A stretch of DNA of 60,169 bases, taken from Chryseosolibacter histidinae (GTDB lineage Bacteria > Bacteroidota > Bacteroidia > Cytophagales > Cyclobacteriaceae). The position numbers were made by a program, and so were the translations under genes. Below, piece after piece: positions 1 to 60,169 of this stretch; the stretch's first letter is position 1, and every line of letters starts with the position of its first letter. The stretch is taken from NCBI RefSeq assembly GCF_018598225.1, contig NZ_JAHESF010000041.1, positions 1 through 60,169 on the forward strand, read 5' to 3'. Under the pieces are notes generated by a model that did not search any database, had not been told where the DNA came from, and saw only the letters and a list, made by a program, of their open reading frames with translations.

Positions 1-377
1 GCCGAAACCAGGTTCTTCTTCAGGAAGGCTGTTCCAAGTCCGCATACGTTGTTGATCACCGGGATGCGCAGCATGGCAGCGGCAAGGGTACCGTATACAT
101 TGGGCTTGATGGTGTAGTGGAGGATAACATCGGGCCTTACTTTCCGGTAGACGGAGAACAGCTCCAGGATCAGCCCGGAGTCTTTGATGGGGTTGGCGCC
201 GCGGCTATCCATCTTGATGGGATGATGAATGAATCCCGCTTCGGTCAGGTACCGGGTATAATTGTCCAGGGGCGCAATGGTATGGATCTCATGGCCCTGC
301 GCCTGCAACTCACTCAACAGGTTCATCCGGAAATTATAGATATTCCAGGACGTGTTCAAAACAACTGCAATTTTCAT
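1..377 (-). CDS. Glycosyltransferase family 4 protein, N-terminal part (cut by window edge)
   Basis: The first 125 codons are present, starting at ATG 377 with a good ribosome site (AGGAGGAG, 381-388) just upstream. The protein begins MKIAVVLNTSWNIYNFRMNL and continues with a Rossmann-like half containing HEIHTIAPLD, then RPDVILHYTIKPNVYG and VCGLGTAFL. This is the usual N-terminal acceptor domain of GT-B glycosyltransferases of surface polysaccharide or O-antigen clusters, which move a sugar from a nucleotide donor to a lipid-linked acceptor at the inner face of the membrane. The donor-binding C-terminal domain lies outside the window, so the sugar cannot be named. It is divergent from hflX. 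Confidence 0.85.
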   Translation of the reverse strand, partial: MKIAVVLNTSWNIYNFRMNLLSELQAQGHEIHTIAPLDNYTRYLTEAGFIHHPIKMDSRGANPIKDSGLILELFSVYRKVRPDVILHYTIKPNVYGTLAAAMLRIPVINNVCGLGTAFLKKNLVS

Positions 378-416
378 AAGGTCTCCTCCTTAGATTGTCA
401 GTTGTTCAAAAAGACA

Positions 417-435
417 ACCATTTCCAATAAATGGT
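417..435. promoter_or_regulatory. Small inverted repeat in the glycosyltransferase/hflX divergent region
   Basis: ACCATTT-CCAAT-AAATGGT, 7-bp perfect arms, lies 40 nt upstream of the glycosyltransferase start. It could be an operator or part of a leader hairpin. There is no T-run, so it does not look like a terminator. Chance occurrence is not excluded. Confidence 0.25.
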
Positions 436-564
436 CATTTTTATGGTATAAGCCGACAATAGCAGGCATAAAAGTATCCAAACGATTCTAATATTGGAAA
501 CCTTATCCCAATTTTGTACGTTACCTAAGCCACTTTTAAAGAATTCGTATCTTAGACGCACTGA

Positions 565-1779
565 ATGCAGGATAATCAACACAAAGCAGTTCTCGTAGCA
601 TTGGGCAGCCCGCGGGGAGCCACAGAAACCCAGGAACACCTGGATGAGCTGGCGTTTCTGGCTGAAACCGCAGGTATTGTCACGGCTGGCCAGTTCGTTC
701 AGAACCTGCCGCACCCTGATTCCCGGTCGTTTGTTGGTAAAGGCAAGCTGGAGGAGGTCAAGCAGTTTGTAGTGGCTAACAAGATCACCCATGTGATCTT
801 CGATGAAGACCTGACCCCATCGCAGCTGCGCAACCTGGAACGCGAGTTCAACCCCAAAGAACAGGAAAACGCTGTGGTGAAGGTTTATGACCGGAGCTTG
901 CTGATACTCGATATCTTTTTATGGCGGGCGCAAACAGCACAGGCGCGGACCCAGGTGGAGCTGGCCCGCAATCAGTATCTTTTACCCCGCCTTACCCGCA
1001 TGTGGACTCACCTTGAACGGCAGCGCGGTGGAACAGGCACACGGGGTGGAGCCGGTGAACGCGAAATCGAGACTGACCGCCGCAACATCCGCCACCAGAT
1101 CTCTATCCTGAAGGAAAAGCTCGAAAAAATAGAAAAACAGCGTGAAACGCAGCGAAAATCAAGGAGTAACGTTGTGCGGGTGGCGTTGGTGGGATACACC
1201 AACGTAGGTAAATCCACCCTCATGAACCTGCTCTCGAAGTCAGAGGTGCTGGCCGAAAATAAACTTTTTGCTACCGTGGATGCTACGGTGCGCAAGGTTT
1301 CGCTGAACGATATTCCCTTCCTGCTTTCCGATACGGTTGGTTTTATCCGCAAGCTGCCCCACCACCTTATCGAGTCGTTCAAGTCGACCCTTGACGAGGT
1401 GCGCGAAGCCGATGTGCTGCTGCACGTGGTGGATGTAGGCCATCCTTTTCACGACAACCAGATAGAAGTGGTGAACAAGACCTTGGCCGATATAGGCGCC
1501 AACCACATCCCTACCATCCTTGTACTCAACAAGATAGACCTGTATAAACAGCAGCATCCCGACGCCAACCTTGATGAAATGAAGGGATATTACCGGCAGC
1601 ATGGATTTGAAAAGATCGTTTTTGTTTCGGCTACCGCGCGCGAGAATATAGACCAGCTGAAGAACATGCTTTTTGACGAGGTGAGAACAAAACACCTGAT
1701 GATCTACCCGCACTACCTTCAGAACGGATATTCGTTGCCTTCTCCTGAGTGGGAAGAGAACTCTTCAATTGAATCATAA
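565..1779 (+). CDS. hflX: GTPase HflX
   Basis: 404 residues, the normal length for HflX, a ribosome-associated GTPase that splits stalled or heat-damaged 70S ribosomes. The N-terminal domain (about 1-190) has the family signature SFVGKGKLEEV and an arginine-rich coiled region (LPRLTRMWTHLERQRGGTGT) that contacts rRNA. The G domain starts near residue 205 with VALVGYTNVGKSTLMN (G1), then DTVGFIRKLP (G3) and LVLNKIDL (G4). The ATG at 565 gives the full family N-terminus. It is followed by a tRNA gene whose promoter overlaps the last codons. Confidence 0.97.
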   Translation: MQDNQHKAVLVALGSPRGATETQEHLDELAFLAETAGIVTAGQFVQNLPHPDSRSFVGKGKLEEVKQFVVANKITHVIFDEDLTPSQLRNLEREFNPKEQENAVVKVYDRSLLILDIFLWRAQTAQARTQVELARNQYLLPRLTRMWTHLERQRGGTGTRGGAGEREIETDRRNIRHQISILKEKLEKIEKQRETQRKSRSNVVRVALVGYTNVGKSTLMNLLSKSEVLAENKLFATVDATVRKVSLNDIPFLLSDTVGFIRKLPHHLIESFKSTLDEVREADVLLHVVDVGHPFHDNQIEVVNKTLADIGANHIPTILVLNKIDLYKQQHPDANLDEMKGYYRQHGFEKIVFVSATARENIDQLKNMLFDEVRTKHLMIYPHYLQNGYSLPSPEWEENSSIES

Positions 1780-1798
1780 AAGTATTTTTTTAACTTTG
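1769..1798 (+). promoter_or_regulatory. Promoter of the tRNA-Arg gene
   Basis: A textbook Bacteroidetes housekeeping promoter: TTG at 1769-1771, a 19-nt spacer, and TAACTTTG (TAnnTTTG) at 1791-1798. Its -33 element lies inside the last codons of hflX. The predicted start of transcription is about 1803-1806, some 30 nt before the tRNA. Confidence 0.75.
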
Positions 1799-1836
1799 CA
1801 GCCCTGCATCCTAACCCATTTTGGGAAAAGACGCAT

Positions 1837-1908
1837 GGTCCCGTAGTTCAATGGATAGAATAGAAGTTTCCTAAACTTTTGATACAGGTTCGATTCCTGT
1901 CGGGACTA
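1837..1908 (+). tRNA. tRNA-Arg (anticodon CCT)
   Basis: A 72-nt cloverleaf can be folded by hand. The acceptor is GGTCCCG/CGGGACT (closing G-U), D-stem GTTC/GAAT, anticodon stem GAAGT/ACTTT with loop TTCCTAA, and T-arm ACAGG-TTCGATT-CCTGT, with discriminator A at 1908. The anticodon CCT (1870-1872) reads AGG arginine codons. CCA is not encoded. The DNA downstream is AT-rich accessory sequence, so this tRNA may be an integration site, but I found no second copy of its 3' end in the window. Confidence 0.95.
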
Positions 1909-1923
1909 CTTGCAAATTTTAAC

Positions 1924-1964
1924 CCTTTGTAATCCAATTGATTGCAAAGGTTTTTTCTTTTTTT
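1924..1964 (+). terminator. Rho-independent terminator after tRNA-Arg
   Basis: An 11-bp stem (CCTTTGTAATC / GATTGCAAAGG, one G-U pair) with loop CAATT is followed by a long T-tract (TTTTTTCTTTTTTT). It lies 15 nt past the tRNA. Confidence 0.9.
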
Positions 1965-2181
1965 ACGGACGTATTTGCGTACAGTTTTCCTGCCTTCCTG
2001 TCTTTTTCATTCTTCAATCTTTAATAGACCATTACAACTATGAAAATGACAAGAAGTCAATCCATTCAACGCAAACTTCCAGGCGCGTCTTCTCAGGAGT
2101 GAGCTTTATTTAAAACCTTTACAATTTCTAGCCAGGAAGCCCGGACATCCAAAACTTCTTTCCAGACCCAAAATTAATATT

Positions 2182-2787
2182 ATGACAATTTTAAGACGCG
2201 GTTTTGAGTTGCTTAAAACGAGGCCATTATCTGATGCATTGAATATTGAAGCGCTCGAATCAGCGCATAGAATTAATGTTCCTTTAAAATATAAACTCTT
2301 TTCGCAACTTTTCTATCTCCAGTTAACCGACAAAGGCGACATGCTGGATGGAGGGAGGCTAATATCGAGAATTCTATACATGCCTGAGAAGAATCCAGTT
2401 GGAGATGAGATCTTTTTTGATGAATTGTTTCCACTGGACTTTAGCCTCACGACCTATCGGGAGAATGAATTTTGGGCTTCAAAAGGCTTAACACAAATCG
2501 GTGGCGGTCCACCGGATGGGGGAATTTTGCTGCGCGCGGAGGGAAAAGATCGTGATGCCATTTTCTATAACTATGGTCATAAGTATGTTAAGCTAGCCAA
2601 TGATGTGTTTGATTTTTTCAGGGACGTTGTCGTTTATTATTCGGAAGATGATCATATTACGAAAAAGGTCAACACTGAAGATCTCTTCAAAAAATGGGGC
2701 GAGGATTTTTGGCGACTTGGAAATAGTAAAATTCACAGTCGTCATGAAAGGTACAATCAAGATTGGTCACAGAATGAATTGCTTTGA
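2182..2787 (+). CDS. SMI1/KNR4 (SUKH)-like protein, candidate immunity protein
   Basis: 201 residues. The start region IEALESAHRINVPLKYKLF resembles the opening of SUKH (SMI1/KNR4) domains, where an N-terminal helix is followed by a 'P..Y..F' segment. The middle has GGGPPDGGILLRAEGKDRDAIFYNYGH followed by VKLANDVFDFF, which matches the SUKH pattern of a small-residue/acidic turn, an aromatic strand and a closing 'LA.sF.eFl' helix. In bacteria SUKH proteins mostly act as immunity proteins against polymorphic toxins. No toxin gene lies nearby, so it would be an orphan immunity gene. The assignment rests on pattern only. The gene is AT-rich compared with hflX and lies just after the tRNA. Confidence 0.55.
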   Translation: MTILRRGFELLKTRPLSDALNIEALESAHRINVPLKYKLFSQLFYLQLTDKGDMLDGGRLISRILYMPEKNPVGDEIFFDELFPLDFSLTTYRENEFWASKGLTQIGGGPPDGGILLRAEGKDRDAIFYNYGHKYVKLANDVFDFFRDVVVYYSEDDHITKKVNTEDLFKKWGEDFWRLGNSKIHSRHERYNQDWSQNELL

Positions 2788-3002
2788 TTCGATTGCGTCA
2801 TATCGAATGTAGACTTCAGTATATGAAAAAGGCTCATACTTTTTTTACTATTCACGGCCCCTCACAACAGGCACCCATGCGCAGTGGCTGCTTGGTGTGA
2901 ACGTTTCAGGCCAACCTTCTTGTAACGCCAATCTTAAAAACAACTCAATACGGATGTGGTTGATGGCGATTTTATTGTGAACACGATCATAATACATTAG
3001 CG

Positions 3003-3707
3003 ATGAATTTTTACAGTCTTAAGTTAAAACTATGGGATGACTCGGAAATTGATCGTAAGTCAGAGAGCCCGCGCGTTTACCCTCAGGCTAATGGTGGGAA
3101 GATATTCAATGCGCGAGGTTTTCTAGGCATTAACGGTAAAATCCACATGACAGATTATGTTGACGAGACACCTGTGTTTGATTATTTTTATCTCTATAAC
3201 TTAAGCAGTCAACGGGAAGACGACTGGATTTTACTGGATGCATACGCCTTCGCGGGACAGAACTACCCTCTTATACGAGGTTTTCTAATATCGGAAAAGT
3301 TCAGGCAGGTGCTTCTTAGTTGCAAGATTGCCGACCCTTCTCGGTTTTATAAATCTAAACTAATGTACAAGGGAGAGAAGATTGATTATTACATTTTTCA
3401 TTTGGCTCAGGACGAATGGATGAATTTCCACTCTCATGAATCTGCTTTTTATTTTGACGACAAAAGAATAGATGTTCTCATCGACAGCAATGCAAGTTTA
3501 AAAAACCTAATAAGTGATGCTAAAAATCAGCAAAAAGACTTGTCTATGAACTTGGTACTGAAAGACTATGCAGATATTTTCTTTTTTTCACAGTTTAACT
3601 ACGTGGTGTCTGAAATGTTGAAACAAAAGATGGAAAGTGAGGGGCTAAAAGGCATCTCATTTACATATCTCGAGAATGTAAATTTCCAGTTTAAATTCTC
3701 TGCGTAA
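3003..3707 (+). CDS. Hypothetical protein, possible immunity-type protein
   Basis: 234 residues with no signal peptide or membrane segment; not recognised. It starts MNFYSLKLKLWDDSE and contains LIRGFLISEKFRQVLLSCKI followed by YYIFHLAQDEW. That order (short N-terminal strand, then 'fliSekfrqvL', then 'yyifh') recalls the DUF1629/Imm11 class of immunity proteins. The likeness is by eye only and weak. The next gene starts 15 nt after its stop, so the two are probably one transcript. Low GC and the position between a tRNA and decayed genes suggest acquired DNA. Confidence 0.6.
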   Translation: MNFYSLKLKLWDDSEIDRKSESPRVYPQANGGKIFNARGFLGINGKIHMTDYVDETPVFDYFYLYNLSSQREDDWILLDAYAFAGQNYPLIRGFLISEKFRQVLLSCKIADPSRFYKSKLMYKGEKIDYYIFHLAQDEWMNFHSHESAFYFDDKRIDVLIDSNASLKNLISDAKNQQKDLSMNLVLKDYADIFFFSQFNYVVSEMLKQKMESEGLKGISFTYLENVNFQFKFSA

Positions 3708-3722
3708 AAGCAATTTTACTTT

Positions 3723-4184
3723 ATGAGTTGGATAAATCCTGATAGTGGCAGTTTAATCAATACGGACGATGCTATTTCATTCGCCGAAAAAAACCATCTG
3801 GCGAGCGTTGGCAACTCGGATGGAGCATACTTCACTAATGGGAAGATTTTAATCCATCTTTACGAGGAGAAAAGCTACCTTCATGCGGACTATTATGATC
3901 TTAAAAATTCCCGGTGGCAACGAGAATTGCAAACGGAGATCGTCGAATTGGAAATTCCCAATATTGAGAAAAGAAGAGAGCTTGTCGCGAGTTTTGCCTC
4001 GCCCGGTGGCGTTCTGTCACGGAGTTCAATGCAACGATTTCGATTTATTCTTTACGCAATAGATAGATTTATGCAAGACTTTTTGTCGGGTGACTTCACA
4101 CGTTATGAAAGTTTTTTCAAATCGCTAAAAGGGAAACAGAAAGAGCAAATTGAAAAAATTGCAGCAAATACACGGTATGCATAA
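3723..4184 (+). CDS. Hypothetical protein, second gene of the unrecognised pair
   Basis: 153 residues, soluble, no recognised family. An aromatic and acidic first half (GAYFTNGKILIHLYEEKSYLHADYYDL) precedes a charged helical second half ending KGKQKEQIEKIAANTRYA. It follows the 234-residue gene by 15 nt with no terminator between, so co-expression is likely. Being small, acidic and downstream of immunity-like genes it could be a further immunity or antitoxin-type protein, but nothing in the sequence proves this. Confidence 0.55.
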   Translation: MSWINPDSGSLINTDDAISFAEKNHLASVGNSDGAYFTNGKILIHLYEEKSYLHADYYDLKNSRWQRELQTEIVELEIPNIEKRRELVASFASPGGVLSRSSMQRFRFILYAIDRFMQDFLSGDFTRYESFFKSLKGKQKEQIEKIAANTRYA

Positions 4185-4319
4185 TTCATTTTCGCTGTGG
4201 ATACGAGTTCACGCCATTGACTGACAGACCCTTTGGTACTAAGAACAAGCGAATAAACACATGACCCTCTCTTGTCGAAGCTTCGTTAATTTCCCGCGCA
4301 TTCTTGTAACGAACCTTCT

Positions 4320-4500
4320 ATAAAAAGGCCCATTACCCTGATCCCGGTCACCTTAGCGATTGCCCTCTCAACCGCCACAGCTCAGCATTACACCCTCGAA
4401 GGTGAAATGCATTGCTTGAACAACGTTGGAATTGTGTCTAAAGGGGGGACTGTCAGAGATGACGCCAACCGTGTCAATGGAAAATGTCTGCCGGGGCCGT
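4320..4500 (+). pseudogene. Remnant of a secreted-protein gene with an ATA in place of its start codon
   Basis: From 4320 the frame reads ATA-AAA-AGG and then a clean signal peptide (KRPITLIPVTLAIALSTATA, then QHYTLEGEM). A basic start, hydrophobic core and AxA-Q cleavage site are all visible, but the first codon is ATA and no ATG, GTG or TTG serves the frame. After about 4440 the reading frame looks like noise and runs into the 3' end of the opposing response regulator gene. I read this as the 5' scrap of an exported-protein gene that lost its start codon and most of its body. The interval 4185-4551 holds nothing else I can recognise. Confidence 0.4.
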
Positions 4501-4551
4501 ATTTCATTTCGCTGAGTTTAATAATCACTCAAGCGTTGAGACATTGGGCAC

Positions 4552-4971
4552 TCATTCCTTTAGCTCACCCGGGCGTCTGTATTTGTTTTCTATCAAATTC
4601 AACACTCTCTTCAGCTCCACGCACAGGTCATCAAAACTATTAGGCTTCGTCATGAAATGGTCCGCTCCCAGCATGAGGGTAACATTTTTGTCCTCTGCAT
4701 CACCTGATGTTGTGTACATCACAACAGGTATCGATCTTGTTTTTTCCCGGCCTTTTAATGCGCGCAGACAATCAACCCCTGTCATTCGCGGCATATTATA
4801 ATCGAGAAAGATCACATCCGGGTTTCGAGTATTTGTTTTTAGTATTCGGAGTGCCTCGTCTCCGTCCGTTGCAAAATTAAGTTCCACATGTGGATAACAC
4901 TTTAAAATTGCTTCTTGAAAAATTTCTCGATCGTCCTGATCGTCATCGATCATAAAAATGATTCTGACCAT
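4552..4971 (-). CDS. Single-domain (CheY-like) response regulator
   Basis: 139 residues forming one receiver domain. Visible are the acidic pocket (MIDDDQDD, residues 7-14), the phospho-acceptor in VIFLDYNMPRMTG (about residue 56), the switch threonine region VVMYTTSGD (about 85-93) and the conserved lysine in MTKP (about 108). There is no output domain, so it would signal by protein contact or phosphotransfer. This type (RR next to no kinase, with 'VILLDYNMPRMNG'-like core) is common in Bacteroidetes. No partner kinase lies nearby. Confidence 0.9.
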   Translation of the reverse strand: MVRIIFMIDDDQDDREIFQEAILKCYPHVELNFATDGDEALRILKTNTRNPDVIFLDYNMPRMTGVDCLRALKGREKTRSIPVVMYTTSGDAEDKNVTLMLGADHFMTKPNSFDDLCVELKRVLNLIENKYRRPGELKE

Positions 4972-5195
4972 GCTAATGCATTTAGTTTCAGCTTAATCTA
5001 AAGCTATTGGCCAGAATGGAATATCACGGGACGAATTGGCAACTCAAATGGACTATGGTGTTGCCACTAGGTAGAATAAGATTCGTTGAGGCATGTCAAA
5101 TTTACAAAAAAGATCCGACAATTCTTACCGGGAGACGGCAAATCTTGGCGCGGTCAAATGCAACACTATTCAGCAACAGTCCATGTTGATAGTGC

Positions 5196-5695
5196 TTATT
5201 GAAAATTTCCTGACAGCGATGGATATAGAATGATGATGCTTGTTGGGGAAAACGAACGCGACAGCAATCCTGGAATTTTATCCATGGTGGAAGCGTAAGA
5301 GACTGTGTGCCTCCGTGCTTGAACCACTAGCAGCAGATCATCTTTTTGAATTTTTTCTTTGAGTGAAAACAAGTCCGTACGGTTTTCCAATTGCGAGTAA
5401 CTAATTTGTCGCGGTTTATCTGCATATAATTGATTTAGTGACGCCAGTGTTTTAGAAGATGTGAAGATTTCTAGATCAGCGCCTGCAAACCCGGCAAATT
5501 GAACTATGGAATCCATCCACTTCTGGAATCCTTTTTCCCTCTCTGCATTGGACCAAGCAATACACCCGATAGGATAAGTCCTACGATGCCGGGTATTTTT
5601 ATTTTCGAAAAGAGAATAGGACTTATTAAGATGACCAGAAGAACTACAGAAAAGACAAGTACCGGATCAGTTAAGGGGATCTTAAAGAAATGCAT
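5196..5695 (-). pseudogene. Internally deleted CPA2-type cation/proton antiporter
   Basis: The 5' part (5695 down to about 5549) encodes the N-terminus of a Kef/NhaS-type antiporter: DPVLVFSVVLLVILISPILF then KIPGIVGLILSGVLLGP. At about 5545-5551 the homology jumps to the C-terminal cytoplasmic tail (AEREKGFQKWMDSIVQFAG...) in another frame, and the upstream frame stops 5504-5506. The tail resembles the universal-stress-like end of these antiporters. Some 500 or more residues carrying nearly all membrane helices are missing, so the product cannot transport. The gene was probably lost by one deletion that also shifted the frame. Confidence 0.75.
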
Positions 5696-5775
5696 ATCAG
5701 TTCATGTTTAATTATACTTTAATTACACGGCTTGGCAGCTATCGTGACTTTGACTGGCGCATGTCAATATATGGC

Positions 5776-6240
5776 TCACTCGGGACGCGTATTTTTCTCT
5801 GGCGTAGAAGGATCAATCTGTTTATTTTGATATTCTTCGAATTTGGGACTGACGCGATCTTGCTTCTCGAATAACAATGAAGACGTAAGAATAAAATCCG
5901 CTGTTGTACGGTTGCAGGCCATCGGGATATTCCAAACTGCTGCAATGCGGAGCAATGCCTTCACATCCGGGTCGTGAGGCATTGGCTCCAGCGGATCCCA
6001 GAAGAAAATCAAAATATCTATTTTCCCTTCCGCTATCAGGGCGCCAATTTGTTGATCGCCACCAAGCGGACCACTTTGCAGTTTCACGACCTTCTGCTTA
6101 AGTCTCTCTTCTACACTTTCGCCAGTTGTGCCTGTGGCGTATAATTCGAATTGAGCCATCTTTTTCTTGTTACTTGTTACCCATTCGAGAAGCTCTTCCT
6201 TCTTATTGTCATGGGCTATCAGTGCTATTTTCTTTTCCAT
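5776..6240 (-). CDS. mgsA: Methylglyoxal synthase
   Basis: 154 residues, normal length. The enzyme converts dihydroxyacetone phosphate to methylglyoxal and phosphate, a bypass of lower glycolysis when phosphate is short. Active-site elements are in place: H10 in IALIAHD, GTTG at 37-40, D62 in GPLGGDQQIGAL, D82 in FFWDPL, and HDPDVKALLR with H89/D92. A short polar tail (about 130-154) varies in the family. It seems to be a single gene. About 200 nt separate it from the antiporter remnant. Confidence 0.95.
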   Translation of the reverse strand: MEKKIALIAHDNKKEELLEWVTSNKKKMAQFELYATGTTGESVEERLKQKVVKLQSGPLGGDQQIGALIAEGKIDILIFFWDPLEPMPHDPDVKALLRIAAVWNIPMACNRTTADFILTSSLLFEKQDRVSPKFEEYQNKQIDPSTPEKNTRPE

Positions 6241-6495
6241 AATGGTGATGTTTGCGTTAGATATCTGGCGGGCAGCCGCTCTTCTCTCAAGCCTGTGATA
6301 TCGTAGTTGCTAATTGCATACCGATTTATGAATGTTATCAATTGAAAGAACAGTAGAATTTTGTTCCTCATCACGAGAAACTGCTTCCCCGAAAAAGGGG
6401 CCTTACTGTAAGGCATGATTTGAGATGACTTTGAGAATTCAATTAGTCATTCGGTAAGATTTTACCGACCGGACTTACAATCAATCACAATTAAC

Positions 6496-6756
6496 ATGGA
6501 TGCTACTGAAATTCTTGGCCTAGCGGCAGGTGCGCTTACGACTTTCTCTTTGTTACCTCAGGTCATCAAAATATATAAAAGCAGTTCGGCTAAAGACCTC
6601 TCTCTAAAAACGTTTCTCTTATTATGGTCAGGCGCGTTGCTCTGGACTATCTATGGTACCATTGAAAAAGATATTCCCGTAATGGTAGCAAACGTATTGA
6701 CATTGATACTGGCAAGTACCCTTTTGTTTTTTAAGTTTAGATATAGAAACCAATGA
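6496..6756 (+). CDS. SemiSWEET sugar transporter
   Basis: 86 residues, the usual length for bacterial SemiSWEETs, which dimerise to make a passive sugar carrier in the inner membrane. Three membrane helices are visible (about 5-25, 38-57, 64-81). The PQ-loop motif is LLPQVIKIYKSSSAKDLS (about 20-37), with the usual W-x-x-YG segment (LLWTIYGTIEKD) in the second helix. It is a single gene. The 255 nt that follow (6757-7011) show nothing recognisable. Confidence 0.9.
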   Translation: MDATEILGLAAGALTTFSLLPQVIKIYKSSSAKDLSLKTFLLLWSGALLWTIYGTIEKDIPVMVANVLTLILASTLLFFKFRYRNQ

Positions 6757-7011
6757 GGCAACAAACTAACGGGCAGGCTAACAAGGAACGGACTGGCTGG
6801 TGTTCATGACGATAAATATCTCAGCAAGGGATCAACGCCAGAAATTTTCCTCCCTCATCAAAGCGGGGATTGCTAATGCCTGCACTCGATAGTGCGGTCA
6901 AACGCTTTATTGCCGAACGGGAGCAAAAAAATGTTATGACATCTCTCTTATAAGAGTAAATGCCAACATAACTATTCTCTATACAAAGCCGGTTGTTTCA
7001 ACGTGTATCAA

Positions 7012-7941
7012 TTAGTTAAAAGATTGCCTGAATTCCAGCGGCGATAGTCTGGTTTTAATTTTGAACAGTTTGCTGAATGATTGTGAATGCTCGAATCCCA
7101 GTTCATACGCTATTTCGCTTACCGATAAGCTAGTGGTTGATAACATCTCTTTTGCCTTTTCAATAAGCTTATCGTGGATGTGCTGTTGTGCATTTTTGCC
7201 TGTAAGAACGCGCAGCAAATCACTGAGATAGCTGGGGGAGATGTTCAGTTGATCTGCAAGGTATTGAACGGTGGGTATCCCATGACTTGCCGATTTTTCA
7301 CTGTCGAAATGTTGATTGAGGAGATCTTCGAGCTTTTGAAGCAGATCGTTGCTGGCTGCCTTTCGCGTAATGAACTGGCGTTTATAAAAACGGTTTGCGT
7401 AGTTCAGCAATAGCTCAAGCTGTGAAACAACAACGTCCTGGCTGAAATCATCGATCCTGCTGTTCAGCTCCGATTCAATCATCTCAAAAATTGAAATGAT
7501 GATCTCCTTCTCCTCTTCAGAAAGATATAAGGCCTCATTAGCCGAATAGGAGAAGAATCCATATTGTTTGATTCTTTTGGCTAAAGAATGACCCAACAGA
7601 AAATCCGGGTGGATGAGCACCGTGTACAAGGAACATGTTCCAGTTACTTCTCCTCCCTCGTTATGATTGCCGATGACCTGGTTCGGGGCAGCGAACAACA
7701 AACCGCCTTCATCAAAATCATAGTAACCCTGGCCATATTTCAATTTGCCGGTCCGTTTCGGTTTGTATGAGATCTTATAAAAGTTCAGAACGTGCGAGCC
7801 AGAAGGACGCATGATCTGGGTTGGCGTTTTGGTGTTATTTATTAAACTGATCAGCGGATGCTTCGGCGCAGGCAGGCCAAGCGACCGATGCGCTTCTGAT
7901 AATGAGGCGAATGTTAGGGGAGTATTCGCAGTTTGTTTCAT
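7012..7941 (-). CDS. AraC-family transcriptional regulator
   Basis: About 309 residues from the preferred ATG at 7941 (MKQTANTPLTF). An in-frame ATG exists at 7989, but it falls inside a 14-bp-arm palindrome that looks like an operator, so the downstream start fits better. The N-terminal cupin-like sensing half includes GGLLFAAPNQVIG. The C-terminal half carries two HTH motifs (VQYLADQLNISPSYLSDLLR and VSEIAYELGFEHSQSFSKLF). It follows an SDR gene on the same strand; in this family the regulator usually controls its oxidoreductase neighbour. Confidence 0.9.
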   Translation of the reverse strand: MKQTANTPLTFASLSEAHRSLGLPAPKHPLISLINNTKTPTQIMRPSGSHVLNFYKISYKPKRTGKLKYGQGYYDFDEGGLLFAAPNQVIGNHNEGGEVTGTCSLYTVLIHPDFLLGHSLAKRIKQYGFFSYSANEALYLSEEEKEIIISIFEMIESELNSRIDDFSQDVVVSQLELLLNYANRFYKRQFITRKAASNDLLQKLEDLLNQHFDSEKSASHGIPTVQYLADQLNISPSYLSDLLRVLTGKNAQQHIHDKLIEKAKEMLSTTSLSVSEIAYELGFEHSQSFSKLFKIKTRLSPLEFRQSFN

Positions 7942-7959
7942 ATTCGGCGGTTGGGATAA

Positions 7960-7994
7960 GATAATTGATTTCGCAGGTTCCGAAATCAATTATC
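7960..7994. promoter_or_regulatory. Long perfect inverted repeat upstream of the AraC gene
   Basis: Arms GATAATTGATTTCG and CGAAATCAATTATC (14 bp, perfect) flank a 7-nt centre (CAGGTTC). It lies between the end of the SDR gene (8037) and the AraC start at 7941. The AT-rich arms and lack of a T-run argue for an operator rather than a terminator, though a 3' hairpin for the SDR transcript is possible. Confidence 0.6.
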
Positions 7995-8036
7995 CAGTGT
8001 AAACCAATTTTAACTGTTGCCGGTTCCAGATCCGGC

Positions 8037-8912
8037 CTACCCCTGTGCGGCGTTAGAGGCTTCCTGCCACAACTCCCAGGTAGCTAATCGTTCGGCATAA
8101 GCTGCACGCACCCATAGTAAGCTTTGGTTTCCAAGGAAGAAACGAAGCGGTGGCTGGGCGGAATCCACTATCTTGAATATAGCAGCCGGTGTTGCTTTCG
8201 GATCGCCTCTCTCGAGCGTGCTTACGCCTTGCATAACCTGTGCTTTAAAATCACTGTAGATATCGAGGCCTTGTGCAAATTTCAGGGAACCCTGGCTTCC
8301 AAACTCGGTGGCGTAGGCGCCTGGTTCGACAATGGTCACGTTGATCCCGAACGGCTTAACTTCTGCAGCCAGACTTTCATGGATAGCCTCAAAAGCCCAC
8401 TTGGAGGAGCAGTAGTAACCGATGACAGGCATGGTTACATGACCGAGACTGCTCGACACTCCGAGTATGTGTCCGCCACCCTGCGTTCTCAGCAGTGGCA
8501 ACGCGGCCTTGATCACGGAAAGGGTACCAAATATATTGGTGTCATACAATGCCCGGACATCGTCAGCACTGGCTTCTTCAATCGTTCCCACCAATGAATA
8601 GCCCGCATTGTTCACGATCACATCGATCCTGCCGAAGTGCGCATGCGCTTGCTGCACGGCTTTCACTGCCTGCTCAGGTTGGGTCACGTCCAACTCCAGG
8701 GTTAGAACCTGTGAGCCATACTTTTCACTGAGGTCAGCGATGCTTGACAGGCTTCGCGCTGTAGCTGCAACTTTGTCGCCACGCTCAAGTGCCGCATTTG
8801 CCCAAATGCGCCCGAAGCCTCGTGAACTTCCGGTAATAAACCATACCTTATTTGCCTTCGCTGTAGTTGAGGCTGTTTGATTCGTTGATTTTTCATTCTG
8901 GTCTGTCGTCAT
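8037..8912 (-). CDS. SDR-family NAD(P)-dependent oxidoreductase
   Basis: About 291 residues from the ATG at 8912 (MTTDQNEK). A longer start at 8936 adds only MISINIKI. It is a classical short-chain dehydrogenase: nucleotide motif TGSSRGFGRIW, NNAGYS, catalytic serine in LGVSSSLG and YxxxK as YYCSSKWAFE. Length and motifs match the 'classical' group acting on ketone or alcohol substrates; the substrate is unknown. It is co-directional with the AraC gene 95 nt downstream. Confidence 0.92.
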   Translation of the reverse strand: MTTDQNEKSTNQTASTTAKANKVWFITGSSRGFGRIWANAALERGDKVAATARSLSSIADLSEKYGSQVLTLELDVTQPEQAVKAVQQAHAHFGRIDVIVNNAGYSLVGTIEEASADDVRALYDTNIFGTLSVIKAALPLLRTQGGGHILGVSSSLGHVTMPVIGYYCSSKWAFEAIHESLAAEVKPFGINVTIVEPGAYATEFGSQGSLKFAQGLDIYSDFKAQVMQGVSTLERGDPKATPAAIFKIVDSAQPPLRFFLGNQSLLWVRAAYAERLATWELWQEASNAAQG

Positions 8913-9124
8913 GATCTTGATATTTATTGAGATCAAAGGTCATGCGTGATGAAAATCCTCCTGTAGTCTAATTGAGGGTTGTTGTATCCAAAATGAGTTT
9001 TATGGGCTTATCATTTCGGAGGAACAATGGGCATAGTCAGGCAATTCCGTCATCACACCCGTAAGATTATGATGATGAGCTTCTCCGAAAATAGGAATGA
9101 CACTTTTGCCTCACGTTTAAACTT

Positions 9125-9610
9125 TTACGCGGATGCTGTTTGCCTGTGTTGCACTGTTGCATAGGCTACGCCGAAGTTGTCGTTCACTATATCAAGCTGC
9201 ATTTCTTTCAAGGCTACCCGTATCAAAGCCATGTGATGGATGGCATGTTCGGTGTTGTAAAAAACTTCCCTGTGAAACCAGGTTTCCAGTGTATGCGTGC
9301 CCTGGCTTGTGGCTACCTGTAGCTGTAATTTTTTTTCTGGTTTATTAATGGATTGAAAGAGATCATTCAGCTGCTGCAGCGCAAAGCTTCTGCTGTTTTC
9401 CATTCGCTCATCCCTCTTACGTTTATCATAGTTCAACACACCTGTTTGGTAGGCGAGTATCAAACATTGCCCCAGCTCTATCACGTGCCTTACGTGTTGC
9501 CCGATGGTGGCGTGGTTCAACATGGACGACCTACAGGTGTACTGTTCGTCATTCAACCGGTAAAGCAGGTCTCGCAGACAGCACAATTGTTCTGTTAATG
9601 AATGTATCAT
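9125..9610 (-). CDS. DinB-like family protein
   Basis: 161 residues, predicted four-helix bundle. The metal-site histidines are in GQHVRHVIELGQ (about 33-44) and EHAIHHMALIRVAL (about 121-134), and the closing NDNFGVAYATVQHR is typical of Bacteroidetes members. These proteins are metal-binding relatives of thiol transferases such as BshC-pathway enzymes; the exact reaction is unknown. It is the last gene of the operon that starts with the ECF sigma gene at 11955, 17 nt after doxX. Confidence 0.82.
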   Translation of the reverse strand: MIHSLTEQLCCLRDLLYRLNDEQYTCRSSMLNHATIGQHVRHVIELGQCLILAYQTGVLNYDKRKRDERMENSRSFALQQLNDLFQSINKPEKKLQLQVATSQGTHTLETWFHREVFYNTEHAIHHMALIRVALKEMQLDIVNDNFGVAYATVQHRQTASA

Positions 9611-9626
9611 AAGAAATATAGGCGTA

Positions 9627-10025
9627 CTATTTGGGGAAAAGTTTGGCTTTTAAAACCGATAGCTGGTGCCTGTGCATGATCAGGAGTAGTATCGACGCAA
9701 GGAATATGACTGTAGCATAAGCGAATAACAAACCGCCGTCACCCTGTACTTCTATGCCGAGCACGAAGGCGTGCGTTGCTATCGCGCCTGCCATCATGCA
9801 GGTTGCCATCAATGCGCCCAGGGCTACCGTAGCCGGCAGCAGCAATAATACCGACGAGATCAGCTCTGCTACACCCGTTCCTATTCTGCCCCATGGTTCC
9901 GCTCCCACCTGGCTGAAGATAAACACTGACTCAGGCTGTGCGGTGAATTTGAAATATAAGGTTTGCAGCATGAGTATCGCTGCGATAAGCCTGAGTGCAA
10001 TTGAAATGATTGAATTCATACGCAT
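9627..10025 (-). CDS. DoxX-family membrane protein
   Basis: 132 residues with four hydrophobic helices and the N-terminal pattern RLIAAILMLQTLYFKFTAQPES typical of DoxX. In other bacteria DoxX proteins sit in the inner membrane and are linked to redox or thiol-stress complexes. It starts 15 nt after the YHS gene and ends 17 nt before the DinB-like gene, so it belongs to the same transcript. Confidence 0.85.
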   Translation of the reverse strand: MRMNSIISIALRLIAAILMLQTLYFKFTAQPESVFIFSQVGAEPWGRIGTGVAELISSVLLLLPATVALGALMATCMMAGAIATHAFVLGIEVQGDGGLLFAYATVIFLASILLLIMHRHQLSVLKAKLFPK

Positions 10026-10039
10026 AAAAGATCATTGTA

Positions 10040-10495
10040 TTACTTAAAAATAGTAGCCCAGTTTTTTTCGGCTTTTGCCTTCAGAGCAAGCTCGTCTTTG
10101 TTCCATTTAGGCAGTGTGTTGTTGAAAAGACTGTTATAAAACAGATACAGCTTGCCATTGACGATCTTAAAGGTTTCAGGATCGATTTCTACCTTCTCGC
10201 CGGTTGCTCCCATGGCATAGGCGCACCAGCCACCATACTGCGGTTCGTATTTTTGAGGCTCTTTTTCGAACAACGCTTTGTTGGCAGCAGAGGAAAAATA
10301 ATAAACCACATTATTAGTACTGGCGGCAAACTCCTTCTTGCCTTTCACAGCTTCGCTTTTCGTGAAATACGCCACAGGATCATAACCCTGTATGGCAAGC
10401 CCTTCGTCAAGGTTGAAGTGTTTGCCGGGAAGCGAAGGTTGCGCCCAGGCACTGGTGGAAAATAATAGTAAGGCGATACACAGCTTGGTTTTCAT
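10040..10495 (-). CDS. Secreted YHS-domain protein (copy 2)
   Basis: 151 residues with a signal peptide (MKTKLCIALLLFSTSAWA). The mature part is a YHS-type domain: LAIQGYDPVAYFTKSEAVKGKKEFA, VVYYFSSAANKALFEKEPQKYEPQYGGWCAYAM and then KLYLFYN. This form, seen in many Bacteroidetes, has GYDPVAYF and a single GGWCAYA cysteine and is thought to bind metal or haem outside the inner membrane. It is about 80 nt downstream of a paralogue, so a tandem duplication is likely. Confidence 0.9.
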   Translation of the reverse strand: MKTKLCIALLLFSTSAWAQPSLPGKHFNLDEGLAIQGYDPVAYFTKSEAVKGKKEFAASTNNVVYYFSSAANKALFEKEPQKYEPQYGGWCAYAMGATGEKVEIDPETFKIVNGKLYLFYNSLFNNTLPKWNKDELALKAKAEKNWATIFK

Positions 10496-10576
10496 TTTCG
10501 ACTGGATTTTGATAGAAATAATTTGATTTCGGTGGACAAAGAGACAGGCGTAATGTTAAGATCTACCCGTCTGGTA

Positions 10577-11017
10577 TCATTGTGAATTTTTCAGTGCTGG
10601 CCAGTATTGGTTGGCAAGGTTGATGTGTTTGGCGGTGTCACGGCGCCACAGTTGCATCACCTTCGTATTGTAGTTGAGGTACAACTTATCACCCGAGATC
10701 GTAAAGGCTTTTGGATCTGTAGGCGATTTATGATTTTCACTTGCACCATAGGCGCACCAGCCTCCGTATTGTGGTGCGTATTTTTCCGGATCTTTTTTAA
10801 AGAGGTCCAGGTGCGACTGCGAGCTGAAAAGCCATTGCGCATTGTTCCATTGATAGGAGAAGGCTTCACTGCCTTTCACCGCACTGTTCTGCATAAAATA
10901 GGCTACCGCATCATAGCCACTGATGGCTGTCCCTTGCTCACAGTAGTAGGGGGAAGTTTGTGCCTTCGCCAGGGAGGAGATCAGGAACAGCACTGCAATA
11001 CCGATTGTCTTCTTCAT
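10577..11017 (-). CDS. Secreted YHS-domain protein (copy 1)
   Basis: 146 residues with a signal peptide (MKKTIGIAVLFLISSLAKA). It has the same domain as the next gene: TAISGYDAVAYFMQNSAVKGSEAF, QWLFSSQSHLDLFKKDPEKYAPQYGGWCAYGA and KLYLNYN. The pair keeps the GYDxVAYF and GGWCAYG cores but differs in most other positions, so the duplication is not recent. It lies 67 nt after the small anti-sigma gene. Confidence 0.9.
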   Translation of the reverse strand: MKKTIGIAVLFLISSLAKAQTSPYYCEQGTAISGYDAVAYFMQNSAVKGSEAFSYQWNNAQWLFSSQSHLDLFKKDPEKYAPQYGGWCAYGASENHKSPTDPKAFTISGDKLYLNYNTKVMQLWRRDTAKHINLANQYWPALKNSQ

Positions 11018-11083
11018 AAGATGGATTACGATTGTTTCCCTCTTAGACGGGCAGTAATGGAGTCCTTACAAAATTTTTGAAAA

Positions 11084-11362
11084 TTATTTTCTGTGCTGAT
11101 CGATTTGCGCCTGCAGGTTATTTTTTACCTGGTCAGGCAGGGTATGGGTCGGATTTTCATGCTCCTGCCCGGTGATATTTGCCAGGAGGATGTCTATTTC
11201 TTTCGATTGCTTTATAAAGCGTCTGCAGGAATTGCAATAGAGGTTATGATAGAAGAGCTGCAGCTCCTCCCACAACGAGGCTGTGCCGTCATTTTTCTTC
11301 AAGCCAAGCAGCGTAGCTTTTTTGCAGTTGAAGACAACCTTCCTAAACAGATAGATACCCAT
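11084..11362 (-). CDS. Small cysteine-containing anti-sigma-like protein
   Basis: 92 residues from the ATG at 11362, which shares one base with the sigma gene stop (TAATG), implying translational coupling. The sequence holds C-x-x-x-A-T near residue 12 and the core LFYHNLYCNSCRRFIKQSKEID, a CxxC centre with flanking helices. Bacteroidetes ECF genes are often followed by such short soluble proteins with a cysteine/histidine cluster that act as anti-sigma or co-regulator. A longer frame from 11437 is just overlap with the sigma gene. Confidence 0.7.
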   Translation of the reverse strand: MGIYLFRKVVFNCKKATLLGLKKNDGTASLWEELQLFYHNLYCNSCRRFIKQSKEIDILLANITGQEHENPTHTLPDQVKNNLQAQIDQHRK

Positions 11363-11955
11363 TATCGCTCTTCCAAAAACCAGTTCTTTTCCAGGCAACT
11401 GCGCATCAGCACCTTGGCCCGGTGCACCATTACCCAATAGTTAGACGATGAGAGATCCAATTCCTTACAAATTTTCTCAGTATCTTCTTCGTCTATATAT
11501 TTTGCCACAAAAGCCGGTATCAGCCTGGGTGGCATTTTATCGATGCAATACTGCAAGATCTTATAAAACTCTTTTCTCTTCATAGCCGCATCGGCGCTTT
11601 CGGCCCATGCCCGGGGAGCAGTATCCTGCCGCCAATGTCCGTAACTATCAACCGCTGAGTCGAAGAAAGCCGCGTGAAACGACGCCTCTGTATCAGCCAG
11701 GTAATCGCTGGCGTTTTTTAATACATCTTTCTTCCTATAAAAATCAATTACCTTGTTTCGAAGTATGGCTGTCAGCCAGGTCTTTTCCGAAGAAAGTCCA
11801 TTGAAGGTGTCCTTCGCTTTGACGGCCGAAAGAAATGTTTCCTGTACCAGGTCTTGCGATGTTTCACGGCTGCCTGTCTTCATCATCGCCAGTGAATAAA
11901 GGTAGTCGCCATATAAGATGACCCATTTTTCGGGTTGTAGAGAAAATGCTTCCAT
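11362..11955 (-). CDS. ECF-type RNA polymerase sigma factor
   Basis: 197 residues. The region-2 helix is present (LYGDYLYSLAMMKTGSRETSQDLVQETFLSAVKAKDTF, about 14-52) with the -10 contact motif TWLTAILRNKVIDFYRKK (about 59-76). Region 4 is KEFYKILQYCIDKMPPRLIPAFVAKYIDEEDTEKICKELDLSSSNYWVMVHRAKVLMR (about 128-186). The 'ssnywvmvhRAk..lr' ending is typical of one Bacteroidetes group. It heads a five-gene set: anti-sigma, two YHS proteins, DoxX and DinB, which suggests control of an envelope redox or metal response. Confidence 0.93.
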   Translation of the reverse strand: MEAFSLQPEKWVILYGDYLYSLAMMKTGSRETSQDLVQETFLSAVKAKDTFNGLSSEKTWLTAILRNKVIDFYRKKDVLKNASDYLADTEASFHAAFFDSAVDSYGHWRQDTAPRAWAESADAAMKRKEFYKILQYCIDKMPPRLIPAFVAKYIDEEDTEKICKELDLSSSNYWVMVHRAKVLMRSCLEKNWFLEER

Positions 11956-11994
11956 GCAGGTAAGGGACTCGGGGATTGTTTCTCCTAACGATCA

Positions 11995-12026
11995 GAAATA
12001 TAAATCATTTTCGAGATAGCATACAA
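11995..12026 (-). promoter_or_regulatory. Candidate promoter of the ECF operon
   Basis: Reading the minus strand: TTG (12026-12024), 21-nt spacer, then TATATTTC (12002-11995). One base differs from TAnnTTTG. It lies about 40 nt upstream of the sigma start. Confidence 0.45.
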
Positions 12027-12077
12027 AACAATCCGGCGAGCCTGATACGAGAGGCCAAACAGGATACTTTCTCTGTG

Positions 12078-13505
12078 TCATTTTATTTTTTCTTCCAGCC
12101 AGCCTTTTATATCGATATAATCCTGTGTTTGCCTGGAATCCGGTGGGCAAATATCAGCAAATGCTTTTTTGAAAATTGCCCGATATTCATCCGGATAAGC
12201 GTGGCTAAGCTTTGCAAACAAATTCAGCAACTTTTCACCGGCACCGATCGCTGCGTTTTTTTTCTTGAGAAACCTGCGGCAACTATCTACGGCATACCTG
12301 AGCACAATAATGTTGTTAAGCTCAAAATGTACGATAAGATTAAGAATGCGGGCGTAGGATTGAATATCCTCTCTTATACTGCCAAAGTTGGAGTTTATTA
12401 TTTCATTTAACCAGCGCAGCGACTTTGTGTAATCCTTTTTCAGGAAGAATATATTCGCAAATTGATAGTAGAATAACAGGATATAGTCAGCGGGTATCGC
12501 CTTGCGTCGTTTTTCAATGAATTGCTGAATTTCATCCATCAACGCAATTCCCTTTTCCAGTTGCCTCGAATCGCGATACATTTCAAGCTCCACATTGAAT
12601 GTTCTCAGCCAGAGACGCACGGTAAACCTGCTTTCATTTTTCAGCTTGTACTTCGATGGCACTTCACGGATCTTATAAATTAACGCCCCGATCTCATCCC
12701 ATTTTTTACCTGAAAGAAGCAATCCTATCTTATTGCCGATGGCCGTCACAAAAGAGTGAGGATCTTCCCTGATGCGGTCGGGCTCCTTTTCCAGGAGCTT
12801 GATGAGTGCGGAAATGTGCTTTTCTGCTTTTTTAATGTCTCCCTTAATAAAATGGCGCGCATACAATATATGGTAGTGTAGTACCTGCGACTGAAGTGCA
12901 TAAACATTGCTTTTTGTTTGGGCAAGCTCGTTTATGAAATTATCGTCATTAACAAGGTTGCCGATAGAAATGGTATGTTGCCAGTAAGTATTAAGCACTT
13001 TCATTTGTTCAATCGCTTCCTTCTCTTTTACCAGCAAAGCCTGAATGTCTTTTCGGCCACCCGTAACAGCAAGGGCCAGTTTTCTTTTCCAGAAGAAGAC
13101 CTCGGTCAGCAGCGATAGCTTTTCGTATTTACTTGCGAGCGCTTCTGCTTTTTGTATTTTATAATAGCAGAGATCATAGAGCTCTTTGTCGAAGAGCAGC
13201 TCAATGTCTTTTAACAGGTCGAGGAGTTTGGAATGAACAGAAGCATCTGAATGATAATTTTTCAGCGCCTTGAGGATAAGCTCTGTCAGGTAGATCTTGG
13301 TAACGTGAAGCTGCGATAGGAATTTTTTTTCTTTGAATTTTTTCCGGATCTCCGCTTCATCATATTCTTCTTGCGCCTCGATCGCGTCAAACAGCTGGAG
13401 ATAATTGGCATCCCTGCCGCTGATGCCTGCATAGATCCTCAGATACCGTTTTTCGCTCTTTGAAAGTGATTTAATGAGCAAAAACAGGTTGCCTTTTTTG
13501 ACCAT
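12078..13505 (-). CDS. Large helical-repeat protein, conserved Bacteroidetes type
   Basis: 475 residues, soluble, no signal peptide and no membrane segment. It starts VKKGNLFLLIKSLSKSEKRYLRIYA, a lead-in I associate with a conserved Bacteroidetes protein of unknown function. The rest is almost entirely helical with TPR-like spacing (for example FANIFFLKKDYTKSLRWLNEII), so it is likely a protein-protein scaffold. No catalytic motif is visible. It is upstream of and on the same strand as the ECF gene, but the 122 nt between them hold a separate promoter candidate. Confidence 0.75.
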   Translation of the reverse strand: MVKKGNLFLLIKSLSKSEKRYLRIYAGISGRDANYLQLFDAIEAQEEYDEAEIRKKFKEKKFLSQLHVTKIYLTELILKALKNYHSDASVHSKLLDLLKDIELLFDKELYDLCYYKIQKAEALASKYEKLSLLTEVFFWKRKLALAVTGGRKDIQALLVKEKEAIEQMKVLNTYWQHTISIGNLVNDDNFINELAQTKSNVYALQSQVLHYHILYARHFIKGDIKKAEKHISALIKLLEKEPDRIREDPHSFVTAIGNKIGLLLSGKKWDEIGALIYKIREVPSKYKLKNESRFTVRLWLRTFNVELEMYRDSRQLEKGIALMDEIQQFIEKRRKAIPADYILLFYYQFANIFFLKKDYTKSLRWLNEIINSNFGSIREDIQSYARILNLIVHFELNNIIVLRYAVDSCRRFLKKKNAAIGAGEKLLNLFAKLSHAYPDEYRAIFKKAFADICPPDSRQTQDYIDIKGWLEEKIK

Positions 13506-13668
13506 TGAATTTTACGTATTTATTGTAAAAACATCAAAATTTATGTCTAAGCTAATCATTCTGAATTTTAGAAGTCTACGTTTTTAAAAATTTTAAGATA
13601 GGATACCACGGTTCGTGCTGATACTTTTGTTCAGGCACAAGAAATCATTCACCTTAAAAATTACGATT

Positions 13669-14040
13669 ATGGCTAACGTGATCACCTGGTTTGAAATACC
13701 AGCAAAAAATTTCGAGCGAGCCTGCACATTTTACAGCCAGGTATTGGGAGGAGACATACACAAAATGGATTCTCCGAGAGGTCTTAACTACGGTTTCCTT
13801 CCCGGCTTTGCGCAGAATGAGGTGGGAGGAGCAATAGTGCAAGGCGAAGGATATGAGCCTTCCGGCAAAGGAAGTGTAGTCTATCTGAATGGAGGAAAGG
13901 ATCTAAGCATCGCCCTGGCGAAGGTAGAGAAAGCCGGCGGAAAAATTCTGATGCCGAAAACTTCCATCGGTGAGAACGGATTTATGGCTCATTTTACCGA
14001 CACCGAAGGCAACCGGGTGGCGCTGCATTCGATGAGTTAA
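13669..14040 (+). CDS. VOC-family (glyoxalase/bleomycin-resistance fold) protein
   Basis: 123 residues from the ATG at 13669 (MANVITWFEIPAKNFERAC); a longer frame to 13615 adds a non-homologous leader. One VOC half-pair: WFEIPAKNFERACTFYSQVLGG, followed by GGAIVQGEGYEPSGKGSVVYL and VEKAGGKILMPKTSIGENGFMAHFTDTEGNRVALHS. The last segment holds the metal-site glutamate of active members. Substrate unknown; such small stand-alone proteins are usually dimers. Confidence 0.88.
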   Translation: MANVITWFEIPAKNFERACTFYSQVLGGDIHKMDSPRGLNYGFLPGFAQNEVGGAIVQGEGYEPSGKGSVVYLNGGKDLSIALAKVEKAGGKILMPKTSIGENGFMAHFTDTEGNRVALHSMS

Positions 14041-14111
14041 GATCTTGGCGGGGGAAGAAATTTCTCCCGCTTTTTTTCTGAGCAATGAACTTCTTATTTA
14101 CTTTGATCTCT

Positions 14112-14453
14112 ATGGCGTACGATGAGCATCTTGCCGCGCGTGTAAAGAAAGTCCTCAAAGAAAAACGCGTCCGCTTTGAAGAAAAGAAGATGATGGGAGG
14201 CCTTTGTTTTATGGTGGCGGATAAGATGTGCATGGGCGTTGAAAAAGACAAGCTCATGGCCCGTATCGATCCGGATATTTATGAGAAGGCATTAAAGAAA
14301 AAAGGCTGTCGCGAAATGGACTTCACCGGTCGCCCGATGAAGGGATATGTCTTTGTTGATCCGGCCGGTATTGACATGGACAAAGACCTTGAATACTGGA
14401 TCCAGTTGTGTCTTGACTTCAACCCGAAGGCAAAATCAAGCAAGAAAAAATAA
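14112..14453 (+). CDS. TfoX N-terminal domain protein
   Basis: 113 residues from the ATG at 14112 (MAYDEHLAARVKKVL). The single TfoX/Sxy N-terminal domain shows EKKMMGGLCFMVADKMCMGVEKDKLMARIDP and MKGYVFVDPAGIDMDKDLEYWIQLCLDFN. Stand-alone forms without the C-terminal DNA-related domain are common in Bacteroidetes and are not known to act in competence. The tail is lysine-rich. It follows the VOC gene by 71 nt on the same strand. Confidence 0.88.
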   Translation: MAYDEHLAARVKKVLKEKRVRFEEKKMMGGLCFMVADKMCMGVEKDKLMARIDPDIYEKALKKKGCREMDFTGRPMKGYVFVDPAGIDMDKDLEYWIQLCLDFNPKAKSSKKK

Positions 14454-14465
14454 GTGAATGCAAAT

Positions 14466-14491
14466 AGGACCCTTCAATTCTGAAAGGTCCT
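14466..14491. terminator. Hairpin between convergent genes
   Basis: AGGACCCTT and AAAGGTCCT form a 9-bp stem (one mismatch or G-U depending on the strand) around an 8-nt loop, 12 nt after the TfoX-N gene and before the end of the opposing SRPBCC gene. There is no real T-run, so termination would be weak. Confidence 0.4.
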
Positions 14492-14552
14492 GTTGTTACT
14501 GGTAAAAGCTTATTTCCCTTTCTTGGGGACCTGGGATTATTTCGTAGTCGCC

Positions 14553-15005
14553 TCAATTTGTGCGATCTTTTTCCAGCAGATCCTTCAGGCGTTTAAGGTC
14601 TTTCCGGTTTGCGGTTTTCATGGCAAGCTCCATGATAGGTGTAATCCATTTTGCAAAGCCTGAAGGTGTTCCCCGGTTACGGAGCACCATGCGCGTTTGG
14701 CTGTCAGAGATCTTTTGCCAATGATAGGTAGTCTCCATCGGAAAGGGACCGTTGGCTGTGCGCATGACAAAGTTTTTATTAGGACTGAATTCCGTGACCT
14801 CGTACGTATACACCAGCTTTTTTCCGAGAAATGCAGCCATAAACTCCACTTGTGTGCCCACTACTAACGGTTTGGGTGTTTTCCACGCAACTGATTTTAT
14901 ATTCACATACCACTTTGTAGCATTGTCCGGGTCCGAAGCGAATGCTGCCACTGCTTCAACCGGACGGTTGATGATAATTTCAGTGGAAACGTCTACGGAT
15001 CTCAT
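14553..15005 (-). CDS. SRPBCC-family (START-like) protein
   Basis: 150 residues. It begins MRSVDVSTEIIINRPVEAVAAFASDPDNATKWYVNIKSVAW, the usual opening of polyketide-cyclase/START-like proteins, in which a helix-grip fold forms a hydrophobic pocket. FVMRTANGPFPMETTYHWQKI and the C-terminal helix with AMKTANRKDLKRLKDLLE complete the fold. The ligand is unknown. The start is fixed by the conserved N-terminus. Confidence 0.85.
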   Translation of the reverse strand: MRSVDVSTEIIINRPVEAVAAFASDPDNATKWYVNIKSVAWKTPKPLVVGTQVEFMAAFLGKKLVYTYEVTEFSPNKNFVMRTANGPFPMETTYHWQKISDSQTRMVLRNRGTPSGFAKWITPIMELAMKTANRKDLKRLKDLLEKDRTN

Positions 15006-15076
15006 GAATGTTGATTTTAGATTTACGATCTCAAATCACGTACCATCATCGTAGCTCCCTCCGCCAGTTCAGCTGC

Positions 15077-15547
15077 TCATTTGCCTTTGTTATTTATAGT
15101 TGCCAGGAAAGTCGCGAATCTGTCAAAAGTAGATCCCCAGCCGTTGTAGAATCCCATTTTTTCTTGTTGTATCTTATATTCTTCGGTGGGATGAATTACA
15201 CTAAAAACAAAGTTGGTCCTGTTTCCATTTTTCTCAAACAGTGCGTGGATCTCAACTCCTTCTGTCATCGGGCGGAAGTTTGCGGAGGTGACGATCTTTT
15301 GAAATTTCACTATTTCCGAGTACTGCCCTTCGGAAATAAATTCTCCGCCGTTGGGCATCGGCATCACATACTTCCATTTACCGCCCACTTTGAAATTGTG
15401 TTCTACCACGGTTAGCGACATTCCTTTCGGTGCCCACCAGTGCGCTATGTGCTCAGGTTGTGTCCATGCTTCCCAAACCAATTCAATCGGTGCATCAAAG
15501 GTTTTCTTTAATGAAAGTGTCCGTTTTGCGAGATCATTTTCTGCCAT
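15077..15547 (-). CDS. SRPBCC/AHSA1-like protein paired with the ArsR gene
   Basis: 156 residues: SLKKTFDAPIELVWEAWTQPEHIAHWWAPKGMS, VVEHNFKVGGKWKYVM and the closing GFYNGWGSTFDRFATFLA are diagnostic of the AHSA1/CalC-like group (named after the Hsp90 activator, but generally ligand-binding). Its first 14 nt overlap the end of the ArsR gene, so the two are translationally coupled. ArsR-AHSA1 pairs are very common and the regulator probably controls this gene. Confidence 0.92.
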   Translation of the reverse strand: MAENDLAKRTLSLKKTFDAPIELVWEAWTQPEHIAHWWAPKGMSLTVVEHNFKVGGKWKYVMPMPNGGEFISEGQYSEIVKFQKIVTSANFRPMTEGVEIHALFEKNGNRTNFVFSVIHPTEEYKIQQEKMGFYNGWGSTFDRFATFLATINNKGK

Positions 15548-15875
15548 GTTTTTTTCGTTTAGATTTTAACTGATACAAATACTTTTCGAAAGACTCTATT
15601 TTCTCTACCCAGAGATCCTCATACTTGCCTATCCAATCCGAGACCTGTTTAAGACGATCTGGCTGAATTTTACAGAAGCGCTCCCGGCCCACTTGCTCAA
15701 TGTGAATGATCCCACATTCATTCAGAATTCTGATGTGGTTGGATACCGCGGGCCTGGTAATATCGAAATGCTCTGCAATAGCGTTCAGGTTCATAGACTG
15801 CTGTGCCAGCAAATCGATGATCTCTCTCCTGGTAGGATCGGCAATAGCCTGAAAAACGTCGCGTCTCGTTTCCAT
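15534..15875 (-). CDS. ArsR-type winged-helix repressor
   Basis: 113 residues. METRRDVFQAIADPTRREIIDLLAQQSMNLNAIAEHFDITRPAVSNHIRILNECGIIHIEQVGRERFCKIQPD is a complete ArsR/SmtB-type winged helix (recognition helix about 40-55). No metal-site cysteines are seen, as in the AHSA1-linked subgroup. Two near-identical palindromes immediately upstream (15882-15925) are its likely operators, so it should repress itself and its AHSA1 partner. Confidence 0.92.
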   Translation of the reverse strand: METRRDVFQAIADPTRREIIDLLAQQSMNLNAIAEHFDITRPAVSNHIRILNECGIIHIEQVGRERFCKIQPDRLKQVSDWIGKYEDLWVEKIESFEKYLYQLKSKRKKHGRK

Positions 15876-15881
15876 AAATAG

Positions 15882-15925
15882 GTAAACATATGTTTACACA
15901 AATTTAAATGTAAACACTTGTTTAC
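15882..15925. promoter_or_regulatory. Twin palindromic operators of the ArsR/AHSA1 operon
   Basis: GTAAACATATGTTTAC (15882-15897) and GTAAACACTTGTTTAC (15910-15925) share the perfect arms GTAAACA/TGTTTAC and differ only at the two centre bases. The centres are 28 bp apart. They start 7 bp upstream of the ArsR ATG and lie between divergent genes, so one dimeric repressor per site could shut both promoters. Confidence 0.8.
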
Positions 15926-15974
15926 GCAATATTTAATACAGGAATTTTCACAGATTTTAAAGAGATTGCGTTTT

Positions 15975-16475
15975 ATGAGCGCACGACCTATAAAGCCGCT
16001 GGTGGATAAAAAATACAAGCTTGAGAAGTTTCCGGGTAAAGGAGGCTGGACCTTTGCCCGTATCCCGGAGGTATTGCAAGACAAACACAGTCCATTTGGA
16101 TGGGTAAAGGTTCGCGTCATCATCGATGGCTTTGAGATCAAAAAGTATCGCTTAATGCCAATGGGAGATGGTAAGCTGTTTCTGCCTGTTCGTGCAGACA
16201 TCCGTAAAAAAATCGGTAAGAAGGAAGGAGATGTAGTCCATGTAGTTCTTTACCCGGACAACGAGCCACTGGAAGTGCCGGAAGAAATGATGTTGTGCTT
16301 AAGGGATGAACCAGCCGCGTTAAAGTTTTTTACTTCGCTTTCAGAAGACGAAATGTCATCATATATCAAATGGGTTTATGCTGCCAAAAGCGAAAAGGCA
16401 AAAGTTGACAGGCTGGCCACCACAATAAACCGGTTGGTGGACAGAAAGAAGTTTAACGAGAAGCTAAAACCTTAA
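15975..16475 (+). CDS. YdeI/OmpD-associated family protein (DUF1905 domain)
   Basis: 166 residues from the ATG at 15975 (MSARPIKPLVDKKYKLEKFP). The upstream in-frame ATG at 15918 lies inside the second ArsR operator and is unlikely. A DUF1905 beta-barrel-like part (GGWTFARIPEVLQDKHSPFGWVKVRVIIDGFEIKKYRLMPMGDGKLFLPVRADIRKKIGKKEGDVVHVVLYPD) is followed by the YdeI-type helical tail (ALKFFTSLSEDEMSSYIKWVYAAKSEKAKVDRLATTINRLV). The function is unknown in general. It shares the regulatory region with arsR. Confidence 0.87.
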   Translation: MSARPIKPLVDKKYKLEKFPGKGGWTFARIPEVLQDKHSPFGWVKVRVIIDGFEIKKYRLMPMGDGKLFLPVRADIRKKIGKKEGDVVHVVLYPDNEPLEVPEEMMLCLRDEPAALKFFTSLSEDEMSSYIKWVYAAKSEKAKVDRLATTINRLVDRKKFNEKLKP

Positions 16476-16534
16476 ACAGCCCTGGAGGGGAGTTTAGCGA
16501 GCAACATCTCACTAAGCCTGGCAGCTTGCTGCGC

Positions 16535-16568
16535 AAATAAAAAAGCCACCGCTGCTGCGATGGCTTTT
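16535..16568 (-). terminator. Rho-independent terminator of the 16662-17117 gene
   Basis: On the minus strand AAAAGCCATCGC-AGCA-GCGGTGGCTTTT forms a 12-bp stem (one T-G pair) followed by further Ts. It lies about 95 nt past the stop of the minus-strand gene and faces the plus-strand DUF1905 gene, so it may serve both. Confidence 0.65.
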
Positions 16569-16661
16569 CCGGACGTATCATTACGCGATTTTGATGGGTT
16601 TTCTGGTTTGAACGTTTAGTTCAAACTGTGCAGAACGCCAATACTGCTTGATGAATACAAT

Positions 16662-17117
16662 TTAGCTTACAACCTCCCAGGTTGTTTTTGTATTGGCAAC
16701 TACCTGAATAGACCCATTCGAGCTTATTTGCACATTTTTCAGCGTATACAGCCCCGATTTGTAACCTGAAGGAACGGTGAGTCCTTCTACTACAACGTTG
16801 GCAGGAATTTCTCCTCCATCACCCGGTGTTGTGGTTTCAAGCACGTCGAGTGTTTGCATCGGGCAGAAGTACAAAGCCATCTTGCCGTGAACTGCTTCCA
16901 ATCGAACAGGTGAAATGCTTGCTGTAACAGTTTCTCCATGTGATAGTTTTTTCTCTGCCATTTTCTCTCTTAAAACATGAGGCTGCGCCGAAGATGTAGT
17001 GAACACCTCCGTAGATGTAGATGCTTCCGTTTTTTCCGAACCGCCACCTTTGGAGCTAAAGAAGTTAGCGAAAAGGTGAAATCTTTCTCTGTTCATGACC
17101 CATAAATTTTTTAACAT
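16662..17117 (-). CDS. Hypothetical protein
   Basis: 151 residues, not recognised. Two parts can be told apart: a serine/threonine-rich, probably disordered N-terminal part (FFSSKGGGSEKTEASTSTEVFTTSS) and a strand-rich C-terminal part (GETVTASISPVRLEAVHGKMALYFCPMQTLDVLETT, then NVVVEGLTVPSGYKSGLYTLKNVQI and VVANTKTTWEVV). No signal peptide. The own terminator downstream supports that it is a real, separately transcribed gene. An ATG at 17096 (MNRERFHL) is an alternative start. Confidence 0.55.
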   Translation of the reverse strand: MLKNLWVMNRERFHLFANFFSSKGGGSEKTEASTSTEVFTTSSAQPHVLREKMAEKKLSHGETVTASISPVRLEAVHGKMALYFCPMQTLDVLETTTPGDGGEIPANVVVEGLTVPSGYKSGLYTLKNVQISSNGSIQVVANTKTTWEVVS

Positions 17118-17355
17118 TTTTTAAATAACCGACACGCTCAAAAACAATTCCGCCCAAAACCTGTTGGCAAGTTTTGGACAGCCCGAATGGACCACACTTT
17201 GATAAAAAACAACTGGGATTTCAGGAAGGTTTTCTCAAAACTTATGCCATGCACCCAGATAATGCCGGTATTCGACAAGTGGCACTTTTTAACCTTCGAA
17301 CGCATTGAATCACTCAAAGTGTCGAACGAAAAATTTTAAAACAGACATCAAAACG
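17118..17355. other. Intergenic stretch without recognised gene
   Basis: This interval, between the hypothetical gene and a possible small hydrophobic peptide gene, is AT-rich. The only structure I see is TTCGACA and CTTT near 17273-17295 being complementary to AAAGTGTCGAA at 17315-17330, a hairpin candidate interrupted by about 7 nt. Confidence 0.3.
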
Positions 17356-17445
17356 ATGCATGAGATTTTAGAAGTCATTACAAATGTTGTTTATACTTTG
17401 ATAAGTGTCTTCATTTTGCTTTGCGTCTATCCAGCGCGAAAGTGA
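17356..17445 (+). CDS. Possible 29-residue single-helix membrane peptide
   Basis: ATG 17356 opens a 29-codon frame ending TGA at 17445. It reads MHEILEVITNVV followed by YTLISVFILLCVYPARK. Some 20 residues form one hydrophobic segment followed by Arg-Lys, like small membrane proteins or type I toxins. No clear ribosome site, and the frame could be chance in an AT-rich gap. There is no recognised antisense promoter. Confidence 0.3.
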   Translation: MHEILEVITNVVYTLISVFILLCVYPARK

Positions 17446-17561
17446 GAGATCAGATTGCATTCAGGCCTTTGTTTCCACAATGAAAATCAGTTTCGTAACT
17501 TTTGTCTGTAACAGGAGTATTTACTGGTTTACTGAAACAGCCATTTTAAACGTCGGAACTT

Positions 17562-19943
17562 ATGTACAAAAGCTACCTTAAAATTGCCTGGAGAAATCTT
17601 CTCAAGAACAAGGTTTACTCCTTTATCAACGTCGGGGGTCTGGCTGTGGGAATGGCCGTGACAACATTGATCGCCTTGTGGGTTTATGACGAGCTGGCCT
17701 ACGATCAATATCATCAAAACTACTCACGCATTGCGCAGGTGATGCAGCATCAGACCATTAATGGGGAAATCGGAACGCAGGAAGCCAACCCGGCGCAGAT
17801 GGCGGAAGAGATCCGCAGCCTCTATGGAAATGATTTTACCTATGTGTTGCAAGCGTCGTGGAATTATAACCACACACTGACCTACGGTAATGCAATGTTC
17901 CTGAAACCTGGAAGTTATTTCGAGCCGGAGGTTACTGAAATGCTGACCCTGAAAATGATCCATGGCACGCGGGGCGGATTGAAAGACATGAACTCCATTC
18001 TTCTTTCGGAATCGGTTGCCGCAACCTATTTCGGTACCGATGATCCTATCGGGAAAATGATGCGGATCGACAACGAAGTGGATGTAAAAGTAACCGGCGT
18101 TTACGAAGACCTGCCTCACAATACCACTTTCTCTGAAATGAAGTTTATTCTCCCATGGTCATTGTACCTGAACCAGAACAAGTGGGTGCGGGAGATGAGC
18201 GATCCCTGGGGAAGCAACTACACCCGAACATTCGCGCAGATTGCGGAACATGCAGACATAGAACAGCTCTCAGCCAAGATCAGGGATGTGAAGATCAACA
18301 AGGTTTCTGAAGCCGAGAAGCGGTATAAGGCGGTTGTGTTCCTTCATCCCATGCGCAAATGGCATTTGTATTCTGATTTTAAAGACGGCGTGAACGCAGG
18401 CGGTCGCATCGACAACGTCTGGTTGTTCGGTACCATCGGATGTTTTGTGCTGATCCTCGCCTGCATCAACTTCATGAACCTGAGCACCGCCCGCTCCGAA
18501 AAAAGAGCCAAAGAGGTAGGCATTCGGAAAACCATCGGCTCTATTCGTCGCCAACTGATCGCGCAGTTCTTCAGCGAATCAGTGCTCATTGCTGCGCTTG
18601 CCTTTCTGCTCTCTGTCGGGCTGGTGCTTCTGATCATACCGTACTTTAATTCGGTAGCGGATAAAGAAATAACATTGCCCTGGAACGATCTCCGGTTCTG
18701 GCTCACGGGTATTGGGTTCAGCCTGGTAACAGGAATGATCGCGGGTTGTTATCCTGCTTTGTTCCTGTCGTCGTTCCAGCCGGTGAAAGCCCTGAAGGGA
18801 ACGTTTCATGTCGGCGCTCATGCTTCGCTGCCCCGCAAGGTGCTGGTGGTGCTGCAGTTCACCATTTCCACCACGCTCATTATCGGCACCATCGTGGTTT
18901 ACAAACAAATTCATCACGCACAGAACAGGCCCATCGGTTACAGCAAGGACGGCCTGATCAGCATCGGTGTTTCGGATGAAGTGCACCGGCATTTCGAAGC
19001 GGTGCGGTCGGAGTTGATCAATGCAGGCGCCATCGTAGAAATGGCCGAGGCGGGAAGCCCGACAACCGATGTGTGGAACACCAATGGTGGTTTTGACTGG
19101 GAAGGTAAGGACCCGGGCCTCGGTGTCGATTTTCCGAATAATGCCGTGAGCTACGATTATGGCAAGACCATCGGCTGGCAGCTCGCCGAAGGCCGCGACT
19201 TTTCACGCGATCATGCTTCTGATTCTTCAGCTTTTATCCTGAATGAGTCGGCGGTGAAGTTCATAGGGTTGAAAGATCCGATCGGTAAAATCATTCGCTG
19301 GGAGGGACAACCCTACACGGTTATTGGTGTGGTGAAAGACCTGCTGGTGCAATCGCCGTATGCGCCGGTGATGCCTTCGCTGTGGCATCTTTCGCCCCGG
19401 CAGGAAAATGTGTTTTTGCTGAGGATCAATCCCACGGCGAACGTGCACGATGCGCTTACCACGATCGAGCAATTGTTCAGGAAGACCAATCCCGCATCGC
19501 CATTCGAAGCAACCTTTATCGATGCGGAGTATGCCCGGAAATTCGGAAATGAAAAACGCATCGGCGAGCTGTCTACCTTCTTTGCGACCCTGGCTGTTTT
19601 TATCTCCTGCCTCGGACTGTTCGGGCTGGCTTCTTTTGTGGCGGAGCAGCGGACCAAAGAGATCGGCATCAGAAAGGTTCTCGGTGCATCGGTGGCCAAC
19701 CTGTGGAGAATGTTATCGCAGGACTTCGTCGTACTGGTCATGATCTCCAGCGTGATGGCCATACCCATCGCATATTATCTTGTGGATCGCTGGCTGCAAC
19801 AGTATGAGTACCGGACGGAGCCCTCGTGGTGGGTGTTCATGTTATCGGTGCTGGGCGCTGTTGTGATCACGCTGCTCACGGTCAGCTACCAGGCCATCAG
19901 AGCCTCGCTTATGAACCCGGTGAAAAGTTTGAGAACGGAATGA
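17562..19943 (+). CDS. ABC transporter permease with two FtsX domains (copy 1)
   Basis: 793 residues of the Bacteroidetes stand-alone MacB/FtsX type. An N-terminal helix (SFINVGGLAVGMAVTTLIALWVYDE, about 21-45) is followed by a large periplasmic domain. FtsX domain 1 starts at about 285 (ILACINFMNLSTARSEKRAKEVGIRKTIGS). A second periplasmic domain follows, then FtsX domain 2 at about 675 (SCLGLFGLASFVAEQRTKEIGIRKVLGAS). There is no ATPase gene next to it. Proteins of this kind are predicted to move or sense envelope substrates mechanically; the substrate is unknown. It appears to be a single gene. Confidence 0.93.
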   Translation: MYKSYLKIAWRNLLKNKVYSFINVGGLAVGMAVTTLIALWVYDELAYDQYHQNYSRIAQVMQHQTINGEIGTQEANPAQMAEEIRSLYGNDFTYVLQASWNYNHTLTYGNAMFLKPGSYFEPEVTEMLTLKMIHGTRGGLKDMNSILLSESVAATYFGTDDPIGKMMRIDNEVDVKVTGVYEDLPHNTTFSEMKFILPWSLYLNQNKWVREMSDPWGSNYTRTFAQIAEHADIEQLSAKIRDVKINKVSEAEKRYKAVVFLHPMRKWHLYSDFKDGVNAGGRIDNVWLFGTIGCFVLILACINFMNLSTARSEKRAKEVGIRKTIGSIRRQLIAQFFSESVLIAALAFLLSVGLVLLIIPYFNSVADKEITLPWNDLRFWLTGIGFSLVTGMIAGCYPALFLSSFQPVKALKGTFHVGAHASLPRKVLVVLQFTISTTLIIGTIVVYKQIHHAQNRPIGYSKDGLISIGVSDEVHRHFEAVRSELINAGAIVEMAEAGSPTTDVWNTNGGFDWEGKDPGLGVDFPNNAVSYDYGKTIGWQLAEGRDFSRDHASDSSAFILNESAVKFIGLKDPIGKIIRWEGQPYTVIGVVKDLLVQSPYAPVMPSLWHLSPRQENVFLLRINPTANVHDALTTIEQLFRKTNPASPFEATFIDAEYARKFGNEKRIGELSTFFATLAVFISCLGLFGLASFVAEQRTKEIGIRKVLGASVANLWRMLSQDFVVLVMISSVMAIPIAYYLVDRWLQQYEYRTEPSWWVFMLSVLGAVVITLLTVSYQAIRASLMNPVKSLRTE

Positions 19944-19960
19944 AATGCAAAAAAATGCAG

Positions 19961-20160
19961 TTCACGCAAAGGGCGCCAAGAAGCGCAAAGGCCGCAAAGA
20001 TTTTAGTGTAAAGGCCTCTAGTGGTGTTGAACCGGTATCCTGAGCGTGGAATGGGGAGTTGGGTTTGTGCGAGCGAAGGATCCAGTGATCGCTGGCTGCG
20101 TACTTAATGACGGTGACGGAAAACCTTTGCGCTCTCTGAGGTTTCTTTGCGTTATTGAAT
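19961..20160. repeat. Composite inverted-repeat element (CGCAAAG-word arms with a nested half repeat)
   Basis: The outer arms are made of CGCAAAG-type words: 19961-20000 (TTCACGCAAAG, AAGCGCAAAGG, CGCAAAG) and, inverted, 20120-20160 (CCTTTGCG, TTTCTTTGCGTTATTGAA). The interior holds a half copy of another family: ACCGGTATCCTGAGCG at 20031-20046 and GTGCGAGCGAAGGATCC at 20067-20083, the same words as in the elements at 52915-53070 and 56570-56729. It begins 17 nt after the permease stop. Confidence 0.75.
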
Positions 20161-20258
20161 TTTTCGAAAAAAACTTTCGGCAGGTTTGTCCAATTATGCT
20201 GGGCCCGGTCATTATTGGGCTGTAAAGCATACATTCGAAACCTTTAAAACGAAAGAAA

Positions 20259-20597
20259 ATGAAAAACTTCATGTTATTGTTCCGGCAGCCAAGCTACGAT
20301 TACAGCAGCGTATCACCGAAGGAGATGGAGGCGCTCACCAAGAAATGGAAAGACTGGGCAGGAGGCATTGCTGCGCAGGGAAGACTGGTGAGCCCTGGTC
20401 CAAGGCTGGCTATGGAAGGTAAGGTGCTGAAAGCCGGCGGCGTGATCACAGATGGTCCTTTTGTTGAGATCCGGGAGCGGTTGGGCAGCTTTCTTATTGT
20501 AAAAGCCGAAAGCCTGGAGGAAGCTACCACGCTGGCACACGGATGTCCTGCCGTAGATTCCAACGGAAGTGTTGAGATCAGGCCTATCTTTGAATAA
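20259..20597 (+). CDS. YCII-related (DGPF) protein associated with ECF42
   Basis: 112 residues. MKNFMLLFRQPSYDYSSVSPKEMEALTKKWKDWAGGIAAQGRLVSPG, then GGVITDGPFVEIRERLGSFLIVKAESLEEATTLAHGCP. The DGPF signature (residues about 66-69) is the one after which the ECF42-linked partner family is named. Fold: dimeric ferredoxin-like (YciI). It lies 62 nt upstream of the ECF42-type sigma gene on the same strand. In studied ECF42 systems the DGPF genes are targets of the sigma factor. Confidence 0.92.
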   Translation: MKNFMLLFRQPSYDYSSVSPKEMEALTKKWKDWAGGIAAQGRLVSPGPRLAMEGKVLKAGGVITDGPFVEIRERLGSFLIVKAESLEEATTLAHGCPAVDSNGSVEIRPIFE

Positions 20598-20658
20598 GCG
20601 ATCACAAACAAAATGAACAACCCGCTCTGGATACAGGAGCGGGTTTCTGCCGTTGACT

Positions 20659-21882
20659 ATGGAGCACGAATCTTTAAAACATTTATTTCAGCAGGAGTTT
20701 TCCAGGATGGTGGCTGTGATCAGCAGGCGCTTCGGATTGCAGCACATCGAGATCGCGGAAGACATTGTCAGCGAAACTTTTTTGCAGGCCTCGGAAAGCT
20801 GGGGCATCAAAGGCATACCCGAGAATCCCACCGCCTGGCTTTATGCCGTAGCGAAACAAAAAACGTTGTATCATTTCAGGCGCAGCAGGATCTTCGAAGA
20901 GAAAGTGATCCCGGCGATCACTTCGGAAGTGGAAAGGAATGAGGAAACGGCCCTGGATTTTTCTACGCAGAACATCCGGGACAGCCAGCTGCAGATGCTC
21001 TTCGCCATTTGTAACCCCGCCATTGCCAGTGAAGCGCAGATAGGACTGGCGTTGCGTATCCTTTGTGGTTTTGGCATCGATGAAATTGCCGACGCCTTTC
21101 TTTCCAACAAAGAAACCATCAACAAAAGACTGTTCAGGGCCAGGGAGAAGCTGCGCACGGAGAACATCAGCATGGAGCTGCCGCCCGAAAGTGAGATCGC
21201 CGGCAGGCTCGACAACGTTCTGCATATCATCTACCTGCTTTTCAGCGAAGGCTATTATTCCAAAACCCAGGACCAGATCCTGCGAAAGGACCTGTGCATC
21301 GAAGCGTTGCGCCTCGGCCTGATGCTGACCGAGTACGAAAAGACCAATCTTCCCAGGACCAATGCGCTCATCGCCCTTATGTGTTTTCATGCTTCGCGAT
21401 TCGATGCCCGCCTGACGAACGGAGATGCGCTGGTACTATATGAACAGCAAAACGAAGCGTTGTGGGATCCAACCCTGATCAAACAAGGCATGCATTTTCT
21501 CGACGTTTCGGCACAGGGTGATGAAGTCAGCTCCTACCATCTCGAAGCCAGGATCGCCTGCTGGCACTGTATGAAAAAAGACACTCCTGAGAAGTGGCAG
21601 GACATCCTTCAGCTGTATGACGAGCTTCTGCGGGTTAACTATTCACCCAGCGTTGCGCTGAACAGGATCTTTGCCTTGTATAAGGTGAAAGGGCCACAGG
21701 CAGCGTTGACCGAAGCGTTGGCGCTGCGCATGGAAGACAATCATTTTTATTTTCTGCTGCTGGGTGAGCTCTACAGGCACCTTGATAAAACGAAGGCACG
21801 ATCCAGCTTTCAAACAGCGCATAATCTGGCCAGGACACAAACCGAAAAACAAGGCATCCAGGAGAAGATCCATAGCCTTTGA
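20659..21882 (+). CDS. ECF42-type RNA polymerase sigma factor with C-terminal extension
   Basis: 407 residues from the ATG at 20659 (MEHESLKHLFQQEF); a TTG six bases upstream is less likely. The sigma part has region 2 (HIEIAEDIVSETFLQASESWGIKGIPENPTAWLYAVAKQKTLYHFRR) and region 4 (GFGIDEIADAFLSNKETINKRLFRAREKLR). A long helical C-terminal extension (about 180-407), with LLFSEGYYSK and ALNRIFALYKVKGPQAAL, corresponds to the TPR-like DUF6596 extension. In this group the extension replaces the anti-sigma factor in regulation. The neighbouring DGPF gene confirms the group. Confidence 0.93.
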   Translation: MEHESLKHLFQQEFSRMVAVISRRFGLQHIEIAEDIVSETFLQASESWGIKGIPENPTAWLYAVAKQKTLYHFRRSRIFEEKVIPAITSEVERNEETALDFSTQNIRDSQLQMLFAICNPAIASEAQIGLALRILCGFGIDEIADAFLSNKETINKRLFRAREKLRTENISMELPPESEIAGRLDNVLHIIYLLFSEGYYSKTQDQILRKDLCIEALRLGLMLTEYEKTNLPRTNALIALMCFHASRFDARLTNGDALVLYEQQNEALWDPTLIKQGMHFLDVSAQGDEVSSYHLEARIACWHCMKKDTPEKWQDILQLYDELLRVNYSPSVALNRIFALYKVKGPQAALTEALALRMEDNHFYFLLLGELYRHLDKTKARSSFQTAHNLARTQTEKQGIQEKIHSL

Positions 21883-21973
21883 TAAAAATATTTTGTTCCG
21901 GTGGTCCAATTTCACCGGGGTCAGTACTCATAGGGATGTAATTCAGAAAGTTTAACCATTAAGAAACAAAACC

Positions 21974-22525
21974 ATGGATACGTTACTTCCTCCCATTGAG
22001 AAACCCGCTGGCCTGATCATGAAGCTTGCTTATTTCTTCACACGCCGGCAGTTCGGCAAGGTGCTGATGCCGCTGAAAGTGCATTCAGTAAGGCTGCCCG
22101 CCGCTTTTGGTATGTTCTATGGCAAGGTGTCGCAACTCGATAAAAAACTGACGTTGCGTGCAGAAACAGCGTTGCTCATCCGCGTGCAGGTGGCGCGCAT
22201 CAACATCTGCCTCTTTTGTATGGATGCCTCCCGCCGTGCCGCCATCGACGCCTCGATGCGCGAGGATAAATTCGATGCGCTGGATCAATACAGCACCAGC
22301 GCGCTTTTTACCGAGGCCGAACGTGTTGCGCTCGACTATGTGACCCTGCTGACGAAAGAAAAAAGAGTAGACCCAGATACCTTTGCCCGTTTGTCACGTC
22401 ACTATTCCGAACGCGAAATATGTGAGATCGTGTGGCTGGTGGGCAGCGAGCACCTGTACAACATGACCAACATCGCGCTCAATATCCATTCGGACATGCT
22501 CTGTGATCTCAGCAAAAGGAGGTAG
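21974..22525 (+). CDS. Carboxymuconolactone decarboxylase/AhpD-like protein
   Basis: 183 residues, all helical. The redox-type motif is INICLFCMDASRRAAID (CxxC with the following histidine-type position occupied by S/R), followed by LFTEAERVALDYVTLLTKEKRVDPDTFARLSRHYSEREICEIVWLVG and NIALNIHSDML. Members act as peroxidase partners or decarboxylases. It lies 91 nt after the ECF42 gene and on the same strand, so it may belong to the same response. An inverted-repeat element starts directly at its stop codon. Confidence 0.88.
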   Translation: MDTLLPPIEKPAGLIMKLAYFFTRRQFGKVLMPLKVHSVRLPAAFGMFYGKVSQLDKKLTLRAETALLIRVQVARINICLFCMDASRRAAIDASMREDKFDALDQYSTSALFTEAERVALDYVTLLTKEKRVDPDTFARLSRHYSEREICEIVWLVGSEHLYNMTNIALNIHSDMLCDLSKRR

Positions 22526-22660
22526 CCAGTTGCCGGTTACCAGTTGCCGGGTAGCCGGTTGGTGTGTGTGAATGTCAACGTTCAGTGCCAGCACAAGCTT
22601 TGGAAAAAGCGAATAAACTTCTCACTTTTGAACTTAGCTAACTGGTAACTGATAACCTCT
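22526..22660. repeat. Inverted word-repeat element, GTTGCCGG family, copy 1
   Basis: The left arm (22526-22562) is built of CCAGTTGCCGGTTA-type words; the shorter inverted right arm (22637-22658) contains AACTGGTAACTGATAACC. The spacer is about 74 nt. The TAG stop of the upstream gene joins the first word without a gap. Copies 2 and 3 are at 40961 and 57927. Confidence 0.75.
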
Positions 22661-22667
22661 CATTTAA

Positions 22668-23063
22668 ATGGAACCATCTATAAAATTCATCGGCAGAATT
22701 CATTCACCTTTCAAAAGAATAGAAGACTGTCCGCTGCAGGAACATGAAAATGCTCCGGAAGCATCCATCACCATCTTTCCTGACTTTGCAGAAGGTATCA
22801 AAGACATCAAAGCCGGTGACCAGCTCGTATTGCTGACGTGGCTCCACGCGGCAGACAGAACAGTAATAAAATGTATACCACGCCGGAACTACGATGCGCC
22901 GCAGATCGGTGTGTTCTCGACAAGGTCACCCGACAGGCCCAACCCGATAGGCATGCATACCGTCAAGGTGCTTTCGATCGCTGCTGATGGCATAAAGGTG
23001 TCGAACCTTGAAGTTCTTGATCAGACACCGCTGGTCGATATCAAACCTGTGATCAAAGGATGA
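22668..23063 (+). CDS. TrmO/TsaA-like tRNA methyltransferase domain protein
   Basis: 131 residues: KFIGRIHSPFK, then IKDIKAGDQLVLLTWLHAADRTVIK, then IGVFSTRSPDRPNPIGMHTVKVLSI and VLDQTPLVDIKP. These are the conserved blocks of the TrmO family, which methylates N6-threonylcarbamoyladenosine-37 of tRNA with SAM (RSPxRPNPIG and D-x-TP-x-xDIKP line the SAM pocket). It is shorter than the about 235-residue E. coli TrmO, lacking its C-terminal extension, as are many bacterial homologues. The activity may therefore differ. ATG at 22668 is the only sensible start. Confidence 0.85.
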   Translation: MEPSIKFIGRIHSPFKRIEDCPLQEHENAPEASITIFPDFAEGIKDIKAGDQLVLLTWLHAADRTVIKCIPRRNYDAPQIGVFSTRSPDRPNPIGMHTVKVLSIAADGIKVSNLEVLDQTPLVDIKPVIKG

Positions 23064-23089
23064 CATCCTTCAAAAGCATGTCATCTCTG

Positions 23090-24319
23090 TTATGCGATCT
23101 CTTTCACGGCATCAATGAACCGGGCGATCTCTTCTTCCGTATTGTAATAGTTGGGTGAAGCGCGGATGGCCCATGCTGCTTTTTTCTCATCGAAGTCGAT
23201 GACGGCAAAATTTCTGTAGCTAGGCACTACATTGATCCGGCGTTTCAGCAGCTGTTGTGTAAGATACACTGGCTCCGAGCCTTCCACGGTGAAGGTGACC
23301 AGTCCGCCAACTTCTGGACCTCTGTCGAGCACCCGCACTTTGTCAATGCCGGCAAGTTCTCCGCGCATGCGATCCGATAATGTTTTCACGCGTTGCCAGA
23401 TCCTGTCTTCGCCTATACCGAGACAATATTCGATGGCAACCCTGGTTCCCTGCACAATGGCATACGCAAATTCCCAGTCTTCGAACCTGGTGGCATCTTC
23501 CCTGGGTTTGTATAAATCCTTTTCAACCCACTCTGCGCCGCGCATGTCGATGAAGAGCGGTTCCAGTCCCGCCTGCAACGCTTTGTCTGAGATGTAAAGG
23601 AAGCCGGAGCCACGTGGTCCCCGGAGAAATTTGCGGCTTGTGACGCTGAGAAAATCGCACTTCAACGCCTGTACATCGAGGTTCATTTGCCCCAGTGATT
23701 GGCAGGCGTCGAGAAGGTACCAAGTTTCATAACGGCTGGCGATCTCACCGATCTGCTGCACCGGTTGAACGAGGCCGGAGTTGGTAGGAATGTGGGTGAT
23801 GGAAAGCAACCTGGGCCGAAGCGTCTTGAGCTTGTGGTCGAGGTCATTCAGGTCAACGCCACCAGAAGCGTCATTTCTAACACGCTCTATTCTGACACCG
23901 AATCTTTTACTGCACGAGAGGAACTGGATCTGGTTCGAGATAAAATCATCATTGGAAGTGAGGATCACGTCACCTGCCTTGAACGGGATAGACGACAAAG
24001 CCCTTGTGTAAGAATCCGTGGCGCTGGCTGTGAAGGCGATGTTGGTGGCCTTGCAGTTCAGAAGCCTGGCGGCCTGCGTGTAAAATGCTTTGACCTCCGC
24101 TGCCTTGAACGCCGAGGCTTCGTAGCCACCGATGCGCGCTTCGAGCCTGATGTGGTCCAGCATCGCATGGGTTACCGGATTGGGCATGAGTCCGGCGCCT
24201 GCGTTATTGAGGTGGATCACGTTTGCGCATCCTTCCGTATCGTTCCGGAACGCGAGGATCTCTTCCGCTGAAAATGGCTGAGGGCGCTTCGGCCCGGCTT
24301 CATTTGTTGTTTTCGTCAT
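23090..24319 (-). CDS. Class V aminotransferase-fold PLP enzyme
   Basis: 409 residues from the ATG at 24319 (MTKTTNEAG); a promoter -7 box at 24341-24348 rules against the longer frame to 24376. PLP-enzyme features include VIHLNNAGAGLMPNPV, SATDSYTRAL, LLSITHIPTNSGLVQPVQQIG, LLDACQSLGQMNLDVQ and the Schiff-base lysine in LSVTSRKFLRGPRGSGFLY (about residue 239). Relatives include cysteine-desulfurase- and epimerase-like proteins; the substrate is unknown. An Lrp regulator is divergent from it and probably controls it. Confidence 0.9.
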   Translation of the reverse strand: MTKTTNEAGPKRPQPFSAEEILAFRNDTEGCANVIHLNNAGAGLMPNPVTHAMLDHIRLEARIGGYEASAFKAAEVKAFYTQAARLLNCKATNIAFTASATDSYTRALSSIPFKAGDVILTSNDDFISNQIQFLSCSKRFGVRIERVRNDASGGVDLNDLDHKLKTLRPRLLSITHIPTNSGLVQPVQQIGEIASRYETWYLLDACQSLGQMNLDVQALKCDFLSVTSRKFLRGPRGSGFLYISDKALQAGLEPLFIDMRGAEWVEKDLYKPREDATRFEDWEFAYAIVQGTRVAIEYCLGIGEDRIWQRVKTLSDRMRGELAGIDKVRVLDRGPEVGGLVTFTVEGSEPVYLTQQLLKRRINVVPSYRNFAVIDFDEKKAAWAIRASPNYYNTEEEIARFIDAVKEIA

Positions 24320-24340
24320 GCTTGATAAATTTTTACACGG

Positions 24341-24348
24341 CAAAACTA
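24341..24348 (-). promoter_or_regulatory. -7 promoter element of the aminotransferase gene
   Basis: Minus strand TAGTTTTG matches TAnnTTTG, about 22 nt upstream of the ATG at 24319. A TTG lies 25 nt further upstream, slightly longer than usual. Confidence 0.5.
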
Positions 24349-24403
24349 CAGCAGGCTCCGTGCAGGAAAGATGCAAATGCGATCTGAAAACACTTTTTTG
24401 CCC

Positions 24404-24411
24404 TATTTTTG
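24404..24411 (+). promoter_or_regulatory. -7 promoter element of the Lrp gene
   Basis: TATTTTTG matches TAnnTTTG and lies 23 nt upstream of the Lrp ATG. A good -33 TTG at normal spacing is not seen. Confidence 0.4.
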
Positions 24412-24434
24412 ATTTTTAAACGCATAAAAGCTGC

Positions 24435-24893
24435 ATGAGCATAGACCAGTTCGATAAACACTTACTCCGCCTGCTGCAACAGAACAACAGGCTCACCTCA
24501 GATGAGCTTGCCGAAGCGGTGGGACTCAGCGCGTCTGCCGTGCAACGAAGGCTGAAGCGGCTCAGGGATGAAAAGATCATCGAAGCCGACGTCTCCATTG
24601 TATCTCCTGCTGTTGCCGGCATCGGCATCACCTGCATTGTGGATGTGGTGCTGGAGCGGGGAAACTCCCAGGCCATCGAAAAATTCAAATCTTCCATGCT
24701 GCAGCGCAGTGAAGTGATGCAATGTTACTATGTTACGGGCAGCTACGACTTTGTGATGATCGTGAACGCACAAAACATGCAGCACTATGAAGCATTCTCA
24801 AAAGAATGGCTCATGGACAATCCCAACGTCAAACATTTTTATACGCACGTGGTAATGGACAAGGTAAAAGTGGGCTATAGCGCTGCCATCTAA
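24435..24893 (+). CDS. Lrp/AsnC-family transcriptional regulator
   Basis: 152 residues. The N-terminal HTH has DQFDKHLLRLLQQNNRLTSDELAEAVGLSASAVQRRLKRLRDEKIIEADVSIV, and the C-terminal RAM/Lrp ligand domain has CYYVTGSYDFVMIVNAQNMQHYEAFSKEWL and VKHFYTHVVMDKVK. These proteins form octamers that answer to amino acids. It is divergent from the aminotransferase gene, as usual for an Lrp regulator of one target gene. Confidence 0.95.
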   Translation: MSIDQFDKHLLRLLQQNNRLTSDELAEAVGLSASAVQRRLKRLRDEKIIEADVSIVSPAVAGIGITCIVDVVLERGNSQAIEKFKSSMLQRSEVMQCYYVTGSYDFVMIVNAQNMQHYEAFSKEWLMDNPNVKHFYTHVVMDKVKVGYSAAI

Positions 24894-24898
24894 CTGCC

Positions 24899-25000
24899 TC
24901 GCATGCGCCCATGTTGCGCCCCCATGTGGTGTTCTTCACCAACATGCTTCTGTGCCAGTGTTGGGTGCCGTTGTTGGTGTTCTTCACCAACAACATCCCC
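24899..25000. repeat. Hairpin-bearing word-repeat element flanking permease 2, left copy
   Basis: Words such as ATGCGCCCATGTTGCGCC lead into a first hairpin, (CATGT)GGTG-TTCTT-CACC(AACATG) (24923-24946). A second is perfect, GTTGTTGGTG-TTCTT-CACCAACAAC (24970-24994). The same perfect 25-nt hairpin occurs at 27903-27927, on the other side of the permease. It starts about 5 nt after the Lrp stop. Confidence 0.75.
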
Positions 25001-25117
25001 AATAACCCCGCTTTTTTTAACACCCCCATGCAACCCCGGCAGGGGTACAATCGTCTAATACATAATTCTCTTATGTATTTAGGTTTTTATGCGTAATTTC
25101 GCCCGTACAGCAAGTTT

Positions 25118-27838
25118 ATGGCTCATTTGAATGCCGAGCATATCGATTATATCATCAAGGACCTGACCTACCGGGGTATTGTGCTCGAGGGGCTCAGCGA
25201 TGAGATGACCGATCACGTTTGCTCAGCGGTGGAGGCGGAGATGGATCAAGGAAAACGTTTTATAGATGCCTACCATACTGTATTGAGATCTTTCGGCAGC
25301 ACCTCGGGCCTGCGCAATATCCAGCATCATACCCTTCGATCAGAAAATCAAAAGACGAATATCATGTTAAGGAATTACCTCACCATTGCGTGGCGCAACC
25401 TTCGCAAGCACAGCTTTTATTCATTCATCAATATTGCCGGCCTTGCCATCGGTGTGGCTGCGTGTCTTATCATCGTTCTCTTTATTAAAGACGAGCTTCG
25501 TTATGACCATTACAACGTGAAGGCCGACCGTATTTACCGGGTGCATACGGCTGTCAGGTTTGGCGGCAATCATTTCAACATGAATTACAGGAGCGCTCCC
25601 GAGGCCCAAACGCTGATGCAGGAGTACCCGGAAATCGAATCGGCGGTGCGCTTCAGGAGTCTCGGCTCTTACCTGGTGAAGCCCGAGGGAGGTACAACGA
25701 ACGTGAAGGAAAAAAACGTGGTCTGGGCAGACAGCACCTTCTTCAAGATCTTTTCAGTGCCTGTTCTGGAAGGTGATCCTGCCACAGCGCTGAAAGAGCC
25801 CGCCAGCATCGCCATCAGCAAAAAGATGGCCGACAAATATTTTCCCGGCACAAGTGCGTTGGGCCAGTCCATGATCCTCGATAACAAGTATCACGCAAAG
25901 GTCACTGCGGTATATGAGAACATTCCCGTGGCGTCGCATTTCCATTTCGATATTCTTATTTCGATGGTGGGTAACTGGCCCGTTGCCCGCGAAGCGCAGT
26001 CCACGTCGTTTTTGATGGAGAACTTCAGTACGTATCTTTTATTGAAAGAAGGTGCCAGCGCCAGCGACCTGGAACAAAAGCTACCCACCTTCCTTGAAAA
26101 GCACATGGGACCGGAGTTTGCGCAGGCAATGGGTGGCGACTTCACCATGGAAAAATTCAAGGCAGCCGGCAATCAATATGAGTTGAGCCTTATGCCGTTG
26201 AAAGATATTCATCTTTATTCAGACGTCAGGGGAGAGTTCGAGCCCAATGGCAGCATCACGTACGTGTATCTTTTTGGTGCTGTGGCAACGTTGATCCTGA
26301 TCATTGCCTGCATCAATTTTATGAACCTCAGCACGGCCCGGTCTGCTAACCGCGCAAAAGAGGTGGGCATGCGCAAGGTGATGGGCTCGCTTCGTTCGCA
26401 CCTTGTACGCCAGTTTCTCACGGAGTCGATACTGGTCACGTTGTTTTCTTTTGTGCTGGCGTTAGGCCTGGCGGGATTGTTTTTGCCCCTATTCAACAAC
26501 CTTTCGCTCAGACAACTGCAGCTGCCCTTTAACGATCCACTTTTTTACCTGGTACTTCTTGCGGCATCCGTGATCATCGGTCTGATGGCCGGCGTGTATC
26601 CATCGTTCTTTCTCTCTGCATTCAAGCCCGTCAATGTGCTCAAGGGCGCCGCGGCCTCCGGCATGAAGAGCGGTTTTATCCGGAGCGCGCTGGTGGTGTT
26701 CCAGTTCGTGATCTCTGTATTCCTGATCATTGCCACCATAGCAGTAAACCGTCAGCTCAACTACATCCAGCATAAAAAGCTCGGCTTCGAAAAAGACCAG
26801 GTCATCACCATTCACGATGGTTATGCCTTGCGGCCGAACAATGTTGAAGCATTTAAAAATGAAGTGCTCAAGATCAGCGCTGTTGAAAGTGGAACCATCT
26901 CGGGCTTTGTGCCCGTTGAAAGTGATTGGTCGTGGCGAAGCACCAGCACGTTCTGGCGAACCGGCGCACAACCCGGTGCCGAAAACATGGTGAGCTTTCA
27001 GCGCTGGCAGGTGGATCATGATTATGTGAAAACGTTCCGGCTCAACATTACAATGGGGCGCGATTTTTCTGCCGTATCCCGCGCTGATTCCAACGCCGTG
27101 ATCCTGAATAAAACGGCAGTGACGATGCTGGAGTTGGGCGATGACCCGATCGGGAAACAGATCAGCGAGTTCACGGGCAATGGTCAGCCCCTTGACCGCG
27201 ACCACCTGCTCACCTGGACCGTGGTGGGCGTTGTTGACGACTTTCATTTCTCTTCCATGAAGAACAGCATTACGGCACTCGGACTGTTCCTGCAAAAAAG
27301 TGACGGCAGCCTGAGCTTCCGCTTCAAGCCTGAAAGCACGAATGAAGTTGTTCAGTCCATTGAAAAAATCTGGAAACACCTGGCACCGGGACAACCTTTC
27401 CAGTATTCTTTTCTCGACGAGGATTTTGAAAGCATGTACCGTGCCGAGCAGCGCCTTGCACAGACCTTCGCACTGTTTGCTGTGCTCGCCATCATTATTG
27501 CCTGCCTGGGCCTGTTTGCGCTGACGGCTTTTACGGCTCAACAACGTACCAAAGAGATCGGTATCCGCAAAGTGCTGGGCGCCTCTGTTGGCAGCATCGT
27601 TCTGCTGTTGTCCAAAGACTTCGGCAAGCTGATCGTCATTGCCTTCGCCCTGGCGGCACCGTTGGCCTGGTATGCCGTTGACTGGTGGCTGCAAAGTTAT
27701 ACGTACAAAACTGAGATCGGAGTATTCGTTTACCTGCTGGCCGGAGCCCTGGCGCTTATCATTGCGCTGTTCACCATGAGCTACCAGTCCATGCGCGCCG
27801 CCAGCGCAGATCCTGTAAGGTCACTGCGAAGTGAATAA
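25118..27838 (+). CDS. ABC transporter permease with N-terminal prefix and two FtsX domains (copy 2)
   Basis: 906 residues. It differs from copy 1 by a soluble prefix of about 78 residues (EHIDYIIKDLTYRGIVLEGLSDEMTDHVCSAVEAEMDQGKRF), the 'permease prefix' type seen in Bacteroidetes. Then follow the first helix (INIAGLAIGVAACLIIVLFIKDE, about 107-129), FtsX 1 at about 390 (ACINFMNLSTARSANRAKEVGMRKVMGS) and FtsX 2 at about 786 (ACLGLFALTAFTAQQRTKEIGIRKVLGAS). No ATPase is nearby. It is flanked by repeats of one family and faces a LytTR/LytS pair. Confidence 0.93.
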   Translation: MAHLNAEHIDYIIKDLTYRGIVLEGLSDEMTDHVCSAVEAEMDQGKRFIDAYHTVLRSFGSTSGLRNIQHHTLRSENQKTNIMLRNYLTIAWRNLRKHSFYSFINIAGLAIGVAACLIIVLFIKDELRYDHYNVKADRIYRVHTAVRFGGNHFNMNYRSAPEAQTLMQEYPEIESAVRFRSLGSYLVKPEGGTTNVKEKNVVWADSTFFKIFSVPVLEGDPATALKEPASIAISKKMADKYFPGTSALGQSMILDNKYHAKVTAVYENIPVASHFHFDILISMVGNWPVAREAQSTSFLMENFSTYLLLKEGASASDLEQKLPTFLEKHMGPEFAQAMGGDFTMEKFKAAGNQYELSLMPLKDIHLYSDVRGEFEPNGSITYVYLFGAVATLILIIACINFMNLSTARSANRAKEVGMRKVMGSLRSHLVRQFLTESILVTLFSFVLALGLAGLFLPLFNNLSLRQLQLPFNDPLFYLVLLAASVIIGLMAGVYPSFFLSAFKPVNVLKGAAASGMKSGFIRSALVVFQFVISVFLIIATIAVNRQLNYIQHKKLGFEKDQVITIHDGYALRPNNVEAFKNEVLKISAVESGTISGFVPVESDWSWRSTSTFWRTGAQPGAENMVSFQRWQVDHDYVKTFRLNITMGRDFSAVSRADSNAVILNKTAVTMLELGDDPIGKQISEFTGNGQPLDRDHLLTWTVVGVVDDFHFSSMKNSITALGLFLQKSDGSLSFRFKPESTNEVVQSIEKIWKHLAPGQPFQYSFLDEDFESMYRAEQRLAQTFALFAVLAIIIACLGLFALTAFTAQQRTKEIGIRKVLGASVGSIVLLLSKDFGKLIVIAFALAAPLAWYAVDWWLQSYTYKTEIGVFVYLLAGALALIIALFTMSYQSMRAASADPVRSLRSE

Positions 27839-27842
27839 CCCG

Positions 27843-27935
27843 CGCCGTTGTTGGTGCGCCAATGCGCCAATGTTCGTGTTCGTGTGCCGTTGTTGGTGTG
27901 CCGTTGTTGGTGTTCTTCACCAACAACCAACATCC
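27843..27935. repeat. Hairpin-bearing word-repeat element flanking permease 2, right copy
   Basis: It contains GCGCCAATG words, then GTGCCGTTGTTGGTG twice, then the perfect hairpin GTTGTTGGTG-TTCTT-CACCAACAAC at 27903-27927. It begins 4 nt after the permease stop and fills the gap to the convergent regulator gene. Confidence 0.75.
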
Positions 27936-27949
27936 CAAGCTCCAACGCC

Positions 27950-28669
27950 CTATTTCTTCCAAAGCTTACCATTAACCACCCGGCCAATGACCTCTTCGTG
28001 GTAGTTGCGGCTGATGGGAATGCGGAACGATTGAATGATGATCTCGTTGTTCTCTATCGACTCTATTTTTGAAACGGCCACAATGAACGATTTGTGCACG
28101 CGGATGAAGGCCTGCTTATCCAGCTTTTCCTCTACATTCTTCAGGTAGAGCAGCGTCATGTATTTCCCTTTGGTGGTGTACAGCGTGATGTAGTTCTGCA
28201 TGGCCTGTACGTAGAGGATGTCATCGAAATAGATGCGTTCATATTTGTAATCGCACTTGATAAAAAAATGATCTGCCTCCGTTTTAGGTTGCGCTGTTGC
28301 CGATCTCATGAGCAGCTGGTGATAATCTTTGGCTTTGCTCACGCCTTTGAAAAAACGGTTGAACGTGATGGGCTTCACCATGTAGTCGAGCACGTCGAGC
28401 TGGAATCCTTCCAGGGCGTAGCTGGGATAGGCGGTGGTGATGATGACCATGGGCGGGTTTTGTGCCATTTTCAGGAACTCGATGCCGTTGATCACAGGCA
28501 TCTGGATGTCGAGGAAGACCAGGTCAACCTGCTGTTCGTGCAGCAATGACGTAAGCTCCACGGGGTTGCTACCGGTTCCTACAAGCTGCAGGAAATCGAC
28601 TTCCTTTACATAGTTGGCTATACATTCCCTGGCCAACGGCTCATCGTCTATGATAACACATTTTAGCAT
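27950..28669 (-). CDS. LytTR-family response regulator
   Basis: 239 residues. The receiver domain shows IIDDEPLAREC (acid pocket at 8-10), the phospho-acceptor in VFLDIQMPVINGIEFL (about 54) and VKPITFNRFFKG (lysine about 104). The C-terminal LytTR DNA-binding domain starts about 133 (FFIKCDYKYERIYFDDILYVQAMQNYITLYTTKGKYMTLLYLKNVEEKL and FIRVHKSFIVAVSKI). It follows its kinase by 15 nt. LytS-LytTR pairs in Bacteroidetes often regulate transporters; permease 2 is next to it, though convergent. Confidence 0.95.
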   Translation of the reverse strand: MLKCVIIDDEPLARECIANYVKEVDFLQLVGTGSNPVELTSLLHEQQVDLVFLDIQMPVINGIEFLKMAQNPPMVIITTAYPSYALEGFQLDVLDYMVKPITFNRFFKGVSKAKDYHQLLMRSATAQPKTEADHFFIKCDYKYERIYFDDILYVQAMQNYITLYTTKGKYMTLLYLKNVEEKLDKQAFIRVHKSFIVAVSKIESIENNEIIIQSFRIPISRNYHEEVIGRVVNGKLWKK

Positions 28670-28684
28670 TGTCCTGGATTTATG

Positions 28685-29857
28685 TCACACCTCAATCGAC
28701 ACCGGTTCCGGCGTGCTGATCCTGCTCAGCTGTAGCTGAAGCGTTACCCTGAACTGGTCGCTGTCGCGCTGGATCTTCAAATCGTGCTTGCCCGGATAGA
28801 TCAGGTCTAGCCGTCGTTGTACGTTTTTCAACCCGATGCCACCGTGATGAATCAGCTCCCTGGATTGGTATTGTGCCGAGATGCTGTTGGTAATATCGAG
28901 GTGCAGGCTGTGATGATCGAAGCGCAGGTCCATCCTGATCCAGTTGGCCTGATCCTTTCGTTGCGATACGTGTTTGAAGGCATTCTCGATGAATGGGATC
29001 AAGACAAAAGGTGCAATGGCCAGGTCGCCCGCGGGATGCTGGCTGATGTCAAGGGTCATCTCCACGTGGTTGTGATCCTGCCGCAGCTTTTGCAGCTCGA
29101 TAAAGTTCTCCAGGTACGTGAGCTCCTGCGAGAGCGGGATCTGCTGCTCGTTGCATTCATAGAGCTGGTACCGCAGCAGGTCAGAGAATTTGGCAAGCGA
29201 CTCCGAGGCCATCGAAGGATTTTTGTGGATGAGTACGAAGATGGAATTGATGGTGTTGAAAAGAAAATGCGGATTGAATTGTGACCGCAGAAATTTCAGC
29301 TCTGTTTCCAGTTTTTCTTTTTCCAGCAGCTGCTCTTTCCTTTTCGCTTGTATCCAGTTCTTCGTCAGCTTGATGCTCATGGCCAGTGTGGTGCTTGCCA
29401 CGGTGGAGGGAAACGTGTTGATCTTGAAAAAACGCACATACTGCCCTGGGTCTGCCTGGTAGAGATTCTGCATGGTGTCGCCCGCCACCCAGGCACTGAC
29501 ATAATACCCTGGCACGATGAGCGCCGCCGTGCAGAGGATGGTGAGGATCAGCAGGCCGATGTAACGCACATAGTAACCTTTCTCCAGGAAGCGTGGCATC
29601 AAAAAGTAGAGGTTGAAATACACGCCGATGGCCTGAAAGATCACATAGAAGCAATTCTTGATGGCATAAGGTGAAAAGAAGGCGTTATGCAATGCCATCC
29701 ACGCGCTGCCGATGGTGAGGCTCCACCACAGATAATGGTAAACAAACCAGAAAGGAATGTGATAGAGCTTGTATTTAAACAGCCAGTTGTATTTTGACGG
29801 TTGTACAGGTAATGCGCCTGGTGTTACAGAATTTCCGGAATTCATAGCGAGCCCCAC
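28685..29857 (-). CDS. LytS-type sensor histidine kinase
   Basis: 390 residues. Four membrane helices (about 33-170) are followed by a coiled linker and the His_kinase domain (LKFLRSQFNPHFLFNTINSIF; the phosphorylated His is in NPHFLFN, about residue 200). The ATPase domain has PFVLIPFIENAFKHVSQRKD and HHGGIGLKNVQRRLDLIY. The Met at 29845 (MNSGNS) is an alternative start. It forms a two-gene operon with the LytTR regulator 15 nt downstream. Confidence 0.94.
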   Translation of the reverse strand: MGLAMNSGNSVTPGALPVQPSKYNWLFKYKLYHIPFWFVYHYLWWSLTIGSAWMALHNAFFSPYAIKNCFYVIFQAIGVYFNLYFLMPRFLEKGYYVRYIGLLILTILCTAALIVPGYYVSAWVAGDTMQNLYQADPGQYVRFFKINTFPSTVASTTLAMSIKLTKNWIQAKRKEQLLEKEKLETELKFLRSQFNPHFLFNTINSIFVLIHKNPSMASESLAKFSDLLRYQLYECNEQQIPLSQELTYLENFIELQKLRQDHNHVEMTLDISQHPAGDLAIAPFVLIPFIENAFKHVSQRKDQANWIRMDLRFDHHSLHLDITNSISAQYQSRELIHHGGIGLKNVQRRLDLIYPGKHDLKIQRDSDQFRVTLQLQLSRISTPEPVSIEV

Positions 29858-29959
29858 CCACTAAAGGTAGTCAAATTCCGGCAGGCGGCGCTGGTCCGAA
29901 ATATAGCCTGTGCTAAAAAATTGCTCAAACTCCGGAGAAAGTTGACAACGGGATTGGTC

Positions 29960-30772
29960 TCAGATCCTGGAAGGAGCCATGCCATACATCTTTTTAAAAG
30001 CAAATGAAAAATGTGACAGGTCCTGGAATCCCACCTCCATGTACACTTCTGCGGGTGCTACACCTTTTTCCTTGATCAGGTAGTGCGCCTCCTGTAACCG
30101 CCGTTGCTGCAACCAGCGGCTGGGGGAGACGTGAAAGATCTTTTCAAAATCGCGTTTGAAAGTGGCGAGGCTTCTTCCCGTGAGGTAAGCAAACCTTTTC
30201 AGCTCTACATTGAAGTGAAAGTTTTTGTGCATGAAGGCTTCCAGGTCAATTTTACCGGGATCGCTGAAATCGAAAAGAACATCCTTGAGCTCTGGCGCTG
30301 TCTGCAGCAGGATCAGGACCGCTTCGCGCAGCTTGAGTGCTATCAGCTTGTCGTTTCCGGGCAGGGTCAGCGCATCATACGGCGCCAGCGAATTCATGTA
30401 GTGCTGATAGAGCGCCTCTGGTTTGAGCAATACCACGGCGTCGCCATGCTGCTGCTTTTCCGCCTTGTAGTTGTATTCCATGCTCACGTCGCGCAGTGTC
30501 TCCTGGTCGAGGTACACCGAAACGGTTTTGAACTCGCCATGCTCAGGCGGCTGCTTCACAAATTTTACGAGGTGATTCCGTTTGTTCAGCCTGAAGTCTC
30601 CCGGATTGAAGAGATAGGTTTTCTGACCATCACTCATGGTGATCGATCCGGAGATCTGGTAGCTGAACACATGATCCTGAACAAATTGCTCGCCTTCCCT
30701 GCTTCTGCTAACGTAACAGGAGTACTGAATCTTGCGCGAAGTTTTTTCTTCTTTTTCCAACATCCGATGCAA
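29960..30772 (-). CDS. AraC-family transcriptional regulator
   Basis: 270 residues. The N-terminal cupin-like half (FSYQISGSITMSDGQKTYLFNPGDFRLNKRNHLVKF) is followed by two HTH motifs (KRFAYLTGRSLATFKRDFEKIFHVSPSRWLQQRRLQEAHYLI and PAEVYMEVGFQDLSHFSFAFKKMYG). This closely resembles the ExsA/AraC subgroup found next to SDR genes. A motif that recurs upstream of the SDR gene (30817-30832 and 31839-31877) suggests autoregulation and control of the SDR. The start could also be Met-4. Confidence 0.92.
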   Translation of the reverse strand: MHRMLEKEEKTSRKIQYSCYVSRSREGEQFVQDHVFSYQISGSITMSDGQKTYLFNPGDFRLNKRNHLVKFVKQPPEHGEFKTVSVYLDQETLRDVSMEYNYKAEKQQHGDAVVLLKPEALYQHYMNSLAPYDALTLPGNDKLIALKLREAVLILLQTAPELKDVLFDFSDPGKIDLEAFMHKNFHFNVELKRFAYLTGRSLATFKRDFEKIFHVSPSRWLQQRRLQEAHYLIKEKGVAPAEVYMEVGFQDLSHFSFAFKKMYGMAPSRI

Positions 30773-30807
30773 ATCTATTGAAAAGTAAAAACAGTTGAGG
30801 AGCCAAT

Positions 30808-30840
30808 CATCCCTTCGAGGTTTTAAAGCTCAAAGGGATG
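30808..30840. promoter_or_regulatory. Inverted repeat plus AraC-type motif between the AraC and SDR genes
   Basis: CATCCCTT (30808-30815) and AAGGGATG (30833-30840) form an 8-bp stem, extended on the minus strand by GAG/CTC. The loop carries GTTTTAAAGCTCAAAG, which matches 14 of 16 bases of the motif repeated upstream of the SDR gene. It may be both an operator of the AraC gene and a hairpin. Confidence 0.5.
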
Positions 30841-30887
30841 AAAGCCCAATACCACCGCTGCTTCCAATGCCATATTGATTTATAGGG

Positions 30888-31784
30888 TCACAATCCGCCG
30901 TTGCTCCTCATGGTGGTGAGTTTTTTTCCTGCTTCTGTTTCCAGGAAATTGACGGCCTCGTCGTGATCGGTGGAGATGCTGACGGGCATCCATTTTTCAA
31001 ACTCAGCTTTCCTGGCAAGATCAGCCTGCTTCAGGATGCCCACCGCTTCGCTGCCCAGCACGAGATGCGTGGGAGGCTCAGGATGCTCAACAAGATCTAT
31101 CATCACCTTCGCGGCCTTGTTGGGATCGCCCATGGGTACGAACTGGTCTCCCTTGAGAAAAGTGGTTGCCCAGTCTACCGTTGTTTCATATCCCTCTACT
31201 TTTGGCGCAAACGTCATGGATGCGCCCGCCCAATCCGTGCGGAAGCCACCGGGCTCTACACTCGTTACAAGAATGCCGAGTGGTGCTACTTCTTTTGCCA
31301 GCGCTTCGCTGAATCCGCCCAGTCCGAATTTGGCAGCCTGGTATATGCTCAGCGCCATGCTGCCAACCCTGCCACCGATCGAGCTGATCTGCAGGATCCG
31401 ACCCGAACGCTGCTGGCGCATGTAAGGCAACACGGCACGGGTAACTTCTATCGGCGCGTAAAGATTTGTTTCAAGCTGGCTGCGCACCTGCTCGTCAGTG
31501 AAAGCTTCCGCGGCGCCGGAGATCCCGAAACCAGCATTGTTCACCAATACATCGATGCGCCCGAAATGTTTTACCGCGCTTGCAACGGCGGCAGCGATCT
31601 GTGCTTTGTCGGTCACATCCAATGTTATCGGATAGATCTGATCAGGATACCGTGCTATGAGATCTTTTAATTGTTCAGGCTTGCGCGCTGTTGCCGCTAC
31701 CTTGTGTCCATGGGCGAGTACATTTTCCGCCAGGCTCCGTCCCAATCCGCGGGAGCTGCCTGTGATAAACCAAACTTTTGTCAT
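30888..31784 (-). CDS. SDR-family NAD(P)-dependent oxidoreductase
   Basis: 298 residues. MTKVWFITGSSRGLGRSLAENVLAHGHKVAATARKPE is the nucleotide site, followed by VNNAGFGISG, ILQISSIGGRVG (catalytic Ser) and YQAAKFGLGG (YxxxK). TLDVTDKAQ and the 'DWAGASM' region point to the group annotated as oxidoreductases of unknown substrate, often next to AraC regulators. Two direct repeats (31839-31877) lie upstream. Confidence 0.93.
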   Translation of the reverse strand: MTKVWFITGSSRGLGRSLAENVLAHGHKVAATARKPEQLKDLIARYPDQIYPITLDVTDKAQIAAAVASAVKHFGRIDVLVNNAGFGISGAAEAFTDEQVRSQLETNLYAPIEVTRAVLPYMRQQRSGRILQISSIGGRVGSMALSIYQAAKFGLGGFSEALAKEVAPLGILVTSVEPGGFRTDWAGASMTFAPKVEGYETTVDWATTFLKGDQFVPMGDPNKAAKVMIDLVEHPEPPTHLVLGSEAVGILKQADLARKAEFEKWMPVSISTDHDEAVNFLETEAGKKLTTMRSNGGL

Positions 31785-31838
31785 TGTTTCTTGTATTTAA
31801 AACCTGTGACAAACTTCGGCTGATTTTGCCCTGGCAAC

Positions 31839-31877
31839 TTTGTTAAAAAGCTCAAAGTTGGTTTGTTAAAAAGCTCA
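31839..31877. promoter_or_regulatory. Two 16-bp direct repeats upstream of the SDR gene
   Basis: TTTGTTAAAAAGCTCA occurs at 31839-31854 and again at 31862-31877, a 23-bp period (about two helical turns), which is typical of AraC-type binding sites. A related copy occurs in front of the neighbouring AraC gene. Confidence 0.6.
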
Positions 31878-31894
31878 CTTCCGTGGATTTGAAG

Positions 31895-33253
31895 CTAGCC
31901 CCACTCGATGGTGAAAACGCTTCCCTTTCCTTCTTCGGCATGAACGCGGATGCTGCCGCCGTGAAGTTTCATGATCTGCCGGGAGAGACTTAGGCCGATG
32001 CCGCTGCCTTTCACTTTTGTGGTGAAGAACGGGATGAAGATCTTCGGTAAGATCTCAGGGTCGATGCCAGCACCGTTATCTGATACCGAGATGCTCACCT
32101 TGTTATGCGACCGGGTTCCGATGTCGATGGTAATTTTACCAGCGCCATCGTGTGTCACTGCCTCCATGGCATTTTTGATCAGGTTGATCAGCACCTGCTC
32201 CATTAACGCAGCATCGGCACGGGCGAAGATGGGTGCATGCGACCAGTTTACCTTGAGGGTGATCTGGCGTTGTTGCAGGTCGACCGCAAGCAGGTCAACA
32301 ATACGGGTGACCAGGGTGATGATGTCGGTCGACTCAGGCTTTACCTCCGGCGGTGTAGCGTATGCCTTATAGGCTTTTACGAATTTCAGCAATCCTTCGC
32401 TGCGTGAGATGATCGTAGCAAGGCTGCTGTACACATCTTCTCGGTTCTCTTCCGTGAGCGTAGCCAGGTCTTTCCGTTCCCCGTCGGCATCATTCAGTAT
32501 CGACTGCAGGGCCTGTGTGAGTGAAACAATGGGCGTCACGCTGTTCATGATCTCGTGCGTAAGCACCCTGATGAGCTGGTACCATGCCTCGATCTCTTTT
32601 GCTTCGAGCTCGCTGTTCAGGTTCTGCAGCAGCACAATGTTCACAGGCCTGTCCTGTAACACGATCTTTTTCGATTGTATGCCCAGCTGCAGCTGCTCTT
32701 CTCCCATGAAAACCTTCAACACCTTGCGCTCGTCGGGCAGGATCTGTTTTACGGCTTCGTATAACCTTGTATCAATTTTTTTGAAATGTTCGATGTGTGA
32801 AAAGGAGGGAAGGTTCAGCAATCGTTTTGCCGTGGGGTTCTGCATGAGCATCTTTCCTTCGTTGTCAAAGCTGAGGATCGCCACATCGATGTGCTCGTTC
32901 AGCGTGAGCAGATATTGATAATGCAACTCCTTTTCAAGATTCAGCCTGGCGAATTCCTGGATCATGTCATTCATGGCCTCACTGAGCTGCTCATGAGGTT
33001 TTCCACGATTGCCCGACGTGTATGAACCTGTGAACGCGCCCTGGCGGATCGACAGGAGAAAATGAGTGAGGTCTTTGTTGGATTTTTCGATATAGCGCAC
33101 CAGGCTGATCACGGTAGCGAGCAACATCAGCGCCAACGCAACGGATGCGAAGAACATGGGCTGCCATAGGGTGACGAAGGCCAGCAACAGAGCCAACACC
33201 ACGATCGCCAGTACGCGCAGGAGAATGTTCAGGCGGAAGTTCTTGCGGATCAT
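31895..33253 (-). CDS. NtrY-like sensor histidine kinase
   Basis: 452 residues. Two N-terminal membrane helices (about 7-25 and 31-51) are followed by a HAMP-like linker and a PAS-like part ([23 protein letters not shown]). The kinase core is [21 protein letters not shown] (phospho-His about 235), with ATPase motifs [35 protein letters not shown] and [18 protein letters not shown]. Its start codon overlaps the regulator gene end by 1 nt, so they are coupled. The N-terminal half is too short for a large sensor domain, so the signal is probably membrane-borne. Confidence 0.94.
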
Positions 33254-34644
33254 CAGCTGATGTCTTTTTCAAGCCCATATTTCGTCAGCTTCCGGTACAA
33301 CGTGGTGCGCCCGACACCCAACGCCCTGGCTACCTTGCTCATGTTGCCCTGGTATTGCTGGATGGCGGTGATGATGGCGTTTCGTTCCATGTCATCGAGG
33401 CTGAGCGGCTCCTGCTTCGCCGTGAGGGCTGGTGCACCTTTCCTGGATGCAAACAGGAAGTCGTTTTTCTTCAGCACCGTGTGTTCGCTCATGATCACAG
33501 CCCGCTCGATGGCGTGCTGCAGCTCGCGTACGTTGCCGGGCCACGCATAGTCCTGCAAGTACTTTATAGTATCGTCACCCAGTGTTTTTTCCTTCCGGTA
33601 TTTGGCCGTGTACATCTGGAGAAAGTGCTGTGCCAGTAGCGGAATGTCATCGGTGCGCATGCGCAGTGGCGGCAACGTGATCTCTACCGTATTGATCCTG
33701 TAAAGCAGGTCTTCGCGAAATTGTCCGGCGGCGACAGCTTCGTGGATCACCAGGTTGGTGGCGCAGATCAGCCGTACATTTACTGCTACCGGTTTGTTAC
33801 TGCCCAGTGGGATCACTTCACGATTCTGCAATACGGAAAGCAGCTTCGCCTGCAGTGGAAGCGGAAGGTTACCCACTTCATCGAGGAAGAGCGTGCCGCC
33901 ATTCGCCAGCTCGATCCTGCCGATGCGGTCTTCCCGCGCGTCGGTGAAAGCTCCTTTTTTATAACCGAACAGCTCAGACTCAAACAGGCTATGGGCCAGC
34001 GATCCGGCGTCCACTTTAATAAAAGCCTCATCTTTCCGTTTCGACTGTTGATGAATGAGCTTGGCGATGAGCTCCTTGCCGGTTCCATTCTCACCCAACA
34101 GCAACACGTTCGCATCCGTCTCAGCCACTTTCTGCGCGGCATTCAACACGGCCTTCATAAGCGATGAACGTCCTACCAGATCCGACTCAGGTGCCTGCAT
34201 GATCCGGCTGTATTGCGACTGCCGGCTTTTCAGATGGCCAAGCTCCTTTTTTGTTACAGCGTGCTGGTAGGAGGCGGTGACAGTTGCCTCCAGTTTTTCA
34301 TTGTCCCAGGGTTTTACGATGAAGTCAGCGGCACCTTCTTTCATGGCTTCCACGGCCAGCTTGATATCGCCATAGGCAGTGATCATTACCACGCGCTGGT
34401 CAGGATTGATGGAGAGGATCTGCTTCAACCAGGCCAGGCCTTCGTTGCCGCTGGTTTTGCCGGAGGAATAATTCATGTCCAGCAAGATCACATCATAGTG
34501 GTGTTGCTGAAGCAGGAAATTCAGCTTCTGCGGATTGCTCTCCGTCTCCACCGATGCGAAGGTTTGCCTCAGCACCACGCGGGCGGCCGTAAGTATATCC
34601 GGATCGTCGTCAACGACCAGTATCCTGGCAGGCAGTTTTTTCAT
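33253..34644 (-). CDS. Sigma-54-dependent response regulator (NtrC family)
   Basis: 463 residues. The receiver domain has VDDDPDILTA and the phospho-acceptor in ILLDMNYSSG (about 55), VKPWDNEK (lysine about 107). The AAA+ domain has GENGTGKELIAKLI (Walker A about 183), the sigma-54 loop GAFTDA (about 231), GGTLFLDEVGN (Walker B), and an R-finger region. The C-terminal Fis HTH is MSKVARALGVGRTTLYRKLTKYGL. It is divergent from permease 3, which has a matching sigma-54 promoter. The loop is GAFTDA, not GAFTGA, a variant that I see commonly in Bacteroidetes regulators. Confidence 0.95.
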   Translation of the reverse strand: MKKLPARILVVDDDPDILTAARVVLRQTFASVETESNPQKLNFLLQQHHYDVILLDMNYSSGKTSGNEGLAWLKQILSINPDQRVVMITAYGDIKLAVEAMKEGAADFIVKPWDNEKLEATVTASYQHAVTKKELGHLKSRQSQYSRIMQAPESDLVGRSSLMKAVLNAAQKVAETDANVLLLGENGTGKELIAKLIHQQSKRKDEAFIKVDAGSLAHSLFESELFGYKKGAFTDAREDRIGRIELANGGTLFLDEVGNLPLPLQAKLLSVLQNREVIPLGSNKPVAVNVRLICATNLVIHEAVAAGQFREDLLYRINTVEITLPPLRMRTDDIPLLAQHFLQMYTAKYRKEKTLGDDTIKYLQDYAWPGNVRELQHAIERAVIMSEHTVLKKNDFLFASRKGAPALTAKQEPLSLDDMERNAIITAIQQYQGNMSKVARALGVGRTTLYRKLTKYGLEKDIS

Positions 34645-34652
34645 TTGTTACA

Positions 34653-34683
34653 GAAAGGTATTGTGTTTCATAGTGAAACACAA
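34653..34683 (-). promoter_or_regulatory. Housekeeping promoter of the NtrC/NtrY operon
   Basis: Minus strand: TTG (34683-34681), exactly 20 nt, TACCTTTC (34660-34653, one base off TAnnTTTG). The spacer is the upstream palindrome itself, so the regulator would block its own transcription when bound. Confidence 0.6.
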
Positions 34684-34703
34684 AAGTGTTCCGTCAGGGA
34701 ACA
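34661..34703. promoter_or_regulatory. Two upstream activator palindromes for the NtrC-type regulator
   Basis: Site 1: TTGTGTTTCA-TAG-TGAAACACAA (34661-34683, 10-bp perfect arms). Site 2: TGTTCC-GTCAG-GGAACA (34687-34703). The centres are 23 bp apart, about two turns of DNA, and lie about 65-90 bp upstream of the sigma-54 promoter. This is the usual pattern for two hexamer-nucleating dimers. Confidence 0.75.
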
Positions 34704-34757
34704 ACAAGACGGTACACTTTAAATTCAAGTGATTGAATTTCATACCTTTATCGGTGA

Positions 34758-34772
34758 TGGATCACGTTTTGC
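34758..34772 (+). promoter_or_regulatory. Sigma-54-type (-24/-12) promoter of permease 3
   Basis: TGG at 34758-34760, TTGC at 34769-34772: the GG-N10-GC spacing is exact and TGG...TTGC matches the consensus core (the CAC after GG is replaced by ATC). Predicted start about 34784, giving a leader of about 16 nt to the ATG at 34800. Confidence 0.7.
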
Positions 34773-34799
34773 CACAGGCATTCGAAATCATGTGGTCTT

Positions 34800-37211
34800 A
34801 TGTTTAAAAACTATCTGAAAATCGGGCTCCGGAACCTGTTGAAGAACCGGCTGTTCACTGTCATCAACATCAGTGGCATGGCGATCAGCATCGCCTCGTT
34901 CCTGATCATTGCACTGTTCATCTGGGATGAATGGAAGTTCGACAAGCACATCGAAGACGTATCACTGAAGTACCGTATTTATAACGAGCTGTTCTCAGAA
35001 GACGGCCGCGTGAGAAAAGGGGCCATGGTGCCGCCCATGATCGCGCCCACGCTCGCGGCAGAATACCCCGAAGTGGAGTCCTACTTCAGGTTCCTCAATT
35101 TCAACTACCCGGTGCTGTTTGAAGTGGGATCGAAAAAGATGACAGAAGACAAAGGTGGTTATGCCGATCCAACCGTGTTCGATATGTTCAGCCTGAAGCT
35201 TGTGGAGGGAGATCGTAAAACAGCGCTGAAAGACCTTAATACGGTGGCGATCAACACCACGCTGAAGCGGAAATATTTCGGTGATAAGCCGGCACTGGGA
35301 GAGAGCATCGAGATCTTCGACGTGAACTATAAGGTTACCGCGGTATACGAAGATTTTCCGCTCCACTCGCATCTTCAGCTCAACTACCTGCTTTCGATGG
35401 AAACTGTCAACCAGCAAATCCCCGAACGTATGAAGCGCTGGGGCTGGAATCAGTTCCATACGTATATCAAGCTGAAGCCCGGAGCGGATGCGTCGCAGCT
35501 GGAGGGCAAGCTGAAGGCTTTTGCTGAACGTCACGCCTGGCCCGAAACGAAACCCAACGGCAGCTATTATATTCCACACCTCATGCCCATGGAACAGATC
35601 CACCTGCATGCCGGTGACCAGGTATGGGATATCGCCGTGCGTGGCAGCGCCCAGACCAACTACATCCTTACGGCTACTGCCATTTTTATTCTTGTGATCG
35701 CCATCCTCAATTTCATCAACCTCTCAACCGCGCGTGCCGTGAGCCGTGTTAAAGAAGTGGGCGTAAGAAAAGTGGTGGGTGCATTGCGGACACAGCTCAT
35801 CTGGCAATTCATCAGCGAGTCCATGATCATTGCGTTCATCGCCTTGCTCATTGGCGGTTTGCTCACCGAGCTCACGTTGCCAGCGTTGAATTCATTCACC
35901 GATAAGCGCATCCCTACTGGTATATTTCTGGATCCGTTGCTTCTGCTCATCATCGTTGTGTTTGCCATGCTGGTGGGCATTGCAGCAGGCGCGTACCCTG
36001 CGTTCTACATCTCTTCCTCCAGGCCGGCACAGATTCTCACGAACAAACAGCATGGACGCTCCGGAAAATTTTTACTGCGGAAGGGGCTGGTGGTAGTGCA
36101 GTTCATCCTGTCGTTCTTTCTCATCATCGCTTCGCTTGTGGTCTCGCAGCAGCACACGTACATGCGTACGATGGATATGGGCTTCGATAAAGACAACCTG
36201 CTGGTGATCAGGATCCGGGGCAACGAGATGCAGCGTAACCTTGCCGCGGCCAAGCAGGCATTTTCAGATCACCCGAACATCATCAGCGCCACCATGGGTT
36301 ATGGTTTGCCGGGCGAAGCCTATGCCGGTGACGGCATCAAAGACAAGGAAACAAACAAGGACTGGCCCATCTCCATGCTCACGGTTGACCACGACTATAT
36401 CAAAACGTTGGGCATTGACCTCATTGCCGGCCGCGATTTCTCAGAGGACCTGCCGTCTGACGAACGAAGTGCTTTTATCTTAAGCGAAGCCGCTGCAAAA
36501 ATGCTGGGACACGCCAATCCCGCTGACGCGCTGGAGCACCCGCTGGCATGGAACAGGTGGGATGCTCCGGATTCTTTGAAAGAAGGAAAAGTGATCGGCA
36601 TCGTAAAAGATTTTCACCTCAACAGCCTGCGTGAGAATATCCTGCCCGTGGTGCTCCACGTTTACCCGTTCGCGTATTCATCGATGACGTTCCGGATCAA
36701 ACCCGATAACCTGCCGGCCACCATTGCCCACCTAGAGTCGACCTGGAAAAGGTTCAATTCGGAGTGGCCCTTCGAATATAAGTTCCTGGATGATAACTTC
36801 GACAAGCTTTACAAGTCAGAAGAAAAGCTGGCCACGTTGTTCACCTTCTTTACGGCCTTCACCATTTTTGTGGCCTGCCTGGGATTGTTCGGCCTGGTGG
36901 TGTACAGCACTACCCAGAAATACAGGGAGATCAGCATCCGCAAAGTACTGGGCGCCGAAGAATCAACGCTCGTGGTGCACCTTGCCAGGACCTATGCGCT
37001 GCTTCTCGCCATCGCTTTTGTTGTGGCCATACCCTTCAGCTACTATGCAGCCCACACATGGCTTCAGAAATTTGCTTACCGCATCGATATCACGCCGGTG
37101 TTATTTGTAAAGGCAGCACTCTTCATCATGGTGATGTCACTGGTGACGGTGGGGATCCAATCATTCAAAGCAGCAAGAGCGAATCCGGTGGATGCTTTGA
37201 AGGAACAGTAA
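34800..37211 (+). CDS. ABC transporter permease with two FtsX domains (copy 3), sigma-54 controlled
   Basis: 803 residues. Helix 1 (INISGMAISIASFLIIALFIWDE, about 22-44), periplasmic domain, FtsX 1 at about 290 (AILNFINLSTARAVSRVKEVGVRKVVGALRTQLIWQF), second periplasmic part, FtsX 2 at about 682 (ACLGLFGLVVYSTTQKYREISIRKVLGAE). It lacks an ATPase gene and is the only gene behind the sigma-54 promoter and palindromes. This makes it the probable target of the divergent NtrC/NtrY pair, as seen for many Bacteroidetes permeases of this type. Confidence 0.93.
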   Translation: MFKNYLKIGLRNLLKNRLFTVINISGMAISIASFLIIALFIWDEWKFDKHIEDVSLKYRIYNELFSEDGRVRKGAMVPPMIAPTLAAEYPEVESYFRFLNFNYPVLFEVGSKKMTEDKGGYADPTVFDMFSLKLVEGDRKTALKDLNTVAINTTLKRKYFGDKPALGESIEIFDVNYKVTAVYEDFPLHSHLQLNYLLSMETVNQQIPERMKRWGWNQFHTYIKLKPGADASQLEGKLKAFAERHAWPETKPNGSYYIPHLMPMEQIHLHAGDQVWDIAVRGSAQTNYILTATAIFILVIAILNFINLSTARAVSRVKEVGVRKVVGALRTQLIWQFISESMIIAFIALLIGGLLTELTLPALNSFTDKRIPTGIFLDPLLLLIIVVFAMLVGIAAGAYPAFYISSSRPAQILTNKQHGRSGKFLLRKGLVVVQFILSFFLIIASLVVSQQHTYMRTMDMGFDKDNLLVIRIRGNEMQRNLAAAKQAFSDHPNIISATMGYGLPGEAYAGDGIKDKETNKDWPISMLTVDHDYIKTLGIDLIAGRDFSEDLPSDERSAFILSEAAAKMLGHANPADALEHPLAWNRWDAPDSLKEGKVIGIVKDFHLNSLRENILPVVLHVYPFAYSSMTFRIKPDNLPATIAHLESTWKRFNSEWPFEYKFLDDNFDKLYKSEEKLATLFTFFTAFTIFVACLGLFGLVVYSTTQKYREISIRKVLGAEESTLVVHLARTYALLLAIAFVVAIPFSYYAAHTWLQKFAYRIDITPVLFVKAALFIMVMSLVTVGIQSFKAARANPVDALKEQ

Positions 37212-37215
37212 GAAT

Positions 37216-37373
37216 TAGAAGCCAGGAGCCAGGAGTCAGAAGTCAGTAGCATACGGTGTTAGAAAGTGAATTCTGACCCGCGAACCTATTACAGTGTTGC
37301 ATCCCGACCGATAACCGTTGTGATTTCACACGACATCCTTCTGGCTCCTGGCTTCTGACTCCTGACTTCTAGT
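37216..37373. repeat. Inverted word-repeat element, CCAGGAG/TCAGAAG family
   Basis: The left arm (37217-37247) alternates AGAAG, CCAGGAG, TCAGAAG words; the inverted right arm (37338-37372) uses the same words in shuffled order, so it is not a simple copy. The spacer is about 90 nt. It starts 4 nt after permease 3 and ends before the convergent stress-protein gene. Confidence 0.75.
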
Positions 37374-37390
37374 TTCTTTGCCTTCATTTT

Positions 37391-38233
37391 TTAAGAGTGA
37401 CTCAAGGCATAGGTCCACGTCGGGCAATCTGCGTGGTTCACAACATCTTCTGCGATGCTGCCGGAGAAAAAATGCGCCAGTCCTTTCCGGCCGTGCGTTG
37501 CCATGGCAATCATGTCGGCTTTAATATCCTGGGTGAACTCCATGATGGTATTTTGCCTGTCGGTGCCGATCACGATGTTCAGCGTATAATTTTCAAATTC
37601 GTAGTACCTGGCGTATTCTTCCAGGGCGGATCTTACGTCATGGTCCGGCTGCAGGTCGATGGCGGTGTTCACATACAGGATGTGCAGCCTGGCATCCAGG
37701 AACCGTTGAAGTGTTTTGATCTTGCTGACAAAATCGTGCTGGTGCAGGTCGGGTACTGTAGGCACCACAATGTTGCGAAGTGAAGAAACGGTGATGGGTG
37801 TTTTGATGGCCAGCACCGGTACGTGAGAGAAGCGTACAATTCTTTCGGTGTTCGATCCTACAAACATCTCTTTCAAACCGCTGGCACCGTGTGTGCCCAT
37901 CACCACCAGGTCGATCTCGTTATCGTCGATGAACTGGGTGATGGTTTCTGTGATCGGGCCATGATCTGTGAAGAAGCCCACGTTCGGAAGATCGGTGGGG
38001 TGGGCGTGGATCATGGCTTCAAAACTTTTCCGGGCTTCTTTCTCCAGGTCTTCCATGGCCGAAGCATTGAAGACATAGGGCTGTGCAACAAACGTGGTCT
38101 CGTAGGCCGGCGCATATTCAATGGTGTGCAGCACGAGAACTTCGCCTTTGCTCATCGTGGCGATCTCTGCGGCCAGCTCGAAAGCTTGTGTAGCGGTGCC
38201 GGAGAAATCGCACGGAACAAGAATCTTTTTCAT
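37391..38233 (-). CDS. Universal stress protein with two USP domains
   Basis: 280 residues from the ATG at 38233 (MKKILVPCDFSGTATQAFELAAEIA). The first USP domain ends with the ATP-binding motif VVMGTHGASGLKEMFVGSNTERIVRFSHVPVLAIK (about 114-148), the second with MIAMATHGRKGLAHFFSGSIAEDVVNHADCPTWTY (about 242-276). Tandem USP proteins bind ATP/AMP and accumulate in growth arrest. It is probably a single gene, separated from the copper protein gene by a repeat element. Confidence 0.93.
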   Translation of the reverse strand: MKKILVPCDFSGTATQAFELAAEIATMSKGEVLVLHTIEYAPAYETTFVAQPYVFNASAMEDLEKEARKSFEAMIHAHPTDLPNVGFFTDHGPITETITQFIDDNEIDLVVMGTHGASGLKEMFVGSNTERIVRFSHVPVLAIKTPITVSSLRNIVVPTVPDLHQHDFVSKIKTLQRFLDARLHILYVNTAIDLQPDHDVRSALEEYARYYEFENYTLNIVIGTDRQNTIMEFTQDIKADMIAMATHGRKGLAHFFSGSIAEDVVNHADCPTWTYALSHS

Positions 38234-38398
38234 CGAATTACATTTGATGTGAAGAACGTTCAACGGTACAGAATGATCAGACCTGCTGCTGGCGCTTGCA
38301 GATCCACCGGGACAATAACCTTGCGGATCGGAAAATCAAGGAAGACTCCGCTGAATGGATAACAAATATTATAGGCTTGTTGTTCGCTGGTTGGGAGA

Positions 38399-38547
38399 GT
38401 CCACGGTCCACAGTCGACGGTCCACAGCAGGACAGTGTTAAGTTATATTTGCCTGCTGGTCTGATTGTACAAGGGCACGATATACGAATACAATGAGTGT
38501 TATTCACACCATACGGCCGTGGACTGTGGTCCGTGGACCGTCGACTA
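38399..38547. repeat. Inverted word-repeat element, GTCCACAG/GTCGAC family, copy 1
   Basis: Left arm 38399-38428: GTCCACGGTCCACAGTCGAC then GGTCCACAG. Right arm 38517-38545 is the inverse (GTGGACTGTGGTCCGTGG, ACCGTCGAC). The spacer (about 88 nt) contains ACAGTGTTAAGTTATATTTG near the left edge and TTCACACCATACGGC at the right edge. It ends 8 nt past the stop of the copper-protein gene. Confidence 0.75.
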
Positions 38548-38553
38548 CTTCTC

Positions 38554-38907
38554 TCACATCATCGTATGGCATGCATCGGCGCAGGCTTCACACACCGAGG
38601 CGCAATGTTTACAATGTTCCTGGTTGTGCTTGTGGCATTCTTCGGCACACATCCGGCACATTTTTTCACATACCAGCATATAGTCTTCTGCTATTTCTGA
38701 CTGGCGTTGCAGAAGTCTTGCGGCCTGAAGGCAAATATCTGCGCAGTCGCGGGTGAGCTCGATGCAGCGCGCCATCAGGGTAATGTTGTCTTCGTTCAGG
38801 CACGCTGTTTCACAGTCTTCACAGGTGAGTGAACAATCGATAAGTTTTTGCTGCAGTTCGCGGTGGGATGCAAGCTTGCTGGTTTCAGTCATTACATGGG
38901 TTGCCAT
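38554..38907 (-). CDS. Four-helix-bundle copper-binding protein (Csp-like)
   Basis: 117 residues from the ATG at 38907 (MATHVMTETSK). About 15 cysteines lie in CxxxC/CxxC spacing on helices: LIDCSLTCEDCETACLNED, ARCIELTRDCADICLQAARLL, YMLVCEKMCRMCAEECHKHNQEHCKHCASVCEACADACHTMM. This is the pattern of Csp copper-storage proteins, which hold many Cu(I) ions inside a helical bundle. No signal peptide, so cytosolic. Function is inferred from the family. Confidence 0.9.
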   Translation of the reverse strand: MATHVMTETSKLASHRELQQKLIDCSLTCEDCETACLNEDNITLMARCIELTRDCADICLQAARLLQRQSEIAEDYMLVCEKMCRMCAEECHKHNQEHCKHCASVCEACADACHTMM

Positions 38908-39077
38908 AATTCCTTGGTTTGTCACCGGAAGCAAAATAATAATGCCTTACCGTCTATTGTTCAATCGGGTACATTTTTACACAAATAACCGGCCGTACAG
39001 CGAATGAACGACTTCTGTTTTCCTCGCCCGTAAGGCATGACGTTTTAAAATAATGTTGTGAATAAAAACACAGAAAC

Positions 39078-39560
39078 ATGAAACGTAACATCAGCATTCA
39101 TATTTTCTTTCTGGCTGCGCTCAGCATTGCAACACTCAGTGCTTCGGCCCAGGAAGAACAGAAGAGACGCGATGACAATGCGATCAACACAAGAAAAAAA
39201 ACTCCTGAAAAGATCATCGAACATATTGTTGGCACCTGGGAAGTAGAAGGGATCTACAAAGGCAAAAAGGATATCTCGAATACAGATACCGTTGGCGCCA
39301 ACCAGACCATCACATTCGACAGGGAAGCAAAATATGTGAGCTACTCCGCCAACGAGAAGATCGACAGTGGTACCTACAGACTGAATGAGAACCACTCGAT
39401 CCTGTACCTGGAAAGCGCCACAGGACAGGAACCCAGCGAATGGAGGGTGTCATTCAGCAACAACGGCATGACACTGCAGCCACGCGAGACCTACCCGCAC
39501 GCAGAAAGCTTCCGGTACATTTACACACGCAAATCGAACGAAGGAAAGATCGAGAATTAG
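39078..39560 (+). CDS. Secreted lipocalin-like protein
   Basis: 160 residues with a signal peptide (MKRNISIHIFFLAALSIATLSASA/QEE). The mature part has HIVGTWEVEGIYKGKKDI, ITFDREAKYVSYSANEKIDSGTYRLNENHSILYLESA and EWRVSFSNNGMTLQPRE, the G-x-W opening of lipocalin-like small Bacteroidetes proteins followed by beta-strand repeats. A basic linker (RRDDNAINTRKKTPEK) precedes it. The ligand is unknown. Confidence 0.8.
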   Translation: MKRNISIHIFFLAALSIATLSASAQEEQKRRDDNAINTRKKTPEKIIEHIVGTWEVEGIYKGKKDISNTDTVGANQTITFDREAKYVSYSANEKIDSGTYRLNENHSILYLESATGQEPSEWRVSFSNNGMTLQPRETYPHAESFRYIYTRKSNEGKIEN

Positions 39561-39567
39561 AAATTCA

Positions 39568-39681
39568 GTCCACAGTCGACGGTCCACAGTCCACGGCAGT
39601 GTAGTGTGCGTTGAGGGAACATAGCCATTATTAGATGACAACACCTTACGGCTGTGGACTGTCGACTGTGGACCGTGGACT
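39568..39681. repeat. Inverted word-repeat element, GTCCACAG/GTCGAC family, copy 2
   Basis: Left arm 39568-39597 (GTCCACAGTCGACGGTCC, ACAGTCCACGG); right arm 39652-39681 (CTGTGGACTGTCGACTGTGG, ACCGTGGAC). The spacer is about 54 nt and ends AACACCTTACGGC, close to the ends of the other D and C elements. It starts 7 nt after the lipocalin-like gene and reaches the convergent fatty-acid hydroxylase gene. Confidence 0.75.
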
Positions 39682-39685
39682 CCTC

Positions 39686-40891
39686 TTACAGGTCGTAGAC
39701 GAATTTAAGGTACCATCTCTTCACTGAATCCGATGTGGCGCTGAAGATAATGAAAAGCGCACCTGCCATCAGGATCTCGGCGCTGCCCAGGTGCCAGCTC
39801 AGCAGGGCCGTTACAAAAAACAAACGAAGGTATTCCAGGTAATAGATCCAGCGGCGTTGCTCCAGCAAGGCGCCACAGTTGACCAGCGTGGTAATGATGA
39901 GCAGGGTGGCGAAAACCTTATCGGCCAGGTCCGCATAATCGATGAACAATATCAGCGAGAAAAGGCCCGCGATGGTAAAGATCATCTGCAGGGTCAGGTA
40001 CGCCTTGAACCGCAGCGTGGACTTCGCCTGCGTTTTGTACGGCAGAAATTTCCTTTCCAGCACTTTTCTCACCTGCTGATCGAGGTCTTCCGGTTTTCCG
40101 AACACTACCCGGAATTTTTCGCTGAAGGTCTCAGCTTTTCGGAAGGCCGCGAACATTTCCATAAAATAATGAAAGTGCTGCCACATGAAGCTGTAACTTT
40201 TCAGGGGATGTGTCAATCCGTAATCGGGCTGTTCCTCTTCACGCTGAAATGTTCCGAACAGCTTATCCCAGAAGATGAACAGGTCTCCATAGTTCTTGTT
40301 GAGATATTTTTCATTGGAAGCGTGATGTACCCGGTGGTGCGACGGCGTGATCAGCACATGTTCAAACCACCCCAGCTTTCCGATCACCTGCGTATGGGTG
40401 AAAAAAGAATATGTGCCGTGGATCACAAGGATGCTGATGACCATGGCCGGATGAAAACCCAGCAGCGGAAGAATGCACCAGAAGGCATTTCTGAGGAACG
40501 CCTGGATAATGGTAATGCGGGCCGAGACCGTGTAGTTGAAATCTTCGCTCTGGTGATGAACGATGTGGGCAGCCCAGAAAAGATTGATCTCATGGCTGAG
40601 GCGATGATACCAGTACCAGATCAGGTCTGTGGCCAGCAACAGGATGATCCACATCCAAAAGGTGGCCGGGATCTCGAACAATGCAAACGCATCATATATA
40701 TAATAGAAAAGCCCATAGAAGCTGGCCGACACAAAAAGATTCATCAACCTTTCGGCAATGCCAATGCTGATGTTGGCAACAGAGCTTTCAAATGTAAACA
40801 GGTTTCTTTTTTTTCTGACCGAAGCGATATACTCAAGTCCCAGAAAAATGAAAAAAGCAGGGATAGCAAGCGCGGTCCAGTTCAATGCCAT
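39686..40891 (-). CDS. Sterol desaturase/fatty acid hydroxylase family protein
   Basis: 401 residues with membrane helices near 4-22, 40-66, 78-96, 133-156 and four more after residue 290. The three histidine boxes for the diiron site are WYHRLSHEINLFWAAHIVHHQSEDFN (HRxxHE then HxxHH, about 95-118) and HHRVHHASNEKYLNKNYGDLFIFWDKLFGTF (about 184). These enzymes hydroxylate fatty acids or isoprenoid tails in the inner membrane; the substrate is not known. It is longer than typical 250-300 residue members because of a C-terminal helical membrane extension. Confidence 0.92.
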   Translation of the reverse strand: MALNWTALAIPAFFIFLGLEYIASVRKKRNLFTFESSVANISIGIAERLMNLFVSASFYGLFYYIYDAFALFEIPATFWMWIILLLATDLIWYWYHRLSHEINLFWAAHIVHHQSEDFNYTVSARITIIQAFLRNAFWCILPLLGFHPAMVISILVIHGTYSFFTHTQVIGKLGWFEHVLITPSHHRVHHASNEKYLNKNYGDLFIFWDKLFGTFQREEEQPDYGLTHPLKSYSFMWQHFHYFMEMFAAFRKAETFSEKFRVVFGKPEDLDQQVRKVLERKFLPYKTQAKSTLRFKAYLTLQMIFTIAGLFSLILFIDYADLADKVFATLLIITTLVNCGALLEQRRWIYYLEYLRLFFVTALLSWHLGSAEILMAGALFIIFSATSDSVKRWYLKFVYDL

Positions 40892-40960
40892 GCGCAGTCT
40901 CTAGTTAAGGTTCGCGCGCTAAGATATTAATATAATGTCTATAGAACAAGTAGATTTAAT

Positions 40961-41142
40961 GGTTGCCGGTTGCCAGTTCCCGGTTGCCAGTTTCGGCGCG
41001 TGTAAACTTACACTTAACGTCTTCGGTCAAGTTAAACGATATCGAAGCTAATCCTCCCCCCAAATCGGAGGAGGACCGTGTAACTTAGTCTGCCCTGAAC
41101 TGGTAACCGGCAACTGGCAACCTCGTTAACCGGTAACCGGCA
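40961..41142. repeat. Inverted word-repeat element, GTTGCCGG family, copy 2
   Basis: Left arm 40961-40995 (GGTTGCCGGTTGCCAGTTCC, CGGTTGCCAG) and right arm 41100-41142 (CTGGTAACCGGCAACTGGC, then AACCGGTAACCGGCAACTA). Inside the spacer a separate CCTCC/GGAGG hairpin is at 41049-41075. It joins the TAG stop of the amidohydrolase gene with no gap. Confidence 0.75.
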
Positions 41143-41143
41143 A

Positions 41144-42727
41144 CTATTTCACCCCGGGTTGTGACAGCTTAAAACCACTCCGTTCTTTTTCGGTTTTCAC
41201 GATCGTGCGCACATCTTCCAGCAGTTTTTTGGCGTCGTAGATGATGCCGTCTTTGATGGTGTATTTGATGCCGCGGGTACGCACTACGTTGTTATCGTCC
41301 GTTAACCTGATGGCGCCGGTGCCATACAACACCTGGAGGTTTTGCAAAGGATTCTCTTCTACGATCACAAAGTCGGCGAGCTTACCGACCTCCACCGAGC
41401 CGAGGTCTTTTTCTTTTCCCAGTGCCTGGGCGCCGAACAAGGTTGCCGAGCGGATCACTTCCAGCGGATGGAAGCCGGCTTCGCGCAGCAGCTCGAGCTC
41501 GCGGATGTAGGCGAATCCGTAAAGCTGAAAGATAAAGCCTGAGTCGGAACCTGTGGTCACCCTTCCACCCCTGTTCTTATACTCGTTCACAAAGGTCATC
41601 CACAGGCGGTAGTTCTCTTTCCATTCCACCTCTTCTTCCGTTCCCCAGGCATGCCAGTACGATCCGTGAGAGATCTTGCTCGGTTGATAGAATGCCCAGA
41701 GCTTCGGAAGTGTATAGTCCTCATGCCACTCGGCCCTGCGCGCACGGTGAAGGTCGCGGCTCGCCTCATAGATATTAAAAGTAGGATCGATGGTGAAGTC
41801 CAGGGCCAGCAGCTCGTTCATCACTTTGTTCCAGTGCTCCGAGTAGGGCGGGGCTGCCTGTTTCCAGAGCTTGCCGGCTTCCCGGAAACGGTGCTGCTCG
41901 TTCTGGTAATTATAATCGAGCGGGTAATCCTGAATGGTACGATTGGTGAACAGCGCTTCGGGCAGTCCATACCAGTGCTCCATGGAAGTAAGGCCGGCGC
42001 GTGCGGAGTGCAGCACGTTCCAGCGGGCCACATCTGTTTGTGCGTGGTGGCAGGCGGAGCGCAGGCCGAGCTTTTTATTTTCGCGCAAAGCGGCATCCAT
42101 CACTTCGGGTGGAGCGCCAAAGAACTTGATGCCGTCGGCTCCTTTTTTTGCATTCTCGTTGACCCAGGCTTTTGCCTGATCGGCCGTGGAGATGCGCGAG
42201 GTGCTTCCCTGTCCGAAAACCGTGTAAGCAAAGATCCTGGGCGCAGTGATCTGATTTTTTTCACTTTTCTGCTTTTGATCCATCACCCAGTCGAGGCCAT
42301 TGCCTGCGGAAGGTTCGCGGATGGTGGTGATGCCGTGGGCCATCCAGAGTTTGAAAACATATTCTGCATCAGGAGCCTGGTTGCCGCCGATGTGCCCATG
42401 CATGTCTATAAAACCAGGCATCAGGTACAAACCTTCGGCATTCAGCTCCCGGCCACCCGGTTCCAGCTTGGGCCGCCGGTCGGGATTGATGGAAACACCC
42501 GGAAATCCAACCGATTGGATCTGAACGATGCGATTTTGTTTGATAACGATGTCCGTGGGACCAACTGGGGGTGCTCCGGTGCCGTCGATGAGCATCACGC
42601 CGCGGATAATGAGTTGACTGTAAGGACCTTCGCCCTCTTTGATCTCGGGCGCTTTTTTGATTTGCGCCAGGCCGGACAGCGATCCTATACATAAGAGCAG
42701 GGTAATAAGCGTATAAACTTTCTTCAT
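41144..42727 (-). CDS. Secreted amidohydrolase-family protein
   Basis: 527 residues, signal peptide MKKVYTLITLLLCIGSLSGLA (1-21). Metal-dependent amidohydrolase fold: GLYLMPGFIDMHGHIGGN (HxH, about 105-120), KGADGIKFFG, SACHHAQTDV and AGLTSMEHWYG (metal histidines), TGSDSG (catalytic Asp, about 395), and the closing LGSVEVGKLADFVIVEENPLQNL. It is exported, probably to the periplasm, and could act on a cyclic amide or a peptide. The substrate is unknown. It is alone in its transcription unit. Confidence 0.9.
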   Translation of the reverse strand: MKKVYTLITLLLCIGSLSGLAQIKKAPEIKEGEGPYSQLIIRGVMLIDGTGAPPVGPTDIVIKQNRIVQIQSVGFPGVSINPDRRPKLEPGGRELNAEGLYLMPGFIDMHGHIGGNQAPDAEYVFKLWMAHGITTIREPSAGNGLDWVMDQKQKSEKNQITAPRIFAYTVFGQGSTSRISTADQAKAWVNENAKKGADGIKFFGAPPEVMDAALRENKKLGLRSACHHAQTDVARWNVLHSARAGLTSMEHWYGLPEALFTNRTIQDYPLDYNYQNEQHRFREAGKLWKQAAPPYSEHWNKVMNELLALDFTIDPTFNIYEASRDLHRARRAEWHEDYTLPKLWAFYQPSKISHGSYWHAWGTEEEVEWKENYRLWMTFVNEYKNRGGRVTTGSDSGFIFQLYGFAYIRELELLREAGFHPLEVIRSATLFGAQALGKEKDLGSVEVGKLADFVIVEENPLQNLQVLYGTGAIRLTDDNNVVRTRGIKYTIKDGIIYDAKKLLEDVRTIVKTEKERSGFKLSQPGVK

Positions 42728-43084
42728 AGGTTAAGGGAATTCAACCAAAGTATAGACTTCTTCCCAAACGTCAACCTGATCTCTTATCAGCGGTCGAAGC
42801 CTGCCCTGACCGTAACAACTGCAATTCGGAATTATATTCTGGATGTTATGAGTGTTTCAGAATAAACACCAAGTGTGTCTCCGGTGTGTGAAATAAGGTT
42901 TTAAGTATTGCCCAGTTTTTGAAAACTTCACAATAAAATCACGTTTTCAGGTCAAAATTAATCCTACCTACAACGATTTCGTTAATTTTTATTTAAAAGT
43001 GGTTTCTTTTTTACCCTATTGTTAAAAAATTGTATCAAAAATCAGACACGACAAGTAAAAATTTAACCTTAAAACTAGACAACT
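42728..43084. promoter_or_regulatory. Divergent regulatory region between the amidohydrolase and amt
   Basis: 357 nt without a gene. The AT-rich half (about 42955-43070) should hold the amt promoter, but I find no clear TAnnTTTG at normal spacing. GTGTTTCA-GA-ATAAACAC-like sequence at 42852-42869 is an imperfect palindrome with the same half-site (GTGTTTCA) as the NtrC activator site at 34661; this may be chance. Confidence 0.35.
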
Positions 43085-44434
43085 ATGAAAAAAGCACTTG
43101 TACCATTTATCTTGCTCATTGCAGTAAGTGTGCTGGCACTGTTCATCCCGGCAGTGCCCACCACCATCGTAACAGATGGTATCAATTCCGGTGATGTGGC
43201 CTGGATGCTGGCTGCTACGGCGCTGGTATTGTTGATGACGCCCGGACTGGCCTATTTCTATGGTGGCATGATCGACACCAAGAACATCATTTCAACCATG
43301 CTTCAGAGCTTTATTGCCATGGGCGTGATCAGCGTGGTATGGATCGTAGTAGGCTTCAGCCTCGCCTTCGGTGAATCGAAGGGCGGATTTATCGGTGATC
43401 CTTCTACATTCTTCATGTTCCAAAACGTGCTTGACGGCAAACCCTGGTCGCTGGCCCCCACCATTCCCCTGGTGCTGTTCGCCTTCTTCCAGTTGAAATT
43501 CGCCATCATTACGCCTGCCCTGATCACCGGTACTTTTGCTGAAAGGATCAGATTCAAATCCTATATCATTTTCCTCGTACTGTTCTCATTGCTGATCTAT
43601 GCTCCCCTGGCGCACTGGACATGGCATCCTGACGGCTTCCTTTTCAAGTTAGGTGTGCTTGACTTCGCCGGTGGAACAGTTGTACACATGTCTGCAGGTT
43701 TTGCAGCGCTGGCAGCAGCGATCTATCTGAGAAACAAGTCAGAGCAGAAAGTAGCGATCTCGCCTGCCAACATTCCTTTCGTGCTCTTGGGCACAGGTCT
43801 TCTGTGGTTCGGCTGGTTCGGCTTCAACGCCGGTAGCGCACTGGGCGCAGGTCCTTTGGCAGCATCTGCTTTTGCCACTACAAATACTGCATCCGCCGCA
43901 GCAGGTCTCTGCTGGGTACTGTTCGATACTGTAAGAGGTAAAAAACCGTCGGCCCTTGGCTTCTGTATCGGTGCCGTTGTAGGTCTCGTAGCCATTACAC
44001 CCGCTGCCGGTTTTGTAACCATCCCTTCAAGCTTGTTCATCGGAACGGTTGCCGCCATCATCAGCAACGTAGTGGTACACTGGAAATCTAAAACTACACT
44101 CGAAGATACACTCGACGTATTCCCTTGCCACGGCGTGGGTGGTGCTGTAGGTATGGTGATGACCGGTCTGCTGGCCAACACCGCGGTGAACGGTGCTAAC
44201 ACTACCGGCAATGGTCTGCTGTTCGGTGAGTTCGGGCTCTTCAAAGTGCACATGATCGCCCTGGTGATCGTGATCGCTTACACTTTCGTGGGATCCCTGA
44301 TCATCCTGAAAGTGACAGACCTGATCTCTTCGCTGAAAGTAAGTGCCGAAGAAAAGAAAGTTGGCCAGGATTACAGCCAGCATGGTGAGAACCTGACACC
44401 CTTCGACATGTCGACAGCAAAAGAAGCGATATAA
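43085..44434 (+). CDS. amt: Ammonium transporter
   Basis: 449 residues. An N-terminal signal-like helix, then NSGDVAWMLAATALVLLMTPGLAYFYGGMI, the standard Amt start. Twin pore histidines are in VVHMSAGFAALAAAIYLR (about 200) and CHGVGGAVGMVMTGL (about 350). The gate and vestibule residues appear in the usual order (PALITGTFAERIRF). The C-terminal tail is long (about 40 residues, EEKKVGQDYSQHG), which in relatives contacts PII, but no glnK gene is found. First of a nitrogen locus with a porin and glutamine synthetase. Confidence 0.96.
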   Translation: MKKALVPFILLIAVSVLALFIPAVPTTIVTDGINSGDVAWMLAATALVLLMTPGLAYFYGGMIDTKNIISTMLQSFIAMGVISVVWIVVGFSLAFGESKGGFIGDPSTFFMFQNVLDGKPWSLAPTIPLVLFAFFQLKFAIITPALITGTFAERIRFKSYIIFLVLFSLLIYAPLAHWTWHPDGFLFKLGVLDFAGGTVVHMSAGFAALAAAIYLRNKSEQKVAISPANIPFVLLGTGLLWFGWFGFNAGSALGAGPLAASAFATTNTASAAAGLCWVLFDTVRGKKPSALGFCIGAVVGLVAITPAAGFVTIPSSLFIGTVAAIISNVVVHWKSKTTLEDTLDVFPCHGVGGAVGMVMTGLLANTAVNGANTTGNGLLFGEFGLFKVHMIALVIVIAYTFVGSLIILKVTDLISSLKVSAEEKKVGQDYSQHGENLTPFDMSTAKEAI

Positions 44435-44441
44435 AATCAAA

Positions 44442-44470
44442 ATGCCCGGGAGTGTACTGCTTCCGGGCAT
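44442..44470. terminator. Hairpin between amt and the porin gene
   Basis: ATGCCCGG/CCGGGCAT, an 8-bp GC-rich stem with a 13-nt loop, 7 nt after the amt stop. Only a short ATCTTC follows, so it may act as an attenuator or RNA-stability hairpin rather than a full terminator. Confidence 0.5.
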
Positions 44471-44572
44471 CTTCAAAAAACTTACTGATTTTCACTAAAG
44501 CAGCCCGGGGAGTATGCGACACCCCACCGGACCAACTCTAGCTTATTGTTAATTAAAACACGGAACAAAAAT

Positions 44573-45853
44573 ATGAAAACTAACTACATATGCAGCGGAC
44601 TTATACTCGGAGCACTGTTCGTTTCCACAGCCGGCTTTAGCCAGCAACAAGAGCCTGTGCTTGCTTCAGCAGTAACGCCTACGGAAAAAGCGCCGAAAGA
44701 CGGCACTGTGCAGGCAGAAGGTGAAGAGAAGAAAGAAGACGAGAAAACGTTCACGTTGTCAGGGTCAATCGATACGTATGCCAGAACCTCGTTCGGCACC
44801 ATGAATCCTTACAGCACCAGTCCCTACGCTCCCTCCACTTCATTTTCCGACCTGAAAGGTTTCGGGTTGGGCATGGTGAACCTGGTGGCCAGCTATGGCG
44901 GTGAAAAGGCGGGTTTTACTGCTGACGTTGTGTTTGGTCCAAGAGGAAAAGCTGCCGTGTTCGGAACAGCTTCAGGCCAGGCCATCATCAACCAGATGTA
45001 TGCTTACTATAAGCTTTCCGATAAGGTGACTTTGAACCTCGGTCAGTTCAATACGTTCCTCGGTTACGAGGTGATCTCTCCGGCCGTTAACTTCCACTAC
45101 TCCACATCTTACCTGTTCTCATGGGGACCTTTCAATCACACAGGTCTCAGGGCAGACTTCGATCTCGGTGGCGGATTGGTAGCGAAGCTGGCGATCATGA
45201 ACCCTACCGATATCGTTGAATTCAACCCGGTGAATACTTACACCCTTGGCGCCCAGATCGGACACACCAGCGATGCCGGTGGTATCTGGCTGAACTTCCT
45301 TTACGGCGACCAGGATGGAAAGCTTGACACCAACGACAGCCCTTATGTGCTCGACGAAGATGGCGACCCCATATTGGTGGGTGGTAACCCGGTGTTTGTA
45401 ACGTCAAAAGGATCTTTATTCCAGGCAGACCTCACCACAGGATGGAACCTGGGCGAGAAATTCTACCTCGGTGTAAACACTTCTTACCAGACCGTTGCTG
45501 CCGGCGAACAATTCGTAGCGGCGGATGACATCCAGGATTCTGACGGCGATGCCACTTCATTCATGGGTGTTGCGCTTTATCCTAAGGTGACACTTTCGGA
45601 AAGTTTCGCGATCGGATTAAGGGCTGAATACTTCGGCGTCTCAAAAGGACACCTCAGTATCTTCGGCACCGATTCTGGCGGCGATGGCAGCGTGACCGAA
45701 TTCACCCTGACCGGTAACTATAAGGTTGGCGGACTTACGCTGATCCCCGAATTCCGTATCGATCAAACCTCTGAGGATTCTTTTCTTGACGCTGATGGAA
45801 AGGCCACGAACATGATGCCGAGCTTAAGTCTGGCCGCTGTGTACAAATTTTAA
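44573..45853 (+). CDS. Outer-membrane beta-barrel porin
   Basis: 426 residues from the ATG at 44573 (MKTNYICSGLILGALFVSTAGFSQ, a signal peptide). The remainder alternates aromatic-rich strands and glycine-rich turns: GSIDTYARTSFGTMNPYST, FGLGMVNLVASYGGEKAGFTADVVFGPRGKAA, and a C-terminal NMMPSLSLAAVYKF, ending in Phe as outer-membrane barrels do. It matches the putative barrel-porin-2 type. Its place between amt and glnII suggests a channel for small nitrogen compounds, but that is only context. Confidence 0.85.
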   Translation: MKTNYICSGLILGALFVSTAGFSQQQEPVLASAVTPTEKAPKDGTVQAEGEEKKEDEKTFTLSGSIDTYARTSFGTMNPYSTSPYAPSTSFSDLKGFGLGMVNLVASYGGEKAGFTADVVFGPRGKAAVFGTASGQAIINQMYAYYKLSDKVTLNLGQFNTFLGYEVISPAVNFHYSTSYLFSWGPFNHTGLRADFDLGGGLVAKLAIMNPTDIVEFNPVNTYTLGAQIGHTSDAGGIWLNFLYGDQDGKLDTNDSPYVLDEDGDPILVGGNPVFVTSKGSLFQADLTTGWNLGEKFYLGVNTSYQTVAAGEQFVAADDIQDSDGDATSFMGVALYPKVTLSESFAIGLRAEYFGVSKGHLSIFGTDSGGDGSVTEFTLTGNYKVGGLTLIPEFRIDQTSEDSFLDADGKATNMMPSLSLAAVYKF

Positions 45854-45882
45854 ACTAATCAACGCTAAAAACTAAACTCCTT

Positions 45883-46926
45883 ATGTCTACAAAATCAAAA
45901 ACAAAACTCGAATACATCTGGCTTGACGGTTATAAGCCCACCCAGAGCTTGCGCAGCAAAACGAAGGTCGTGAGAGACTTCGGAGGCTCGCTGGAAGACT
46001 GCCCCATGTGGTCGTTTGACGGAAGCTCTACAGAGCAGGCCCCGGGCGGATCATCAGACTGTCTGCTGCAGCCTGTGGCGCTCTTCCCCGATCCTGCCAG
46101 GACCAACGCATACCTGGTAATGTGCGAGGTGCTGAGTCCCGACGGAACGCCGCACCCTACCAACGGCCGCGCTACGATCGACGATGATGACAATGATTTC
46201 TGGTTCGGCTTCGAGCAGGAATACTTCCTGTGGGTGCCTGAAACCAACAAGCCGCTGGGATTCCCTGCACAAGGTTATCCCGCTCCGCAGGGTCAGTACT
46301 ACTGCTCTGTGGGCGCGAAAAACGCTTTCGGAAGGCATATCGTTGAAGAGCACCTTGACTACTGCCTCGCCGCAGGCATCAATGTGGAAGGTATCAACGC
46401 TGAAGTGGCTACGGGCCAGTGGGAGTTCCAGGTGTTTTCCAAAGGCGCTAAAGCTGCCGGAGACCAGGTATGGGTTGCCCGCTACCTGCTGGAAAGAACC
46501 GCAGAGAAATACAATGTGGCCATTAACTGGCACTGCAAGCCCCTGGGCGCTACCGATTGGAACGGATCAGGCATGCACGCCAACTTCTCCAATTCACTGC
46601 TGAGGACCGCCGGATCCAAAGAAGTGTACGAAACAGTATGTAAGGCTTTTTCTCCTCTGGTGAAAGAGCATATCGAGGTGTACGGAGCTGATAACCACCT
46701 GCGCCTCACCGGTAAACACGAAACACAATCTATCGACAAGTTCTCGTTCGGTGTATCTGACCGCGGCGCGTCGATCAGAATTCCTATCGCTACAGTTGAG
46801 AACGGGTGGAAAGGATGGCTGGAAGACCGCAGGCCGAACTCTGCGGCCGATCCATACAAAGTTGCAGCCCGCATCATAAAGACAGTTAAGACAGTGCCGG
46901 CGTACGCTACGGTGAACGGACGGTAA
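45883..46926 (+). CDS. glnII: Type II glutamine synthetase (beta-grasp, eukaryote-like)
   Basis: 347 residues, the length of type II enzymes, not the about 470 of type I or over 700 of type III. KLEYIWLDGYKPTQSLRSKTKVV is the beta-grasp start; DDDDNDFWFGFEQEYFLW (metal Glu), INVEGINAEVATGQWEFQVF, NGSGMHANFSNSLLR and SFGVSDRGASIRIP complete the active site. It makes glutamine from glutamate, ammonia and ATP. It is likely co-transcribed with the porin (29-nt gap). A strong terminator follows, so amt-porin-glnII is the whole unit. Confidence 0.95.
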   Translation: MSTKSKTKLEYIWLDGYKPTQSLRSKTKVVRDFGGSLEDCPMWSFDGSSTEQAPGGSSDCLLQPVALFPDPARTNAYLVMCEVLSPDGTPHPTNGRATIDDDDNDFWFGFEQEYFLWVPETNKPLGFPAQGYPAPQGQYYCSVGAKNAFGRHIVEEHLDYCLAAGINVEGINAEVATGQWEFQVFSKGAKAAGDQVWVARYLLERTAEKYNVAINWHCKPLGATDWNGSGMHANFSNSLLRTAGSKEVYETVCKAFSPLVKEHIEVYGADNHLRLTGKHETQSIDKFSFGVSDRGASIRIPIATVENGWKGWLEDRRPNSAADPYKVAARIIKTVKTVPAYATVNGR

Positions 46927-46951
46927 ACTTTAGGCGTCTGGTTGTTTAGTG

Positions 46952-46986
46952 GGAGTCGGGTGGAAACACCTGGCTCCTTTTTTTTT
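46952..46986 (+). terminator. Rho-independent terminator of glnII
   Basis: An 11-bp stem GGAGTCGGGTG/CACCTGGCTCC (two wobble pairs) with a GAAA tetraloop is followed by nine Ts, 26 nt after the glnII stop. Confidence 0.9.
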
Positions 46987-47057
46987 GAGCTGATTTTATT
47001 CGCTATTGAATGGAACTTTATATTATTTTGATAAAAATTTAAAATAAAGATCAAACC

Positions 47058-47705
47058 ATGATCCATCCTGATACCGAGCTCCGGTTTATCAACGATAAAA
47101 TCGGACACGGAGTGGTAGCGACCAAATTCATCCCGAAAGGAACAATCACCTGGGTACTTGACAAACTAGACAGAGTCTTCACTCCTGACCAGATCCGGCA
47201 AATGGACAAAATGTACCAGGAAGTCATGGACAAATACACGTATCGCAATCCGGAAGGCAACTACGTGTTCTGCTGGGATAACGCCCGTTTTATCAACCAC
47301 AGCGCCAACGCCAACTGTATCACCACTGCCTACGAATTTGAGATCGCTATCCGCGATATCCAGCCCGGTGAAGAGCTTACGGATGACTACGGCTACCTGA
47401 ACCTCGACGAGCCCTTTGAAGTGGTGCCCGAGCCCGGCAGCAACCGGAACGTTGTCTATCCCGATGACCTGCTCCGGTATTACCCGGTATGGGACGAGAA
47501 GCTGCTCAACGCATTTCCCAACCTCCTGCAGGTGAACCAGCCCCTTTTCCACATCCTCAACAAAACGGTGCAGCAAAAAGCCACCAGCATTGCCAGGGGT
47601 GAAAAGAAAATGGACTCAATCCTGAATTGTTACTACAAGAATGGAACCGTCATTGAAGGCATGGATGTGTCTTTGCGGTCTCCGAAGATTGCTTACCCTT
47701 ACTAG
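47058..47705 (+). CDS. SET-domain protein lysine methyltransferase
   Basis: 215 residues. SET motifs are complete: IGHGVVATKFIPKGTITWVLD (motif I), CWDNARFINHSANANCIT (NHSxxxNC, about 76-94), AIRDIQPGEELTDDYGYL (GEELxxDYG). The C-terminal tail (NCYYKNGTVIEGMDVSLRSPKIAYPY) is not a usual post-SET Cys cluster. Bacterial SET proteins modify host or own proteins; the target is unknown. It has its own transcription (terminators both sides). Confidence 0.92.
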   Translation: MIHPDTELRFINDKIGHGVVATKFIPKGTITWVLDKLDRVFTPDQIRQMDKMYQEVMDKYTYRNPEGNYVFCWDNARFINHSANANCITTAYEFEIAIRDIQPGEELTDDYGYLNLDEPFEVVPEPGSNRNVVYPDDLLRYYPVWDEKLLNAFPNLLQVNQPLFHILNKTVQQKATSIARGEKKMDSILNCYYKNGTVIEGMDVSLRSPKIAYPY

Positions 47706-47711
47706 GTACGA

Positions 47712-47793
47712 TCCCGATAGCTATCGGGAACGAAATACGAGGTACGTTTAGCGTACCTCGTATTTTTTTGCCTATTGCTTCCCGATATCGGGA
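47712..47793. terminator. Bidirectional terminator flanked by palindromes
   Basis: Palindrome TCCCGATAGCTATCGGGA (47712-47729), then a 14-bp perfect stem, AAATACGAGGTACG/CGTACCTCGTATTT with a 5-nt loop and T-tract (47733-47769), then palindrome TCCCGATATCGGGA (47780-47793). It lies between convergent stops (47705 and 47822). Words TTGCCTATTGC/GCCTACCGCC fill the rest. Confidence 0.85.
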
Positions 47794-47821
47794 TTGCCTG
47801 TTGCTTTTTGCCTACCGCCTA

Positions 47822-50800
47822 CTAAATAGTGGCCATCTTCGTTCCGATGAAGCGTAGCAGGTCTTCTTCTACCTTCTCCGGGTCCTGCCACAGGTTGCGG
47901 CTGAACACGAAGCACGAGTCCCAGTTCTTCTGCTCGAAAAGCGCAGGGGCGTAGGCGAACGAGTCCTTCACCGAGAGGCTCGAGAGGTAGTGAGCGTCGT
48001 CTGTGCGCACCATACCCAGGTAGTTGTTGCCTTTGTCTTTCACGTACAGGTCGGCCAGGGGCAGCGTATCCACTTCGAACTGGAGCAGGTCGGCAAACTT
48101 CTGCTCACCCCACTGCTTGAGCTTGTTGTTGAGGTACCAGGTAGACTGCTGCCGCACGGGCATGGTCTGCTGGGGCCTGAACCTGCGCTGATGCACATCG
48201 CGGGCAAACTCCAGGTATTTCTTCAGCAGCTTCGGCCCTTCGTTCTTCAGGTCTTCCGTGCGCAGGTCTTCCGGCTCGATGCTGCAGATAAGAATGATCT
48301 TTTCGCGCGCCCTCGTCACCGCCACGTTCAACCGGTTCTCGCCACCGGCCATGCTCAGGCTGCCGAACTGCATGTTCATTTTTTTCTTTCCGTCGCGGGC
48401 ATAACCCACCGAGAAGATGATGATATCTTTTTCGTCGCCCTGAACATTCTCGATGTTCTTCACAAATAGTGTGGGCGGAATTTTCCTTCCCGATTTGGAA
48501 AGGATGTCTTCCAGCATATCGAGGATCAACACCTGCTGCGGGGCGTTGAAGGTAACAATGCCTATTTCCTTTTCGGGATGATCGTGTAGCAGTTCGATCA
48601 CACGCTCCACCACCAGGCTTGCTTCCACCGGGTTTGTGCTGTTCTCCCACACACCGTCTACTTTGCAGAATTCGATGCCGGGCAGCTGCTGGTTGATGAT
48701 GTTCCGGTCTGGCAGCAACTGCAACCTTCCTTCGTAGAAGTGACGGTTCGAAAAATCGATCAGGTCCAGCGAACGGCTGCGGTAGTGCGCCTGCAAGTGC
48801 ATGGTAGGCAGGTAACGCTCCGCCAGCGCCAGCAGTGAATCCACTTCCACATCCGGGTTGTCGGCATCCTCATCTTCCCAGCGGATCTGGTACATTTCAC
48901 TGGGCCTCAGCTGCATGTCATCACCCGCCACCAGAAGCTGCTTGCCCCTGTACATGGCCGGAATGCCACGCTCTGAAAAACACTGCGACGCCTCATCGAA
49001 GATCACCAGGTCGAAAACTTCCTTCATCGGGAAGATGGCCGACACAGATTCGGGAGAGGCCATCCAGCATGGCAGCAGGTTCAGGAACTCTTCCTCAAAA
49101 TCAGATACCACTTTTCGCAACGACCAGATCTTCTTCTTCTTGGTAAGCTGGTGATACAGGTCGCGATACGTTACGCGGTTGTTCAGGCGGTTGTATTCCA
49201 CTCTTTCATAAATACGCTCCCTTGCGCGCAGCAACAGGATGTCACTGCTCAGGCGCTGCTTCTCTTCCACCAGCCTCACCAGCTCGTGGTGCTGCTCCTG
49301 CATCTTACGTGAAGAGACGGAGCGCAGGTCGGGATATTTGGCTTCGATGTGCTCGATCCAGGCAAGCCTGAGACTGTTCTGCAGCAACGCTTCCTGTTTG
49401 GGCGCATCCCATCCCACGGCTTCATGAAGGCGGCCGATCACATCACGTTCGTACGGCAGCAGGTTCTCTTTCAGCCTGTCGAACTCGCAGAGGCTGTCGA
49501 AGTCTTTGCGCAGCGTTTTCAGGAATGCCTTCTCGAGACTGGTATCGTGGATGAAGACCCTGAGCTGGTAAGGGGTCAAATATTCCTGCCACGCATTTTT
49601 CTTTTCAGGAATGCTTCCGCTGATGGACAGGCACTCTTTCATCAGCGCGTTGAAATCGTTACGGTTGAATTTTTTAGGGTTCACCGCTTCCCTGATCTCG
49701 CGCAGTGAATTGAGAATGATCTTGGCGCGGATGGCAAGCTTCTGTCTGGTGAACCAGGTCTTGAGCTGTGAGTGATCGTAGTCCAGCGGCATGTCGATCA
49801 ACCACGGTTTCTTCTTCAGCGACGTAAGGTGATGCTCGAGGTTGAGCCTGTTGTCGATCTTCTGCTCCAGTATTTCCATACCCGTACCGTTGTGCGGCAG
49901 GTCGTTGGCCTTCAGCACGCGGTGCAGCGTCATCTTCTCTTTGGAGAATAATTTCCAGCGGAGCAGGCGGAAGATATTTTTGCGCGCATCCATTCTGCGT
50001 TGCAATACTTCCTGGAAGTTGCCCAGCTGATCGGAGGGCAGCGACACTTCAGGCCCGGGTCCCTGGAAACAATTCATGAGCACGCGCTCCACGTTGGAGA
50101 ACCACAACAGGCTGGTCTCATCGTCAGTCTCTTCTGCCATGGCGAGAAAATACTGGTAGATGGTCTCATTCTTCAGCAAGGCGATCATGCCCAGAATGTC
50201 GTCTTCGCGTTTGTAAAGCGAGTGCGCATCCTCCAGGTTCAATGGTATGCCCAGCAGATCTCTGAATTGTGTTTCGATCTGCTTCTGAAAGGCCGGAACA
50301 TCGGCGATGATCTTTTCCATGGCCTTGAGATCGCTCAGCCCGAAATTGGAGAACGACTTGCGCTCTCTCCACAGGTAGTCGGCGCCACCGAAAGTATCTT
50401 CATACGTGATGTACTGCCTCAGCTTCCGCAGAAAATCAGGCAGCTGGGGAAATGTGAAGTGCTGGTACTCCTGGCGGATGTTGATGGTCTCGCCCTGGAG
50501 ATCAGACGTCAGGTACAGCTCCTTGATGCTGAGCCCGCACTCCTTGTCATCGAACAGGTTCTTCTTAAAAGTCTCCAGGTCTTCCGTGATGTGGTCGATG
50601 GAACGGCACACCTGGAAGAACCGGCGCTCGGTCTGGATCACATCAACGCTGCGGTTGGCGGCCCTGTAGGTCTCGATGTTGTCGATCTGCCGCGCGGCTT
50701 TTGTAAATACGGTTTTGCGATCGTTCCGGAAGTCGTGGACAAGTCCTACGAAATCGCCGAGGTCTTTCTTTTTCAGACGACTGTAAACCACATCCAGTGC

Positions 50801-51847
50801 CGCGCGTTTCTGGCACACCAGCAGCGCTTTTTTACCTGAAGCAATGGCATCGGCCATCAGGTTGCAGATGAGCTGCGACTTGCCGGTGCCGGGAGGGCCC
50901 TGCACCACGATGGACTTACCGTTCTTCACAGCCCTGATGGCGTTCTCCTGGTACGCATCGAGCTGAAAAGGTGTATAGATCTTTTCCTCTTTTACCGATT
51001 GAGCAACGGTGTCGGGCTGCTCATCGGTCTTCACATTCTTGTTGAGAAAAAACTCTTCGAGGTCTGCAATGGAGTTGCTCTCGATCAGGTGAAGATAGTC
51101 AGGCACCAGCTGCGAGCCTGCCTGCGGAAAAATGCCCAGCACGGCTTCGGGGAAAAGTTTCATTTCTCCGTTGCGGTGTGTTTTGTCGAACTCGTCTTTC
51201 TTGTATTCTTTGAAAGCGATCAGCTCATCGCGGAAATTATCCGTGTTGAAATTGATCTCCAGCTTTTCTTTGAGAAGCTGATAGAGCTGTGTTCTGAACA
51301 CCGTGCTGTCGATGTTGAAATCTTCGAAGTTGGTCTCCAGCAGCTCTTCTTCCAGCTTCACCTTGTTGTAATAGGAGTATGCCAGCAGGAACGATTTGTT
51401 GAAAGTAACACCTGCCTGTGGCCGCACGTGCAGCACCCAGTTGTTATTTTCCTGTACAATAGTAACCGGAAAGAACAGGAGCGGGCAACGCACCGGCGTT
51501 CCGTCTGTGAATTTTCCGCGCACGAAAGGCCAGCCCACGTGAAGGTCATAAGATCCACGCTCCTCGAAGAGGAACTGGTCGGCGCGCTGAAGTTTTTTGA
51601 TCTGCTTGCTCACCTCGTTGCTGGCTTCCACGCGACTGTCGAGCACCGTGCAAAGTTTAATGTTGCGCGATGCGATCAGCGACCTGATCACTTCAAACGA
51701 TTGAGAAGGATTCATGAAATCAATGTCATGCAGGTCCATCAGCTGTTCTGCAGACAGTCTCAGCAATAGCAGCGAGCGGTTGTTGCCCGATAAATTGGTG
51801 AGCCTGCGCAGATAGGTACGTAAGATGTTCTTAATGGAATTCGTCAC
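47822..51847 (-). CDS. Large DUF4011-type superfamily 1 helicase with a degenerate nuclease-like C-terminus
   Basis: 1341 residues. The N-terminal DUF4011-like part has YLRRLTNLSGNNRSLLLLRL (about 12-31). The SF1 helicase core has GKSIVVQGPPGTGKSQLICNLM (Walker A about 317), a long helical insertion (400-900), FDLVIFDEASQCFSERGIPAMY (motif II about 949), GDDMQLRPS (motif III) and MAGGENRLNVAVTRAREKIILI (motifs V-VI about 1165). The last 100 residues (ADLYVKDKGNNYLGMVRTDDAHYLSSLSVKD..WDSCFVFSRNLWQDPEKVEEDLL) keep the fold pattern of Vsr/DUF559-like nucleases. However the catalytic acid block 'IExDG' reads MVRTDD. It is a single gene. Large helicase-nuclease fusions of this kind are often phage-defence genes. 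Confidence 0.88.
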   Translation of the reverse strand: MTNSIKNILRTYLRRLTNLSGNNRSLLLLRLSAEQLMDLHDIDFMNPSQSFEVIRSLIASRNIKLCTVLDSRVEASNEVSKQIKKLQRADQFLFEERGSYDLHVGWPFVRGKFTDGTPVRCPLLFFPVTIVQENNNWVLHVRPQAGVTFNKSFLLAYSYYNKVKLEEELLETNFEDFNIDSTVFRTQLYQLLKEKLEINFNTDNFRDELIAFKEYKKDEFDKTHRNGEMKLFPEAVLGIFPQAGSQLVPDYLHLIESNSIADLEEFFLNKNVKTDEQPDTVAQSVKEEKIYTPFQLDAYQENAIRAVKNGKSIVVQGPPGTGKSQLICNLMADAIASGKKALLVCQKRAALDVVYSRLKKKDLGDFVGLVHDFRNDRKTVFTKAARQIDNIETYRAANRSVDVIQTERRFFQVCRSIDHITEDLETFKKNLFDDKECGLSIKELYLTSDLQGETINIRQEYQHFTFPQLPDFLRKLRQYITYEDTFGGADYLWRERKSFSNFGLSDLKAMEKIIADVPAFQKQIETQFRDLLGIPLNLEDAHSLYKREDDILGMIALLKNETIYQYFLAMAEETDDETSLLWFSNVERVLMNCFQGPGPEVSLPSDQLGNFQEVLQRRMDARKNIFRLLRWKLFSKEKMTLHRVLKANDLPHNGTGMEILEQKIDNRLNLEHHLTSLKKKPWLIDMPLDYDHSQLKTWFTRQKLAIRAKIILNSLREIREAVNPKKFNRNDFNALMKECLSISGSIPEKKNAWQEYLTPYQLRVFIHDTSLEKAFLKTLRKDFDSLCEFDRLKENLLPYERDVIGRLHEAVGWDAPKQEALLQNSLRLAWIEHIEAKYPDLRSVSSRKMQEQHHELVRLVEEKQRLSSDILLLRARERIYERVEYNRLNNRVTYRDLYHQLTKKKKIWSLRKVVSDFEEEFLNLLPCWMASPESVSAIFPMKEVFDLVIFDEASQCFSERGIPAMYRGKQLLVAGDDMQLRPSEMYQIRWEDEDADNPDVEVDSLLALAERYLPTMHLQAHYRSRSLDLIDFSNRHFYEGRLQLLPDRNIINQQLPGIEFCKVDGVWENSTNPVEASLVVERVIELLHDHPEKEIGIVTFNAPQQVLILDMLEDILSKSGRKIPPTLFVKNIENVQGDEKDIIIFSVGYARDGKKKMNMQFGSLSMAGGENRLNVAVTRAREKIILICSIEPEDLRTEDLKNEGPKLLKKYLEFARDVHQRRFRPQQTMPVRQQSTWYLNNKLKQWGEQKFADLLQFEVDTLPLADLYVKDKGNNYLGMVRTDDAHYLSSLSVKDSFAYAPALFEQKNWDSCFVFSRNLWQDPEKVEEDLLRFIGTKMATI

Positions 51848-51889
51848 ACCACTTGGATTTAAATTGATTCTAATAAAAGGATTGGGCGC

Positions 51890-52789
51890 CTATTCGTTTA
51901 CCGTTAAATATGGCAATAATTTGTCGATGTCTTCAGGTTTCAGAAGACCTAGTTTACGAAGATCGTCAACGCGGGAAAAATTCCCATGCTGAAATCGGTA
52001 AGCAACGATGGCGCTGGCCATGGATCTCTTGATGTAGGGATGGGCGGAAAGCTCACTTTCATCAGCTTCATTCATATTCATTTGTTTTGGAATAAAATCC
52101 TTCGTTATAAAAGCCACTTCGAACAACCGTCTCACAACAGCAGAATCGAGGCCATAGACTTCGTTCAACTGCTCACGCTTCACAAATCCGCCCAGTTTTT
52201 CTCTGAACCGCACAATGCGCAGAGACAGGGCAGGACCGATACCATAAATTGTCTTTAGTTGTGCCGTATCCGCGATATTCAGGTCGAACAAACCAGGAAC
52301 ACGCGTTTTCCGATGCTTTTTAACAGTAGAATTCTTATCCTCAAATTTTCTTTCTTTCTTTTCCGGCAGACTGATATACGTATAAAGTCGAAAATAGAAC
52401 GTGGAGTCAAGTCCGTAAATTTTCATCAAATCACGTTTCACGCTGAATTGCCCACCTTTTTGCCGATAACTTGCAATACGCGTCGACAGAATTTCTGAAA
52501 ATCCTAACGCTCTGAGCTCTTTCAGGCTGGCTTTGTTGGGATCGAACGCAAACAACACAGGAGTTCCGATCTTTGCCGTATCAGTGTCGTTGTTTTGCCA
52601 CAACGTGACAAGGCTGTCCAGCATTTTACGCTCAGCTGCGAAATTCTGAGGTTGCTCCAGCATCCACCTATGATATAAAGGTTGTGCCAATACGATCATC
52701 AATGCCAGCGGAAGCAGGATGATGAATCCATTCACTTCACGCGCCGAGAATCCGAATGCATCGCGGATCCATTTTCTGAGTATGTTCAT
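51890..52789 (-). CDS. Helix-hairpin-helix (ComEA-like) DNA-binding protein
   Basis: About 299 residues from the ATG at 52789 (MNILRKWIRDAFGFSAREVNGF), with one membrane helix at about 22-42. Several HhH motifs follow: KASLKELRALGFSEILSTRIASYRQKGGQFSVKRDLMKIYGLD, FDLNIADTAQLKTIYGIGPALSLRIVRFREKLGGFVKREQLNEVYGLD, MNEADESELSAHPYIKRSMASAIVAYRFQHGNFSRVDDLRKLG. This is the common membrane-anchored Bacteroidetes version; it might bind DNA at the envelope but is not a proven competence factor. Confidence 0.9.
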   Translation of the reverse strand: MNILRKWIRDAFGFSAREVNGFIILLPLALMIVLAQPLYHRWMLEQPQNFAAERKMLDSLVTLWQNNDTDTAKIGTPVLFAFDPNKASLKELRALGFSEILSTRIASYRQKGGQFSVKRDLMKIYGLDSTFYFRLYTYISLPEKKERKFEDKNSTVKKHRKTRVPGLFDLNIADTAQLKTIYGIGPALSLRIVRFREKLGGFVKREQLNEVYGLDSAVVRRLFEVAFITKDFIPKQMNMNEADESELSAHPYIKRSMASAIVAYRFQHGNFSRVDDLRKLGLLKPEDIDKLLPYLTVNE

Positions 52790-52914
52790 ACGAGAGGGTT
52801 CGAACAGTAATGAAGTTAGCGTTATCATATGTGAAATGAAAGATCACATTGATGATAGCATGAGAAGTGGAACAACTGTATGGCTAGGTGCAGGAACTTA
52901 TCTTTTTTAATCGA

Positions 52915-53070
52915 TATCCTGAGTGGCGCCTGTGGGTGGGTATGAGCGAACGAAGGATCCCCATATAACAAAGTGCAAGCGCTCAATGCAGATGTACGAA
53001 TCAAAGTGCGCAGTAACGATCCGGGGATCCTTCGTTCGCACCGGCCATCGCGCTGTCATCACTCAGGATA
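52915..53070. repeat. Full inverted-repeat element, GATCCTTCG family, copy 2
   Basis: Outer ends TATCCTGAGTG (52915-52925) and CACTCAGGATA (53060-53070). Inner arms GCGAACGAAGGATCCCC (52946-52962) and the exact inverse (53023-53039). The centre carries ATAACAAAGTGCAA and GTGCGCAGTAACG. The element is 156 bp and could fold into one long hairpin. It is the only element lying between divergent genes. The rest of 52829-53345 has nothing else recognised except the hemA promoter. Confidence 0.85.
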
Positions 53071-53328
53071 CCGGTAGAAGGGGGCGGAGCAGAAAAGAAT
53101 GCTGGTTTATAATCGACTCCATAAGCTTGAGCACTTCAAATGCTTGTTCGTGTAAGCCATTGCATGCCGCCATTAGGACATCGGCAAAAGGGGTGAATTT
53201 CAAGGGAAATCAGAACTAAAAACAACCTGCTTTCGTAATAGAAGAAGCCATGGTATAATCCCTTATTTATACTGATTCTAAATTACAGTTTAAGTGATTT
53301 TTGTCATGTACGGTTTTTTGCCGCGGCT

Positions 53329-53336
53329 TACTTTTG
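53329..53336 (+). promoter_or_regulatory. -7 promoter element of hemA, almost leaderless
   Basis: TACTTTTG (TAnnTTTG) ends only 9 nt before the ATG at 53346, so the mRNA leader would be only a few nucleotides. TTG elements lie 25 nt upstream. Confidence 0.55.
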
Positions 53337-53345
53337 CATTTCAAG

Positions 53346-54605
53346 ATGACTGCGAATTTCAAATTATTAGCGCTAACCTATAAAACAGCTCCTTTATCCA
53401 TCCGGGAACAGGTATCCCTGAATGAGGCAGGGGCCAAGCAGCTGCTTAACTTTTTGCGCGAATTTACCCCCGCTACCGATGTTTTAGTGGTTTCTACGTG
53501 CAACAGAACCGAGATCTACTACACGGCAGAACAAGACCTTGCTTCCACCATTTTTAAAGGACTTTCACTGATCAAGCAGCCGGCAGAAGGTTTTGAGCAA
53601 CATTTTGCACGATACGAGGGCCAGCCGGCCATTGCCCATTTATTTGACGTAGCCATAGGCCTCGATGCCCAGGTGATCGGCGACCTGCAGATCTCCGGCC
53701 AGGTTAAAAACGCTTACCAGTGGAGCGCCGATGAGAACATGGCAGGCCCATTTTTACATCGGCTCATGCACACCATCTTCTTTGCCAACAAACGGGTTGT
53801 GCAAGAGACTGCTTTCCGTGATGGCGCTGCTTCGCTTTCTTATGCCGCCAAAGAGCTGGCAGAAGACCTTACCGCAGGTGTGAAGAACCCGAAGGCACTT
53901 GTGGTGGGCGTTGGTGAGATCGGCCAGGATGTTTGCCTGAATCTTATCAACTCGAATTTTAAAGAAGTAACGATCCTGAACCGCACCATCGAGAAGGCCG
54001 AAAAGCTTGCCGCTAAATGCGGATTCAGCTTTAAAGCGATCGAACAGCTGCACGACGAAGTAGCGAAAGCCGATGTCATCATCAGCTCGGTATCAGGCAA
54101 CGAGCCGCTGATCAGCGCGGCCCTGGTAAAAGATATCAACCTCATCTCACACAAATATTTCATCGACCTTTCCATTCCGAGAAGTATAGACCCGGCCATC
54201 GAAGAGATCCCGGGAGCGATCGTTTATAACCTTGACGATATCCAGGAAAAAACGAACGAAGCCGTGGAGAGACGCAAGGCAGCCGTGCCCCAGGTACAGG
54301 CCATCCTGAAAGAAGCCATGGCAGAGTTCGAAGACTGGTCGAAGGAAATGATCATTTCGCCCACTATCCAGAAGCTGAAGAACTCGCTCGAGCAGATCCG
54401 CAAAGAAGAGCTGGCGCGTTTTATTAAAAATGCCAAACCCGAAGAAGCGGAGAAGCTTGAAGAAATGAGCCGTTCACTGATGCAGAAGATCCTGAAGTAT
54501 CCGGTGCTGCAGCTCAAGGCCGCCTGTAAAAGAGGCGATGCTGAATCAGTATCGGAGCTGCTCCACGACCTTTTCAACCTCGAAAAGCAGTCGACCAAAA
54601 AATAA
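53346..54605 (+). CDS. hemA: Glutamyl-tRNA reductase
   Basis: 419 residues from the ATG at 53346 (MTANFKLLALTYKTAPLSIREQVSL); the in-frame ATG at 53301 lies upstream of the promoter -7 box. Catalytic Cys in VVSTCNRTEIYYT (about 52), HLFDVAIGLDAQVIGDLQISGQVKNAY (substrate pocket), NAD(P) motif VVGVGEIGQDVCLNL, and the C-terminal dimerisation spine. It catalyses the first step of C5-pathway tetrapyrrole synthesis, reducing glutamyl-tRNA to glutamate-1-semialdehyde. No other hem gene is adjacent. Confidence 0.96.
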   Translation: MTANFKLLALTYKTAPLSIREQVSLNEAGAKQLLNFLREFTPATDVLVVSTCNRTEIYYTAEQDLASTIFKGLSLIKQPAEGFEQHFARYEGQPAIAHLFDVAIGLDAQVIGDLQISGQVKNAYQWSADENMAGPFLHRLMHTIFFANKRVVQETAFRDGAASLSYAAKELAEDLTAGVKNPKALVVGVGEIGQDVCLNLINSNFKEVTILNRTIEKAEKLAAKCGFSFKAIEQLHDEVAKADVIISSVSGNEPLISAALVKDINLISHKYFIDLSIPRSIDPAIEEIPGAIVYNLDDIQEKTNEAVERRKAAVPQVQAILKEAMAEFEDWSKEMIISPTIQKLKNSLEQIRKEELARFIKNAKPEEAEKLEEMSRSLMQKILKYPVLQLKAACKRGDAESVSELLHDLFNLEKQSTKK

Positions 54606-55577
54606 TCACGATCTCAGCGATCCGGGACAAACCCCGAATTTTTTTCTGAACGCCGTTGAAAAATGGTTGGGATTCCTGTATCCTACTTCGCGTGAGACCT
54701 CATTTACAAACATGCCCGTGTCTATCAACAGGTGCCGCGCATGGTTCATCCGCAGGTCGAAAATAAAATCGAAGATCGTTTGCCCGAAAAGCTCCCTGAA
54801 TTGTTTCTTCAGCTTGAACTCGTTGATGCCGAACGTGGTCGACAATGACTGCAGTGAATGGTCGTGGTGAAAGGTGACCAGCAGGTGTTCGCGCAGCTGC
54901 TCAAGCACATCCTTATCCCTTCTGTTGATACGCACAGCCTGTACGTTGCTGCCGCGCTGGTAGTGTTCCAGCTGCAGGGCGAGCAGCTCGAGTACTTTCG
55001 CCTCCAGGAAGAGTTTGCGTACGGTGCCGGAGAGCGGACAGTTGATGATCGCTTCTATGGCCTGACGTATTGCGGGACTGCGCAGTCCATCGCCGCTATA
55101 CAACATTTCTTTCCTGAGAAGCTTTTCGCGTAATGTGTCAGACCAATTTTCTGAGGGACATAGGAGGGAGGAGAAGTAATCAGTGCATACCTGAAAATGC
55201 GCAACCCGGATATTTTTATGGACCACCAGCTCATAATTTGTTTCAGGTATGTATATGAAGTGATGTGCTCCTGCACCAAGCTCGGTTAACAATCCTACCT
55301 CGTGGAAATTGGTGCCAACACGCCCCTGAATGGGCATGCAGACATTGACAACACCCGGCAACGCATCATGCTGAACCTGGATCTTGCAATCACGCTCGAA
55401 CGTTGTGCGGATCTCTCTGACGCTGAAGGTATCCAGGTCCAGGGTCCGTTCTTCGTACTTTCCGATCGACTCACAATCTGAAGCCCAGGCTTTGAACCCA
55501 TAAGCTTCTTCCGGCCCTGATAACGGATATGATTGCTGAAGAATTTCCTGGTATTGAAGGAGAGCGGGACTGGACAT
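54606..55577 (-). CDS. AraC-family transcriptional regulator
   Basis: 323 residues with an effector-binding N-terminal half (FERDCKIQVQHDALPGVVNVCMPIQG, THFIYIPETNYELVVHKNIRVAHFQVC) and two C-terminal HTH motifs (HDHSLQSLSTTFGINEFKLKKQFRELFG and VNEVSREVGYRNPNHFSTAFRKKFG). Its stop codon abuts the hemA stop on the other strand with no gap. It is divergent from the cytochrome c gene. Confidence 0.92.
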   Translation of the reverse strand: MSSPALLQYQEILQQSYPLSGPEEAYGFKAWASDCESIGKYEERTLDLDTFSVREIRTTFERDCKIQVQHDALPGVVNVCMPIQGRVGTNFHEVGLLTELGAGAHHFIYIPETNYELVVHKNIRVAHFQVCTDYFSSLLCPSENWSDTLREKLLRKEMLYSGDGLRSPAIRQAIEAIINCPLSGTVRKLFLEAKVLELLALQLEHYQRGSNVQAVRINRRDKDVLEQLREHLLVTFHHDHSLQSLSTTFGINEFKLKKQFRELFGQTIFDFIFDLRMNHARHLLIDTGMFVNEVSREVGYRNPNHFSTAFRKKFGVCPGSLRS

Positions 55578-55667
55578 AAACTCCGTTTTGCGTATGCAAT
55601 GCTCCGTTTAACGAAGTCCGGTGCTGAAGGTTTGATCGTATACGGTCTAAATCAGTTAAAACAACCT

Positions 55668-56546
55668 ATGCTAAAAAAAATCTTGAAAGTTGTCGGTATC
55701 ATTTTGGGTGTTCTGGTGCTTTTGGTGGCCGGATTTTATACGAAAGTATATTTCAGTGTGAAGGAGCGAATGAACAAGGTTTATGCTGTCACGCCTCAGG
55801 AAATTACCGTAGACGCCACAGACTCGGTGCTCATTGCCACGGGCCAGCGCTACGTACGCTCGAAGGGCTGCAAAGATTGTCATGGCGATGATCTTGGTGG
55901 CAAAGTGTTTATTGATGATCCTGCGTTAGGGCTGCTCATTGCACGCAACCTCACAAAAGGAGAAGGCGGACTTCCGGATGATTATGACACCCGCGATTGG
56001 GTGCTGGCACTGAAGCACGGCATCAGGCGCGATGGCAAACCGCTGCTGTTTATGCCTTCGCACGAATATGCGCAGCTCACGGAGTGGGATATGAAAGCCC
56101 TGATCGCTTATTGTTCACAGCTGCCGAAGATAGACCGTGAGCTTCCGCAGAGCGATGTGGGTCCCCTTGGCAAGATCCTGACGGACCTTGGCAAACTTCC
56201 CCTGTTGCCGGCGGAGATGATCGACCACAACAAAACGCTGGTGAAGGAGATCAAAGCCGAAGCCACGGCGGCGTATGGCAAATATCTCGCTACGGCGTGC
56301 CAGGGATGCCATCGTGAGAACATGAAAGGTGGCGAACCTGTGGCGCCCGGATTCCCGCCGGTTGCCGATATCAGCGCGAGCGGAAACCCTGGTAAGTGGA
56401 CGGCCGAGCAGTTCATGGAAACCCTGCGCACCGGTAAAACGCCGGAAGGCAAGACCCTGAAACAGGAAGAGATGCCCTGGTCTATGACCAAAGCTTACAC
56501 AGATGTGGAGCTGCGGGCGCTGCATCTTTACCTGAATACATTGTAA
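55668..56546 (+). CDS. Membrane-anchored dihaem cytochrome c
   Basis: 292 residues from the ATG at 55668 (MLKKILKVVGIILGVLVLLVAGFYTKVYFS, an uncleaved N-terminal anchor). Two haem sites: SKGCKDCHGDDLGGKVF (about 72) and ATACQGCHRENMKGG (about 207), with candidate axial Met residues downstream (LLFMPSHEYAQL, EEMPWSMTKAY). The two class I-like domains face the periplasm. Such proteins shuttle electrons for oxidases or dehydrogenases; no partner gene is adjacent. Confidence 0.9.
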   Translation: MLKKILKVVGIILGVLVLLVAGFYTKVYFSVKERMNKVYAVTPQEITVDATDSVLIATGQRYVRSKGCKDCHGDDLGGKVFIDDPALGLLIARNLTKGEGGLPDDYDTRDWVLALKHGIRRDGKPLLFMPSHEYAQLTEWDMKALIAYCSQLPKIDRELPQSDVGPLGKILTDLGKLPLLPAEMIDHNKTLVKEIKAEATAAYGKYLATACQGCHRENMKGGEPVAPGFPPVADISASGNPGKWTAEQFMETLRTGKTPEGKTLKQEEMPWSMTKAYTDVELRALHLYLNTL

Positions 56547-56569
56547 ACAAGCCCGCCCCGTGCGGCCGT

Positions 56570-56729
56570 CATTCTGAATGATGGCAGGTGCGATGGCTGG
56601 CGCGAGTGAAGAATCCCCAGATAGCGAAGTGCAAATTGTAAGACACGTGCTAGAATCAGGTACGCAGTACGCTTCCGGGGATCCTTCGCTCGCACATGCC
56701 AGCACACTACTCACCGCTCAGGATATCGG
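56570..56729. repeat. Inverted-repeat element, GATCCTTCG family, copy 3
   Basis: Inner arms CGCGAGTGAAGAATCCCC (56601-56618) and GGGGATCCTTCGCTCGCAC (56677-56695), with outer right end ACCGCTCAGGATATCGG. The left outer end (GTCATTCTGAATGATGG) has diverged. The core shares ATAGCGAAGTGCAA and TACGCAGTACG with copy 2. It lies between two plus-strand genes, about 23 nt after the cytochrome stop. Confidence 0.8.
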
Positions 56730-56796
56730 TTTTATGAAAAGAATGTAATTTTCTTTCCCTACCTTCGACTAATCTTTCAAGTATCTCTTCTTTTTG

Positions 56797-57306
56797 GTGA
56801 TAGGCGAAGAAAAACGATTCATTAACCTGATCAATGAGCATCAGGGTCTGATCTACAAGGTTTGCATCATGTATGAGAATGACCCGGACGCCCGGAACGA
56901 CCTGTTTCAGGAAATTGTACTTCAGCTCTGGAAATCGTTTTCCACCTTCCGCGGTGAGGCCAAGATCACTACATGGATGTATCGCATTGCCCTGAACACC
57001 GCCATTTCCGGATACCGGAAACAAACGCGGAACCTCAGAACAGAAGACCTTCAGGAATTGCACTTCAACATTTCGGAGCATGCGGCCAGTGACGACCGTG
57101 AGGAAGATATTCAGAAGCTTCAGTGGGCGATCCGCCAGCTTTCTGAAATTGAACGGGCAATGATCATGATGGCGCTTGAAGAAGTACCCTATGACGAGAT
57201 CGCAGAGACCATTGGGATCACCCAAAATAACGTGCGGGTCAGGATGAACCGGATCCGTGAAAAACTAAGAAAACTGATGTGTGCCGATAGCCATGGAATT
57301 AGATGA
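56797..57306 (+). CDS. ECF-type RNA polymerase sigma factor
   Basis: About 169 residues. No ATG fits the N-terminus: the frame starts with TTG 56794 or GTG 56797 (VIGEEKRFINLINEHQGLIYKV), so a non-ATG start is likely. Region 2: LFQEIVLQLWKSFSTFRGEAKITTWMYRIALNTAISGYRKQ (about 37-78). Region 4: WAIRQLSEIERAMIMMALEEVPYDEIAETIGITQNNVRVRMNRIREKLRKLM. The next gene overlaps by 14 nt, an ECF/anti-sigma-like arrangement. Confidence 0.9.
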   Translation: MIGEEKRFINLINEHQGLIYKVCIMYENDPDARNDLFQEIVLQLWKSFSTFRGEAKITTWMYRIALNTAISGYRKQTRNLRTEDLQELHFNISEHAASDDREEDIQKLQWAIRQLSEIERAMIMMALEEVPYDEIAETIGITQNNVRVRMNRIREKLRKLMCADSHGIR

Positions 57307-57925
57307 ACTAAAACACATTTGGAAAAAAACGGATGTTGACTTTCATCCCAAGGGAGAAGCGGAGTTAGCATCGATGCTCAAGGGCAACAGCAAGTCTATC
57401 ATTGATAAGCTCAAACGCAGTGTGTGGCTCGAGCTGGTCTTTACGCTCATTGCGAGCATTGTGCTGCTGGTCTATGCGCTGAATCTTCCCAGCGGGGCGC
57501 TGAAATGGATCTCGGTGTCCATCCTGGCGATCTTCGCGGTCTACCCCGTTTATTATATCAAAAAACTGATGCTGCTCCACCGGTTCGAGGGTGCCTCCGA
57601 TAACCTGAAAGCCAACCTTGAACAGCTCATTGAAAGCCTTACACTGTACCTGCGGTTCTACAAACGCAGTTATACCATGTTGTACCCGGTATACTTCTGC
57701 CTCGCGCTGGCATTTATCGCCATCGAAAGAGGCTTCGATGAATTCCTGAACATCCTCTTCAAGCTGGAGACCATGCTCTATCTGCTCTTCCTGGCGGGTG
57801 TGTTCTACTTCTGCAGCACGTGGCTGGTGAACTGGCTGCTGCGAAAGCTCTATGGCAGGCACCTCGATAAGCTGCAAAGCCTGCTGAATGAGCTGAATAG
57901 TTATGAGAGGCCGGAAGCCGCGTGA
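57293..57925 (+). CDS. Membrane protein coupled to the ECF sigma factor (probable anti-sigma)
   Basis: 210 residues from the ATG at 57293 (MELDELKHIWKKTDVDFHPKG), overlapping the sigma gene by 14 nt. A soluble N-terminal part (1-45) binds the sigma factor in analogous pairs; then four membrane helices (about 48-66, 70-90, 130-150, 160-185). The KKTD-type start and 'KHIWKKTD' are typical of these Bacteroidetes ECF partner proteins. A repeat element starts 1 nt after its stop. Confidence 0.8.
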   Translation: MELDELKHIWKKTDVDFHPKGEAELASMLKGNSKSIIDKLKRSVWLELVFTLIASIVLLVYALNLPSGALKWISVSILAIFAVYPVYYIKKLMLLHRFEGASDNLKANLEQLIESLTLYLRFYKRSYTMLYPVYFCLALAFIAIERGFDEFLNILFKLETMLYLLFLAGVFYFCSTWLVNWLLRKLYGRHLDKLQSLLNELNSYERPEAA

Positions 57926-57926
57926 T

Positions 57927-58079
57927 GGTTGGCCGGTTGCCAGTTACCGGGTGGCCGGTTCAGTGAGGCTTTGATTCATTACGGTTGAATTGCAATTCCA
58001 GCAGAATATGGTATCGTTTTTTGAAGCAGGAAGGTCTAAGTTCACACGTCTAGAACCGGCAACAGGCAACCGGCAACTA
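57927..58079. repeat. Inverted word-repeat element, GTTGCCGG family, copy 3
   Basis: Left arm 57927-57960 (GGTTGGCCGGTTGCCAGTTA, CCGGGTGGCCGGTT), right arm 58053-58079 (AACCGGCAACAGGCAACCGG, CAACTAA). The spacer is about 93 nt. It lies between convergent genes, with the left arm starting just after the upstream stop. Confidence 0.75.
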
Positions 58080-58091
58080 AATCCATCGTGG

Positions 58092-59336
58092 TTAGCTAAA
58101 AAACATCTTGTTTTGCGCTAAGCAGCCGCTCAGTTGCTTATACACCCCGGTTATATTTTCTTTCGATTGGTCTTTGCCCAACGCTTTGAGGATGCGGTGT
58201 GACAATGTTCCTTCGCGGAGGATCACATCGATCTCACGTTTCCGGTTCTCGATGGGTTCATTTCCAGAGCGGATCATACGCTCCAGGATGTGCTGCCACA
58301 AGGCTGAAGCTTTTGCCGACTTCTCGGGAAATCCGAAGGCGCTGAGGTATTCGGGCTGATCGATCACGGCATCCTGTGCCTGTTCTGTGGTGCGCTCGAG
58401 GATCTGCGCAAGCGTTTCTGTCTTCCATTTCATCTGGCTATCCACATCCAGGAATTTTTCGGAGACAAATGCTTTGATGGTCTCGATCACCAGGGAGACA
58501 ATGGCCAGGTCGGCAGCGGGGCATTCCTGTATGTCCATGATCCTGATCTCGATGGACCCTCTGTCGAAACGGGGGATCGCGCCCCGCGAATTCACCCAGA
58601 TGGGATTGAGCTCATTTTGAGGATCGAACACCGCGATATCACTTTTGATCTTTTCGTAAATGGTGTTGATATAATTGCGCCGCGAGAACACCGCCTCAGG
58701 AATTACCTTACCGGTGATGGACGGAAGCCTCGATTGATTCGTTCGATAAAATTTCAGCCGTGTATCCAGCAACCCCGTTACCTTGCCATCCAGGATGGGT
58801 GAGCTCGCACAGAGCGCGGGTAATAACGGCAGGATCATGCGTACGGCGGCATGCAGCTTGGCAAACTCCTCATCGTCGTAGAACGGAAGGTTGAGGTGTG
58901 TGCTCTGCAGGTTAGACCATCCGTGACCGCGGCAGTCGAAGATGGTGTTGTAGATGTTGTATACCTCGTTGTTCTCGTGCGGCCACAGCTTCGTTTCATG
59001 CAGCGGGTTCATGAAGGGATGTGCCGCGGTGGGCATCAGCATGGTGTCCCATCCCGCAAGGATCGCGTTGATGCGCTCAACGTTTTCCGCGAAAGCGTGC
59101 TCCAGGCCGTTGAGGTTATTTTCGGGTTTGCTGGACTTGAGCTCCACCACATGGAGCACCAGCTCGTTAGACCACGTTACTATGCCGTTCTCGAAATCGC
59201 TGGCGTAGTGGCCCAGCTCGTGTTTCAGCAGCTCGTCGGTAATGGGTTTCACCTGCAGGGTATTGGAATCAACGAGCATGTATTCTAGCTCAATACCATA
59301 GCCCTGGAAAAGATGGATGCGTGGGGGTTGCTGCAT
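58092..59336 (-). CDS. Glutamate-cysteine ligase family 2 (GCS2) protein
   Basis: 414 residues from the ATG at 59336, whose A is the A of the preceding TGA (TGATG); the GTG at 59339 would give a 4-nt overlap instead. GYGIELEYMLVD (metal/ATP site), MPTAAHPFMNPLHETKLWPHENNEVYNIYNTIFDCRGHGWSNLQSTHLNLPF, and VNSRGAIPRFDRGSIEIRIMDIQECPAAD are the GCS2 carboxylate-amine-ligase blocks. The family joins an amino acid to a glutamate gamma-carboxyl or a related acid; the partner RimK-like gene suggests a two-enzyme peptide-synthesis pair. The reaction here is unknown. Confidence 0.9.
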   Translation of the reverse strand: MQQPPRIHLFQGYGIELEYMLVDSNTLQVKPITDELLKHELGHYASDFENGIVTWSNELVLHVVELKSSKPENNLNGLEHAFAENVERINAILAGWDTMLMPTAAHPFMNPLHETKLWPHENNEVYNIYNTIFDCRGHGWSNLQSTHLNLPFYDDEEFAKLHAAVRMILPLLPALCASSPILDGKVTGLLDTRLKFYRTNQSRLPSITGKVIPEAVFSRRNYINTIYEKIKSDIAVFDPQNELNPIWVNSRGAIPRFDRGSIEIRIMDIQECPAADLAIVSLVIETIKAFVSEKFLDVDSQMKWKTETLAQILERTTEQAQDAVIDQPEYLSAFGFPEKSAKASALWQHILERMIRSGNEPIENRKREIDVILREGTLSHRILKALGKDQSKENITGVYKQLSGCLAQNKMFFS

Positions 59337-60169
59337 CACTTGTCGGATTTGATCTTATTCAAAAATACATCCATCACGGTGGAATACAATTTTTCTTTCA
59401 GGATTTTATCCTCGATCCCGGAGTCGATGTTGGGATTGTCATTGATCTCGATCACGTAGAACTTACCGTCTACTTCTTTCATATCAACCCCGTACAGGCT
59501 TTTGCCGATGAGGGCGGTGGCCTTGAGCGCTGTTTTCAGCAAACCCGATGGCGCCTGGTCTACCGCGATGCACTGCACCTCACCCTCCTGTTGTTGTTTT
59601 TCCGAGATCCAGTTCACGATCTGCCAGTGCGCTTCGGCCATGAAATATTTGCACACATACAACACCTGTCCATCGATGATACCCACGCGCCAGTCGAACG
59701 GAGTGGGCAGAAATTCCTGCGCGATCACCAGTTCCGATTTCTGGAACATGGTAGCACACACCTGTTTGTATTCTTCCTCGTCGTTGATTTTGAACACACC
59801 TTTGCTGAACGCACCGTCAGGTTGTTTCAGGATGAACGGATAATTGAGCTTCTCCGGTACGTGCTTATGATGGTCTTTGCCGATCACGTACGATTTAGGC
59901 GTCAGGATCTTGTTGGCATTGAGCAGCTCGTGCAAGTACACCTTGTTGGTACATTTCAGGATCGAATCCGGATCATCGATCACAGCAAGCCCCAACGACT
60001 GCGCTTTTTTAGCGAAGCGGAAGGTGTGGTGATTGACGTAGGTGGTCTCGCGGATGAAAAGGGCGTCGTACTGGATCAGCTCGCCGAAATCATTTTTGGT
60101 GATCAATTCCACGTTGAAGCCCGCCTGGTCGCCCGCTTTCACAAATTTCTGAATGGCCTTGTCGTCAGA
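59336..60169 (-). CDS. RimK-like ATP-grasp ligase (5' end cut by window edge)
   Basis: The frame runs to the window edge at 60169, so the start is missing; about 277 codons are visible. DALFIRETTYVNHHTFRFAKKAQSLGLAVIDDPDSILKCTNKVYLHELL precedes the ATP-grasp fold: YPFILKQPDGAFSKGVFKI, ELVIAQEFLPTPFDWRVGIIDGQVLYVCKYFM and VDGKFYVIEINDNPNIDSGIED (catalytic Glu/Asn). The pattern before the fold matches the RLAN-containing RimK group. It is coupled to the GCS2 gene by TGATG. Confidence 0.9.
   Translation of the reverse strand, partial: SDDKAIQKFVKAGDQAGFNVELITKNDFGELIQYDALFIRETTYVNHHTFRFAKKAQSLGLAVIDDPDSILKCTNKVYLHELLNANKILTPKSYVIGKDHHKHVPEKLNYPFILKQPDGAFSKGVFKINDEEEYKQVCATMFQKSELVIAQEFLPTPFDWRVGIIDGQVLYVCKYFMAEAHWQIVNWISEKQQQEGEVQCIAVDQAPSGLLKTALKATALIGKSLYGVDMKEVDGKFYVIEINDNPNIDSGIEDKILKEKLYSTVMDVFLNKIKSDK

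Follow-up and report, generated by a model that had tools for sequence, protein, structure and literature searches.

Most of the intergenic word repeats in the window, the 60,169-nt stretch of Chryseosolibacter histidinae DNA that was analysed, are imperfect inverted repeats that lie close to stop codons and have some four heptamers in each arm. Heptad arms, regular differences between the two arms, stop anchoring and mostly unrelated spacers were observed, as were one clear insertion into a convergent gene pair with overlapping stops and, in a sister species, different words at matching sites. We give a probability of about one half to the reading that these are REPIN-like non-coding elements with heptad arms, gained whole at gene 3' ends and kept as transcribed hairpins. 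The elements that were listed would then mostly be two inverted arms, each of some four seven-base words, around an unconserved spacer, and surviving copies would provide mRNA 3' ends with insulation or protection, chiefly where two genes converge.

Repeat families of the window

Twelve places with inverted word-repeat arms were named in the preliminary description, which treated them as one class with one design. A repeat finder recovered the arms at the listed places; at 56570 it returned nothing in the given stretch, and the element became visible in an alignment of GAAGGATCC copies. By eye, seven of the twelve are heptad elements (22526, 37216, 38399, 39568, 40961, 47712, and 57927), four of which pass our strict detector (37217, 38399, 39566, and 40961), and the remaining five are other repeats. 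None of the elements is assigned a strand.

Family A (GTTGCCR) is found at 22529..22656, with arms at 22529-22560 and 22640-22656, an onset 3 nt past the stop at 22525 and a score under the strict-detector threshold; at 40961..41148, where the right arms (41098-41122 and 41128-41148) run up to the stop at 41144 (-); and at 57932..58077, within the convergent gap 57925/58092, with an eight-base unit in one arm. Family B (GTCCACR) is found at 38399..38546, with 7 nt between its right end and the stop codon of ORF 38554-38934 (-), which is in the ORF list and has a DUF326 match but was missed by our gene-calling script, and at 39566..39681, with stops 5 nt away (39560, +) and 4 nt away (39686, -). 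The family E element (AGYCAGR) at 37217..37377 is flanked by stops at 37211 (+) and 37391 (-). Family D heptads (RGTACGA) at 47712..47820 form a terminator-like hairpin that occupies the whole convergent gap and is surrounded by TCCCGATAGCTATCGGGA and TTGCCTA words.

The other five belong elsewhere. The repeats at 52912..53073 (the exception named in the preliminary description), without outer arms, and at 56560..56735, the window's second copy and without outer heptad arms, are copies of a GAAGGATCC inverted repeat of near-constant length. For its alignment 18 of 21 entries were taken (three were left out, one of them an overlapping duplicate), and C21:8336, inside a gene, was dropped as a false hit; by eye, GTCCAC-type arms stand on at least one side in 10 of the resulting 17 copies and CGCAAAG-type arms in 2. 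The element at 19963..20152 is built of CGCAAAG words, is not heptad, and contains a truncated GAAGGATCC repeat. Those at 24905..24994, with a 23-mer present in 24 exact genome copies, and at 27842..27927, in a convergent gap, are members of a GGTGTTCTT hairpin family that is weakly anchored to stops: the median distance is 45 nt, and 5 of 11 ends on stop sides come within 25 nt. With at least three other repeat kinds lumped in, a single mechanism for all twelve is unsupported; the shared design (period 7, inverted arms with about four units each, stop anchoring) stands for most elements. Nor is there one spacer length across families, each of which has its own range. An Rfam scan of the window at gathering scores gave one tRNA and nothing else.

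Arm architecture and one insertion

In a 1.26-Mb sample, 97 inverted pairs were found at period 7, 4 at period 9, and none at the other eight periods between 4 and 13; three Markov-resampled controls contained no period-7 pair. About eleven word families occur within this one genome, and median arm lengths of 28.5 nt (family B) and 31 nt (family A) correspond to about four units. The two arms of an element differ in a regular way. Among 25 elements of families B and B', 17 could be scored on both arms; the position of a GTCGAC/GTCGAT unit differed between arms in 15, two of which (C21:53036 and C34:110734) differ only through trimming of a degenerate outermost unit, and in 12 of the 15 the unit lay at positions 3 and 2. 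In family A, exactly one arm carried an eight-base unit in 17 of 27 elements, and both arms did so in none. An RGTGT box follows the array in 14 of 54 A arms (2.1 expected) and 12 of 34 B arms (1.2 expected); among 50 B/B' arms, 11 have it beginning at offset 7. RGT points inward in 95 of 97 pairs, a count that shows only constancy within families, because these were defined after the arms had been viewed.

RNA folding gave z below -2 in all 89 elements examined, from eight families. Lone arms mostly folded no better than shuffles (z below -2 in 0 of 34 B arms and 1 of 36 C arms), with partial self-folding in 10 of 54 A arms and 6 of 16 B' arms. The spacers are mostly unrelated between copies: 13 of 72 had a second match in the sample, and these matches were mostly nested repeats or neighbouring duplicates.

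The preliminary description had asked for empty-site alleles, and one was found. At C67:154174-154304 this genome has an element that is about 130 nt long and includes a 99-nt spacer, at a place where two sister species have overlapping stops; one ORF now terminates within the array, and 29 nt of the spacer match another place in the sample. This is an insertion, the sole one whose direction is settled by two sister species.

The insertion bears on the proposal that slippage alone made the elements, with pre-existing short 3' hairpins lengthening by seven-base steps and quasi-palindrome template switching matching the words of the two arms. Period 7 occurs in both species, and among long simple repeats heptanucleotides are described as the commonest in most genomes (Mrazek 2007, as cited in PMC4679880). 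Such a process would, however, have to supply a new 99-nt spacer partly matching DNA elsewhere, and neither the internal box common to the arrays nor the regular arm differences follow from it; the two arms of an element, moreover, do not complement each other better than they do arms taken from other elements (A, p=0.99; B, p=1.0), which argues against arm-to-arm copying. We consider slippage unlikely as the sole origin. Still less probable is that each word family is a binding array for a putative DNA- or RNA-binding protein, with selection on the 3' arms and neutral spacers: conserved arms of about four units, unconserved spacers of family-specific range and word sets that vary by species would fit, but about eleven families would demand equally many factors, and the origin of whole elements is left unexplained.

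Placement at gene ends and in sister genomes

The proximity to stop codons seen in the window extends beyond it. With genes called by our own script (start positions are approximate), outer ends on stop sides lay a median of 3 nt from the stop, 92 of 115 within 10 nt; on start sides (n=73) the median was 68 nt, and 12 lay within 10 nt. Uniform placement in the same gaps predicts 62.6 ± 2.5 ends within 10 nt against 92 of 113 observed, and 70.4 ± 2.5 when 40 nt are reserved before starts; with that reserve, tandem gaps gave 42 of 51 against 23.0 ± 2.1. The elements avoid divergent gaps (11 of 95, versus 131 of 503). In convergent gaps with an element, the DNA outside it has a median of 6.5 nt (n=30); those without one have a median of 91 nt (n=128). 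Altogether 108 of 1,006 genes in the sample, roughly one in nine, have a heptad element within 60 nt of the stop. The type of stop codon was not preferred among ends at 0 to 10 nt (TAA 24, TGA 19, and TAG 14, versus 462, 313, and 231).

A same-genus genome has the same design written in other words, also with period 7. There, 38 of 56 stop sides lay within 10 nt (median, 4.5 nt), as did 8 of 42 start sides, and arm polarity by a GT/AC measure (n=49) was inward in 13, outward in 27 and tied in 9. In genome G002, the ortholog of the gene ending at 37211 has, by eye, a different inverted-word element directly 3' of its stop; the gap corresponding to 47712..47820 holds unrelated inverted words; and gap 57925/58092 has a CCAAATN heptad element instead of family A. 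Since a sister species spells similar hairpins in other words, the ends of genes appear to undergo rapid rewriting. Among twenty stretches from other relatives, several of them short, there were 7 strong period-7 runs, two being runs of N. Within the family, genomes G000 and G002 are heptad-rich and G001 and G003 heptad-poor.

Heptad elements as such are independently distributed at orthologous 3' ends of two species: 1 site has them in both, 24 in one species and 134 in neither. Inverted repeats more broadly, a set that includes ordinary stem-loops such as 44434/44546, were compared at 47 conserved gaps, none divergent and each 30 nt or longer in both species: with 60 shuffles, 12 gaps had one in both, 6 only here, 2 only there and 27 in neither (p printed as 0.0000). 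The test was unstable at 12 shuffles per gap, where a first run gave 10/5/2/30 (p=2.9e-5) and 12 other shuffles, split by orientation, gave 6 in both (tandem p=0.18; convergent p=1.0); 60 shuffles brought the overall association back, with p=0.002 to 0.043 for tandem gaps, depending on the criterion, and 0.13 to 0.40 for convergent gaps (n=10).

These results allow us to weigh whether the elements insert anywhere and persist only where harmless, so that 3' enrichment reflects neither function nor targeting. The indifference to stop type, the avoidance of divergent and start-proximal space and the independence of heptad elements at orthologous sites agree with such neutral survival. We nevertheless judge it quite improbable, since ends cluster at stops more than uniform placement predicts, even when 40 nt are set aside upstream of starts, convergent gaps with an element have far less DNA left over than a typical gap holds, and inverted-repeat sites coincide between species, if less firmly by orientation.

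For the REPIN-like reading, spread would occur through an enzyme acting on the arms without target duplication, words would drift by seven-base slippage or arm exchange, and hairpins would be retained for an RNA function. Against it stand spacers that mostly do not match, unlike ordinary transposition products, the independence of heptad elements at orthologous 3' ends, a co-occurrence that weakens by orientation, U-tracts at about the background rate and the failure to find a linked enzyme. A broader generalization, which we hold only tentatively and think rather doubtful, is that modular heptad arms at 3' ends are placed independently of the DNA they enclose, whether unrelated spacers or other repeats, and that their words are replaced from one sister species to another, with many of the sites remaining filled, so that bacterial 3' ends would undergo concerted evolution that is fast and word-based.

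Known systems and candidate origins

The literature search found nothing closer than REPINs and the GGGAATC heptamers of Xanthomonas. The latter, together with GGGGAYT repeats in Nostoc, are described by Rehm et al. 2015 (PMC4692102). The Xanthomonas repeats usually come in arrays of four units, lie for the most part between genes with a preference for the neighbourhood of stop codons, and form 70 and 75 convergent inverted pairs in two genomes. Tandem seven-base units, about four per array, nearness to stops and convergent inverted pairs recur here. Those systems, however, rely in each species on one G-rich word that could form quadruplexes, whereas here there are about eleven families and no G3 quadruplex motif on either strand of 190 arms; in addition, pairing is common, the arms differ regularly, an internal box is present and the words are unlike those of the sister species. 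REPs are reported mostly between convergent or unidirectional ORFs, close to 3' ends, and REPINs as extragenic inverted doublets with a less conserved spacer that form a long hairpin (PMC3116915, PMC3733652). Our elements resemble REPINs in their inverted conserved ends, mostly unrelated spacers and strong folding as a single hairpin. Unlike REPs, each a small palindrome, their arms are heptad arrays that mostly do not self-fold. We take them for REPIN-like elements with heptad arms, possibly kept as 3' hairpins.

TAACTGA direct repeats, reported from Beggiatoaceae, cyanobacteria, and Bacteroidetes (MacGregor 2015, PMC4679880), are likewise intergenic heptamer arrays, scattered across phyla; they consist of a single word, mainly in direct orientation, and in the genome on which that study centred most of them immediately precede start codons, whereas the present arrays are inverted, use many words and lie at stops. 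The same source relays a proposal that polymerase contact length underlies heptanucleotide abundance (Mrazek 2007). MITEs are also short, gene-free, intergenic inverted-repeat elements, but in the present case target-site duplications are lacking and the interior is mostly not homologous among copies. The elements differ from intrinsic terminators as well, in that a U-tract follows the stem in 13 of 100, about equal to the 9.9% background. By eye, the 47712 element is an exception, with a T run after its stem.

If the REPIN-like reading is right, 3' ends are being rewritten by simple-repeat-like elements of regular architecture, which would unite the abundance of heptamers in bacterial genomes with REPIN-like 3' hairpins. 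The system would allow a direct test of why heptamers are common and of how 3' boundaries and new C-terminal codons arise in convergent genes.

The mobile element aimed at transcript ends that had been suggested might be at work, but stop-type preference, target-site duplication and a linked transposase were all looked for and not found. No linked enzyme was found near the elements. Arrays lie within 1.5 kb of one of the four Y1 transposase genes of this genome (21% of random 3.2-kb stretches contain an element) and of one of five in G002; although G001 likewise has four such genes, 100 kb of it yielded 1 strong period-7 run. Mobilisation by a RAYT is thus unsupported by linkage, and the GTAG/CGTC tag of REPIN/RAYT systems was not enriched in 14-nt stretches at 190 outer ends (GTAG 9 and CGTC 2; background, 2.4% and 2.3%). 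Target-site duplications in 95 elements numbered 43 against 36.9 expected for k=3, 9 against 12.5 for k=4, and 1 against 3.1 for k=5. Templated heptad addition at both ends of a break, by a telomerase- or reverse-transcriptase-like enzyme, had been prompted by the inward RGT polarity; it was rejected on two grounds: an RVT_1 search of the genome at E 0.001 came back empty, and the sister genome does not keep this polarity throughout. Also rejected was a transposon bounded by heptad arrays: zero pairs of family A elements lie 350 to 4000 nt apart. The single such B pair spans 2,132 nt and encloses two ORFs, one without a Pfam match and one PadR-like.

Abundance and composition of seven-base arrays

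Imperfect inverted repeats with arms of seven-base units, here termed heptad elements, are abundant in this genome. We added 1.2 Mb of further DNA of the same genome to the window, with genes called by script. In the resulting 1.26-Mb sample, self-similarity at lag 7 gave 150 runs, 131 of them intergenic; the other lags from 4 to 15 gave at most 6 runs each, save lag 14 with 79. Inverted array pairs numbered 97 at period 7 and 4 at period 9, with none at periods 4, 5, 6, 8, and 10 to 13, and none at all in three Markov-resampled controls. The words were sorted by eye into eleven families. The same-genus sister genome, G002, shares the period-7 bias (100 runs in 1.0 Mb; at most 17 at each other lag from 4 to 21, lags 14 and 21 excepted), and its 49 period-7 inverted pairs use words that differ from those found here. 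G002 also has a second word length, 8 beside 7, with 17 period-8 inverted pairs (stretches L087-L096 and L261-L300). Strong period-7 runs were few in two other relatives of the same bacterial family, G001 (1) and G003 (2), at 100 kb each.

The inverted word repeats of the preliminary description are present in the window, but its single class holds only in part: of the twelve listed elements, seven are heptad arrays (arms assigned by eye), and five are different repeats. The former comprise 22526, 40961, and 57927 in family A (GTTGCCR), 38399 and 39568 in family B (GTCCACR), 47712 in family D (RGTACGA), and 37216 in family E (AGYCAGR). The latter comprise GGTGTTCTT hairpins at 24899 and 27843, the 23-mer of which has 24 exact copies in the genome; at 19961, a CGCAAAG element; and, at 52915 (52912-53073) and 56570 (56560-56735), the GAAGGATCC inverted repeat in two copies of near-constant length. 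Membership in this other repeat kind accounts for 52915 having been singled out as an exception. At 46927-47057, a stem-loop and the T run after it resemble the corresponding G002 sequence; this is an ordinary conserved terminator, in contrast to the heptad elements.

Placement at stop codons and turnover between species

The proposed start of the elements near stop codons was borne out by counts across the sample: the median distance from arm to stop side was 3 nt, with 92 of 115 sides within 10 nt (57 at 0 to 10 nt past the stop, 35 overlapping it), and the median for start sides was 68 nt, with 12 of 73 within 10 nt. Uniform placement in the same gaps did not reproduce this proximity, which recurs in G002. 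Compared with gaps of ≥100 nt, elements are enriched in convergent gaps (32/95 versus 78/503) and depleted in divergent ones (11/95 versus 131/503).

Parts of G002 match contig C67 and the window in gene order, with flanking proteins mostly 60 to 97% identical; of the 110 adjacent gene pairs conserved in this comparison, 91 are non-divergent. An empty site was found by comparison of sister species at C67:154192/154304, where an AGTAGGC element of ∼130 nt in this genome corresponds to overlapping stops in both G002 and G001 (G001 by eye), and therefore was gained here. The upstream ORF terminates within the heptads (INKGIVGSRQ versus INKKVAARN in G002), and the 99-nt spacer is partly non-unique, 29 nt matching another site in the sample. 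The pair 13074/13211 is separated by 136 nt here versus 1 nt in G002, the heptads lying inside the end of the downstream ORF; at 122994/123211, where this genome has a CGCAGAG-type element, the stops overlap in G002, and G001 has a short hairpin.

Turnover between the two genomes is seen in many 3' gaps. At 57925/58092, this genome has a family A element where G002 has CCAAATN heptads; at 120585/120672, the words are GTAATC in this genome and GTTTATA in G002. Taken by themselves, heptad elements occur independently in the two species (in both at 1 orthologous 3' end, in one at 24, and in neither at 134), which argues against strict site conservation. Inverted repeats of any kind, scored where none of 60 shuffles reached the same value, were distributed over 47 gaps of ≥30 nt in both species as follows: both, 12; here only, 6; G002 only, 2; neither, 27. 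Overall co-occurrence held under four criteria (P ≤ 0.002). Among tandem gaps alone the association weakened (P = 0.002 to 0.043), among the ten convergent gaps it was not significant (P = 0.13 to 0.40), and a 12-shuffle run yielded a weaker one still. Some of the twelve doubly occupied sites are ordinary stem-loops, e.g., 44434/44546. In G002 (L088:4429-4640), the gene orthologous to window gene 34800-37211 has, immediately past its stop, a CCCCTAAAT-type inverted repeat, which represents a further word family with a period other than 7.

Arm anatomy and nested repeats

Arm length clusters near four units. When arms were re-paired between elements, complementarity equaled or exceeded that of their own pairs, and thus an element's arms are not mutual copies. 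In families B and B', GTCGAC or GTCGAT is usually the third unit from the outside in one arm and the second in the other (of 25 elements, 17 could be scored on both arms, and 12 of these show the pattern), an offset that would put one C-C and one G-G mismatch into the stem. An eight-base unit occurs in exactly one arm in 17/27 family A elements, and in both arms in none. Several families have an RGTGT box after their arrays. Whole elements gave strong predicted RNA folds; single arms mostly did not.

Spacers are mostly unrelated between elements, with family-typical lengths (medians of 87 nt for A, 93 nt for B, and 33.5 nt for C). Some A and G spacers contain GGTGTTCTT hairpins. The GAAGGATCC repeat, present in 17 copies of near-constant length in 1.26 Mb (window, C45, C111, and C34), is bordered on one side or both by GTCCAC-type arms in 10 copies, has CGCAAAG-type arms in 2, and has neither in 5 (by eye). 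Either these two repeats insert into loops, or outer arms were added around them. Three neighboring A elements, C34:120371, 123227, and 124361, have spacers that can be aligned; between the first two, the right arms agree but the order of words in the left arm differs, possibly a view of arm change after duplication.

Mechanism and relation to known elements

Slippage or a mobile element had been suggested as the origin. A mobilizer that, like Y1 enzymes, recognizes imperfect hairpins and leaves no target duplication would fit. No target-site duplication at elements and no transposon enclosing heptad arrays was found in the sample, and neither a linked Y1 transposase nor a reverse transcriptase was found in this genome. 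Slippage alone is disfavored by the insertion, the mostly unrelated spacers, and the regular arm differences. As to function, the positions would suit a hairpin, transcribed at the 3' end, that protects mRNA ends or keeps them apart, but U-tracts at the elements are about as common as background.

Proximity to stops is not new in itself, since REP elements are known to lie near 3' ends as well (PMC3733652). Heptamers in Xanthomonas resemble the elements described here in having about four units, inverted pairing, and stop proximity (PMC4692102), and REPINs are likewise inverted hairpin doublets (PMC3116915). In a search that reached little of the subscription literature, we found no description of a single genome with numerous heptad families whose arms differ in a regular way, nor of an empty site, nor of a change of words from one sister species to another. 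Records of many phyla contain the exact word GTTGCCRGTTGCCRGTTGCC, in at least 114 stretches, some probably coding; given the ∼85,000 genomes searched, this spread says little about transfer. Distant phyla also have inverted heptad pairs, some with long arrays, in words of the GTTGCC or GTTGTC type: Desulfobacterales (L209), Acidobacteriaceae (L166 and L218), and Hymenobacter (L162).
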